From: Rhodoferax sp.
GTDB taxonomy: Bacteria > Pseudomonadota > Gammaproteobacteria > Burkholderiales > Burkholderiaceae_C
DNA: 40,003 nt
Direction: 5' to 3'
Assembly: GCA_016790475.1 (NCBI GenBank)
Contig: JAEUOX010000002.1
Span: forward strand, 1-40,003
Below are positions 1 to 40,003 of this stretch, piece by piece. The translations under genes were made by a program, and so were the position numbers. The stretch's first letter is position 1; every line of letters starts with the position of its first letter. Below the pieces are notes generated by a model. The model saw only the letters and a program-made list of their open reading frames with translations, did not search any database and was not told where the DNA came from.

Positions 1-279
1 GAGGGCGCAGGGCTTGCGGCCCAGCGCGAAGCGCGTTCGTCAACTGACTCATCGCGCTTGTCTGAGCGGAGCGCCCGCAGGGCGCGCAGCGAGTTGCGCG
101 ATGGGGCCGCAAGCACGAGCACCGAAGGGAAGTCGGCGCGTTCAGCGCCGACCGCCCCACCGAAGCGCCGCACCGGGCCCCCGCACGCCTTGGGCGACGC
201 AACAGCTACAAAACACGCAAGAGGGCGACGCAACAGCCAAACGCAGCACGCAAAGCGCCAACCAGCCGCAGCAGCAACA
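1..279. other. Gene-free segment with hairpins and a short tandem repeat
   Basis: I see no convincing gene here. The segment is full of inverted repeats. An 11-bp perfect pair (12-22 with 104-114) could close a loop of about 100 nt. A second perfect hairpin has arms GTCGGCGC (132-139) and GCGCCGAC (145-152) with a 5-nt loop. At 192-206 and 223-237 the 15-mer GGGCGACGCAACAGC occurs twice with a 31-bp period, and both copies are followed by loosely similar A-rich sequence. The segment lies downstream of a leftward operon, so the hairpins could help end transcription, but no T-run accompanies them. Confidence 0.4.
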
Positions 280-1110
280 CTACCGATTCACGAGCAGCAG
301 CGCCGCCTCCCGCGCCGTCATGCCCACCCGCACACCGCAGTCCAGCGCCAGCCGGTTTGCCGCGCTGATGATGCCGTCGTTGTAGGTGCTCATGCCATCG
401 CCCATGCGCGCCAGGTGCGCGTCGACCGTTGCGCCGGCGATGCCTTCGGCCGCCGTGATCTCCAGCCCTGCCATGCCGGAATCGTTGCGCCCGCGGCCGC
501 CGTCGGAGCAGACGAAACCGAACGGCCGTACCGTGATGATGTGGCGCGCGCCGCTGCGCCCGGTGTGGCCGGCCGTGACCAGCACGTTGCGCTGGTCGGC
601 CTCGGTGCCGAAGACGATCGAGTCCGTCACGACGATCTGCCGGCCGCTGGCCGTCTCGTGCATCACGCGGCGGTTCGTCACCTGGTAGCCGCTGGGCGTG
701 CCGGGTTCATGTTCCAGCATCCTGCGCGCCGCCTCGTGGGCCGGCATGCCCACCTCGACGCCGCAGTCCTGCGCCGGGCGGTTGACGAAGCTGATGCGGC
801 CGTTATGGTAGGCGTCCACCCCGTCGCCCAGGATGATGCTCATCACGTCGACCGCCGCCGCCGGCACGTTCAGCGCTTCGAAGTACCACAGGCCGGCGAT
901 GTTCGCGCCCTGCGGCCCGACGCCGCCGTCGAAGCCGATCACCGCGCGCGGCAGGTGGTCGTGCACCAGCCGGGCCGGCAGCACGCCGATGTAGGAGGCC
1001 GTCACCAGCACATCACGCCCGCGGTTGCGCGGCAGGATGTCGGCGGCGCTATCCAGCGCCATCACGCTGCCGCGCTCGGTGCGGAGCATCTCGGTCTGCA
1101 GATCTTTCAT
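280..1110 (-). CDS. Protein of unknown function built from two tandem copies of one domain
   Basis: 276 aa, ATG start, with AGAGG about 8 nt upstream. I do not recognise a named family. The protein is an internal duplication. Residues about 12-132 align with 155-274, sharing a 'DVLVTA/NVLVTA' strand, a DGG-x-G loop, an AG-L helix, GDG-x3-Y-x2-G-x-IS-x2-NR and DCGV-x-VGM-x-A-x-EAA. No signal peptide or membrane segment is seen, so it is probably cytoplasmic. It is the last gene of the leftward operon, 36 nt after a P450 gene. From memory, single-domain proteins of about 130-150 aa with a similar 'GSHGG...GAGI...ARIGD...G.IS.VN' pattern exist and are uncharacterised. I cannot verify that link. 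A role in the pathway of the neighbouring P450s is inferred from position alone. Confidence 0.8.
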   Translation of the reverse strand: MKDLQTEMLRTERGSVMALDSAADILPRNRGRDVLVTASYIGVLPARLVHDHLPRAVIGFDGGVGPQGANIAGLWYFEALNVPAAAVDVMSIILGDGVDAYHNGRISFVNRPAQDCGVEVGMPAHEAARRMLEHEPGTPSGYQVTNRRVMHETASGRQIVVTDSIVFGTEADQRNVLVTAGHTGRSGARHIITVRPFGFVCSDGGRGRNDSGMAGLEITAAEGIAGATVDAHLARMGDGMSTYNDGIISAANRLALDCGVRVGMTAREAALLLVNR

Positions 1111-1146
1111 CGCGTTGCCTCTTGCAGGGGTGGCCCCGGCCGTGCA

Positions 1147-2349
1147 TCAGTGGTCAAACAGGATCGGGTAGGTGCCCCAGTTCGGCCGCTCGGTGTGGCT
1201 CGAGCGCGTGGGCGGGTTGGCCGGGTCGGGGCGGGCATTGCGGTCCAGCAGCGCCTTCACGAGCAGCGGCACGATGCCGTACTGGTGCGTGGCCGGGTCG
1301 GTGTCCGGCCGGGCCTGCATGCCGCCGTCCAGGTCGCGGCCCAGGCAGGTGTGCACGCCGGTGCCGAAGGTCAGGCCCCAGGGCGGGATGCCCTCGGGCA
1401 GCACGCGGTGCGGGTTGAAGACATCGGCATCCGGCCCGAACACGGTGGTGTCGCGGTTGGCCTGCGCCATCTCGACGACGACGCGGTCTGCCGGCGTGGC
1501 ATGGGCGCCGCCGGAGAGGGCCATCGGGCAGACCGGGCGGCGCTCCGCGACCGGGCTGGCCGGGTGCAGGCGCAGGCTCTCGTGCACGCAGCGCTGCAGG
1601 AACAGCGGATCGCTGCGGATGCGCCGGTCGTCCTCCGGGTGCTCCGCGCACCAGGTCACGACATCATGGAAGGCGTGCGTCGTGGCGTTCGCGGTGCTGT
1701 GCGAGCCGGCCTGCAGGTAGAACGCGATCTCGCGCATCATCAGGTCCGGCGAGATCTCGACCTTGTCCTCGTTGCGCAGCAGCACCGTCAGCACGTCGCG
1801 GGGCAGGGCGTCCTCGGTGATCTCGCCGGCCGCGAAGCGCGCCAGCAGGTCGCGCCGGCGCTGCATCGACGGACGGTAGAACGTGGCGTCGAACTCGGCC
1901 AGCGCGGCACGCACCTCGGCACGCACGACCTCCTTGTCGCGCGTCGAGTGCACCAGCGTGGCGCCCTCGCTGAAGGTCGCGGTCAGGCGGCGCAGTTGGG
2001 CGGTCTCGTCGGCGTCGCCCCGCGGGCGGTCCACGCCGGCAAAGTCCGCCGTCAGGTTCATCGTGATGCCGTAGCCCAGGTCGATCAGGTCGGCATGGCC
2101 GCGTTCCGCATGGGCGCCCATCGACTGCGCCAGCGTCGCCGGAAAGACCTCGTGCTCGTAGTAGCGGAAGAAGTCGCGCCGAAACACGCGCAGCTCCAGG
2201 CCGCGGCGGGCGCGGTGCGGTGCGCCGTGCAGCACCAGCAGCACGTCAGCCATGATGACCGCGCCTTCGTCGTACAGGGACTGCGACAGCTGCTTGTCGG
2301 CCAGGGTCTCCGACGCGGCGTGGTAGCCGGAAATCGCGTGAATCGTCAC
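1147..2349 (-). CDS. Cytochrome P450 (first of tandem pair; histidine at the I-helix acid position)
   Basis: 400 aa, GTG start with GAGG 7 nt upstream. It is a soluble bacterial P450 with no membrane anchor. The K-helix ExxR is ESLR (257-260), and the haem loop FGTGVHTCLG (328-337) places the cysteine ligand at 335. In the I-helix, where most P450s have (A/G)Gx(D/E)T, this protein reads AGSHST (214-219): the acid is His217 and the threonine position is Ser218. It is colinear without gaps, through the haem cysteine, with the P450 encoded just upstream (2367-3572), so the two arose by duplication. The C terminus 'ARPDPANP...NWGTYPILF' is of the soluble bacterial type. The substrate is unknown. 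No ferredoxin or reductase gene lies nearby. Confidence 0.93.
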   Translation of the reverse strand: MTIHAISGYHAASETLADKQLSQSLYDEGAVIMADVLLVLHGAPHRARRGLELRVFRRDFFRYYEHEVFPATLAQSMGAHAERGHADLIDLGYGITMNLTADFAGVDRPRGDADETAQLRRLTATFSEGATLVHSTRDKEVVRAEVRAALAEFDATFYRPSMQRRRDLLARFAAGEITEDALPRDVLTVLLRNEDKVEISPDLMMREIAFYLQAGSHSTANATTHAFHDVVTWCAEHPEDDRRIRSDPLFLQRCVHESLRLHPASPVAERRPVCPMALSGGAHATPADRVVVEMAQANRDTTVFGPDADVFNPHRVLPEGIPPWGLTFGTGVHTCLGRDLDGGMQARPDTDPATHQYGIVPLLVKALLDRNARPDPANPPTRSSHTERPNWGTYPILFDH

Positions 2350-2366
2350 GGTGGGGCCTCGCGCGC

Positions 2367-3572
2367 TCAGGCCTGCCCGAGCAGGATCGGGTAGGTGGAC
2401 CAGTTGTTGCGGATCGTTGAGCGGTCCACCACTCCGGGGTTGGCCGGGTCGGGGCGTGCGCCGTGCTGCATCAGCGCGCGGGCGATCAGCGACACCGTAC
2501 CCAGGTGGTGCTCTCGGGCGTCGGCGCCGCTGCGCGGCACCGATCCAGCCGCCAGCGTCAGCCCGAGGCAGGAATGCATGCCGATCCCGAAGGAGAGGCC
2601 GTAGGCGCTGGCGCCGCGCGGCGCGGGCCGGTGCGGGTTGTAGTCGGCGGCATCACTGCCGAAGATGCTGGTGTCCCGGTTGGCGGCCATCAGGTCGACG
2701 CTGATCAGGTCCTCCGGCGTCACGTCCTGCCCGCTGGGCAGATGCATGGGGCAGGTCGGGCGGCGGCCCGCGGTCGGGCTCGACGGGTGCAGGCGCATGC
2801 TTTCGTGGATCGCCTTCTGCAGGAACACCGGGTCCTGGGCGTAGCGGGGCGCGTCCTCCGGGTGGCTGGCGCTCCAGCTGAAGATGTCGTGCATCGCATG
2901 CGTCAGCGTGTGGATCGACGTGAATGCGCCGGCCAGCAGGAAGAAGCCGATCTCCTTCATCAGCACATCGTGGCTGATGGGCGTCTCGGCCTGCGCGCGC
3001 AGCAGCTCGACCAGCACGTCGCGGGGCAGCGCGTCCTCGGTGATCTCGCCGCGGGCCAGCTGGTCCAGCAGGGCCTGCCGGCGGGCCATCGAGGGGCGGA
3101 AGAAGTCTGCGTCGAACTCGTCCATCGCCTGCTGGATCTCGGCGCGGATCGCGGCCTTGTCGCCGAGCGCCTGACCCAGTGTGGCCGCCTTGCCGAAGGT
3201 GCGCAGGATGCGCAGCAGCGTGGCGGTCTCCTCCGGCGTGCGCCGTGGGCGGTCGACGCCGGAGAAGTCGGCCGTGAGGTTCATCATCACGCGAAAGCCG
3301 AAGTCCACCAGGTCGGTCTTGCCTGCGACCAGGTAGGGGGCCAGCGTCTCGCGCAGCGTCGTCGGGAAGACCTGCTTCTCGTACCACTCGAAGAAGTCGC
3401 GCCGGAACACCTTGATCTCGATGCCGCGCCGGGCCCGGTGCTCCTCGCCGTGCAGGTTGACCAGCACCTTCTCCATCAGGATGGCGCCTTCGTCGTACAG
3501 GGCCTGCCGCAGATCGGTCAGGCGCAGGGTTTCGTTCGCGTGCTTGTATTCGGAGACAACGATGGGGGGCAT
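2367..3572 (-). CDS. Cytochrome P450 (second of tandem pair; phenylalanine at the I-helix acid position)
   Basis: 401 aa, ATG start. ExxR is ESMR (257-260), and the haem loop FGIGMHSCLG (328-337) has Cys335 as ligand. The I-helix reads AGAFTS (214-219), so the usual Asp/Glu is Phe217, while the oxygen-activating threonine (Thr218) is kept. Every one of these positions carries the same number as in the neighbouring P450 (1147-2349), which shows a gap-free tandem duplication. The differing residues at 217-218 suggest that the copies have separated in chemistry or substrate. The gap to the next gene is 17 nt, so the pair is probably co-transcribed. The physiological electron donor is not encoded in the window. 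Confidence 0.93.
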   Translation of the reverse strand: MPPIVVSEYKHANETLRLTDLRQALYDEGAILMEKVLVNLHGEEHRARRGIEIKVFRRDFFEWYEKQVFPTTLRETLAPYLVAGKTDLVDFGFRVMMNLTADFSGVDRPRRTPEETATLLRILRTFGKAATLGQALGDKAAIRAEIQQAMDEFDADFFRPSMARRQALLDQLARGEITEDALPRDVLVELLRAQAETPISHDVLMKEIGFFLLAGAFTSIHTLTHAMHDIFSWSASHPEDAPRYAQDPVFLQKAIHESMRLHPSSPTAGRRPTCPMHLPSGQDVTPEDLISVDLMAANRDTSIFGSDAADYNPHRPAPRGASAYGLSFGIGMHSCLGLTLAAGSVPRSGADAREHHLGTVSLIARALMQHGARPDPANPGVVDRSTIRNNWSTYPILLGQA

Positions 3573-3609
3573 GGATCCTCCGGTGGGTAGACAGGTTGGA
3601 ACGCAGGGG

Positions 3610-4143
3610 CTAGCGCGCGGGGTCGACCTCGATCCGCAGCGTGCGCCGGTCCCACTGGGCGGCAGCGTCGGCGACGGTCCGGTAGAGGTTCTGGATGCCC
3701 TCGCCGGGCATGTAGACCTCCATCATATGGCCCAGCAGCGGGCGGGTGTCGATGAACGACGCGCCCCGGCCGGACGCGGTGCGGACCTCGCTGGCCACCG
3801 GATAGCCCAGCGCCGCGTAGTGGGCCAGCACCTGCTCGTAGTCGTCGGGGATCATCGCCACATGGTGGAAGCCCTCGGTGCCGCGCGGGAACATGTCGCG
3901 GAAGGCCGACGGCGAGTCGCAGTGCTGCTGCACCAGCTCGACCTGGATCGGGCCGGCCTGCACATACACCGCCGACATGTCGATCTGCGAGGGCTGGCCG
4001 CGGTAGCGCACATGCGGCATCACGATATGGCGGCGTACGAAGAACGGGCCGATGCCCCATAGCGCGTGCCAGCGCTCGATGGCCGCGTCGATGTCGTTGA
4101 CGACGTAGGCGTTCTGGATCAGGCGGTGCGGCAAGGCGGTCAT
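3610..4143 (-). CDS. Glyoxalase/VOC-superfamily protein
   Basis: 177 aa from the ATG at 4143. An 85-codon upstream extension in the same frame overlaps the preceding SDR gene and is not protein-like, so I reject it. The start 'MTALPHRLIQNAYVVNDIDA' is a typical beta-alpha-beta opening of the vicinal-oxygen-chelate fold ('QNAYVVNDIDAAIERWHALWGIGPF'-like). The second half has GFHHVAMI (around 97-104) and a late HMMEVYM motif, which matches the His/Glu metal-ligand pattern of the family. VOC proteins use a metal ion for isomerisation, epimerisation or extradiol cleavage, and the reaction here cannot be deduced. It lies 37 nt before the P450 pair and 19 nt after the SDR gene, in the leftward operon. 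Confidence 0.85.
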   Translation of the reverse strand: MTALPHRLIQNAYVVNDIDAAIERWHALWGIGPFFVRRHIVMPHVRYRGQPSQIDMSAVYVQAGPIQVELVQQHCDSPSAFRDMFPRGTEGFHHVAMIPDDYEQVLAHYAALGYPVASEVRTASGRGASFIDTRPLLGHMMEVYMPGEGIQNLYRTVADAAAQWDRRTLRIEVDPAR

Positions 4144-4162
4144 GGTGCGTCCCGGTTCGTCG

Positions 4163-4924
4163 TCAGAAGCTCGACACACCCAGGCCGAGGCCGCCATCGA
4201 CCTCCAGCGCGACGCCGGTGACCCATTCGGCCCGGACCAGGTACTCGATGCCCTCGGCGATCTCCATGACGCTGCCGATCCGTCCCAGCGCGTGGTCCTT
4301 GGCGATGCCGGCGTACCGGCTCTCGGCCTGGTCCGCGGTGAACACGCCGGCGCGCACGTTGATCTCGGTGTTGACGGCGCCGGGCACGATGCAGCCAACG
4401 CGGATCTTGCGCCGGCCCAGCTCGGCCGCCATGACCCGGGTCAGGCCCTCGATCGCGGCCTTGGTCGTCGCGTAGGGCGAGGCGCCGGGGAAGGCACGCC
4501 GGTTGTGCACCGAGCCGATGAAGATGATGGCACCCTGGGTCGGCTCCAGCAGCGGCACGGCCAGGCTGGACAGCATCATGCCGGAGATCACGTTGGTGTT
4601 GAAGGCTTCCTTCAGGAAGTCTTCGGTGTAGGAATCGACGGCCTGGCGGTACATGTTGGCCGCGTTGCTGACCAGCACGTCAAGCTTGCCGCCATGCTCC
4701 ACGGCGGCGGCCAGCATCGCCTGCCGGTCGGCCTGGACCGTGACGTCGCCGACCACGGCGCGGCAGGCCGGGCCGATCGATGCGGCGACCGCGTCGATCT
4801 TGTCACGGCGCCGGCCGGTGATCGTGACCCGGGCGCCGCGCTCGGCAAAGTAGCGGGCCGTGCCTTCGCCGATGCCGGAGCCGCCGCCCGTGATCAGCAC
4901 CGACATGTTCTTGATTTCGCGCAT
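4163..4924 (-). CDS. Short-chain dehydrogenase/reductase
   Basis: 253 aa, ATG start with GGAGG about 9 nt upstream. It is a classical SDR. The cofactor-binding glycine motif TGGGSGIGEG is near residues 12-21, 'NAA' is at 87-89, and the catalytic set is Ser138, Tyr151 and Lys155 (YATTK). The ending 'TGVALEVDGGLGLG' is typical of this family. It should catalyse NAD(P)-dependent oxidation of an alcohol, or the reverse reaction, for example on a product of the neighbouring P450s. The arginines after the second strand (GRRRDK) suggest, but do not prove, NADP(H). It lies after the transporter genes in the leftward operon, separated from the binding-protein gene by 135 nt of hairpin-rich sequence. 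Confidence 0.93.
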   Translation of the reverse strand: MREIKNMSVLITGGGSGIGEGTARYFAERGARVTITGRRRDKIDAVAASIGPACRAVVGDVTVQADRQAMLAAAVEHGGKLDVLVSNAANMYRQAVDSYTEDFLKEAFNTNVISGMMLSSLAVPLLEPTQGAIIFIGSVHNRRAFPGASPYATTKAAIEGLTRVMAAELGRRKIRVGCIVPGAVNTEINVRAGVFTADQAESRYAGIAKDHALGRIGSVMEIAEGIEYLVRAEWVTGVALEVDGGLGLGVSSF

Positions 4925-5059
4925 GGACGCTGTCCTCCAGGATGGGCTTGGGGGCAGCCGGCACCGCCGGGGGCCGGGCTGCGCGGGTGGGCCCGCAGCG
5001 CCGTGGCCGCGGGCCGGGCACGGCCGCCGCCAGGGCGGGCCGCACCGGGGGTCGAGGGC
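4925..5059 (-). other. Hairpin-rich intergenic stretch after the binding-protein gene
   Basis: 135 nt of very GC-rich sequence between the binding-protein stop and the SDR start, including GCGGG-TGGG-CCCGC and several CCGGG/CCCGG pairs. Such structures behind a binding-protein gene can stabilise the upstream mRNA or weaken read-through, which would keep the binding protein more abundant than the enzymes. No T-run follows, so I do not call it a terminator. Confidence 0.3.
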
Positions 5060-6193
5060 TTACTTGTCCTCGACGAACTTGCCGTCGGCGACCTTCATGA
5101 CCGCATAACCGAAGCTGGGGATGCGGGTGTTGGGGTCGGTGATGGACCAGGTGCCGCGGCCGATGACCACCGGCAGGTTCTTGGTGGCCAGCATGGCCTC
5201 GCGGACCTTCTCGCGCGTCGGGTTCGGGCCGGCGGACTTGATCGCGTTGGCCGCGATCAGCGCCATCGAATAGCCCACCATGGCCCAGGAGTCGGGCTGC
5301 ACCTTGTAGCGCGCGTTGTAGTTCACGATGAACTTCTTGGCCATGTCGTTGACGCCGGTGGGCACCGACTCGGCCGAGAACAGCGTGCCGTTGACCGCGC
5401 TGCCACCGGCCTTGATGTAGTTGGCCGAGCCCATGCCGGTGTTGCCCACCAGCAGCGTGTTGGCCGCCATGCCGGCCTGGCGCGCCTGCAGGATGATGTT
5501 GGCGCCTTGCTCCGGCGGCGTGGACAGGAACAGGCAGTCGGCCTTGGAGCCGGCGATCTTGGTGCCCAGCGCCGTGAAGTCGGTGTCCGCCGAGAGGATC
5601 GACTCCTCGGCCGCGATGCCCACGCCGCCCTTCTTGATCGTGTCGCGGAAGGCGTTGTGCTGGAAGATGTAGCCCTCGTTGTCGCGGATCGTGATCGTGA
5701 AGCAGGACTTGGGCTTCTTCTGCGCCACATGCTCGCCCAGCAGCGTCATGTACTGGTCGGCCGTCTCGGTGACCTTGAAGATCCAGGGGCCGGGCTTGAG
5801 CACCGCCGGCGACGTGGCGGTGGTGAAGAGCGGCAGCTTCAGGTCGTTGGCCACGGGGCCTGCGGCCATCGCCTCGCCGGTGGCCACCGGGCCGATGACC
5901 ATCACCGCGTTGTCGCGCGTGGCCATGCGGGTGATCAGCGAGATCGCCTCCTGGGTGTTGGAGCGGTTGTCCTCCACCATCAGCGAGACCTTGGTCGCGC
6001 CGAAGTAGTTGGCCGCCTGCAGTTCGTCAAAGGCCATGCGGATGGCATTGATCACCGGCGTGCCGACAAAGGCGTAGGTGCCGGTGTTGGACATCACCAC
6101 GCCCAGCTTGACCTCCTGGGCCTGGGCGCCGGACACACCGGCCAGCAGTGCCAGGCCGGTGGCGGCCAGGGCGGGAATCATGCGCTTCTTCAT
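5060..6193 (-). CDS. Periplasmic substrate-binding protein of a branched-chain amino acid-type ABC transporter
   Basis: 377 aa from the ATG at 6193, which has AGGAGAC upstream. A 15-codon extension to 6238 has no comparable site. The N terminus KKRMIPALAATGLALLAG...AQA is a Sec signal peptide, probably cut before QEVKLG. The mature part has the type I periplasmic fold seen in LivJ/LivK-like and amide- or aromatic-acid-binding proteins ('KLGVVMSNTGTYAFVG', 'MVIGPVATGEAMA'). It partners LivHMGF encoded directly upstream. In many loci the binding protein comes first; here it follows livF by 58 nt. Members of this family bind aromatic acids, amides and other small molecules as well as amino acids, so the ligand is most simply the substrate of the surrounding pathway. 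Confidence 0.92.
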   Translation of the reverse strand: MKKRMIPALAATGLALLAGVSGAQAQEVKLGVVMSNTGTYAFVGTPVINAIRMAFDELQAANYFGATKVSLMVEDNRSNTQEAISLITRMATRDNAVMVIGPVATGEAMAAGPVANDLKLPLFTTATSPAVLKPGPWIFKVTETADQYMTLLGEHVAQKKPKSCFTITIRDNEGYIFQHNAFRDTIKKGGVGIAAEESILSADTDFTALGTKIAGSKADCLFLSTPPEQGANIILQARQAGMAANTLLVGNTGMGSANYIKAGGSAVNGTLFSAESVPTGVNDMAKKFIVNYNARYKVQPDSWAMVGYSMALIAANAIKSAGPNPTREKVREAMLATKNLPVVIGRGTWSITDPNTRIPSFGYAVMKVADGKFVEDK

Positions 6194-6251
6194 ACGGGTC
6201 TCCTGTAATGATGATGGACGGACAACGGGAACGGACAATCAAAAAAGATGC

Positions 6252-6968
6252 TCACTCGGCAGCAGCCCCCTGACCGAGGTAATGGGCCTCGATCTCCGGG
6301 TCGTTGGCAAGCTCCTGGCTCGGGCCGCTATGCACGATGCGGCCCTGCTCGATCACATAGGCGCGGCCGGTCACCTCCAGCGCCTGCTTGGCGTTCTGCT
6401 CGATCAGCAGGATCGTGAGCCCCTCCTGGTTGAGCTGGCGCAGCGTCGCAAACACCTGCTTGACGACCAGCGGCGCCAGCCCCAGGCTGGGCTCGTCAAG
6501 CAGCAGCAGGCGCGGCGCCCCCATCAGCGCGCGCCCGATCGCCAGCATCTGCTGCTGCCCGCCGGACAGCGAGCCGGCCAGCTGCGCACGCCGCTCGCCC
6601 AGGATCGGGAAGAGCTCGATCACCCGCGACAGCGGGTACACCGCCGGGCGCCCGCGCAGCGCCGTGGCGCCCAGCTGCAGGTTCTCCAGCACCGTCATCT
6701 CGGCAAACACCTGGCGCCCCTCGGGCACCTGCAGCAGCCCGCTGCGCGAGACACTCCAGGAGTTCTGGCCGATCACCTCGATGCCGTCGAGCTTGATGGA
6801 GCCGCCCGCGGGCTGGATCTGCCCGCTCACGCAGTTCAGCAAGGTGGACTTGCCCGCGCCGTTGGGGCCGATGAGCGCCACCATCTCGCCCTGGCGCACC
6901 GACAGGCTCACCCCGCGCAGTGCCTGGATGCCGCTGTAGTTGGCTTGGAGGTCGGTGATTTCCAGCAT
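6252..6968 (-). CDS. ABC transporter ATP-binding protein, LivF type
   Basis: 238 aa starting at MLEITDLQANY (ATG 6968); an 18-codon in-frame extension overlaps livG and is rejected. It has a Walker A GPNGAGKST near residue 38, the signature LSGGQQQML, a Walker B LLLLDEPSLGLAP and a switch histidine region LIEQNAKQAL. The short length and the ending 'IEAHYLG' are typical of LivF, one of the two ATPases of the branched-chain amino acid/amide importer. It lies directly after livG, with a 13-nt gap. Confidence 0.95.
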   Translation of the reverse strand: MLEITDLQANYSGIQALRGVSLSVRQGEMVALIGPNGAGKSTLLNCVSGQIQPAGGSIKLDGIEVIGQNSWSVSRSGLLQVPEGRQVFAEMTVLENLQLGATALRGRPAVYPLSRVIELFPILGERRAQLAGSLSGGQQQMLAIGRALMGAPRLLLLDEPSLGLAPLVVKQVFATLRQLNQEGLTILLIEQNAKQALEVTGRAYVIEQGRIVHSGPSQELANDPEIEAHYLGQGAAAE

Positions 6969-6981
6969 CGTGCTTCTGCGC

Positions 6982-7737
6982 TCAGGCGCCCAGGTAGGCG
7001 GCCACCACGGCCGGGTCGGCAATGACCTTCTTCGGCGGGCCCTCGGCGATCAGCCGCCCGCCGTCGAGCACATAGACATGCTCGCAAAGCCGGGTCACGA
7101 AGCGCATGTTGTGCTCGATCAGCAGCACCGCCATGCCGTCGGCCGCCAGGCCCTTGAAGATCGCGCCGAGCTCGTTGGCCTCCACGTCGTTCATGCCCGC
7201 CACCGGCTCGTCGAGCAGCAGCACGCGCGGCTTGGAGGCCAGCGCGCGCATGAACTCGACGCGGCGCTGGTGCCCGTAGGCCAGGCCGCCGGCGGGGAAG
7301 GCGGCGTAGCGCGTCATGTTGAAGCGCTCCAGCAGCTGCGCGGCCTCGGCGCGGATGCGCCGGGTCTCGGCGCGCGCCGAGGGCAGCGCCAGGATGCTGG
7401 CCAGCAGCGAGCAGGTCTCGTGCCGGTGGAAGCCCCCCATCACGTTGTCGAGGGCCGGCGCCTCCTTGAAGAGCCGGATGTTCTGGAAGGTGCGCGCCAG
7501 CCCGGCGCGGCTGATCTCGTGCGGCGAGGTGGTCGTGATGTCGCGATCGCCCAGCCGGATCTGCCCCCCGCTGAGCTCCATCATGCCGGTGATCAGGTTC
7601 ACGATGGTCGACTTGCCCGCGCCGTTGGGGCCGATCAGCCCGGTGATGCGCCCCGGCGGGATCTGCATCGAGACGTTCTCGGCGGCCACCACGCCGCCAA
7701 AGCGCTTGGAGACCTTGTCCAGCACCAGCGTGCTCAT
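6982..7737 (-). CDS. ABC transporter ATP-binding protein, LivG type
   Basis: 251 aa from the ATG at 7737, which overlaps the livM stop by 4 nt (ATGA), so translation is probably coupled. Walker A is GPNGAGKST near residue 38. Walker B is LLLDEPVAGMN, where most LivG proteins have AGLN. The signature region GHQRRVEFMRAL replaces the more common GxQRRLEIARAL, and the switch region is LLIEHNM. The C terminus 'IADPAVVAAYLGA' is the usual LivG ending. It works as a heterodimer with LivF to power import through LivH and LivM. Confidence 0.95.
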   Translation of the reverse strand: MSTLVLDKVSKRFGGVVAAENVSMQIPPGRITGLIGPNGAGKSTIVNLITGMMELSGGQIRLGDRDITTTSPHEISRAGLARTFQNIRLFKEAPALDNVMGGFHRHETCSLLASILALPSARAETRRIRAEAAQLLERFNMTRYAAFPAGGLAYGHQRRVEFMRALASKPRVLLLDEPVAGMNDVEANELGAIFKGLAADGMAVLLIEHNMRFVTRLCEHVYVLDGGRLIAEGPPKKVIADPAVVAAYLGA

Positions 7738-8642
7738 CGTGTGCCTCCCGTGGCCGGCGCCGCCGTGCGGGCCGCGGCCGCTGCCGCGGCATCCATGCGC
7801 GCGATGCGCTTGCGGTACAGGTACTCCACGAAGGTGTCGTACACGCCGCGCGGCAGGTAACCCATCACCAGCACCATGATCAACCCGTAGACCAGCGTGC
7901 GGTACTCCGCCAGCGGCCGTGCCAGTTCGGGCAGCGCCAGCAGCACCGCGGTGCCCACCACCGGGCCCCAGATCGAGCGCCGACCGCCGAGCACCACATA
8001 CGACAGGATCGCCACGACGAACTCGAAACCGAAGCGCGCCGGCTCGATCGAGTAGGAGTGAAACGCCTCCAGCCCGCCGTAGAAGCCCGCCAGCGCGCCG
8101 GACAGTGCGAAGGCCACCGTCTGGTAGTAGCGCACCGAGGTGCCCAGCGAAGCGGCCACCGTCTCGTCCTGGCGGATCGCGTCGAAGGCGCGCCCCAGGC
8201 GCGTCTGGTTGATCGCCCACATGATGTACAGCGTGCACAGCAGCGCCACTGCCAGCGTGCCGGTGGAGACCACCTTGGGGATGCCGTTCATGCCCATCGC
8301 ACCACCCGTGATGCTCTCGGCATACACATTGAGCGAGAGCACCACCTGCACGAAGGCCAGCGTCGCGATGGCCTGGTACACGCCGCGCAGGCGCGCCAGC
8401 GGCAGCGACAGCAGCATCGATACGAACATGCCGGCCAGCGCGCCGAGCAGCATCGCCAGGGCCGGGTGCCAGCCGGCCTTCAGCGTGAGCCAGGCCGACA
8501 GGTAGGCACCGATGGCGGTCAGGCCCGCGTTGGCGATCGAGAACACCCCGGCGCGCAGCACCAGGTACTGCGCCAGCGCCAGCCCCGAGTGCAGCAGGAA
8601 CAGGTCGATCAGCGGTTGGTAGGCAATGAAGAGTTGCAGCAT
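7734..8642 (-). CDS. ABC transporter permease, LivM type
   Basis: 302 aa with about eight to ten hydrophobic segments across its length, so it is an inner-membrane protein. The stretches 'GAYLSAWLTLKAGWHPALAM' and 'LPLARLRGVYQAIATLAFV' match the LivM family, the latter being the conserved EAA-like loop region. 'VVLGGRRSIWGPVVGTAVLL' near the C terminus is also characteristic. The start overlaps the livH stop by one nucleotide (TGATG), and the stop overlaps the livG start by 4 nt. It forms the membrane channel with LivH. Confidence 0.95.
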   Translation of the reverse strand: MLQLFIAYQPLIDLFLLHSGLALAQYLVLRAGVFSIANAGLTAIGAYLSAWLTLKAGWHPALAMLLGALAGMFVSMLLSLPLARLRGVYQAIATLAFVQVVLSLNVYAESITGGAMGMNGIPKVVSTGTLAVALLCTLYIMWAINQTRLGRAFDAIRQDETVAASLGTSVRYYQTVAFALSGALAGFYGGLEAFHSYSIEPARFGFEFVVAILSYVVLGGRRSIWGPVVGTAVLLALPELARPLAEYRTLVYGLIMVLVMGYLPRGVYDTFVEYLYRKRIARMDAAAAAAARTAAPATGGTR

Positions 8643-9535
8643 CAGCGTCCCCGCATGGCGCCCGCTTCGGGCTTGCCGAGCAGGCCGTGGGGCCGGAACA
8701 GCAGGATCAGGAAGAGCAGAGAAAAGATGATCGTGTCCGTCAGCCCCGAGGGCAGGAAGGCCACCGTGAGCGTCTGCATCATGCCCAGCAGCAGCCCGGC
8801 CAGCAGCGCCCCCGGGATGCTGCCCAGCCCGCCCAGGATCACCACGACGAAGCCGCGCAGCAGGTAGGGCTCACCCATCACGAAGTGGATGCTGTTGAAG
8901 GCCAGCCCCACCAGCACCCCGGCCGCACCGGCCAGCGCGCCGGACATGAAGAAGGTCTGGAAGTACACGAAGTTCGGGTTCACGCCCACCAGCGTGGCCG
9001 CGCGCTCATTGCCCGCGACCGCGCGCACCTGGCGCCCGAACGCGGTGCGGTACAGGTAGAACGTGAGCCCGGCCACCAGCACCACCGCGCAGGCCGCCAT
9101 CACTAACTGCAGCGCCGAGACCCGCAGCCCGAGGAACTCGTAGATCACCACCGGCATCGTCTCGAACGGGAAGCGCATGATCTGCGTGTTGGAGACCTTC
9201 TGCGCCACCGCCATGATCGCCAGCCCGGCGCCGATCGAGGTGATGATCGCGCCAAACTCCAGCTCCAGCGGCCCGCTCTTGCGCAGCTTGCGGAACGCGC
9301 CGAACTCGATCAGCACCGACAGCAGCCCGCTGCCGGCCATCGCCAGCAGGAAACCCACCCACAGCGGCCAGCCCCCCAGCACGCTGTACAGCGCGATGAA
9401 GGCCCCGGTCATGAACACCGCGCCGTGCGCCAGGTTGAGCACCTGGTGGATCCCGAACACCAGCGTGAAGCCGATCGCGAACAGCGCGTACACGCCGCCC
9501 ACGATCAGGCCGTTGAGGAGTTGCTGCGCGATCAT
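8642..9535 (-). CDS. ABC transporter permease, LivH type
   Basis: 297 aa inner-membrane permease. The opening QQLLNGLIVGGVYALFAIG and the following 'NLAHGAVFMTGAFIAL' are hallmarks of LivH. 'VVVILGGLGSIPGALLAGLL' gives the conserved cytoplasmic coupling region, and the end 'LLFRPHGLLGKPE' is typical. It is the first of the four overlapping transporter genes, 85 nt after the ThuA-like gene. I see no strong promoter in that gap, so it may be read from the divergent promoter upstream of 11152. Confidence 0.95.
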   Translation of the reverse strand: MIAQQLLNGLIVGGVYALFAIGFTLVFGIHQVLNLAHGAVFMTGAFIALYSVLGGWPLWVGFLLAMAGSGLLSVLIEFGAFRKLRKSGPLELEFGAIITSIGAGLAIMAVAQKVSNTQIMRFPFETMPVVIYEFLGLRVSALQLVMAACAVVLVAGLTFYLYRTAFGRQVRAVAGNERAATLVGVNPNFVYFQTFFMSGALAGAAGVLVGLAFNSIHFVMGEPYLLRGFVVVILGGLGSIPGALLAGLLLGMMQTLTVAFLPSGLTDTIIFSLLFLILLFRPHGLLGKPEAGAMRGR

Positions 9536-9620
9536 CGGGTGCGCGCCCGTCGAGGGGGTCGGGTCATGGGCGGGGGGACGTCTTCGTTCAAGTCAACGCT
9601 GTCTTGTGGGCTGGCGGATG

Positions 9621-10388
9621 TTAGGCCTTATTCGCGGTGGCCGAGGCAGGGTTTTCACGCCCCAGCACCCAGGTCACGGCCCGCTCCAGCAGCGCGCGAT
9701 GGACCGGATGGTCGAGCGAACGGGCGTTGTGCCCCAGCGCATCGAAGACGACCCGCGCACCCTCCCATTCGCGCGTCCACAGCACCGGCGTCCAGGGGCC
9801 GGGTCCGCCCTCCGGCGTGCTGCGGTTGCGGGCGTGGGCCAGCGGCTGCACGTCGGGTGCCAGCCACATGCGCTCGTAGACCTCGTCCTCGCAGGCGAAG
9901 GCGGACAGGCCGGCTGCGATGCTGCCCGGCGGCGCGGCGTCGAACTGCACCTCGACCTCGCCGAAGGGCGCGTGACCGGACTGGCCCCAGACCCAGCGCG
10001 CACCGAGGATCTCGCCCCATTGCAGCCAGTCGTCGAAACAGATCGCCGCGGTGTGCAGCGCCAGCAGCGCACCGCCGCCGCGCAGGTGCGCACGGATCGC
10101 CGCGCGTGCTTCCTCCGACAAGGCCAGGCCCCAGCGGGCGCGGTGGGCGTCGTATTTCGGGTCCTGCATGCGCCAGCGCAGCGCGCTGACCGTCAAGAGC
10201 CGGTAGCCGCCGCCGGCCAGACGCCGGAGGCCGGCCTCGATGTCTTCCTCGACATCGGTCGCGATGCCCTGGCGGGCCAGTGCGTCCACCAGCGACGGTG
10301 CGCTGGCCTCGACCGGGTGGTGCACGCCGCCGGCGAGCAGCAGGTTGCGCACGCCCGATGCACCCGGGGGTGCCACGGTGCCGCTCAT
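9621..10388 (-). CDS. ThuA-like protein
   Basis: 255 aa from the ATG at 10388, which overlaps the SDR stop by 4 nt. A longer in-frame reading to 10661 runs antisense-like through the SDR gene and is rejected. Features of the ThuA domain (class I glutamine amidotransferase-like flavodoxin fold) are 'GGALLALHTAAICFDDW' (near 114-130), GQSGHAPFG, DEVYERMW and FDALGHNARSL. In ThuA-domain proteins the nucleophile elbow is usually changed, and the family is linked to sugar or polyol metabolism in only a few cases, so the reaction here is unknown. Its coupling to an SDR suggests that they act in sequence on one substrate. Confidence 0.85.
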   Translation of the reverse strand: MSGTVAPPGASGVRNLLLAGGVHHPVEASAPSLVDALARQGIATDVEEDIEAGLRRLAGGGYRLLTVSALRWRMQDPKYDAHRARWGLALSEEARAAIRAHLRGGGALLALHTAAICFDDWLQWGEILGARWVWGQSGHAPFGEVEVQFDAAPPGSIAAGLSAFACEDEVYERMWLAPDVQPLAHARNRSTPEGGPGPWTPVLWTREWEGARVVFDALGHNARSLDHPVHRALLERAVTWVLGRENPASATANKA

Positions 10389-11152
10389 GACTGGGCCGGC
10401 GCTTCGCGCGGCAGCAGCGCCAGCAGGGCCCGGGAAGCGCCGCCATCGACCACCAGCTGGTGGCCGTTGATGTAGCTGGCGGCGTCCGACGCCAGGAAGA
10501 TCACCGCGTCGGCGATGTCCTCCGAACGGCCCAGGCGCCGGCTCGGCACGGCCTTGCAGCGAAGGTCCCGCACGGTCTGGTTCGCGAAGAAGGGCGCCGA
10601 CAGGCCGGCATCGATGAAGCCGGGCGCAACGGCATTGATGCGCAGGCCCAGCGGCCCCCACTCGACCGCCATCAGTTCGGTCAGCTTGGCCAGCCCGGCC
10701 TTGGAGGAGGCATAGGCGCCGCTGTTCGGGGCCGGTGTCACGCCGTTGATCGACGTGATGTTGATGATGCAGCCGGAGCCCCGGGGGGCCATGCGTTTCG
10801 CGGCAGCCTGCCCGACGATGAAGCCGCTGACCAGGTTCACGTCCAGAACGCGCCGGAAGTCCTCCAGTGTCTGCTCGATCAGGGGCTTGAAGCGGGCCGT
10901 GCCGGCGCAGTTGACGACCAGGTCGGGCACGCTGCCGAATTCCGCCTGCGCGGCGTCCAGCGCGGCATGCACCGAGGCCTCGTCGCTGACATCACAGGCC
11001 AGGCCGATCGCACCGGCGATGCCGGCGGCGCGTTCGCGCGCCCGCTCGCCGTTCTGGTCGACCAGCGCCACCCGGTAGCCGGCCGCCGCCGCGCGCTGGC
11101 CGATCGCCGCGCCGATATCCCCGCCGCCGCCTGTTACAAAAGCGTGTTGCAT
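10385..11152 (-). CDS. Short-chain dehydrogenase/reductase
   Basis: 255 aa from the ATG at 11152, chosen because GGAG lies 9 nt upstream. A TTG five codons earlier is possible but would swallow that site. The glycine motif is TGGGGDIG (residues 7-14), with Asp where most SDRs have Gly/Ser-Gly-Ile. NCAG is at 81-84, and the catalytic residues are Ser134, Tyr147 and Lys151 (YASSK). 'SYINGHQLVVDGG' closes the protein. An aspartate at the end of the second strand (ALVDQNG) suggests a preference for NAD(H). It is the first gene of the leftward operon, facing the amidohydrolase operon across a 177-nt control region. Confidence 0.93.
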   Translation of the reverse strand: MQHAFVTGGGGDIGAAIGQRAAAAGYRVALVDQNGERARERAAGIAGAIGLACDVSDEASVHAALDAAQAEFGSVPDLVVNCAGTARFKPLIEQTLEDFRRVLDVNLVSGFIVGQAAAKRMAPRGSGCIINITSINGVTPAPNSGAYASSKAGLAKLTELMAVEWGPLGLRINAVAPGFIDAGLSAPFFANQTVRDLRCKAVPSRRLGRSEDIADAVIFLASDAASYINGHQLVVDGGASRALLALLPREAPAQS

Positions 11153-11216
11153 GGTGTCTGTCTCCAAGACTGTTGTGCTGTCCGGCAGCCCGGCATCCGA
11201 TGGATGCCCGTCCGCA

Positions 11217-11245
11217 TTGACTGAAAATTATGGCACGGGTACATT
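11217..11245 (+). promoter_or_regulatory. Candidate sigma-70 promoter for the rightward catabolic operon
   Basis: TTGACT (11217-11222), a 17-nt spacer and TACATT (11240-11245) form a strong match to the -35 and -10 consensus. It is set in a locally AT-rich patch of GC-rich DNA, about 85 nt before the GTG start of the first rightward gene. The predicted start of transcription (near 11252) falls inside the inverted repeat at 11247-11258. On the other strand, CATAAT (11232-11227) resembles a -10 element for the leftward operon, but it lacks a good -35, as expected for an activated promoter. Confidence 0.6.
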
Positions 11246-11246
11246 C

Positions 11247-11258
11247 AACGAAATCGTT
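11247..11258. promoter_or_regulatory. Candidate operator in the divergent control region
   Basis: AACGA-AA-TCGTT is a perfect 5-bp inverted repeat with a 2-nt spacer over the predicted transcription start of the rightward promoter. It also overlaps the position expected for the leftward -35. A second loose dyad, AATC...GATT, overlaps it on the right (11252-11270). A regulator bound here would control both operons, and the MarR-family protein encoded at 15579-16157 is the obvious candidate. This is inference from position only. Confidence 0.4.
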
Positions 11259-11329
11259 TTAATTGAGATTGCTGCATCGGCGCTGGCACACCGGCGACAC
11301 CGGGCGCAGCCCGCCAAGGAGACCTTTCC

Positions 11330-12340
11330 GTGAAGAATCCTGCCATCGCTGCCGCCAAGGTCATCGACCTGCACGCCCACATCGTGATCCCGGAGACCAT
11401 TGGCGCGGCAGGGGAATACGGCCCGGTCATCGGCCAGAACCCGGACGGCTCGCCGTTCTTCCAGATCGGCAAGACCTACCGCCTCAACGGTGTGCGTTAT
11501 GTCGGCAGCCCGTTCATGGACCCGGACCTGCGCATCCAGCGCATGGACGAGCGCGGTGTCGACTTCCAGATCGTCTCGCCGAACCCGTTGACCTACCTGC
11601 ACTTCATTCCGGCGCAGGACGCGATCCGCTTCTGCCGCATCCACAACGATGCGCTGGCCCGCATCGTCGGTGACCGGTCCAGCCGCCTCGCCGGTCTGGC
11701 CGCCGTGCCGCTGCAGGATCCGCAGGCTGCGGCGGCCGAACTGCGCCGCGCCGTGACCGAACTGGGCCTGGTGGGCGCCGGCTTCGGCACCGATGCGCCG
11801 CTGTCGCTCGACGACCCGGCGATGGACGTGTTCTACGCCGAGGCGGAGCGGCTCAACGTGCCGCTGTCGATCCACCCCGGGCCGGCCGGCATCGACGGCC
11901 CGCCGGGCGACCCGGCACTGAAGCGCTTTGAGCTGGACATCATTACCGGCTTCGCCGCGCAGGAGACCCTGGCCGTGGCCACGCTGATCTACGGCGGCGT
12001 GCTGGACCGCCACCCCGGGCTGGACATCTGCTTCAGCCATGGCGGCGGGGCCACGGCGTTGCTGGCCGGGCGCATGGGCAAGGGTGCGCGCAAGCGCCCC
12101 TGGTCGCCGCCGGCACTGCGCGCCGAGGGCGCCTTCGAGGCGCGGCTGCGCCGCCTGTGGTTCGACACCCATATCGACCACCCGCAGGTGCTGCCGCTGC
12201 TGGCGGCCATCGTCGGTGACGACCACCTGGTCTATGGCACCAACTTCTCCGGCTGGGACGCGCCCGATGTGCTGCCCGGCGGCCCGGCCCCGGTCGATCC
12301 GGCACTGGCCGACAACGCGCGCCGCCTGCTGCGCGCCTGA
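11330..12340 (+). CDS. Amidohydrolase, ACMSD-like (amidohydrolase-2 family)
   Basis: 336 aa with a GTG start behind a strong AAGGAGA site. It is a TIM-barrel metal-dependent hydrolase/decarboxylase related to 2-amino-3-carboxymuconate-6-semialdehyde decarboxylase. The predicted metal ligands are His15 and His17 (DLHAH), His182 (SIHPGP) and the catalytic His237 (FSHGGG). The last-strand aspartate of the family (GTDxP in ACMSD) appears as Asn305 in YGTNFSGWD, with Asp310 five residues on. Possible reactions are hydrolysis or decarboxylation of an oxidised aromatic or lactone intermediate. It opens the rightward operon, 33 nt before a second amidohydrolase. Confidence 0.88.
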   Translation: MKNPAIAAAKVIDLHAHIVIPETIGAAGEYGPVIGQNPDGSPFFQIGKTYRLNGVRYVGSPFMDPDLRIQRMDERGVDFQIVSPNPLTYLHFIPAQDAIRFCRIHNDALARIVGDRSSRLAGLAAVPLQDPQAAAAELRRAVTELGLVGAGFGTDAPLSLDDPAMDVFYAEAERLNVPLSIHPGPAGIDGPPGDPALKRFELDIITGFAAQETLAVATLIYGGVLDRHPGLDICFSHGGGATALLAGRMGKGARKRPWSPPALRAEGAFEARLRRLWFDTHIDHPQVLPLLAAIVGDDHLVYGTNFSGWDAPDVLPGGPAPVDPALADNARRLLRA

Positions 12341-12373
12341 CCATTTGGCGTCCACCTGCCCGGGAGGCCTTGC

Positions 12374-13744
12374 ATGTCTGCTGCCCTGCTCTTTGAAAAT
12401 GCCCGCGTGATCGACGGCACCGGCGCGGCCCCGTTCCAGTCCAGCGTGCTGGTGGAGGGCGACCGCATCGCCGCGCTGGGTGCGGATGCGCTGGCCCGCG
12501 TGGCGCACCTGCAGCATGCGCAGCGGCGCGACCTGCAGGGCCAGACGCTGATGCCCGGCCTGATCGACGCGCATTGCCACCTGTCCTTCGACGACGCCGC
12601 GTCCAACCCGGAGATCTTCCACCAGCGGCGCAATGCGTTGTCGGCACTGGTGGCGGCCTACAACGCGCGCAAGCTGCTGCGCGCCGGCGTGACCGGGCTG
12701 CTGGATCCGGACTCGGTGTTCGAGAACATGGTGGACGTGCGCGATGCGGCCGAGGCCGGCATCATCCAGGCGCCGCGCATCGCGTGCGGCTGCTACGCGA
12801 TCATCACCGCCGTCGGCGGCACGGCCGGCCGGCTGATCGCCGACACCGGCATCACCGGCTACTACAAGTCGGTGCAGGGCCGCGACGAGATCATTGCCGA
12901 GGTCCGGCGCCAGGTGAAGGTCGGCGCGGACTGGATCAAGGTGCATGTGTCGGGCGTCGTGCCGCGCTACGCCCACCGCGGCGAGCAGTGCAGCTGGACC
13001 CAGGAGGAACTGAGCCTGATCTGCGAGGTGGCCCACGATCTGGGCGTGCCGGTGATGGGCCACTGCCGCGGCAACCTGTCGGCACAGCGGGCGGTGCGCG
13101 CCGGCGTCGACCTGATCTTCCACGGCACCGGCATGGACGAGGCCACGACCGACGCCGTCATCGAGCGCCGCATTCCAGTCTGCCCGGCCTTCACGTTCCA
13201 GGCGAACATGGTCGACTACGGGCATCGGCTGGGCACCGACGACGCGCTGGTCCAGCTGTTCCAGCGCGAGATCGCCGACTCCGCCGCGTCGATGCGCCGG
13301 CTGCACGAGGCCGGCGTGCCACTGCTGTGCGGCAGCGAGGCCGGATTCTCGATGGTGCCCTACGGCCACTGGCACTACCGTGAGATGGAAGTTTTCACCC
13401 GCTACTACGGGTTGAGCAACCTGCAGGCGATCCATTGCGCGACCGGCGCCGGCGCCTTTGCGCTGAAGATGGCCGGCCAGACCGGCGTCGTGGCGGCCGG
13501 CATGAAGGCCGACCTGCTGGTCGTGGACGGCGACCCGAGCCAGGATGTGCGCGTGCTGGGTGAGCCCGGCCGCATCCGCGAGGTCTTCGTCGACGGCCGC
13601 GCGATGGACATTTCGGAACCCCCGCCGCGCCGCCCGCTGGGTGGCTGGCGCATGCCGTCGATGGGCCGGCAGCTCACGCGCGATTTCGCGTTGCGCGGCG
13701 TGGACGCCGCGGGCCAGGATGCGCCGTTGATCGAAGAACTTTGA
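12374..13744 (+). CDS. Amidohydrolase, imidazolonepropionase/Xaa-Pro-dipeptidase-like subfamily
   Basis: 456 aa, ATG start with GGGAGG upstream. Family landmarks are an N-terminal beta-sandwich strand region ending LMPGLIDAHCHL (His67, His69), Lys189 (WIKVHVSG, possibly carboxylated), His230 (MGHCRG), His250 (IFHGTG) and the C-terminal strand 'GMKADLLVVDGDP'. The metal-binding/catalytic aspartate expected in GTDAG appears as Glu322 in CGSEAGF. Members hydrolyse cyclic amides, peptides, amides or carbamates. With the ACMSD-like neighbour it suggests that C-N or lactam/lactone bonds are opened in this pathway. The substrate is unknown. Confidence 0.88.
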   Translation: MSAALLFENARVIDGTGAAPFQSSVLVEGDRIAALGADALARVAHLQHAQRRDLQGQTLMPGLIDAHCHLSFDDAASNPEIFHQRRNALSALVAAYNARKLLRAGVTGLLDPDSVFENMVDVRDAAEAGIIQAPRIACGCYAIITAVGGTAGRLIADTGITGYYKSVQGRDEIIAEVRRQVKVGADWIKVHVSGVVPRYAHRGEQCSWTQEELSLICEVAHDLGVPVMGHCRGNLSAQRAVRAGVDLIFHGTGMDEATTDAVIERRIPVCPAFTFQANMVDYGHRLGTDDALVQLFQREIADSAASMRRLHEAGVPLLCGSEAGFSMVPYGHWHYREMEVFTRYYGLSNLQAIHCATGAGAFALKMAGQTGVVAAGMKADLLVVDGDPSQDVRVLGEPGRIREVFVDGRAMDISEPPPRRPLGGWRMPSMGRQLTRDFALRGVDAAGQDAPLIEEL

Positions 13745-13762
13745 TACCCCAGGAGACACCCG

Positions 13763-14332
13763 ATGACCGATCTTGAAAGCCTGACCCGCCGGGTCGAGCA
13801 GCTCGAAGCACGCTTTGCGATTTCTGAACTCGTCAGCGGCTATGCGATCGCCTGCGACGAGCACGACATCGAGCGGCTGGGCACGCAGTTCACCGAGGAC
13901 GCGGTGCTGGATTCGCCGAGCAAGCTGCTGTCGGCCAACGGGCGCGCCGAGATCCTCGCGATGTATGTGCGGCTGTTCAAGATCCGCGGCCCAGGCTACC
14001 ACTGGACGCACGACCATTTCGTGAACTTCCATCCGACCGATCCGGACCGCGCGACCGGGCTGGTGCTGAGCCATGCGGAAACCTGCCCCGACAACGAGGT
14101 CAGCGTCTCCGGCATGCGCTACGACGACGAGTACCAGCGTGTCGGCGGGCGCTGGATGTTCCGCAAGCGCACGCTGAAGTTCCTCTACTACGTGCCCGCC
14201 AAGGACTACACCCAGGCCCTGACCGGCAAGACCCGCGTGACGATGGGCGGACGCCAGCTGCCCGGCGACTTCCCGGAGTCCACGCCGGCCTGGCAGGCCT
14301 TCGACCGGACCTACGGCCGCAACGGCGCCTGA
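13763..14332 (+). CDS. SnoaL-like (NTF2-fold) protein
   Basis: 189 aa, start ATG with CAGGAGA upstream. It begins with a heptad-like helix 'SLTRRVEQLEARFAISELVS', then 'YAIACDEHDIERLGTQFTED', and has the pocket motif YHWTHDHFV (around 73-81), typical of SnoaL_4-type proteins. The cone-shaped NTF2 fold serves in isomerases, cyclases, dehydratases and also as the beta subunit of many Rieske dioxygenases. The gene sits 31 nt before the Rieske oxygenase gene, so a partner role is conceivable, but the sequence looks like a SnoaL enzyme rather than a standard beta subunit. The ending 'STPAWQAFDRTYGRNGA' shows no signal. Confidence 0.82.
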   Translation: MTDLESLTRRVEQLEARFAISELVSGYAIACDEHDIERLGTQFTEDAVLDSPSKLLSANGRAEILAMYVRLFKIRGPGYHWTHDHFVNFHPTDPDRATGLVLSHAETCPDNEVSVSGMRYDDEYQRVGGRWMFRKRTLKFLYYVPAKDYTQALTGKTRVTMGGRQLPGDFPESTPAWQAFDRTYGRNGA

Positions 14333-14363
14333 GGCGCAGCCCGACAAGGAAGGGACCCCTGCG

Positions 14364-15539
14364 ATGCAGCACACCACCGATTCCCCCGCGCTGGCCCACC
14401 GCGCACTGGCCCATCTGCGCAACAAGACCACCGACCAGGCCCCCTCGACGATGGTGCAGCCGGTCGGCGCGTACAGCGATCCGGAGCGTTTCCGCCGTGA
14501 GGTGGACCGCATCTTCCGCCACCTGCCACTGGGCCTGGCGCTGAGCATCGAGCTGCCGGAGCCCGGCAGCTACCGCGCGATGACGGTGATGGACAAGCCG
14601 GTCCTGATGGTGCGCGGCCAGGATGGCGTCGTACGGGCCTTCCTGAATGCCTGCACGCACCGCGGCGCGCAGATCTGCCAGCCCGGCAGCGGGCGCGTGC
14701 AGCGCCTGGTGTGCCCCTACCATGCCTGGCGCTTCGACCTGCAGGGTCAGCTGACCGGCCTGTTCGGTGCGGACACCTTCGGCGAGGTCAGCCCGTCGAC
14801 CCATTCGCTGGTCGAACTGCACTGTGTCGAACGCGTCGGCGTCGTGTGGGTGCAGCTGACGCCGGGCGAGGCGCTGGATGTCGATGCCTGGCTGGGCGGT
14901 TTTGCCGGCCCGCTGGGGGGCTTGAAGCTGCAGGACTGGCACCTCTACGCGCAGCGCGAGATCCCCGGCCCGGGCTGGAAGGCGACCTGGGACGGCTACC
15001 TGGAGTCCTACCACCACAACACCGTGCACCCGAACACGGTCGGCAAGTTCACGATCGGCAACCTGATCCTGCACGACAGCTTCGGCCCGCACCAGCGGCT
15101 GGTGTTCGGCCGCAAGTCGCTGGCCGAACTGGAAAGCGTGCCGGAGGCCCAATGGGACAGCGTTGCGGAATCCCACATGCGCCGCATCCACCTGTGCTTC
15201 CCGAACCTGGCGATCTCCGGCATCCTGGGTGACCATTGCCTGGTCAGCCAGGTGTTCCCTGGCCCGACCCCGGAGACGACGATCACGCGCCAGACGGTGC
15301 TGTCTGCGCGCGAGCCGGTCACGGACGAGCAGAAGGCCGCGACCGCCGCGTTCTCCGACATCGCGCTGCGGGCGGTGCGCGACGAGGATTACGCGATCGG
15401 CTTCGCGATTCAGGAGAACCTGCGGGCCGGTGCACTGCAGGCCTTCACGTTCGGGCGCAACGAACCCGGCGTGCAGCACTTCCACAAGACCGTCGACATC
15501 GTGATGCGCACGCCGGTGGGGCAGCTGCCGGACTGCTGA
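14364..15539 (+). CDS. Rieske non-haem iron oxygenase, alpha subunit
   Basis: 391 aa. The Rieske [2Fe-2S] ligands are Cys97-x-His99 and, 17 residues later, Cys117-x2-His120 (CTH...CPYH). The mononuclear iron site is Glu214-x2-His217-x4-His222 in GYLESYHHNTVH. The residue that links the two centres across subunits is therefore Glu rather than the usual Asp, as in carnitine/quaternary-amine oxygenases of the CntA kind. The protein hydroxylates or dealkylates an unknown substrate with O2 and NAD(P)H through an external reductase, and none is encoded nearby. It follows the SnoaL gene and precedes the MarR gene. Confidence 0.93.
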   Translation: MQHTTDSPALAHRALAHLRNKTTDQAPSTMVQPVGAYSDPERFRREVDRIFRHLPLGLALSIELPEPGSYRAMTVMDKPVLMVRGQDGVVRAFLNACTHRGAQICQPGSGRVQRLVCPYHAWRFDLQGQLTGLFGADTFGEVSPSTHSLVELHCVERVGVVWVQLTPGEALDVDAWLGGFAGPLGGLKLQDWHLYAQREIPGPGWKATWDGYLESYHHNTVHPNTVGKFTIGNLILHDSFGPHQRLVFGRKSLAELESVPEAQWDSVAESHMRRIHLCFPNLAISGILGDHCLVSQVFPGPTPETTITRQTVLSAREPVTDEQKAATAAFSDIALRAVRDEDYAIGFAIQENLRAGALQAFTFGRNEPGVQHFHKTVDIVMRTPVGQLPDC

Positions 15540-15547
15540 GCCGGGCG

Positions 15548-15575
15548 GGCGCCGAGCGACTCTAGAATCGGCGCC
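15548..15575. promoter_or_regulatory. Inverted repeat over a likely -10 element just before marR
   Basis: GGCGCCGA (15548-15555) and TCGGCGCC (15568-15575) form a perfect 8-bp inverted repeat with a 12-nt centre. TAGAAT (15563-15568), a good -10 hexamer, begins in that centre and ends on the first base of the right arm. The ATG of the MarR gene follows at 15579 with no Shine-Dalgarno sequence, so the transcript would be nearly leaderless. The layout fits an autoregulated promoter inside the operon. A weak -35 and the chance of GC-rich palindromes are reasons for caution. Confidence 0.45.
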
Positions 15576-15578
15576 ACG

Positions 15579-16157
15579 ATGGCCACCAAGACCAGCCCAC
15601 CGAGCGAACCCACCGAAGACCTCACCGCCAGCGTGCTGGCCATGGAGGACCGGCTGACCTTCCTGGTCCACACGGTCGGCGCGCGCATCGCCAGCGTGGG
15701 CAACCGGCATTTCCGGGCCCATGACCTGAACCATTTCTCGGCCCGCATCCTGGTGCTGCTGCTGCAGCACGAGGAGCTGCGCGCCGGCGAGCTCGTCGAG
15801 CTGATGGTGCTGCCGCAGAGCACGATCTCCAGCCAGCTGCAGGCGCTGCATGCCAAGCGGCTGATCCGCCGCCGCCGCTCGCGCAAGGACAACCGCTCGG
15901 TGATCCTGACGCTGACGCCGGAGGGCCTGGATCTGGCCCGCGACTGCGATGGCCTGAGCCTGCGGGTGCACCATGCCTTGCTGGACGACATCGGCGAGCG
16001 CGAACGCCGCGCCGGCATCGAGTTCCTGCGCAAGGTGAACCAGCGGCTGCGCGCGATGGAGCAGCAGGAGCTCTACCCGTTTCGCGCGCCGGCGCGCCTG
16101 CCGGACCCCGGTGCCATCGAGGCGCCGCCCCCACGGACCAAAGGAAAGAAGCCATGA
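15579..16157 (+). CDS. MarR-family transcriptional regulator
   Basis: 192 aa. The winged-helix core lies at about residues 45-115, with the recognition helix in 'LPQSTISSQLQALHAKRLI' and the wing in RRRRSRKDNRSVILTLTPEG. Long helices before and after would form the dimer interface. The C-terminal 30 residues are proline-rich and basic (ending RTKGKKP). MarR proteins often sense the aromatic or acyl-CoA substrate of a neighbouring pathway. It is the only regulator inside the locus and probably controls the divergent region near 11250 and its own promoter. Its stop overlaps the next start by 4 nt. Confidence 0.92.
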   Translation: MATKTSPPSEPTEDLTASVLAMEDRLTFLVHTVGARIASVGNRHFRAHDLNHFSARILVLLLQHEELRAGELVELMVLPQSTISSQLQALHAKRLIRRRRSRKDNRSVILTLTPEGLDLARDCDGLSLRVHHALLDDIGERERRAGIEFLRKVNQRLRAMEQQELYPFRAPARLPDPGAIEAPPPRTKGKKP

Positions 16158-16456
16158 TCAAGCACATCGTGATGTGGAAGTTCAAGGAGACCGCCCACGG
16201 GCAGGATCTCGCGACCAACGCGCGGCAGACGCGCGACCGCCTGGAGTCGCTGCGCGGCCAGATCCCGGGCCTGCTGCACATCGAGGTCGGGCTGGACTTT
16301 TCGGCCACCCCGAACAGCGCCCATGTCGTGCTGTATTCCGAATTCGAGAGCCGCGAGGCGCTGGCGGTCTACCAGGCGCACCCGCTGCACCAGGCGATCG
16401 TGCCCTTCGTCGTCGAAGCCGCCACCGAGCGCCGGCTGGTCGACTACGAGCTCTGA
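16154..16456 (+). CDS. Dabb (stress-responsive A/B-barrel) domain protein
   Basis: 100 aa, coupled to marR by an ATGA overlap. The sequence opens IKHIVMWKFKE and has 'GLLHIEVGLDF', 'SAHVVLYSEFESREALAVYQ' and 'HPLHQAIVPFV', the standard strands of the dimeric ferredoxin-like Dabb fold. Known members include plant stress proteins, olivetolic acid cyclase and bacterial proteins of unknown function beside catabolic genes. A catalytic role, such as an aldol-type or cyclising step, or binding of a reactive intermediate, is possible. Nothing in the sequence decides between these. Confidence 0.87.
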   Translation: MIKHIVMWKFKETAHGQDLATNARQTRDRLESLRGQIPGLLHIEVGLDFSATPNSAHVVLYSEFESREALAVYQAHPLHQAIVPFVVEAATERRLVDYEL

Positions 16457-16539
16457 GCCCGCCGCCGCGCCCCGGCGTGCCCCACAGGCGCCCGCCGGCC
16501 TGCGGAGCGCTCCCTTTCCCCGCCTGAACCGGAATCCGC

Positions 16540-17688
16540 ATGCAGACATCGCTTCACCCGCTCGCGGGCGTCCAGGTCATCGAGTTCTGCCATGTGGCAG
16601 CCGGCCCCTACTGCGGCATGCTGCTGGCCGACTTCGGGGCCACCGTCACGAAGATCGAGTCGCCCGACGGTGACGCGATGCGCCAGTGGCCGCCGCTGAC
16701 CGACGGCTTCAGCGAGAACTTCGCGTCGGTCAACCGCGGCAAGCGCTCGGTGGTGCTGGACCTGAAGGATCCGGCCCAGCGCGACATCGCCCGCGATCTG
16801 GTGCTGCAGGCCGACGTGCTGGTCGAGAACAACCGCCCCGGTGCGATGCAGCGGCTCGGCCTGGGCTGGGACTGGTTCGGGCCGCGCAAGCCTTCGCTGG
16901 TGTACTGCGCGATCTCCGCCTATGGCCAGGACGGCCCACGCGGCGGGGAGGGCGGCTTCGACCTGACGATCCAGGCCAGTGCCGGCGTCATGAGCGTGAC
17001 CGGCGAGCCGGACGGCGCGCCGGTCAAGGCCGGCGTGCCGCTGGTGGATTTCGCGGCCGGCCTTTACGCGGCCTACAGCATCGCCGCGATGCTGAACCGG
17101 GTCCGCCAGGGCGGGCCGGGCGGCCAGCTCGACATACCGATGTTCGCGACAACGATCGCGGTGTCGGCGCTGCAGACCAGCGAGTACTTTGGCACGGGCC
17201 GCAATCCGCGCAAGCTGGGTTCGGCGCATCCGCGCAACGCACCCTACCAGGCCTACCGGGCGGCGGACGGCTGGTTCGCGGTGGCGGCCGGCAACAACAA
17301 GCTGTGGCAGCAGGTCTGCCGGCTGACACCGGCGCCCGAATTGCTGGACAACGCGCGCTTCGCGACGCCCACGCTGCGCGCGGCCAACCAGGACGCCCTG
17401 CGCGTGTTGCTGGAGGCCCGCTTCGTGCAGCAGGGCGTCGGCCACTGGCTGGATCTGTTCGGTCCGGCCGGCGTGCCCTGTGCGCCGATCAACGGTTATT
17501 CCGAGGCGCTGGCCGACCCGCAGGCCGCCCACCTGCAGCTGGTGCAGCCGATGACGCTGCCCAACGGCCGGCAGACCCGCACCGTGGCCTGCCCGGTGCG
17601 CATCGACGGGCAGGTGGTGCCGGTGGACACCCGCCCGCCGGCGCTCGGCGAACATACCCGGGACGTCCTCGCCGCGCGAGGCCGCTGA
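16540..17688 (+). CDS. Class III CoA-transferase (CaiB/BaiF family)
   Basis: 382 aa. The opening 'LAGVQVIEFCHVAAGPYCGM' and 'LLADFGATVTKIESPDGD' are family hallmarks. The catalytic aspartate that forms the acyl anhydride is predicted at Asp170 (GVPLVDFAAG). It should transfer CoA between acyl-CoA and a carboxylate intermediate of the pathway. An 83-nt gap separates it from the Dabb gene, and 24 nt from the aminotransferase. Family members accept carnitine, formate, oxalate, aromatic acids, or sulfur acids such as 3-sulfinopropionate. The last is of interest because of the thiol-dioxygenase-like gene at 19101. Confidence 0.93.
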   Translation: MQTSLHPLAGVQVIEFCHVAAGPYCGMLLADFGATVTKIESPDGDAMRQWPPLTDGFSENFASVNRGKRSVVLDLKDPAQRDIARDLVLQADVLVENNRPGAMQRLGLGWDWFGPRKPSLVYCAISAYGQDGPRGGEGGFDLTIQASAGVMSVTGEPDGAPVKAGVPLVDFAAGLYAAYSIAAMLNRVRQGGPGGQLDIPMFATTIAVSALQTSEYFGTGRNPRKLGSAHPRNAPYQAYRAADGWFAVAAGNNKLWQQVCRLTPAPELLDNARFATPTLRAANQDALRVLLEARFVQQGVGHWLDLFGPAGVPCAPINGYSEALADPQAAHLQLVQPMTLPNGRQTRTVACPVRIDGQVVPVDTRPPALGEHTRDVLAARGR

Positions 17689-17712
17689 ATCCCGCCCCTT
17701 CCGGAGGACCCC

Positions 17713-19104
17713 ATGCAGCGTACCCATGCACTCAACGTGGCCCAGGACGTCGAATCCCTGTTCCACCCGTACACACCGCTGGACAAGGTCCGCGAGACCG
17801 GCCCGCTGGTGATGACCCGCGGCGACGGCATCTATGTCGAGGACGACCAGGGCCGGCGCTACCTGGAGGCCGTGTCCGGCCTGTGGTGCACCTCGCTGGG
17901 CTTCTCCGAGCAGCGCCTGATGGACGCCGCGCAGCAGCAGTTCCGCCAGCTGCCCTACTACCAGCTGTTCGGCGGGCGCGCCAACGAGCCGTCGATCGCG
18001 CTGTCACATGCGCTCATCGAGAAGACGCGGCACCTGGGCATGGCGATGGCGATGTTCGCCAACTCCGGCTCGGAGGCCAACGACCAGGCGGTGAAGATGG
18101 TCTGGTACTACTTCAACGCGATCGGCAAGCCGCACAAGAAGAAGCTGATCGCCCGCGAGCGGGCCTACCACGGCGTCACGGTGATGGCCGCCAGCCTGAC
18201 CGGCCTGGCCGGCAACCATGCGGATTTCGACCTGCCGATCGGCGACCGGGTGCTGCGCACCGCCTCGCCCAGCTACTACCACTACGGCCGCCCGGGTGAG
18301 ACCGAGGCGCAGTTCGTCGACCGCATCGTGGGCGAGCTGGAGGCACTGATCCTGCGGGAAGGCGCGGACACCATCGCCGCCTTCTTCGCGGAGCCGGTGC
18401 AGGGCGCCGGCGGTGTGATCGTCCCGGCGGCCGGCTACTGGGAGAAGGTCCAGGCGCTGCTGCGCCGGCACGACATCCTGCTGGTGGCCGACGAGGTGAT
18501 CACCGGCTTCGGGCGCACCGGCGAATGGTTCGGCTGCGATACCTACGGCATCCAGCCCGACCTGATGACGGTGGCCAAGGCGCTGTCAAGCTCCTACCTG
18601 CCGATCTCGGCCACACTCGTCAGTGCGCGGGTGTACGAGGGGCTGACGCAGGGCAGCCGCCGCAACGGGCAGTTTGCGCACGGCGTCACCTACGCCGGGC
18701 ATCCGGTCTGCGCGGCGGTGGCCCTGGAGACGCTGCGCATCTACGAGGAGCGCGACATCGTGGGCCATGTGCGCCGGGTCGCGCCCCATTTCCAGCGCCG
18801 GCTGCGCGGCATGGAGCAGCACCCGATGGTGCATGCGAGCCGCGGCGTGGGCCTGATCGGCGCGATCGAGCTGGTGCAGGACAAGGCCACCGGCCGGACC
18901 TTCGAGGCCGGCAGCCCGATCCTGGCCCGCGTCGTGAGCGCCGGCTTCGAGGTCGGGTTGATCTGCCGCGCGCTTCGCGACACGCTGGCGGTCTCGCCGC
19001 CGCTGATCATCACCGAGCCGCAGATCGACGAGCTGTTCGACAAGATGGGGCAGTCGCTGGACCTGGCGCTGGCGGACGCCCGTGCCGCGGGGCTGATGCC
19101 ATGA
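17713..19104 (+). CDS. Class III (omega-type) aminotransferase
   Basis: 463 aa, ATG with CCGGAGGA upstream. It is a PLP-dependent fold-type I enzyme. The phosphate-binding segment is 'ANSGSEANDQAVKMVWYY' (116-133), the cofactor aspartate is in LLVADEVITGFGRTG (Asp260), and the Schiff-base lysine is Lys289 in TVAKALSSSYLP. The sequence resembles beta-alanine/taurine/putrescine-type transaminases that use pyruvate as acceptor. It would convert a terminal or secondary amine to an aldehyde or ketone. The stop overlaps the start of the cupin gene by 4 nt, a strong sign that the two enzymes act together. Confidence 0.93.
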   Translation: MQRTHALNVAQDVESLFHPYTPLDKVRETGPLVMTRGDGIYVEDDQGRRYLEAVSGLWCTSLGFSEQRLMDAAQQQFRQLPYYQLFGGRANEPSIALSHALIEKTRHLGMAMAMFANSGSEANDQAVKMVWYYFNAIGKPHKKKLIARERAYHGVTVMAASLTGLAGNHADFDLPIGDRVLRTASPSYYHYGRPGETEAQFVDRIVGELEALILREGADTIAAFFAEPVQGAGGVIVPAAGYWEKVQALLRRHDILLVADEVITGFGRTGEWFGCDTYGIQPDLMTVAKALSSSYLPISATLVSARVYEGLTQGSRRNGQFAHGVTYAGHPVCAAVALETLRIYEERDIVGHVRRVAPHFQRRLRGMEQHPMVHASRGVGLIGAIELVQDKATGRTFEAGSPILARVVSAGFEVGLICRALRDTLAVSPPLIITEPQIDELFDKMGQSLDLALADARAAGLMP

Positions 19105-19715
19105 CGACCGACACCATCGCCCCGCTGCGCAGCTTCGTCACGGCGATGACGGCGCTGGTCGACCAGGTCCGGGACGAAGCCCCGCTGCTGGCGCAGGGCC
19201 GGGGCCTGCTGGCACAGTTGCTGGCCGACGACGGCTGGCTGCCGGAAGCCTTCGCGCAGCCGCGTGCGGACCGCTACGCACAGTACCTGCTGCATTGCGA
19301 CCCGCAGGAGCGCTTCTCGGTCGTCAGCTTCGTCTGGGGCCCGGGCCAGGCGACGCCGGTGCACAACCATACCGTCTGGGGCCTGGTGGGTGTGCTGCGT
19401 GGCGCGGAGGCCTGCGAGGAGTTCGCGCTGCAGGGGGCGCATCCGGTACCCGCGGGGCGGCAGCATGTGATGCAGCAGGGCGCGATCGAGGCGGTGTCGC
19501 CCACCGTGGGCGACTGGCACCGTGTGCGCCATGCCTGGGATGCCCGTCCGGCGGTCAGCATCCATGTCTATGGCGCGAACATCGGCGCCGTGCGCCGGCA
19601 CCGGCTGGACGCCGAGGGCCGCCTGCTGGATTTCGTGTCCGGCTACGACAACACCGTCGTGCCCAACCTGTGGGACCGCTCGGCGATCGCACGCACGCCG
19701 GTGCAGGCATGCTGA
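19101..19715 (+). CDS. Thiol dioxygenase-like cupin (cysteine/3-mercaptopropionate dioxygenase family)
   Basis: 204 aa from the ATG at 19101. A longer in-frame reading from 18525 runs through the aminotransferase and is a shadow. The cupin iron ligands are His88 and His90 (PVHNHTVWG) and His140 (GDWHRV). The second-shell triad of bacterial thiol dioxygenases is present as Ser153-His155-Tyr157 (SIHVYG). The VWGLVGVLRG context follows the bacterial 3-mercaptopropionate dioxygenase-like branch, which lacks the Cys-Tyr crosslink of mammalian enzymes. The expected reaction is oxidation of a thiol to a sulfinate with O2. The true substrate is unknown. It overlaps both neighbours, so it is translationally coupled. 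Confidence 0.85.
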   Translation: MTTDTIAPLRSFVTAMTALVDQVRDEAPLLAQGRGLLAQLLADDGWLPEAFAQPRADRYAQYLLHCDPQERFSVVSFVWGPGQATPVHNHTVWGLVGVLRGAEACEEFALQGAHPVPAGRQHVMQQGAIEAVSPTVGDWHRVRHAWDARPAVSIHVYGANIGAVRRHRLDAEGRLLDFVSGYDNTVVPNLWDRSAIARTPVQAC

Positions 19716-20416
19716 AGACGCAGCGCGCCGACGGCGTGCAGACCCTGCTGCTGGACCGGCCGGAGCTCGGCAACGCGCTCGGGCCCGCTCTCGTGGAGGC
19801 GCTGATCGACGCGGTGGATGCGGCCTGTGGCGACGCCGAGCTGCATACGCTGGTGCTGCGCAGCACCGGGCGGCACTTCTGCACCGGGCTGGATCTGGTC
19901 GAGCTGCCGCAACTGTCCGATGGGGACCTGCTGCTGCGGCTCGTGCGCATCGAGACCTTGCTGGCGCGCCTGTGGCATGCCCCGCTGCGCACCGTCGCGC
20001 TGGCGCGGGGACGCACCTGGGGCGCCGGAGCCGACCTGTTCGCCGCCTGCGACCTGCGCGTTGCGGCGCCCGACACGCTGCTGCGCTTTCCCGGCGCGCA
20101 ATTCGGTGTGGTCCTGGGTACCCGGCGCCTGGCCGAGCGCATCGGCGCGGATGCGGCGCGCCGGCTGGTCATCGAAGGGGGCGAGCTGTCGGCGCCGCAG
20201 GCGCTGGCGGCCGGCCTGGCCAGCAGCGTCGGCGAGGACGCGGAAATGACGCCACCGCAGGTCGACCGCGCCACCGCGGCCGCGATCCGTGCCGCCACGC
20301 GGCCGGATCTGCGCGACGCCGATCTGGCGGCCCTGGTGCGCTCGGCGTCCCGGCCGGGCCTGCAGGGACGCATCCAGGCCTACCGCGATCGCCTGCGCGC
20401 GGCGCGCCCCGGCTGA
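19709..20416 (+). CDS. Enoyl-CoA hydratase/isomerase-family protein with altered active site
   Basis: 235 aa from the ATG at 19709, overlapping the cupin stop by 7 nt. The crotonase fold is clear: RPELGNALGPALVEAL, an oxyanion-hole segment STGRHFCTGLDL (52-63) and GRTWGAGADLFAACDLRVA. The two catalytic glutamates of hydratases are not found at their usual places: GGGCEL is GAGADL (Asp109), and FPEVxLG is FPGAQFG (Gly129). It may be an isomerase, hydrolase, decarboxylase or desulfinase-like variant, or a non-catalytic relative. It is shorter than the usual 255-260 aa. It is the last gene of the rightward operon. Confidence 0.85.
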   Translation: MLKTQRADGVQTLLLDRPELGNALGPALVEALIDAVDAACGDAELHTLVLRSTGRHFCTGLDLVELPQLSDGDLLLRLVRIETLLARLWHAPLRTVALARGRTWGAGADLFAACDLRVAAPDTLLRFPGAQFGVVLGTRRLAERIGADAARRLVIEGGELSAPQALAAGLASSVGEDAEMTPPQVDRATAAAIRAATRPDLRDADLAALVRSASRPGLQGRIQAYRDRLRAARPG

Positions 20417-20420
20417 CGGA

Positions 20421-20448
20421 AGCGCCGGGGTTCAGGCCGGCCGGCGCT
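20421..20448. terminator. Possible bidirectional hairpin between convergent genes
   Basis: AGCGCCGG (20421-20428) and CCGGCGCT (20441-20448) make an 8-bp GC-rich stem with a 12-nt loop. It lies just after the enoyl-CoA hydratase-like gene and overlaps the last codons of the convergent hemerythrin gene. No T-run follows on either strand, so it is only a weak candidate for a terminator. Confidence 0.3.
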
Positions 20449-20917
20449 GCGCGACCAGCTGTGCCCAGCGGGCCTTGGATTCCGGATAGATCAGTGTCTC
20501 CTCGAGCGCGATGTGGCCCAGCAGCAGCTCCGAGAAGACCTCGACATAGTTCTGGAACTCGACCGGATCGGTCCACCCGTTGCCAGCCGCGATGGCCCGC
20601 ATGCGGGGCGCCAGCTCGATCCAGTTCTCCTCGATCCAGCCGTGGTCCTGCTGGAGCGTGCGCACGGCCTGGGCAAGCTCCGCGTTACCGCTGTTCAGCA
20701 GCCCCGGGAATACGCTCTGCTCCTCATCGCGGTGATGCTGGCGGGACGTGCCGGAGAAGAAGGCCTCGATCGTCGCGGCCTGGTGGCGCGCCTTGTCGTC
20801 GATGCCGTCGCTCTCGATATGGCGGGCCAGCGCCTGCAGGGCGGCCAGGTGCCGCGCGATGTCGCGGTGGCAGGCGTCGAGGGCTTCGAAGGGGTCGGAA
20901 TCCGGGGTGGCAGACAT
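20432..20917 (-). CDS. Hemerythrin HHE-domain protein
   Basis: 161 aa. The four-helix di-iron signature is spread as His17 (ACHRDI), HHRDEEQSVFP (around 61-71), LQQDHGWIEENW and GHIALEETLIYP (around 134-145). This gives the histidine and glutamate pattern of bacterial hemerythrins. Such proteins bind O2 or NO, or guard iron and thiol chemistry. An FNR/ANR-like site lies at the right distance upstream, so expression probably rises when oxygen is low. It is encoded 72 nt after a TetR gene on the same strand and convergent with the catabolic operon. Confidence 0.9.
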   Translation of the reverse strand: MSATPDSDPFEALDACHRDIARHLAALQALARHIESDGIDDKARHQAATIEAFFSGTSRQHHRDEEQSVFPGLLNSGNAELAQAVRTLQQDHGWIEENWIELAPRMRAIAAGNGWTDPVEFQNYVEVFSELLLGHIALEETLIYPESKARWAQLVAQRRPA

Positions 20918-20944
20918 GGTCGGGCTTTCAGGACGGGCGCTGCC

Positions 20945-20985
20945 ATTGTCTGCAGCGGGCCCCCCGCGGCCCTGATCCAGATCAA
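20945..20985 (-). promoter_or_regulatory. Class II FNR/ANR-type promoter of the hemerythrin gene
   Basis: On the minus strand TTGAT-CTGG-ATCAG (20985-20972) matches the FNR/ANR consensus TTGAT-N4-ATCAA at nine of ten defined positions. GACAAT (20950-20945) can serve as the -10. A transcription start near 20938 puts the centre of the FNR site at about -41, the classical activating position that overlaps -35. The ATG of the hemerythrin gene is about 20 nt further downstream. Confidence 0.65.
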
Positions 20986-20989
20986 GCCG

Positions 20990-21748
20990 TCATGCCTTCG
21001 CCGGCGCCGAGGGCGGCGCGTACAGGCCGATGTAGGCGCGCATCATGGCCTTGATCTCCCGCGCGACCATCGGCGCGTAGTCGACGTCCGGTGATTCCCA
21101 CCAGTCCATCAGCGCGGTTTCCGCCTCGATGGCCAGCCGGGACACCACGATGGCGCGCCGTTCCGGCAGGCCGGTGAGCTGGCGCACCTGCTCCGAGAAC
21201 CAGCGGGCCACGGACTGGTTGGCCTGCTGGTCGATCTCGGCCAGCTCCGGGGAGGAGCGCATGGCACGGCGCAAGGCCACATTGCCGGGCGTGGCGCGCC
21301 GGGTCGACAGGATCTTGTCGATGGTCTTGTCCAGCGTATGCTCCCAGTCGGGCGAGCCGCCGAAGGTCTCGACGAGCTCGCGCACCGCCTCGAAGCGCTG
21401 CTGGTTGTAGCGTTCAAACAAGGCCACCAGGATGGCATGCTTGTTGGGAAAGTACTTGTAGATCGACGAGATGTTGACGCCCGATTCGCTGGCGATCAGG
21501 TTGGTGGTGAGCCCCTCGGCGCCCACGCGGTCGAGCAGTTCGGTGGCGGTGGCGAGCACACGCTCGAAGGTGACCAGCCCCCGGCCCTGGCTGGGCGGCC
21601 GGCGCAGGCCGAGCCGGCCTTCGGACTCGCGCAGCGGGGCAGGCGCGGGGCGCTTGCCGCGGCTTTTGCGTGGGGCAGATGCACGGGCCGCGACGGTGGT
21701 GCTGCGCTTGGCGGGCGCCGCAGCCCGGGATGCCATGGGTCTTCGCAC
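20990..21748 (-). CDS. TetR-family transcriptional regulator
   Basis: 252 aa from the GTG at 21748, which has GGAGG 9 nt upstream. An ATG four codons in is less well placed. A basic, low-complexity N-terminal tail of about 55 residues comes first (rich in Arg, Ala, Pro, Lys). Then comes the DNA-binding domain, with the recognition helix in 'LIASESGVNISSIYKYFPNK'. The C-terminal ligand domain has a helix 'IAIEAETALMDWW'-like segment and no obvious known ligand motif. A perfect 12-bp palindrome upstream (21826-21837) could be its operator. The target may be itself, the chemoreceptor gene, or the hemerythrin gene downstream. Confidence 0.9.
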   Translation of the reverse strand: MRRPMASRAAAPAKRSTTVAARASAPRKSRGKRPAPAPLRESEGRLGLRRPPSQGRGLVTFERVLATATELLDRVGAEGLTTNLIASESGVNISSIYKYFPNKHAILVALFERYNQQRFEAVRELVETFGGSPDWEHTLDKTIDKILSTRRATPGNVALRRAMRSSPELAEIDQQANQSVARWFSEQVRQLTGLPERRAIVVSRLAIEAETALMDWWESPDVDYAPMVAREIKAMMRAYIGLYAPPSAPAKA

Positions 21749-21825
21749 GTATCAGGTCCTCCAAGGATCGAAGTTGGTGGGGATTCTTGGTCAGCAACAT
21801 CCGTCCCGTCAAGAGTTTTGGCTGC

Positions 21826-21837
21826 ATTTGTACAAAT
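21826..21837. promoter_or_regulatory. Candidate TetR operator
   Basis: ATTTGTACAAAT is a perfect 12-bp palindrome, AT-rich in GC-rich surroundings. It lies between the divergent TetR gene (start 21748) and chemoreceptor gene (start 21963). Its length and symmetry suit a TetR dimer. The same 214-nt region also has an imperfect palindrome at 21911-21935 centred on CGTACG, in the presumed leader of the chemoreceptor mRNA. Confidence 0.45.
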
Positions 21838-21962
21838 CATGGGAAATGCTTGTCGTGTTCTCAGCATGTGCGAACCGCAGACCGCTTGTGGCTAAGATGC
21901 AAGCTACGGTCCCTGTCGTGCGTACGGACGGAGGGGCTGTGTGAACCCAAGGAAACTGAAGA

Positions 21963-23693
21963 ATGTTGACACTCCTGTTGCGCGGCTTTTCGATCCGACT
22001 GCGCATGGTCGGCGCGATCGCGATGGTCCTGGTGCTGCTTGCCATGGTGGGCGGCACGGGCTTTGTCGGACTCCAGCGCCTGCAGTCCAGCAGCGACGAG
22101 ATGTCCGGTGCGCTGTTCCAGAGCCAGACCAGCCTGTCCGAGTTGCGCCTGCGGATCGCCCAGCTGGAAGCCCGGCAGCACGACGTCGCGCTGGCGGCCG
22201 GCGTGGCCGGGCAGGCCGCCCGGCCCCTGGAGCAATGGCAGCAGTCCGCCGATGCGGCCCGCAAAGGCACCGAGCAGTTGGCGGCTTCCGGCCACCCGCG
22301 CGTGCAGTCGCTGGCGGCCGGAGTCGCGCAGAAGCTTTCCAGCTACCAGGGCTTGGCGCAGCCGGTGCTGGCACGCGTCGCTGCCGGTGCGCTGACGCAG
22401 CCGCAGGAGGCCGAGCAGGCCCTGGCGCCCGCCGCCGCGGAGCTGCGCGCGCTGGACGAGGCGAGCGCCGGGCTGGCCAGCGCACTGACGTCCACCGCCG
22501 ACACGCTGCGTGCGGCCCAGCAGGCGGCCGGCAGCACGGCCCTGTGGTGGTTCGGCATCGCGGTGCTGCTGTCGGTCGTGCTGGTGGTTCCGCTGACCCT
22601 GGCCAACATGCAGTCGATCTGCGGCCCGATCGATGCCGCCACCGCGCTGGCGCAGTCGATCGCGCAGGGTGACCTGACCCGAAAGCCGCTGGACCTGCGC
22701 GGCACGGACGAGGCCGCGCAGCTGCTGCGGGCCCTGCAGACGATGCAGGAAAGCCTGGCCTTGCTGGTCGGGCAGGTGCGCCAGGCCAGCCAGAACATCC
22801 ATGGGGCCTCGGCGGAGATCGCCACCGGCAACCAGGACCTGTCCAGCCGCACCGAGCAGGCCGCGGCCAGCCTGGAGCGCACCGCGGGCGCCGTGCAGCA
22901 GCTCACCGCTACGGTCCAGGAGTCGGCCGAGTCGGCCCGGCAGGCGAATCAGCTGGCCAACGCGGCCTCGGCGATGGCGTCGCGCGGGGGCGAGGTGGTG
23001 CGCGAGGTCGTCAGCACGATGGACCAGATCAACGGCAGCAGCAAGCGGATCCACGACATCGTCGGCGTCATCGACAGCATCGCCTTCCAGACCAACATCC
23101 TGGCACTGAACGCGGCGGTCGAGGCGGCCCGGGCCGGTGAGCAGGGGCGTGGCTTTGCGGTCGTTGCCAGCGAGGTCCGCTCGCTCGCCGGGCGCTCGGC
23201 GGAGGCGGCGCGCGAGATCAAGGCGCTGATCGGCGCCAGCGTCGAGCGCGTCGACGCCGGCACGCAGCTGGTGCACAACGCCGGCGGCACGATGCAGGAG
23301 GTCGTCACCGGCGTACAGCGGGTGTCCGACCGCATGGGCGAGATCGCCGCCGCCGCGGTCGAGCAGTCGAACGGCATCGGCCAGGTCAATGCGGCCGTCA
23401 CCCAGCTGGACCAGATGACCCAGCAGAACGCGGCGCTCGTCGAGCAGAGCGCGGCCGCGGCGCAAAGCCTGCAGGAGCAGGCCCAGCACCTGACGGATGT
23501 GCTGGCGGCGTTTCGTACCGATGCGGCGGCAGAGCCGGCCATGGCCCGGCTCACGCCCTTGCAGGCGGCACCCGCACGGCCGGCAGCGCGGCCGCCCGCG
23601 CAGCGCCCGGCGCTGGCGGTGCGGCGTGCGCCGGTCAGGCTTTCGGCGTCTCGCCCCCCAAGGCTTCCAGCAGGTCCGGGATCAGCCCGCTGA
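21963..23693 (+). CDS. Methyl-accepting chemotaxis protein
   Basis: 576 aa, ATG with AAGGAA upstream. Transmembrane segments lie near residues 16-36 and 193-215, with a periplasmic helical sensor domain of about 155 residues between them. A HAMP domain (about 216-268) leads into the signalling domain. The conserved hairpin tip, where CheA and CheW bind, is at about 370-410 (IDSIAFQTNILALNAAVEAA...GRGFAVVASEVR). The C-terminal tail is rich in Ala and Pro and has no CheR-binding NWETF-type end. The last 59 nt overlap the 3' end of rdgC on the other strand, so the final residues are constrained by, or borrowed from, that gene. The ligand is unknown. Confidence 0.95.
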   Translation: MLTLLLRGFSIRLRMVGAIAMVLVLLAMVGGTGFVGLQRLQSSSDEMSGALFQSQTSLSELRLRIAQLEARQHDVALAAGVAGQAARPLEQWQQSADAARKGTEQLAASGHPRVQSLAAGVAQKLSSYQGLAQPVLARVAAGALTQPQEAEQALAPAAAELRALDEASAGLASALTSTADTLRAAQQAAGSTALWWFGIAVLLSVVLVVPLTLANMQSICGPIDAATALAQSIAQGDLTRKPLDLRGTDEAAQLLRALQTMQESLALLVGQVRQASQNIHGASAEIATGNQDLSSRTEQAAASLERTAGAVQQLTATVQESAESARQANQLANAASAMASRGGEVVREVVSTMDQINGSSKRIHDIVGVIDSIAFQTNILALNAAVEAARAGEQGRGFAVVASEVRSLAGRSAEAAREIKALIGASVERVDAGTQLVHNAGGTMQEVVTGVQRVSDRMGEIAAAAVEQSNGIGQVNAAVTQLDQMTQQNAALVEQSAAAAQSLQEQAQHLTDVLAAFRTDAAAEPAMARLTPLQAAPARPAARPPAQRPALAVRRAPVRLSASRPPRLPAGPGSAR

Positions 23694-24546
23694 GTTCGCC
23701 GGTGGCGATCGCGGCATCGGTGTCGAAGCCGCTGTCGCGCGTATCGCCGGTCGGCGAGGCCGGCGCGTCTTCGAGCACGACGTCCAGGAAGGCCAGCTTC
23801 TTCAGCTGCAGGCCCTCGGTGAGCACGAAGGACACCCGGTCCCGCCAGGTCATCGCGAGGCGGGTGGGCATCTTGCCGGCCGCCACATGGGCGCGCACTT
23901 CCTCGATGTCCAGCGCGTGCCGCGCATAACGCACGACCGCCTTCGATTCATCCGCGGCCTTGAGCTCGCACTCCCGGTCGATGCTGAAGCCCTGCGGCGC
24001 CTCCTGGGAGGACAGCCAGTGCGCCATCGCGGCGGCCGGGGAAGTGGCGGTGTCGAGCAGTTGCAGCGCCAGGCCATCGATCGCCTGGACCAGCGCGCTG
24101 ACGACCTCGTCCGCGCGGGCCTGCGTGCCGGCCTCCAGGATCAGCAGGCCGGCGCGCGGGTCGATCCAGACACTCTGGGTCGCCTGCTTCGTGAAGGCCA
24201 GCGGCAGCAAGGCCATCCGGGTGTCCTCCCGCAGGTCCCGCACTTGCTTGCGGCCCGGCTTGCGGCCGGTCGTGGCCTCGATCTCCTTGAGCTGTTCGTC
24301 GACCTTGCGGCGGACCACCGAGCCCGGCACGACCCGCACCTCGATCATCTGGCGCAGCAGCCAGTGGCCCGCAACCACCTCGACCAGCGCGCCGTGCTCC
24401 TCACCACGGGGTTCGATCCAGCCGACGGCCTTTTCCTGCGAGGCGCCGCAGGGTACGAAGCGGGCCGCCTGCAGCGCTTCCTCCAGTTGAGCCTGCGTCG
24501 TCGTCCACGGCGCCAGCATCCGATACACGATCACGTTCTTGAACAC
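23635..24546 (-). CDS. Recombination-associated protein RdgC
   Basis: 303 aa, the usual length of RdgC. It starts with GTG at 24546 (FKNVIVYRM), with GGGTGG upstream; the much longer in-frame reading to 25737 is antisense to the dipeptidase gene. RdgC forms a ring dimer around double-stranded DNA and restrains RecA during recombination. Family features seen are the N-terminal 'KNVIVYRMLAPW', 'VGWIEPRG', 'HWLLRQMIEVRVVPGSVVRR' and 'GRKPGRKQVRDLREDTRMALLP'. The C-terminal 'VSFVLTEGLQLKKLAFLDVV' is also typical. Its 3' end overlaps the chemoreceptor gene tail to tail by 59 nt. Confidence 0.95.
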   Translation of the reverse strand: MFKNVIVYRMLAPWTTTQAQLEEALQAARFVPCGASQEKAVGWIEPRGEEHGALVEVVAGHWLLRQMIEVRVVPGSVVRRKVDEQLKEIEATTGRKPGRKQVRDLREDTRMALLPLAFTKQATQSVWIDPRAGLLILEAGTQARADEVVSALVQAIDGLALQLLDTATSPAAAMAHWLSSQEAPQGFSIDRECELKAADESKAVVRYARHALDIEEVRAHVAAGKMPTRLAMTWRDRVSFVLTEGLQLKKLAFLDVVLEDAPASPTGDTRDSGFDTDAAIATGELSGLIPDLLEALGGETPKA

Positions 24547-24690
24547 ATTCCACCCTTTGCGTTGATTTCCCGGACGATTGAAGCCGGGTATTGTCGGCGC
24601 AGCCGGGCCGGCCCCCGGGCGGCGCGCTTCGCGTCTAATGGCGGCTGGCGGGCGCCGGCGCGGTGCGGGTGCGGCTGCAGCGGAGAGACC

Positions 24691-25839
24691 ATGGTCAAGC
24701 GGAATCGGCGCAAGTGGATCCTGGGCGGGGCGGCCGCCGTGGCGGCGGCCGGGGGCGGCGCCTGGGCGCTGTGGGGCCCGAAGCCGGCACCGATCGGCTT
24801 CGCGATCACGCCGGACGAACTCGAGCGGGCCCGGGCGCTGCTGCGCCGCCATCCGGCGGTGGACGCGCATGCCCACCCGGGGCGCACCTTCGTGCGCGGC
24901 GCCGAGGGCCTGGCCGGGCTGGTGTGGGTCTATGCGCGGCTGGGCAGCTTCGAGAAGCGTACGGTGCAGGACATGCTCGCTGGCGGGCTGGCGGCCTCCG
25001 CGTTCGCCGCGGTGGCGGATTTCCAGGTGCTGGGGCTGCAGGGTGAGGGCCTGGTCGCGGTGCGGGATTTCGCGCCCGGCGAGGCCTGGGCCAGCTACCA
25101 GCGCCAGATCGCGAACCTGCGGGCCCTTGCCACCGAGGGGCTGGTGCACCCGGTGCTGCAGGTGGCCGATGTCGAGGCGGCCCGCCGGGCCGGCAAGGTC
25201 GGCGCCCTGCTGACGGTGGAGGGCGGCGATTTCCTGGAGGGGCGGCCGGAGCGCGTCGCCCAGGCCTGGGCCGACGGCGTTCGCTCGATCACGCTGATGC
25301 ACTACCGCAACAACGAGCTCGGCGACATCATCACCGGCGGCGGCACGCACGGGCGGCTCAGCGATGCCGGGCTGCGCGTCGTGCGCGCGATGAACGAGGT
25401 CGGCATGCTGATCGACGTGGCGCATGCCGCGCCGGCCACGGCACTGGGCGCCGTCAACGGGTCGACGCGGCCGGTGATGGCCTCGCATGTGCACATCCAC
25501 AGCCGCACGGCGACGCATCCGCGCTTCATTTCGCAGTTCCTCGCGAAATCCATCGCCGAGAAGGGTGGGGGCGTGCTCGGTGCCTGGCCGGCCGGCATCG
25601 GCATCGCCGACCTGCGCGGCTTCGTCGACCGCACCTTCGAGCTGATCGACGCGGTCGGTCTGGACCATGTCTGCCTGGGGACCGACATGGATGCCAACTA
25701 CAAGCCGGTGCTCGACACCTATGCGAACCTGCCGCACTACGTGGCCGGCCTGCTGCAGCGGGGCTTGCGAGAGGACGAGGTGGCCCGGCTGATCGGCGGC
25801 AACTTCCTGCGCGTGCTGGCCGCGGCACAGGGCCGCTGA
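24691..25839 (+). CDS. Membrane dipeptidase-like protein (peptidase M19), probably exported
   Basis: 382 aa from the ATG at 24691, with GGAGAG upstream. The N terminus KRNRRKWILGG followed by an Ala/Gly-rich stretch resembles a twin-arginine signal or a membrane anchor. The binuclear metal-site residues of the renal-dipeptidase family can be traced: His60-x-His62 (VDAHAHPG, where most members have HxD), Glu177 (TVEGGD), His245 (DVAHA), His266 (ASHVH) and Asp332 (LGTDMD). The HxH start marks a variant subgroup, so substrates other than L,D- or D,D-dipeptides are possible. It is divergent from rdgC. Confidence 0.85.
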   Translation: MVKRNRRKWILGGAAAVAAAGGGAWALWGPKPAPIGFAITPDELERARALLRRHPAVDAHAHPGRTFVRGAEGLAGLVWVYARLGSFEKRTVQDMLAGGLAASAFAAVADFQVLGLQGEGLVAVRDFAPGEAWASYQRQIANLRALATEGLVHPVLQVADVEAARRAGKVGALLTVEGGDFLEGRPERVAQAWADGVRSITLMHYRNNELGDIITGGGTHGRLSDAGLRVVRAMNEVGMLIDVAHAAPATALGAVNGSTRPVMASHVHIHSRTATHPRFISQFLAKSIAEKGGGVLGAWPAGIGIADLRGFVDRTFELIDAVGLDHVCLGTDMDANYKPVLDTYANLPHYVAGLLQRGLREDEVARLIGGNFLRVLAAAQGR

Positions 25840-25853
25840 CGCCGCCGGCGGCG
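25840..25853. terminator. GC-rich palindrome after the dipeptidase gene
   Basis: CGCCGCCGGCGGCG is a perfect 14-bp palindrome starting at the third base after... the dipeptidase stop codon region. No T-run follows, so function as a terminator is uncertain. Confidence 0.25.
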
Positions 25854-25893
25854 CTTGGTGTTTGTACCGATGCGCCGGCCGTGCCGCGGCCTC

Positions 25894-25923
25894 TATGATT
25901 TAGTTCGACAAAAAAATTAAATC
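25894..25923 (+). promoter_or_regulatory. xylB promoter -10 with overlapping inverted-repeat operator
   Basis: TATGAT (25894-25899) is a good -10 hexamer 45-50 nt before the xylB start. Overlapping it is an inverted repeat GATTTAGTT (25897-25905), 9-nt spacer, AATTAAATC (25915-25923), matching at eight of nine positions. The patch is strikingly AT-rich. TTAGTT...AAYTAA arrangements are typical of ROK-family XylR repressor sites, so xylose-relieved repression is likely. No xylR gene lies in the window. Confidence 0.5.
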
Positions 25924-25943
25924 AACGAGGCGACCGTTTCGCG

Positions 25944-27431
25944 ATGAACTTCCTGGGAATCGATCTGGGCACCTCCGAGGTCAAGGTGCTGCTGCTGGGG
26001 GATGACCACCGGGTGCTGGCGCAGCAGTCCGCCCCGCTGGCGGTGTTGCGGCCTCAGCCGCTGTGGTCGGAGCAGGCGCCCGCCGACTGGTGGCAGGCAC
26101 TGACCGACGCGCTGGACCGGCTCGCGGCCTCCGCCGGGCCGGCGGCGATGGCCGCGGTCGGGGGACTCGGCCTCTCCGGGCAGATGCACGGGGCCGTCGT
26201 GCTGGATGCGCAAGGCGCCGTGTTGCGGCCGGCCATCCTGTGGAACGATGGCCGCAGCGCCGCGGAGTGCGCGCTGCTCACGGAACGCGTCCCCGGGTTG
26301 TCCGCCATCGCCGGCAACCTGGCGATGCCCGGGTTCACGGCCCCGAAGCTGCTGTGGCTGCAGCGGCACGAGCCGGCGCTGTTTGCCCGCATCGACAAGG
26401 TGCTGCTGCCCAAGGATTGGCTGCGCCTGCAGCTGACCGGCGAGTGCGTGTCGGAGATGTCCGATGCGGCCGGCACGCTGTGGCTGGACGTGGGCGCGCG
26501 CTTGTGGTCGGTGGAGCTGCTGCAGGCCTGCGGGCTCGGGCTGGCGCAGATGCCCCGGCTCGTCGAGGGCAGCGCGGCCAGCGGACAACTGCTGCCGGCG
26601 CTGGCGCGGCGCTGGGGCCTGGGCGATGCGGTGCGGGTGGCCGGCGGCGCCGGGGACAACGCGGCCAGTGCGGTCGGCATCGGTGCGGTCGCGCCGGGCA
26701 GCGGTTTCGTGTCGCTGGGCACGTCCGGCGTCGTGTTCGTGACCACCGATCGCTTTCGCCCGAATCCGGCCTTGGCAGTGCATGCCTTCTGCCATGCGGT
26801 GCCCGGGCGCTGGCACCAGATGGGCGTCATCCTGTCGGCCGCCAGTGCCTTGTCCTGGGCCGCCCGGCTGACCGGGCAGCCGGACGTGCCGGCGCTGGTG
26901 GCGCCGGTGCCGGGTCTGGGGCCGGACTGCGAAGCCCGGGCGCCGCTGTTCCTGCCCTACCTGTCCGGCGAGCGCACGCCGCACAACGACCCGCTGGCCC
27001 AGGGCGCGCTGGTCGGCCTGACGATGGACCATGGGCCGGCCGACATCGGGTATGCCGTCATGGAAGGCGTCACGTTCGGGCTGCGGGACAGCCTGCAGGC
27101 GCTGCGCGCGGCCGGCACCGCGGTCGCACAGCTGTCGCTGGTCGGTGGCGGCGCGCGCAATGCCTTCTGGGCCCAGCAGCTGGCCTCGGCACTGGACGTG
27201 CCCATCGTCACACACAGCGGCGGCGAGGCCGGCGCGGCGCTCGGTGCGGCGCGGCTGGCCTGGCTGGCCTGCGGGGGGAACGAGGCCACCGTCTGCACGC
27301 CGCCCCCGGTGGCGCACCGCTTCGAGCCGCAGCCGGCGCAGCGCAGCGCCCTGCTGCAGCGCCATGCCCGTTTTACGGCGCTGTACCCCGCGCTGCGCGA
27401 CAGTTTCCATGCATCGTCCACCGCCGGCTGA
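25944..27431 (+). CDS. Xylulokinase
   Basis: 495 aa. It is a FGGY-family sugar kinase that phosphorylates D-xylulose to xylulose 5-phosphate with ATP, feeding the pentose phosphate pathway. The phosphate-1 motif FLGIDLGTSEVK (3-14), the substrate-binding SGQMHG (78-83), GSGFVSLGTSGVV (phosphate-2) and a C-terminal adenosine motif VGGGARNAFWAQQLA are all present. The length is normal for XylB. It precedes xylA by 36 nt and has its own AT-rich promoter/operator. No xylose transporter gene is seen. Confidence 0.96.
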   Translation: MNFLGIDLGTSEVKVLLLGDDHRVLAQQSAPLAVLRPQPLWSEQAPADWWQALTDALDRLAASAGPAAMAAVGGLGLSGQMHGAVVLDAQGAVLRPAILWNDGRSAAECALLTERVPGLSAIAGNLAMPGFTAPKLLWLQRHEPALFARIDKVLLPKDWLRLQLTGECVSEMSDAAGTLWLDVGARLWSVELLQACGLGLAQMPRLVEGSAASGQLLPALARRWGLGDAVRVAGGAGDNAASAVGIGAVAPGSGFVSLGTSGVVFVTTDRFRPNPALAVHAFCHAVPGRWHQMGVILSAASALSWAARLTGQPDVPALVAPVPGLGPDCEARAPLFLPYLSGERTPHNDPLAQGALVGLTMDHGPADIGYAVMEGVTFGLRDSLQALRAAGTAVAQLSLVGGGARNAFWAQQLASALDVPIVTHSGGEAGAALGAARLAWLACGGNEATVCTPPPVAHRFEPQPAQRSALLQRHARFTALYPALRDSFHASSTAG

Positions 27432-27467
27432 GTGGCCGGCATCCTCCTCACTGCACAAGGATCCCCC

Positions 27468-28778
27468 ATGAGCTACTTTTCCGGCATCGAACCCATCCGT
27501 TACGAAGGCCCCGCCACGACGAACCCGCTGGCCTTCCGCTACTACGACCCGCAGCGCGTCGTGCTGGGCAAGACGATGCGGGAGCACCTGCGCATGGCGG
27601 TCTGCTACTGGCACAGCTTCGCCTGGACCGGCGGCGATCCGTTTGGCGGCGACACCTTCGAGCGCCCCTGGTTCCAGGGTGCCGCGCCGCTGGCGCTGGC
27701 CGAGACCAAGGCGCAGGCGGCCTTCGATTTCTTCGAGCGGCTCGGCACGCCGTACTACTGCTTCCACGACCGTGACGTGGCCCCGGAGGGCGACACCCCG
27801 CGCCAGAGCGACACGCTGTTCCGGCACATGGTCGACCGCCTCGGCGAGCACCAGCAGCGCACCGGCGTCAAGCTGCTGTGGGGCACCGCGAACCTGTTCA
27901 GCCACCGCCGCTTCATGGCCGGCGCGGCCACCAACCCGAACCCGGAGCTGTTCGCGATGGCCGCCACCCAGGTCAAGGCCGCGATGGAGGCCACGCACCG
28001 GCTCGGCGGCGAGAACTATGTGCTGTGGGGCGGTCGCGAGGGCTACGAGACGCTGCTCAACACCGACCTGGGGCGCGAGCTCGACCAGATGGGCCGCTTC
28101 CTGAGCCTGGTGGTGGAGCACAAGCACCGCATCGGTTTCAAAGGCACGATCCTGATCGAGCCCAAGCCGCGCGAGCCGTCCAAGCACCAGTACGACTATG
28201 ACGTGGCCACCGTCTACGGCTTCCTGAAGCGCTACGGGCTGGAGCAGGAGGTCCGGGTCAACATCGAGGCCAACCATGCCACGCTGGCCGGCCACAGCTT
28301 CGAGCACGAGATCGCGCTGGCGCAGGCGCTGGGCATCTTCGGCAGCCTGGACATCAACCGCGGCGACCCGCAGCTGGGCTGGGACACCGACCAGTTCCCC
28401 AACAACCTGCCGGACCTGGCGCTGGCCTTCTACCATGTGTTTCGCCACGGCGGCCTGGGCACCGGGGGCCTGAACTTCGACGCCAAGGTGCGCCGCCAGT
28501 CGCTGGATCCGCAGGACCTGTTCCATGCACACATCGGCGGCATGGACATCTGCGCCCGCGCACTGCTGGTCGCGGCCGAGATGATCGGGCAGGGCGCGCT
28601 GGCCCAGGCGGTGGATGAGCGCTACAGCGGCTGGCAGCAACCCTGGGGGCAGGACGTGCTGGCCGGGCGCGTGAGCCTGCAGGCGCTGTCGGACCGGGTG
28701 CTGGCGGCCGACCGCGATGTTGCGCCGGTCTCCGGTCGGCAGGAGTACCTGGAGAACCTGGTCAACCGCTATCTCTGA
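27468..28778 (+). CDS. Xylose isomerase
   Basis: 436 aa from the ATG at 27468; a 12-codon upstream extension has no ribosome site. It interconverts D-xylose and D-xylulose with two divalent metal ions. The active-site His100 and Asp103 lie in [53 protein letters not shown] and [17 protein letters not shown] supply the metal and substrate residues of class II enzymes. It is cotranscribed with xylB. Confidence 0.97.
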
Positions 28779-28809
28779 CAATGGCGGTTTTGCAACGACC
28801 GATTCCGCC

Positions 28810-30000
28810 ATGAACGCACCGCTTCGACTGCCCGCCCTGGATGCCATCCGCGCCGCCGAGGAGGAGATGGTGGCCATCCGCCACCAGATCCATGCCCACC
28901 CCGAGACCGCCTACGAGGAATTCGCCACGTCGGATCTGGTCGCCGAGCGGCTGCAGCGCTGGGGGTATGAAGTGCACCGGGGCCTGGGCGGCACCGGCGT
29001 CGTCGGCACGCTGCGTGTTGGCAGCTCCACGCGGCGCATCGGCCTGCGGGCCGACATGGATGCGCTGCCGATCGCCGAGACCTCCGGCAAGCCCTGGGCG
29101 AGCAAGGTGTTCGGCAAGATGCACGCCTGCGGCCATGACGGCCACACGGCGATGCTGCTGTCCGCCGCGCGGCACCTGGCCGCCACGCGCAACTTCGACG
29201 GCATCCTGCATGTGGTGTTCCAGCCGGCCGAGGAGGGCCTGGCCGGTGCCCGCAAGATGCTGGAGGACGGCTTCCTGGAGCTGTTCCCCTGCGACGCGAT
29301 GTTCGGCATGCACAACATGCCCGGGCTGCGCGCCGGCCAGTTCGCCGCCGTGCCGGGTTATGCGATGGCCAGCGGCGACACCTGCTACATCAAGGTCCGC
29401 GGCACCGGCGGGCACGGCGCGCTGCCGCACCATGCAGTGGACGCGGTGGTGGCGGCCTCCAGCATCGTGATGGCGCTGCAGACCATCGTGTCGCGCAACG
29501 TGAACCCGCTGCACACCGGCATCATCTCGGTGGGGGCCTTCCATGCCGGCGACGCGCCGAACGTGATCCCGGATGTCGTGGACCTGAGCCTGACGGTGCG
29601 GGCCTTCCGCCCCGACGTGCGCGACCTGCTGGAGCGGCGCATCAACGAGATCGCCCAGGCGCAGGCGGCGGTCTACGGCGCGTCGGCCGAGGTCAACTAC
29701 ATCCGCCGCTATCCGGTGCTGAACAACGACGCGCAGCAGACCGCGTTCTGCCAGCAGGTGATCCGCGATTGGCTGGGCGATGACGGCCTGCACGCCCAGG
29801 CCGAGCCGGTATCGGCCAGCGAGGACTTCGCGTTCTTCCTGGAGAAGGTGCCGGGCTGCTACGTCAACATCGGCAACGGCGTCGGCTCCGAGGGCGGGTG
29901 CATGGTGCACAACCCGGGCTACGACTTCAATGACCAGGTGCTGTCGACCGGCGCGACCTACTGGGTCAAGCTGACCGAGGCGTATCTGCAGAAGCCTTGA
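28810..30000 (+). CDS. M20-family amidohydrolase (hippurate hydrolase/N-acyl amino acid hydrolase type)
   Basis: 396 aa from the ATG at 28810; an earlier in-frame start lies inside xylA. The two-metal site residues appear in GLRADMDALP, MHACGHDGHT and FQPAEEG, and the dimerisation-domain histidine in GGHGALPHHAVD. The C-terminal half ends 'NIGNGVGSEGGCMVHNPGYDFND'. The family removes acyl or aroyl groups from amino acids (hippurate, IAA-amino acids, N-acetyl-diaminopimelate). The exact substrate is unknown. It lies 31 nt after xylA and may share its transcript, although the functions look unrelated. Its 3' end overlaps the convergent transglutaminase-like gene by 35 nt. Confidence 0.93.
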   Translation: MNAPLRLPALDAIRAAEEEMVAIRHQIHAHPETAYEEFATSDLVAERLQRWGYEVHRGLGGTGVVGTLRVGSSTRRIGLRADMDALPIAETSGKPWASKVFGKMHACGHDGHTAMLLSAARHLAATRNFDGILHVVFQPAEEGLAGARKMLEDGFLELFPCDAMFGMHNMPGLRAGQFAAVPGYAMASGDTCYIKVRGTGGHGALPHHAVDAVVAASSIVMALQTIVSRNVNPLHTGIISVGAFHAGDAPNVIPDVVDLSLTVRAFRPDVRDLLERRINEIAQAQAAVYGASAEVNYIRRYPVLNNDAQQTAFCQQVIRDWLGDDGLHAQAEPVSASEDFAFFLEKVPGCYVNIGNGVGSEGGCMVHNPGYDFNDQVLSTGATYWVKLTEAYLQKP

Positions 30001-30655
30001 GCCGGTCGCCGGCCAGGTCGTCCTCCCAGGACGCACCGGACAGGCGGCCCATGCCGGGGTAGTGCTGCGCGAACACCTCCAGCAGCATCTGCCGCGGCAG
30101 CTCGTCGAACTCACCACGCAGTGCGACGTACTCCATGTGCCGCCGGCCCGCCGTGTCGAATGGGTGGTAGATCGAGTCCTCCCGGCCGTCGAACTCCAGC
30201 GTATGCAGGCCCAGCTTGTGGCACAGCTCCACATTGAAGGCCGGGGTGGCCTTGACCCAGCGGCCGTCCAGCGCGATCGCGGTGTAGCCGTGGCAGTAGA
30301 AGATGTCCGTGCCCATCGTCTGGCGCAGGCGCTCTGTGGAAAGATGGTTGCGCACGTCCGCCAGACCGACGCGGGCCGCGATGCCCGAGGCCCGGCAGGC
30401 CGCGGCCAGCAGCACCGCCTTGGGTACGCACCAGCCGAAGCCGTTGGCCAGCACCCGGCTGGCCTTCAGGCCGTCGGGCGACAGGTCGATGCGGTAGGGG
30501 TCGTAGCGGAAGCCGTCGCGCACAGCGTAGTACAGGCGAACCGCGCGGGTCCGGTCGTCGCCCGCGCCGGCATGTTTCCGAGCCCAGGACTGGACGCTGG
30601 GGTGATCGGCGTCGAGGAAGGTGCTGGGGAGGAGGGAGGGGTCGGGGGCGGGCAT
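29966..30655 (-). CDS. Transglutaminase-like protein
   Basis: 229 aa. It carries the papain-like transglutaminase core, with Cys76 in NGFGWCVPKAVLLAAACRASG and His122 in FYCHGYTAIALDGRW, followed by KATPAFN. The expected acid of the triad is not obvious; Asn141 may take its place. Bacterial members are usually cysteine peptidases or amidases rather than crosslinking enzymes. No signal peptide is seen, so it is probably cytoplasmic. It is transcribed toward the M20 gene and overlaps its end by 35 nt. Conserved stretches such as 'GIAARVGLADVRNHLST' suggest a widespread but uncharacterised subgroup. Confidence 0.88.
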   Translation of the reverse strand: MPAPDPSLLPSTFLDADHPSVQSWARKHAGAGDDRTRAVRLYYAVRDGFRYDPYRIDLSPDGLKASRVLANGFGWCVPKAVLLAAACRASGIAARVGLADVRNHLSTERLRQTMGTDIFYCHGYTAIALDGRWVKATPAFNVELCHKLGLHTLEFDGREDSIYHPFDTAGRRHMEYVALRGEFDELPRQMLLEVFAQHYPGMGRLSGASWEDDLAGDRLKASADTPRSA

Positions 30656-30726
30656 GGGCGGGGACTATAGCGGTGGTGGGGCATGGGTCTGGGGAGGCTG
30701 GGCCACTCTTTGACTTTTGTCGCCAA

Positions 30727-30774
30727 TTGAAGCGTGCTTTGATTTGCTGAGCCAGTATTCAAGCCGGCTTTGAT
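30727..30774. repeat. Two palindrome-centred direct repeats
   Basis: TTGAAGCGTGCTTTGAT (30727-30743) and TTCAAGCCGGCTTTGAT (30758-30774) agree at 14 of 17 positions and are spaced 31 bp, three helical turns. Each is centred on a dyad (AAGC-GT-GCTT and the perfect AAGCCGGCTT). The pattern is that of two operator sites for one dimeric repressor. They lie in the decayed region next to the parDE remnant, with no intact gene to control nearby. Confidence 0.45.
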
Positions 30775-30839
30775 ATCGGGATGTGTTGGCCGTGATCCGG
30801 CATGCCATCACTCTCTGCCCGCGCTGGCGCTGGTCTCCT

Positions 30840-31078
30840 ATTCTCTGGTGTTCGAACCTGCAAGACCTGCCGCCAAACAAGGAAGGTCCGGCAAGTTCAA
30901 TGCGTGTGCGGAGCGCGGTGACCCGGTGGCTGCGTGCCTGCTGATGTGTCCCTACGCATGCTCCAGCGCATCGAGTAACCCGGGGCCGCCGGCCCGGCTT
31001 GCTGGTCCAGATAGTGCTTGATGGCTTGTCGACATCCCGGTTGGCCAACGCGCGCGGGACGATGGGCTTGAACTTCAC
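30840..31078 (-). pseudogene. parE toxin remnant (frameshifted, with nonsense codon)
   Basis: Reading leftward from the GTG at 31078, which overlaps the parD-remnant stop, the frame gives KFKPIVPRALANRDVD, a typical ParE start. A one-base loss near 31024-31030 shifts the match to AIKHYLDQQAGPAAPG. A second loss near 30975-30980 shifts it to LLDALEHA, then a TAG (30954-30952) stands where Tyr is usual. After that GHISRHAATGSPRSAHALNLPDL continues the ParE pattern. The C-terminal strands are barely recognisable. The gene is certainly inactive. The family match is from memory of ParE sequences. Confidence 0.65.
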
Positions 31079-31182
31079 CCGCGGGCTGCGGGTTGGATGC
31101 CAGATCGGCCCCGATGCTGACTGACCTGCTCGTCCACGAAGGACTTGAGCGTGTCGGGCAGGGAAATGTCCATGGTGCCCAT
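31075..31182 (-). pseudogene. parD antitoxin remnant (N-terminal fragment)
   Basis: MGTMDISLPDTLKSFVDEQVSQ (ATG at 31182) is the ribbon-helix-helix start of a ParD antitoxin. After residue 22 the family resemblance stops, and 13 unrelated codons lead to a TGA that overlaps the parE-remnant GTG. The middle of the gene, which binds the toxin, has been deleted. Together with the broken parE it marks a dead type II toxin-antitoxin module. Confidence 0.7.
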
Positions 31183-31229
31183 GGAGCGAGCTCAAGCTGC
31201 GCGCCAGCGCCGTCCTGGTCGCAGCGAGT

Positions 31230-31634
31230 TCAGCCCAGTCGCACCGCGCGTCCCTGGGTGTCAAAAGGGATGTACGCAGCGATGCGCCCCTGACGAATGG
31301 ATTCGACCATGGTGTCCAACACAGGTGCGGCATCTGCGCTGCTGGGTGGGCGGCCCGCCGAACCACCGAGCGCTGCCGCAAACACCATGCCCCACTCCGC
31401 CCCTGTCTGTGCGGCTTCCTGTTGGAGCTGCGCGAAGGAACCCAGTTCATCGGGCGCCTTGTCCACACACATGCGCGGTACCAGCGCACCTCCCTCACCG
31501 CGCGCAAAACCACTGCGCTGTGCAGGTGAGGCGTCGTCGGGCAGTTCGATGGCGACAAACACGAGCAGCAGGCGTTGCGGCTGGGGCTGCGCACGGGCGG
31601 CCTCCAAGAGGTCGTCAAAGGTGGAGATGTCCAT
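31230..31634 (-). CDS. Small conserved protein of unknown function
   Basis: 134 aa from the ATG at 31634, with GAGGA upstream; an upstream in-frame extension runs through the terminator at 31680-31708 and is rejected. The sequence MDISTFDDLLEAAR, PQPQRLLLVFVAIELPDD, GALVPRMCVDKAPDEL and AEWGMVFAAALGG...MVESIRQGRIAAYIPFD recalls a family common in Comamonadaceae. To my recollection these are often labelled 'ribonucleotide reductase subunit alpha'. The protein is far too short for that, and none of the reductase motifs is present, so I do not use the name. No signal peptide is seen. Confidence 0.8.
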   Translation of the reverse strand: MDISTFDDLLEAARAQPQPQRLLLVFVAIELPDDASPAQRSGFARGEGGALVPRMCVDKAPDELGSFAQLQQEAAQTGAEWGMVFAAALGGSAGRPPSSADAAPVLDTMVESIRQGRIAAYIPFDTQGRAVRLG

Positions 31635-31950
31635 GGTGTGTTCCTCAGAGGGGCCCCAGCGGGAGAGGGAGGTCTGAGCAAAAAATGAGTCCTTGAAAAT
31701 CAAGGACTTGGGAGAAAGTTGGTGAGGAGGAGGATCGAACAACTTCTAAAACATATTGTTATAAAAAGAATTTCTTCAGTTCACAGTTTTCAAGTTACCA
31801 ACAAAGTTACCACCAATTAGACGCTCTGAATTGGCCCCGATTTGATGCAATCGAAGATCCCGGGGGTTAGCGCCAGAGCAACTCTTGACCCTCTTGCCCG
31901 TCGGGTATGTGGAACGTCGGGCTACCTGCAAGAGAACCTGGGCATGGTCT
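31635..31950. other. AT-rich intergenic junction between the small gene and cusA
   Basis: About 316 nt without a credible gene. It contains the terminator at 31680-31708, a tRNA-3'-end-like sequence at 31720-31744, and an AT-rich stretch at 31741-31830. That stretch has the repeated word GTTACCAMC (twice, about 12 bp apart) and is much poorer in GC than the rest of the window. The GC-rich rest (31860-31950) is the 3' flank of cusA. Confidence 0.5.
31680..31708 (-). terminator. Rho-independent terminator
   Basis: On the minus strand AGTCCTTG-ATTTT-CAAGGACT forms a perfect 8-bp stem with a 5-nt loop, followed two bases later by TTTTTT. It is the clearest intrinsic terminator in the window. It would stop leftward transcription coming from cusCBA before the small gene at 31634. 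It also resembles terminators found behind tRNA genes in this bacterial group. Confidence 0.85.
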
Positions 31951-34900
31951 TCAAGGCAAGTTGCTCCTGTTCCGCCGCATCAACCGATACACCGCCGGCA
32001 AGACCAGCATCGACAGCAGCGGCGCACTGATCATGCCACCCACCATCGGTGCGGCGATACGCTGCATCACCTCGCTGCCTGTGCCGTCACCCCAGAACAG
32101 CGGCAGCAGGCCCGCCACGATCACGGCCACGGTCATGGCCTTGGGTCGTACCCTCAGAACCGCGCCTTCGCGGATTGCGTCGAGCAGATCGGCATCGGTG
32201 GCCTTGCCAGTGCCTCCGCGCGCCGACCAGGCCTGCTTGAGGTACAACAGCATGATCACGCCGAATTCGGCCGCCACTCCAGCCAGCGCGATGAAGCCTA
32301 CCGCGCTGGCCACCGAAAGGTTGTGCCCCAGCGCCCACAGCAGCCACACGCCACCGACCAGCGCGAATGGCAATGTCGCCATGATCAACAGCGCTTCGTC
32401 GAAGCGCCGGAAGGTGAGGTACAACAGAACGAAGATGATCAGCAGCGTGAACGGCACCACCAGCTTGAGCTGGCCAGCGGCCCGTTCCAGAAACTCGAAC
32501 TGACCCGACCACGATACCGAATAACCGGCCGGCAACGCGACCTGCTGGGCCACCACGCGCTGCATCTCCCGCACGGCACCCCGCAGATCGCGCCCACGGA
32601 TGTCCACGTATACAAAGCCTGCCAACCGGGCGTTCTCACTGCGCAGCATCGGCGGGCCATCCGCGATCGCGATGCGGGCGACGTCTGACAGCACCAGGCG
32701 TTGACCCCGGGGGCTCACGATGGGCAGAGCGCGCAGGGCGCCCAGCGAGTCGCGCAGTTCGCGCGGATAACGCAGGTTGACGGAATAGCGCTGCCGGCCT
32801 TCGACGGTCTGTCCGACCTCCATGCCACCCACCGCCCCGGCGATGACATCCTGGACGTCGGCGATGTTCAGTCCGTAACGCGCAGCGTCAGCCCGCCGGA
32901 TGTCCACATCGATGTAGCGCCCACCCGTCAAGCGCTCGGCCAACGCGCTGCTCACCCCGGGCACCTGCTTGATGGCGGCCTCGATCTGGCCCGTGAGTCG
33001 GTCGATGGTCGCCAGGTCGGCGCCGGCCACCTTCACGCCCACGGGGCTCTTGACACCCGTGGCGAGCATGTCGATCCGGTTGCGGATTGGCGGTACCCAG
33101 ATGTTGGTCAGGCCGGGCACACGTACCGTGCGGTCCAGTTCCTCGACCAACTTGTCGGGCGTCATGCCGGCGCGCCACTGGCTGCGCGGCTTGAACTGGA
33201 TGGTGGTCTCGAACATCTCCAGCGGCGCCGGATCGGTGGCGCTGTCCGACCGGCCGGCCTTGCCGTAGACGCGGTGCACCTCGGGCACGGTCTTGATCAG
33301 GCGGTCGGTCTGCTGCAACAATTCGGCGGCCTTGCCGGCCGACAGACCAGGCAGCGCGGTCGGCATGTACAGCAGGTCGCCCTCGTCCAGTCGCGGCATG
33401 AATTCGGCGCCGATGTGCTTGAGCGGCCACAGGCTGGACAGCAGCAGCAGGGCTGCCACCACGATCGTCAGCTTGGGCGAGCGCAATACCACGTCCAGGC
33501 AGGGGCGGTAGAGCGCGATCAGCAGCCGGTTCAGAGGATTGGCGTGTTCGTCCGGAATGCGGCCCCGGATCAGGTAGCCCATCAGCACCGGGATCAGCGT
33601 CACGGCCAGCCCCGCCGCAGCCGCCATGGCGTAGGTCTTGGTGTAGGCCAGGGGAGCGAACAACTTTCCCTCCTGCGCCTGCAGCGTGAACACAGGGATG
33701 AAGCTCAGCGTGATGATCAGCAGGGAAAAGAACAGTGCGGGCCCGACCTCGGCGGCCGCTGCGCCAATGACACGCCAGCGGGGTTCGCCCGTCAGGACCT
33801 GCCCGGGGTGCGCGTGGCCCCAGCGCTCCAGGTGCTTGTGCGCGTTCTCAATCATTACCACCGCGGCGTCGACCATCGCGCCGATGGCGATCGCAATGCC
33901 ACCCAGTGACATGATATTGGCGTTGACGCCTTGCTGCTGCATGACGATGAACGCCATCAGGATGCCCAGCGGCAGCGAGACGATGGCCACCAGGGCGCTG
34001 CGCAGGTGGAAGAGGAACAACGCGCAGACCACGGCCACCACCAGAAATTCTTCCAGCAGCTTGAACGCCAGGTTGTCCACCGCACGCTCGATCAGTCCGG
34101 AGCGGTCGTACACCGGTACGATCTCGACGCCATCGGGCAGGCCACTTTGCAGGTCTGCCAGCTTGGCCTTGACGGCCCGGATGGTCTGCAGCGCGTTCTT
34201 GCCCGAACGCATGACGATCAGGCCACCGGCCACTTCACCCTCGCCGTCGAGTTCGCCGATGCCCCGCCGCATCTCCGGCCCGAGCTGCACCCGGGCCACG
34301 TCGCCCAGGCGCACCGAGATTCCCAGGTCTGTCGTCATCAGCGGGATGGCCCGAAAATCATCCAGGGTCTTCAGGTAGCCGCTGGCGCGCACCGCGTATT
34401 CGGCTTCGCCCAGTTCGAGTACCGATCCACTGGCCTCCTGGTTGGCACGGCCAATCGCCTGGCTCACCATCGTCTGCGTGATGCGGTAGGTGGCCAGCCT
34501 GTCGGGGTCGAGCACGATCTGGTACTGGCGTACCATGCCGCCGAGACTGGCCACCTCGGCGACGTCGGGCACGGTCTTGAGCTCGAAACGCAGGAACCAG
34601 TCCTGCAGCGAACGCAGTTGGTCCAGGCTCTGGCGACCGCTGCGATCCACCAGCGCGTACTGGTAGATCCAGCCCACGCCGGTGGCGTCGGGCCCCAGGG
34701 AGGACCTGGCCGACGGAGGCAGCCGCGACTGCACCTGGTTGAGGTATTCCAGCACGCGCGAGCGCGCCCAGTACAGGTCGACGCCGTCGTCGAAAAGCAC
34801 ATGGACGAAGCTGTCGCCGAACAGGGAGTAACCACGCACCGCCTTGGCCCCAGGCACCGACAGCATGGTGGTGGTCAGCGGGTAGGTGACCTGGTTCTCG

Positions 34901-35082
34901 ACGATCTGCGGCGCCTGGCCCGGCCAGCTGGTGCGGACGATGACCTGGGTATCCGAGAGGTCGGGCAGCGCATCCAGGGGCGTGCGCAGCATCGACACCA
35001 CGCCCCAGGCGGTGAGCATCACGGTGGCCAGCAGCACGAGGAAGCGGTTGCCGATGCTCCAATGGATGAGCCGCGCAATCAT
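31951..35082 (-). CDS. Copper/silver efflux RND pump, CusA type
   Basis: 1043 aa with twelve predicted membrane helices and two large periplasmic loops. It is a CusA/SilA-type heavy-metal RND transporter of the inner membrane, driven by the proton gradient. The helix-4 motif [19 protein letters not shown] marks the monovalent-cation branch. The three methionines of the periplasmic metal site can be placed in [19 protein letters not shown] and [13 protein letters not shown], the equivalents of E. coli Met573, Met623 and Met672. This points to Cu(I)/Ag(I) rather than Zn/Co/Cd. The start overlaps the cusB stop by 4 nt. Confidence 0.96.
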
Positions 35083-36686
35083 GGCTTGGTTCCTTGCGCG
35101 GGCGGTGCCACACGCTCGATCCGGGTGATCTGCGGTTCAGCGCCATCCTGTGTGCGGAACTCGATGCGCACCGGGTCCCCTCGCGCCAGACCGCGGGGCC
35201 GTTGTGCGGGTGCTGGCAGGCGGAATGCCATCGTCATCCCCGGCCATTGGAGGGCCGCGATGGCAGGGTGGGTCAAGGTCACGCTGTCTCCGTCGAGCGC
35301 CTGAACCACGGCGTCGGTTCGGTGCAGATCCGCCGTCGCGGTGGGTGCCTGGTTCAGACGCGCCTCCAGCCCGCGAAGGCTGGCTTCGGAGTCGATCAGG
35401 AACTGGCCCGAAAGCACCACGCGCTGGCCGGCGTTCAGACCGTGCACGATCTCGGTCTGGCCATCGGCTTCGCGGCCCGCGCGAACCTCCACAGGCCGGA
35501 AATGCCCCCCGTCTTCGGCCAGCATCACTACGCTGCGCCGACCGGTGTGGATCACCGAGTCGCTGGGCACCAGCAGAGCCGGCTGGCGTGGCGACTCGAC
35601 GAACCGCATTTGCAGGAACATGCCTGGCGCCAATCTCCCGCCCGGATTGTTGAGCTCCATTCGCGCCTTCAGCGTGCGCGTGGCAGGGTCGACCTCGGGC
35701 AGGATCGCCTGTACCCGACCCTCGAAAGTCCGCCCAGGCTCGGCCGGGCTGGTCGCGCTGACCTTTGTGCCCGGCCTGAGCCGCGCCACCTGGCTCTCCG
35801 GCACCTGCCCCTCTGCCCATACCGTTGCCGTGCCCTGCAGGCGCATCAGGGGCATGCCTGGCATCACGGTTGCGCCTTCGCGCACCATCAGCTCGGTCAG
35901 TATTCCACCCATCGGCGCACGCAGCGTGAAGCGGGACTGCACCACACCGGTCCGCACCACGTTCTCGATCTGTGACGCGTCCATGCCCGCCTGTCGGAGA
36001 CGCTGGGTCGCGGCATCGCGTAGCGGCCCCAGGTCGGGTCCAGGCATGCGTGCCACCGCCAGGTACTCTTCCTGCGCCGCAACCCAGTCGGGGACGTAGA
36101 TCTCGGCCAGCGGCGCGCCGGCTGCCACGCGGTCCAGTACAGCCCGGACGTGGAGCGTCTCGACGAAGCCCATGGCTCTTGCGCTGACCACCACCTGGTC
36201 GCGTTCGTTCCAGGCCACGTTGCCGGCCACCGAGATGGCGCCATCCAGCGACCCTTGGACCACCTCGGCCGTGCGAAGTCCCAGGCTCTGCTGGATGCGT
36301 GGACTGACCGCCACGGCCCCGGTATCGGCAGTGGAGCCACCCGCATACCGCGGTACCAGAAGCATGTCCATGAAAGGTGATTTGCCCGGAGCCTCGAAGT
36401 TCTTTCCAGGCACCATGGGGTCGTGGTAGTTCAGGATCACCCGGCCGGTCACCGGGTCCGTGTCCCCCGCCTTGAGGCCATCGCGGAGGTGGCGGGCGGT
36501 GGCTTCTCCGCCTTGCACCACACTCCAGGTGGCCGGGTCTTGCGACGGGCTGTCGGCGCGCGCGGCCGACCGGGGGGCCCCCATTTCCATGCCAGATCGC
36601 ATGCCGGCGGTCCACGCGCCGTAGCCGACCGTGCCCAGTGTGGCCACGGCTGCGAAACCCACGCCGATCCGTGTTCGGATGTTCAT
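35079..36686 (-). CDS. Copper/silver efflux periplasmic adaptor CusB with C-terminal CusF-like domain
   Basis: 535 aa from the ATG at 36686. An N-terminal hydrophobic segment (about 7-28) exports or anchors it. Residues 87-114 hold the CusB N-terminal metal motif YHDPM...PGKSPFMDM, with Met91, Met106 and Met108. Then come the lipoyl/barrel-sandwich and membrane-proximal domains of membrane-fusion proteins. The last 80 residues (456-535) are a fused CusF-like domain with His473, Trp481, Met484 and Met486 ([16 protein letters not shown]), the Cu(I) site of the CusF chaperone. Metal delivery and adaptor are therefore one protein. It is coupled to both neighbours by 4-nt overlaps. Confidence 0.95.
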
Positions 36687-38023
36687 GGTGTCACTCCTGG
36701 TGCAGCAGCCGGTCCGGCGGGGATGAGGTAGGCGAGCTGGGCCCACAGGCGGGCGGTCGAGCGCTGCAGGTCGATCCGTTCCATCCGTAGAGCCAGGGCC
36801 ATGCGCCGTGCGGCCAGCACCTCGCTCAAGGGTGTCCTGCCACCCCGGTAAGCCGCCAGCGTTGTCTGGATACGTTGCTCGGCCAATGGCAGCCGTTCGC
36901 CATCGATCAAGGCCAGCTGGGCCACGCCGGAGCGCCAGCCTTCCTGCCAGCGACGGGCTTCGACCAGGTGTTCGCGGGCCCGCTCCTCGCGTTCGGCGCG
37001 CAAGGCGGCGAGCTGGGCGAGCCGCGCGGCGAGTTCACGGTCCTGTCGCTGGGGGCGGTCCCAGGGCAGTGGCAACGAGACGGCCAGCGAGACCATGTTC
37101 GGGTATCCCGAGCCGCGCAGGCTGAGCATGAGTTCGGCGCTCCAGTCTGGCTCGCGCTCCTGTCGCGCCACCTCCGCTGCGGCCGCCAGCGCCGCCTCCT
37201 GCGCCGAGAGTCGCACCAGTTCGGGGTGGTGCGCCAGGCGCTCGGCCGGGTCACCCATCGCGATGGGCGGCGACGTCAGATCGGGCGGGTTCGCCAGCAG
37301 TTGGTCGGGGGTGTCTCCTGTCCAGCGGGCCAGGGAGAGGCGCGCATTGTGCTGCTCGGCTTCGACGCCCAGCAGGACCTGCTGCAACTGGGCGACCGAT
37401 TCCCGCGCCGCGATCCAGTCGGCCGGCGATCCGCTGCCGCTGCGTGCGGCCGCTTCGCTCGCCTGCACCAACAGGCGCGCTTCACGCAGTTGCTCGTGCA
37501 ACACCACCACACGCTGCTCCTGTGCGTGGCGCTCCCACCAGGCCAGGGCCGTTTCGCGGCCGATGTGGGCAGCTTGTTCCATGCGGGCGGCTTCTGCCGT
37601 TTGCGCTTCGCGTTCGAAGCGCGCCGTGCGTGCCTGGCGCTTGGCCGCGTTGGGCAGAGTTTGCGTCAGCGACACTAACTTCGCGGTCATGAAGTCGCGG
37701 GTGGTGCTGAACCGGTCCGGCCCGGAAACCGGAACGTTGTCCAGCGACAGCCGCAGGATGGGGTCGGGGCGCTGGCCGGCCGCCACGGCCATGTTCCGCG
37801 CCGAAAGGGCAGCCGCATCCTGGGCGCCCAGAGCGGGAGCGCGCACCAGCGCCGCTTGCACGGCTTGCGGCAGCGAGAGCGGCTCTTGCGCACGTGTGAT
37901 GGGGGGCATCGCCAGGCCGATCAGGACAGCGATGTGCGCGGTTGTGAACGCCTGGCGGCGGCGGGTGCTTGGATGGCCGCGATGTCGGGCGGACCCACCG
38001 AAGGCCGGGAAAAGGGTTTCCAT
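36683..38023 (-). CDS. Outer-membrane efflux factor, CusC/TolC type
   Basis: 446 aa from the ATG at 38023 (GGAG about 10 nt upstream); a 23-codon extension to 38092 lacks a ribosome site. A signal peptide ends near PPITRAQ-EPLSL. The sequence has two repeats rich in Ala/Arg/Glu heptads that form the periplasmic coiled-coil tunnel, each opening with 'LSLPQAVQAALVRAP'-like and 'PELVRLSAQEAALAAAAEVA' stretches. It should be the outer-membrane channel of the CusCBA complex. No lipobox cysteine is seen, unlike E. coli CusC, so it resembles the CzcC side of the family. Confidence 0.92.
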   Translation of the reverse strand: METLFPAFGGSARHRGHPSTRRRQAFTTAHIAVLIGLAMPPITRAQEPLSLPQAVQAALVRAPALGAQDAAALSARNMAVAAGQRPDPILRLSLDNVPVSGPDRFSTTRDFMTAKLVSLTQTLPNAAKRQARTARFEREAQTAEAARMEQAAHIGRETALAWWERHAQEQRVVVLHEQLREARLLVQASEAAARSGSGSPADWIAARESVAQLQQVLLGVEAEQHNARLSLARWTGDTPDQLLANPPDLTSPPIAMGDPAERLAHHPELVRLSAQEAALAAAAEVARQEREPDWSAELMLSLRGSGYPNMVSLAVSLPLPWDRPQRQDRELAARLAQLAALRAEREERAREHLVEARRWQEGWRSGVAQLALIDGERLPLAEQRIQTTLAAYRGGRTPLSEVLAARRMALALRMERIDLQRSTARLWAQLAYLIPAGPAAAPGVTP

Positions 38024-38133
38024 GTAGCTGCTCCAAAGGATTGCAAACGGGCTGGCCACGCGACGGGAAGCGCGACAGCGGCGGCTGACCACCGAGCTGC
38101 CCTTGGGGGCAGGGTGGCGTCAGGGGGATACCG

Positions 38134-38490
38134 TCAGAGCAGGGAAGGGGGCCGCCAGATGTTGGTGGGTGAGCCACGCGGTGGCTCAGGTGGTACGGGC
38201 CCCTGCAGGTCGCTCACAGCAGGTGCCTGCGCCACAGACACGAACGAAGGCGCCAAAAGACCCGTGGGGGCCGGGCATTCCTGCCCGGTCTTGCACATCT
38301 GGCCGGTGCGCTGAAAGGTCTCGGCGTCGTTGCAGCAATCATCCATCGCAATGTCCTGGCCGGCTGTCTGCGCGTCGCCTTGCAGGACCATGGCCGCTTC
38401 CATCGGGCACGGCGGCTGCAACGGCACGCTACCCCCCCAGGCTTGCAGGGGCAGGGCCACGCACATCCACAGGACAAGGATCAGCCGCAT
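38134..38490 (-). CDS. Small exported Met/Cys-containing protein of the copper operon
   Basis: 118 aa. A signal peptide (MRLILVLWMCVALPLQAWGG) is followed by a short mature protein. It contains Met residues (PMEAAMVLQGD, IAMDD), a DCCND pair of cysteines and a CKTGQEC motif, then a Pro-rich tail. These are plausible Cu(I)/Ag(I) ligands or a disulfide set. I know similar uncharacterised small proteins from copper-resistance operons in Burkholderiales, but no established function. The start lies 10 nt after cusS with no Shine-Dalgarno sequence, suggesting re-initiation, and 110 nt before cusC. Confidence 0.75.
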   Translation of the reverse strand: MRLILVLWMCVALPLQAWGGSVPLQPPCPMEAAMVLQGDAQTAGQDIAMDDCCNDAETFQRTGQMCKTGQECPAPTGLLAPSFVSVAQAPAVSDLQGPVPPEPPRGSPTNIWRPPSLL

Positions 38491-38499
38491 GGGAGCATT

Positions 38500-39963
38500 C
38501 TAGGACGATGGGTGGTGCGCAGAGGGTGATTGCAGGTGGTCGGGGGAAGGATTCGCCCCGAGACCTTTTGGTTCCGCCGTCAGCACGGGAAAATGCAGGC
38601 AGAACGTGGTCAGCTGTGCCGTGGACACCACCGAGGCACCACCACCGTGCGCTTCCATGATGGCCTTGGTAATGGACAAGCCCAGGCCTGTCCCTTCGGC
38701 CCCGGGCTGGTGGCGCGACTTTTCGACGCGGAAAAACCGGTCAAAGAGGCGTGGCAGATCGGCCGCAGGTATCTGCGGGCCGGTGTTCTGCACACGCAGC
38801 GCAACTCGCCCGTCATTGTGGGTGATGGCCACCTGTACCTGGGCGTTTGGCGGCGCGTAACGGATCGCGTTGGACAGCAGGTTGCTGATGGCGCGGCGAA
38901 TCATCAGGCGGTCACAGATGACGAACGCATCGCCGTTGGTGTGGAGACGGATCAGTTTCTCTTCGGCAAGCGCTTCGTAGAAATCGAACAGATCGAGCAC
39001 CTCGTCGCGCAGTGACACGGTCTCGCGGTGGGGGAGTTCAAGGCCGTGTTCGGTCTTCGCGAGGAACAGCATGTCGGAGACCATGCGGGCCAGGCGCTGG
39101 AATTCCTCGGCATTGGACGCAAGGATATCCTGGTACGCGGTCACGTCACGTTTTTGCGTCAGCGAAACCTGGGTCTGCGTCAACAGGTTGTTGATGGGTG
39201 TTCGCAACTCGTGTGCCAAGTCGCTGGAGAACGCCTGCAGCCGCGCGAAGTCCGATTGCAGGCGGCTGAGCATGTTGTTCAAGCCTTGGGCCAGGTTGGC
39301 AAACTCGACGGGCACGGTCTCGACGGGCATGCGATGGTCCAGACTCTGCGCCGTGACCGCCATCGCGCGTTCTTTCATGACCCGCAAGGGCTCCAGGCCA
39401 CGGCGGGCAGCCCACCAACCCAGCAGTCCGCTGGCCAGAAGGGCTCCCATCAGGTAGAGCGCCAGCGTTCGCGTGAGCGACTGCATGAAATGGGTGTGGT
39501 GGGCTGTGTCCAGTGCAATCCGAAGTTCCAGTGGTCGGCTGTCAGTGACCTTGTCGGCCCAACTGGTGGGCAGGCGGATGGTCGCCTTCAGTCCGCGCAG
39601 CGTCTGGTTGCCGACGGACCAGTCGAAGGCCTTCCCATTGCTACCAGCGGACGGTGGCAATGTGGTAAACACCGACTGCGTGTTGCCATAGACCCGGCCC
39701 TCGCCGTGACGCAGTTCGATGAACAAGCCATTGTGACCTGTCAGCAACTCGTCGAGGCGCGGAGCCAACCGCTCCAACGAACGTGACTCACCGACCATGG
39801 CCCTGACCAGGTCGATCTTGTCCCTCAGGAACTCCTGGTCGAGTTCGACAAAGTGCCGCCCGACCGCAATGGAGACCAGAAGGCCCAGCCCGACGAGGAC
39901 GCAGGCCGACACCAGGGTGTACAGCGCGGTAAGGCGCGCCGTCAGCGACAACCGGCCCAGCAT
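38500..39963 (-). CDS. Heavy-metal sensor histidine kinase, CusS/CopS type
   Basis: 487 aa. Membrane helices lie near residues 14-35 and 165-185, flanking a periplasmic sensor of about 125 residues. A HAMP domain (about 186-238) and the dimerisation/phosphoacceptor domain with His251 (SSDLAHELRTPINNLL) follow. The ATPase domain has the N box (NLLSNAIRYAPP), the G1 box (VQNTGPQIP) and the G2 box (GTGLGLSITKAIMEAHGG). It should sense periplasmic Cu(I)/Ag(I) and phosphorylate the response regulator encoded just upstream, whose stop overlaps this start by one nucleotide (TGATG). Confidence 0.95.
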   Translation of the reverse strand: MLGRLSLTARLTALYTLVSACVLVGLGLLVSIAVGRHFVELDQEFLRDKIDLVRAMVGESRSLERLAPRLDELLTGHNGLFIELRHGEGRVYGNTQSVFTTLPPSAGSNGKAFDWSVGNQTLRGLKATIRLPTSWADKVTDSRPLELRIALDTAHHTHFMQSLTRTLALYLMGALLASGLLGWWAARRGLEPLRVMKERAMAVTAQSLDHRMPVETVPVEFANLAQGLNNMLSRLQSDFARLQAFSSDLAHELRTPINNLLTQTQVSLTQKRDVTAYQDILASNAEEFQRLARMVSDMLFLAKTEHGLELPHRETVSLRDEVLDLFDFYEALAEEKLIRLHTNGDAFVICDRLMIRRAISNLLSNAIRYAPPNAQVQVAITHNDGRVALRVQNTGPQIPAADLPRLFDRFFRVEKSRHQPGAEGTGLGLSITKAIMEAHGGGASVVSTAQLTTFCLHFPVLTAEPKGLGANPSPDHLQSPSAHHPSS

Positions 39964-40003
39964 CAGCGGGAGTCCTCGGGTGCTTCGAGCACATAACCCA
40001 TGC
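39963..40003 (-). CDS. Response regulator, C-terminal end only (cut by the window)
   Basis: Thirteen codons and a stop are visible, reading MGYVLEAPEDSR at the end. 'GxGYVLE' closes the winged-helix DNA-binding domain of OmpR/PhoB-family regulators such as CusR and CopR. Its 1-nt overlap with the sensor kinase gene supports this. The rest lies beyond the window. Confidence 0.75.
   Translation of the reverse strand, partial: MGYVLEAPEDSR

Follow-up and report, generated by a model that had tools for sequence, protein, structure and literature searches.

Among the closest described systems are two gene clusters for the breakdown of small molecules. In Variovorax paradoxus TBEA6, as set out in part of the published account, the mdo-act-acdA-ech cluster serves the catabolism of 3-mercaptopropionate and 3,3'-thiodipropionate (PMC6370202). 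In Nocardioides simplex, a hypothetical lumichrome (riboflavin) operon of 25 genes has been proposed, and the sections of the paper that deal with it assign to it the oxidation and hydrolysis of a nitrogen heterocycle (PMC12746152).

Here we describe a locus of 22 genes in two divergent runs on a Burkholderiales MAG contig (Rhodoferax sp.; the whole stretch of 40,003 nucleotides that was analyzed is called the window). Its features are as follows.

280-1110, minus strand: 276-aa protein of two halves; accessory
1147-2349, minus strand: cytochrome P450b, Q-type (QAGSHST); core
2367-3572, minus strand: cytochrome P450a, L-type (LLAGAFTS), 52% identical to P450b; core
3610-4143, minus strand: VOC protein (Glyoxalase_4)
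4163-4924, minus strand: short-chain dehydrogenase SDR1; core
5060-6193, minus strand: LivK-type binding protein, with a 55% relative in locus L085
6252-6968, minus strand: LivF ATPase
6982-7737, minus strand: LivG ATPase
7734-8642, minus strand: LivM permease
8642-9535, minus strand: LivH permease
9621-10388, minus strand: ThuA-like protein (Pfam PF06283, and a fold match of its model); core
10385-11152, minus strand: SDR2; core
11217-11266, plus strand: promoter-like block, conserved across three same-genus genomes
11330-12340, plus strand: amidohydrolase AH2 (Amidohydro_2, ACMSD-like); core
12374-13744, plus strand: amidohydrolase AH1 (Amidohydro_1, Xaa-Pro dipeptidase/ochratoxinase-like); core
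13763-14332, plus strand: SnoaL_4 protein, with a 56% relative in locus L119 in the same gene order
14364-15539, plus strand: Rieske oxygenase alpha subunit, GbcA/CntA-like (E-x2-H-x4-H)
15579-16157, plus strand: MarR regulator, with 37-40% relatives near the core elsewhere
16154-16456, plus strand: Dabb alpha/beta-barrel protein
16540-17688, plus strand: class III CoA-transferase; second module
17713-19104, plus strand: class III omega-aminotransferase; second module
19101-19715, plus strand: 3-mercaptopropionate-dioxygenase-family cupin; second module
19709-20416, plus strand: crotonase; second module

The minus run comprises 12 genes (280-11152) and the plus run 10 (11330-20416), and the gap between them is 177 nt. 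All 22 are open frames with a coding signal or family matches at these positions, as the preliminary description had it; for the VOC protein, LivF, and LivK, the starts used here fall within longer open frames. Neighboring genes overlap by 1-7 nt at 6 of the 20 within-run junctions (LivG/LivM 4 nt, LivM/LivH 1 nt, ThuA/SDR2 4 nt, MarR/Dabb 4 nt, aminotransferase/cupin 4 nt, and cupin/crotonase 7 nt, taking the crotonase ATG at 19709). Because the window is the entire contig, genes to the left of position 280 are out of view. The same description had stated that no pathway with this gene set was known, and the leading matches of a literature search on the combination of ThuA, P450, amidohydrolase, SnoaL, and Rieske genes agree, in that none describes it.

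The part of the locus that we call the core, namely the paired P450s, SDR2, ThuA, SDR1, AH2, and AH1, recurs in Alphaproteobacteria, Gammaproteobacteria, and Actinomycetota. Two core P450s are found in 21 of 28 P450-bearing regions, and SDR2 in 19, AH1 in 16, AH2 in 14, and ThuA and SDR1 in 11 each, counts in which one contig was entered twice and many regions end within 10-20 kb. Many regions lack ThuA, SDR1, AH1, or AH2, and only a subset of these regions is truncated. Within the 22 genes we saw neither a ferredoxin nor a reductase that could serve the P450s or the Rieske enzyme; a ferredoxin relative is present in 17 of the 28 regions. Among 60 Pseudonocardia genomes, 14 carry AH2 and 16 carry the P450; every AH2-positive genome is P450-positive, and AH2 is absent from all 44 genomes that lack the P450 (Fisher p 6.9e-12, without correction for relatedness). 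Since AH2, from the right run, thus tracks the P450, from the left run, the core spans both operons.

The layout that comes nearest when the importer is included is that of L085, the only region with a full Liv importer match; its MarR relative has no Pfam match. In the alphaproteobacterial locus L119, AH2, AH1, SnoaL, and Rieske genes follow each other in the same order as in the window. The comparisons that yielded the L085 and L119 matches kept alignments covering at least half of the query. Three further proteobacterial regions carry MarR relatives (37-40%) close to the core, and in Steroidobacter relatives of MarR and Dabb are likewise neighbors. Within the genus, copies of the core occur in genomes G1359 and G1358, and G1357 holds an orthologous, decayed copy with fragments of SDR2 and of the CoA-transferase and no P450 match. 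The VOC protein is retained in two same-genus relatives and has no match in the 29-region panel. Scans for the P450s found one carrier among 200 genomes of the family, 399 of the order, and 398 of the phylum, the sole carrier being the genome of the window itself; as the samples share genomes and passed over two carriers from the genus itself, these scans understate the occurrence. It should be mentioned that in variant clusters AH2, SDR2, and ThuA are accompanied by TauD genes with no P450 match in the stretch, and the P450s are therefore not always needed.

The genes at the far end of the right run behave differently from the core. The CoA-transferase, aminotransferase, cupin, and crotonase are matched in none of the 29 core-bearing regions; in same-genus genomes, CoA-transferase, cupin, and crotonase genes stand apart from these P450s. 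They are present in G1360 and G082, which lack the P450, and lie on a different contig from the P450s in G1358. Gene order in this second module varies among relatives, and the contig that carries the cupin relative in G186 has no CoA-transferase or crotonase match. The preliminary description had treated both operons as a single system, and that idea is supported for the left run together with the first genes of the right one (AH2 and AH1 accompany the other core genes across phyla, and the Pseudonocardia co-occurrence and the L119 gene order agree with this); it is not supported for all 22 genes as one set. It had also proposed the 276-aa protein as a marker of the system, a role that we reject, as the protein also travels with other clusters: it adjoins the P450s in G1359 (85%) and sits in other clusters in G1358 and on Rhodococcus plasmids. 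Its halves are 43% identical to each other; it has no sequence match in the PDB and a DUF1805 match below the cut-off, and its Pfam IMS match (26.4 bits, cut-off 23.2) is taken as spurious.

On balance, we favor the reading that two catabolic modules have been joined in one divergent locus, and we think it somewhat more probable than otherwise that the core encodes a pathway of patchy distribution that serves a single substrate or a small group of related ones. A rather unlikely alternative is that all 22 genes serve a single pathway for a nitrogen-containing organosulfur compound, in which the P450s and the Rieske enzyme would cut a C-N or C-S bond, the amidohydrolases would open an amide, processing of the chain would fall to the aminotransferase and CoA-transferase, and the cupin would oxidize the thiol set free. 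The decayed locus in G1357 still co-locates AH2, MarR, aminotransferase, cupin, and crotonase, as this alternative would have it; three variant clusters combine AH2, SDR2, and ThuA with a different thiol-dioxygenase-like cupin, nearest to mercaptosuccinate dioxygenase (E 2.3e-7); and LLM and TauD families recur in related clusters. Both families include members that act on sulfur substrates. The separate distribution of the second module, however, argues against it.

The two P450s show the features of the superfamily (ExxR and the FxxGxHxCxG heme loop), and the predicted model of P450b, the only one whose fold was examined, is a P450 fold. An acid-alcohol pair with an acid residue in the I-helix is the consensus among P450s, although it is not universal. 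At the acid position, 51 core rows of our alignment have His in 48 cases, Phe in two, and Gln in one, and the outgroup has Gln in all eight; the P450s form a distinct family with, usually, His at this position. In the P450 tree, which omitted rows shorter than 330 columns and those identical to or contained in another, Q-type and L-type P450s do not stand as two ancient clades: monophyly is rejected by AU tests for the Q-type and for the L-type sequences alike, so that the pairing may have arisen twice or the genes may have been converted.

The best NCBIfam match of both P450s is CYP134A1/CypX (TIGR04538), which also ranks near the top of the fold matches of P450b. The scores, 43 and 57 bits, lie far below the cut-off of 500 bits, and the usual His at the I-helix acid position and the sequence after the heme cysteine set the P450s apart from CYP134A1/CypX. 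This resemblance to cyclodipeptide oxidases, together with a 43-45% relative in Streptantibioticus that sits between two NRPS genes, would suit a biosynthetic or tailoring cluster instead of catabolism. We consider that very improbable: the 22 genes gave no match to a PKS, NRPS, or cyclodipeptide synthase family, the Liv importer, MarR, and hydrolases suit uptake and breakdown, and the Streptantibioticus P450 has no other core gene nearby. Its position among NRPS genes does indicate that membership of the P450 family does not by itself imply catabolism.

Xaa-Pro dipeptidase, ochratoxinase, and phenylurea hydrolase are proteins that AH1 resembles, and AH2 is similar to ACMSD. Both amidohydrolase families cover many reactions; in Rhodococcus BX2, an AH1 relative (38%) is clustered with other genes of aromatic type. 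The ThuA-like protein matches PF06283, and its model matches ThuA-like (4e5v, TM 0.71) and GATase-1 folds. In core-bearing regions, FAD_binding_2 and LLM genes each occur beside the core in 16 of 29, a molybdenum-hydroxylase large subunit lies near the P450s in 8 of 29, OYE genes occur in 4 of 29, and an RPE65-family gene was seen once; in AT-rich loci of small genomes, AH2-AH1 is found together with Rieske, SnoaL_4, ABM, or FAD_binding_2 genes. Such companions would be expected if the locus degraded a steroid- or terpenoid-like alicyclic compound, with SDRs, FAD_binding_2, OYE, SnoaL, and Rieske proteins attacking a ring ketone and AH1/AH2 hydrolyzing lactone or diketone intermediates. This seems unlikely to us, as the family scans of the window named no steroid or terpenoid marker family and the accompanying oxidoreductases vary between lineages.

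The substrate may contain nitrogen or sulfur, as the preliminary description had supposed. AH1's relatives, the CypX fold match, the Streptantibioticus NRPS-cluster member, and the molybdenum hydroxylases near the P450s hint at C-N chemistry, and the cupin family, with the mercaptosuccinate-dioxygenase-like second cupin, hints at sulfur. We tentatively suggest an amide or lactam derived from amino acids, of the kind seen in cyclic dipeptides, or else a nitrogen heterocycle; the compound may also contain sulfur. The Liv ABC importer would take up a small polar molecule, which the two related P450s would hydroxylate and oxidize, aided by the SDRs and, here, by the Rieske enzyme; AH1 would cleave a C-N bond (amide or ring), and AH2 may decarboxylate or hydrolyze the resulting acid. 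The second module would oxidize a thiol-carboxylate to a sulfinate, with subsequent CoA activation, and may receive a fragment of the core-pathway substrate.

The block at 11217-11266, oriented toward AH2, reads TTGACT-17-TACATT, followed by CAACGAAATCGTTTTAATTGA (a short inverted repeat), and is common to the window, G1358 (L151), and G1357 (L161). MarR may act here and switch AH2, and perhaps transcription in both directions.

Named carriers of the core include Pseudonocardia dioxanivorans CB1190, Actinomycetospora, and Novosphingobium sp. THN1, and in the last a plasmid typed as conjugative carries the gene set; a word search of the THN1 genome paper found neither P450 nor amidohydrolase. 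Distantly related soil and water bacteria share this gene set, which probably serves the uptake and breakdown of one small molecule. A linked set kept across two phyla and on a plasmid implies an environmental compound with an undescribed breakdown route, and the named carriers make the substrate question testable. The P450 family, mostly paired and with an unusual I-helix motif, is directly open to biochemical study. It is possible, if still speculative, that the locus represents an undescribed aerobic pathway of Pseudomonadota and Actinomycetota, in which a co-occurring His-type P450 pair whose sequence departs from the canonical one after the heme cysteine would take the first step, and in which an amino-acid-derived amide would be broken down to yield a thiol-carboxylate for the thiol-dioxygenase module.

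How does this locus compare with known systems? The p3 cluster of Azospirillum brasilense (L061) encodes AH2, SDR2, and ThuA proteins 56%, 54%, and 46% identical to those of the window, but it has TauD genes and another ABC importer, with no P450 match in the stretch. The lumichrome operon of N. simplex shares with the window a P450, amidases/amidohydrolases, and a Rieske oxygenase (PMC12746152). LumU, the P450 of that operon, is a fusion in a single subunit, unlike the P450 pair. The operon also includes a thiamin-dependent decarboxylase, a xanthine oxidase, and an extradiol dioxygenase, families absent from the 22 genes, and the sections of that paper on the operon show neither ThuA nor a P450 pair nor a step involving CoA (PMC12746152).

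For the second module, the cupin falls in the 3-mercaptopropionate-dioxygenase family (E 1.7e-70 to 3.3e-63 against PDB 4qma, 6xb9, 3uss/4tlf, and 4wvz), and the best NCBIfam match of the CoA-transferase is succinate-glutarate CoA-transferase (291 bits against a cut-off of 750). As far as the partial account of the V. paradoxus TBEA6 cluster goes, it and the window both bring together a 3MDO-family cupin, a class III CoA-transferase, and crotonase-type genes (PMC6370202). The window differs in that the acyl-CoA-dehydrogenase-type desulfinase gene acdA is not among its 22 genes, an omega-aminotransferase lies between, and the module is joined to the P450/amidohydrolase core.

The window is one entire contig (C382) of the Rhodoferax sp. 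MAG G000 (4.77 Mb, 89.8% complete). The divergent set of about 22 genes in the preliminary description was confirmed by gene calls and family scans, which place 22 genes at 280-20416:

minus strand, 12 genes: 276-aa protein, P450b, P450a, VOC, SDR1, LivK-F-G-M-H, ThuA, SDR2
plus strand, 10 genes: AH2, AH1 (the amidohydrolases), SnoaL, Rieske, MarR, Dabb, CoA-transferase, aminotransferase, cupin, crotonase

The overlaps of 1-7 nt, cited there as many, are present at 6 of the 20 within-run junctions. Elsewhere in the window, 25944-30000 carries FGGY-kinase and xylose-isomerase-like genes end to end (by eye, a xylulokinase and an isomerase), then an M20 peptidase; 31951-39963, mostly of lower GC, carries an AcrB-family RND pump gene and a CusS-type sensor kinase, alongside two more genes that look by eye like partners of the pump.

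A single contig scan, limited to two peptide patterns, located P450 relatives at 18 loci, in Acetobacteraceae, Steroidobacter, an alphaproteobacterium, Pseudonocardia, Actinomycetospora, Acidimicrobiales/Acidimicrobiia and an unclassified bacterium, and two more carriers, Novosphingobium sp. THN1 and Streptantibioticus, came from a search of plasmids. In THN1 the P450b match is broken over two frames (L025, 21161-22398), a frameshift or a sequencing error. The tblastn panel comprises 29 regions (L013 being contained in L099), all but that of Azospirillum (L061) with a P450. Among these 28, two core P450s occur in 21, SDR2 (at least 45%) in 19, a ferredoxin relative in 17, AH1 in 16, AH2 in 14, and ThuA and SDR1 (at least 50%) in 11 each. 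The CoA-transferase, aminotransferase, cupin, crotonase, VOC and 276-aa protein were found in none of the 29 regions at E 1e-10, absences that are soft because many regions run for no more than 10-20 kb or reach the end of a contig. The layout nearest to the window, with the sole full Liv set in the panel, is that of an alphaproteobacterium (L085): P450a-AH1-AH2 opposite MarR-P450b-SDR2-ThuA-SDR1-LivHMGFK. Among 60 Pseudonocardia genomes, 16 have a P450b match at E 1e-80 (two matches in 15 of them), and all 14 with an AH2 match at E 1e-70 are among these carriers (Fisher p 6.9e-12, kinship of the genomes not being corrected for). The expected co-occurrence of the P450s with genes of the opposite run is thus borne out for AH2; the cupin and the 276-aa protein, also proposed as partners, did not recur with the P450s in the panel, the latter lying beside them in one other genome of the genus (G1359).

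Besides the window, AH2 was found at 12 places, of which that in G956 is the L085 locus; of the 11 stretches examined, only some hold other core genes, with few or none in L117, L118 and L124. L119 has AH2-AH1-SnoaL-Rieske in the window's order at 56-63% identity. AH2, SDR2 and ThuA are kept in L120, L121, L122 and L061, stretches that gave no P450 match; L120 stops inside SDR2. The other three carry TauD genes and a cupin of 186-188 aa; none of these cupins has a Pfam match, and that in L121 has mercaptosuccinate dioxygenase as its best PDB match (E 2.3e-7). Pairs of AH2 and AH1 close to Rieske, SnoaL_4 and ABM genes were also seen in small (1.4-Mb), AT-rich genomes, at a guess marine (L123, L126, L127).

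Within the genus, in a comparison that rests on MAG contigs and is open to mis-binning, three of seven genomes have the P450s: G000, G1359 (276-aa protein-P450b-P450a-VOC-SDR1, in the window's order) and G1358 (AH2 opposite ThuA-SDR1-VOC-P450a-P450b). G1357 has no P450 match and an orthologous, decayed locus, with SDR2 and CoA-transferase as fragments, AH2 (81% identity), MarR (73%), aminotransferase (83%), cupin (75%) and crotonase (71%), with the window's hemerythrin-like gene next in order. CoA-transferase, cupin and crotonase are grouped in G1360 and G082, both without P450; in G1358 these genes and the aminotransferase lie on a different contig from its P450s, and in G186 the cupin alone matched on its contig. 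Because this group occurs apart from the P450s, the window's right run is a junction of two modules. The view of all 22 genes as one system is supported for AH2 and AH1, which recur with the P450s, SDR2, ThuA and SDR1, and is not supported for the CoA-transferase, aminotransferase, cupin and crotonase of the second module. Relatives of the 276-aa protein were seen on Rhodococcus plasmids, adjoining OB-fold, AMP-binding and thiolase genes (L149, L150), and on haloarchaeal plasmids; G1358 has two copies of its gene with another P450, an alpha/beta hydrolase, two TauD and Liv genes (L145, 4489-11701).

The P450s were compared with the I-helix and post-heme-cysteine consensus in 59 distinct sequences (51 core, 8 outgroup). 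At the acid position of the I-helix, 48 core rows have His, two have Phe (one being the window's P450a) and one has Gln; all eight outgroup rows have Gln. The usual continuation after the heme cysteine was found in none of the 59, one of which lacks that part; Pfam match stretches, and most of the listed PDB ones, stop just past this cysteine. The predicted model of P450b (pLDDT 89) has a P450 fold, with P450BioI, CalO2 and CypX near the top of its matches. The P450a and P450b sequences of proteobacteria group as sister clades, one of each occurring in five loci (the window, L007, L008, L010 and L025). A single clade for all Q-type rows (the type of P450b) or all L-type rows (that of P450a) was rejected by AU tests (p 0.008 and 0.004). 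The family also serves elsewhere, since the single member in Streptantibioticus is flanked, on a megaplasmid, by two genes that have NRPS condensation and adenylation domains (L026, 6557-20059). G000 also has a third P450 of this kind, a distant one (32-34%), which adjoins a BKACE (beta-keto acid cleavage) gene (contig C515; L006, 301-1578 and 1478-2485).

Between the runs, the block 11217-11266, conserved in G1358 and G1357 and with a right part that occurs once in the window, holds TTGACT-17-TACATT, which is directed at AH2 and is the sole promoter-like site found on either strand of 11100-11400 (shuffles mean 0.2). One control region had been proposed for both operons; no left-run promoter was found on either strand of 11100-11400, which leaves shared control as an inference.

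AH2 (H15, H17, H182, H237, D310; 26 rows) and AH1 (H67, H69, K189, H230, H250; 22 rows) have residues at least 95% conserved, a pattern that fits metal hydrolases. ThuA has no PDB match by phmmer; its predicted model (pLDDT 88) matches ThuA-like and GATase-1 folds. The core substrate may be an amino-acid-derived amide, lactam or nitrogen heterocycle, because AH1 relatives include amide and urea hydrolases, the P450s lean toward cyclodipeptide and NRPS-linked P450s, and 8 of the 29 regions (seven from Pseudonocardia and that of THN1) have a molybdenum-hydroxylase large subunit close to the P450s. An alicyclic substrate would fit as well, OYE, FAD_binding_2, LLM and RPE65-family genes being present in relatives.

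The core is real and linked, and is joined here to a separable thiol/CoA module. No description of this core gene set was found in the literature searched, and its interest lies in its spread across lineages and in its P450 family. According to one report (PMC6370202), Mdo, Act and AcdA convert 3-mercaptopropionate to propionyl-CoA and sulfite, and enoyl-CoA hydratase genes belong to the same cluster. In the window, the cupin, CoA-transferase and crotonase resemble that cluster, with no AcdA among the 22 genes. The lumichrome operon (PMC12746152) is an analogue of the window locus in kind, but not in gene content.
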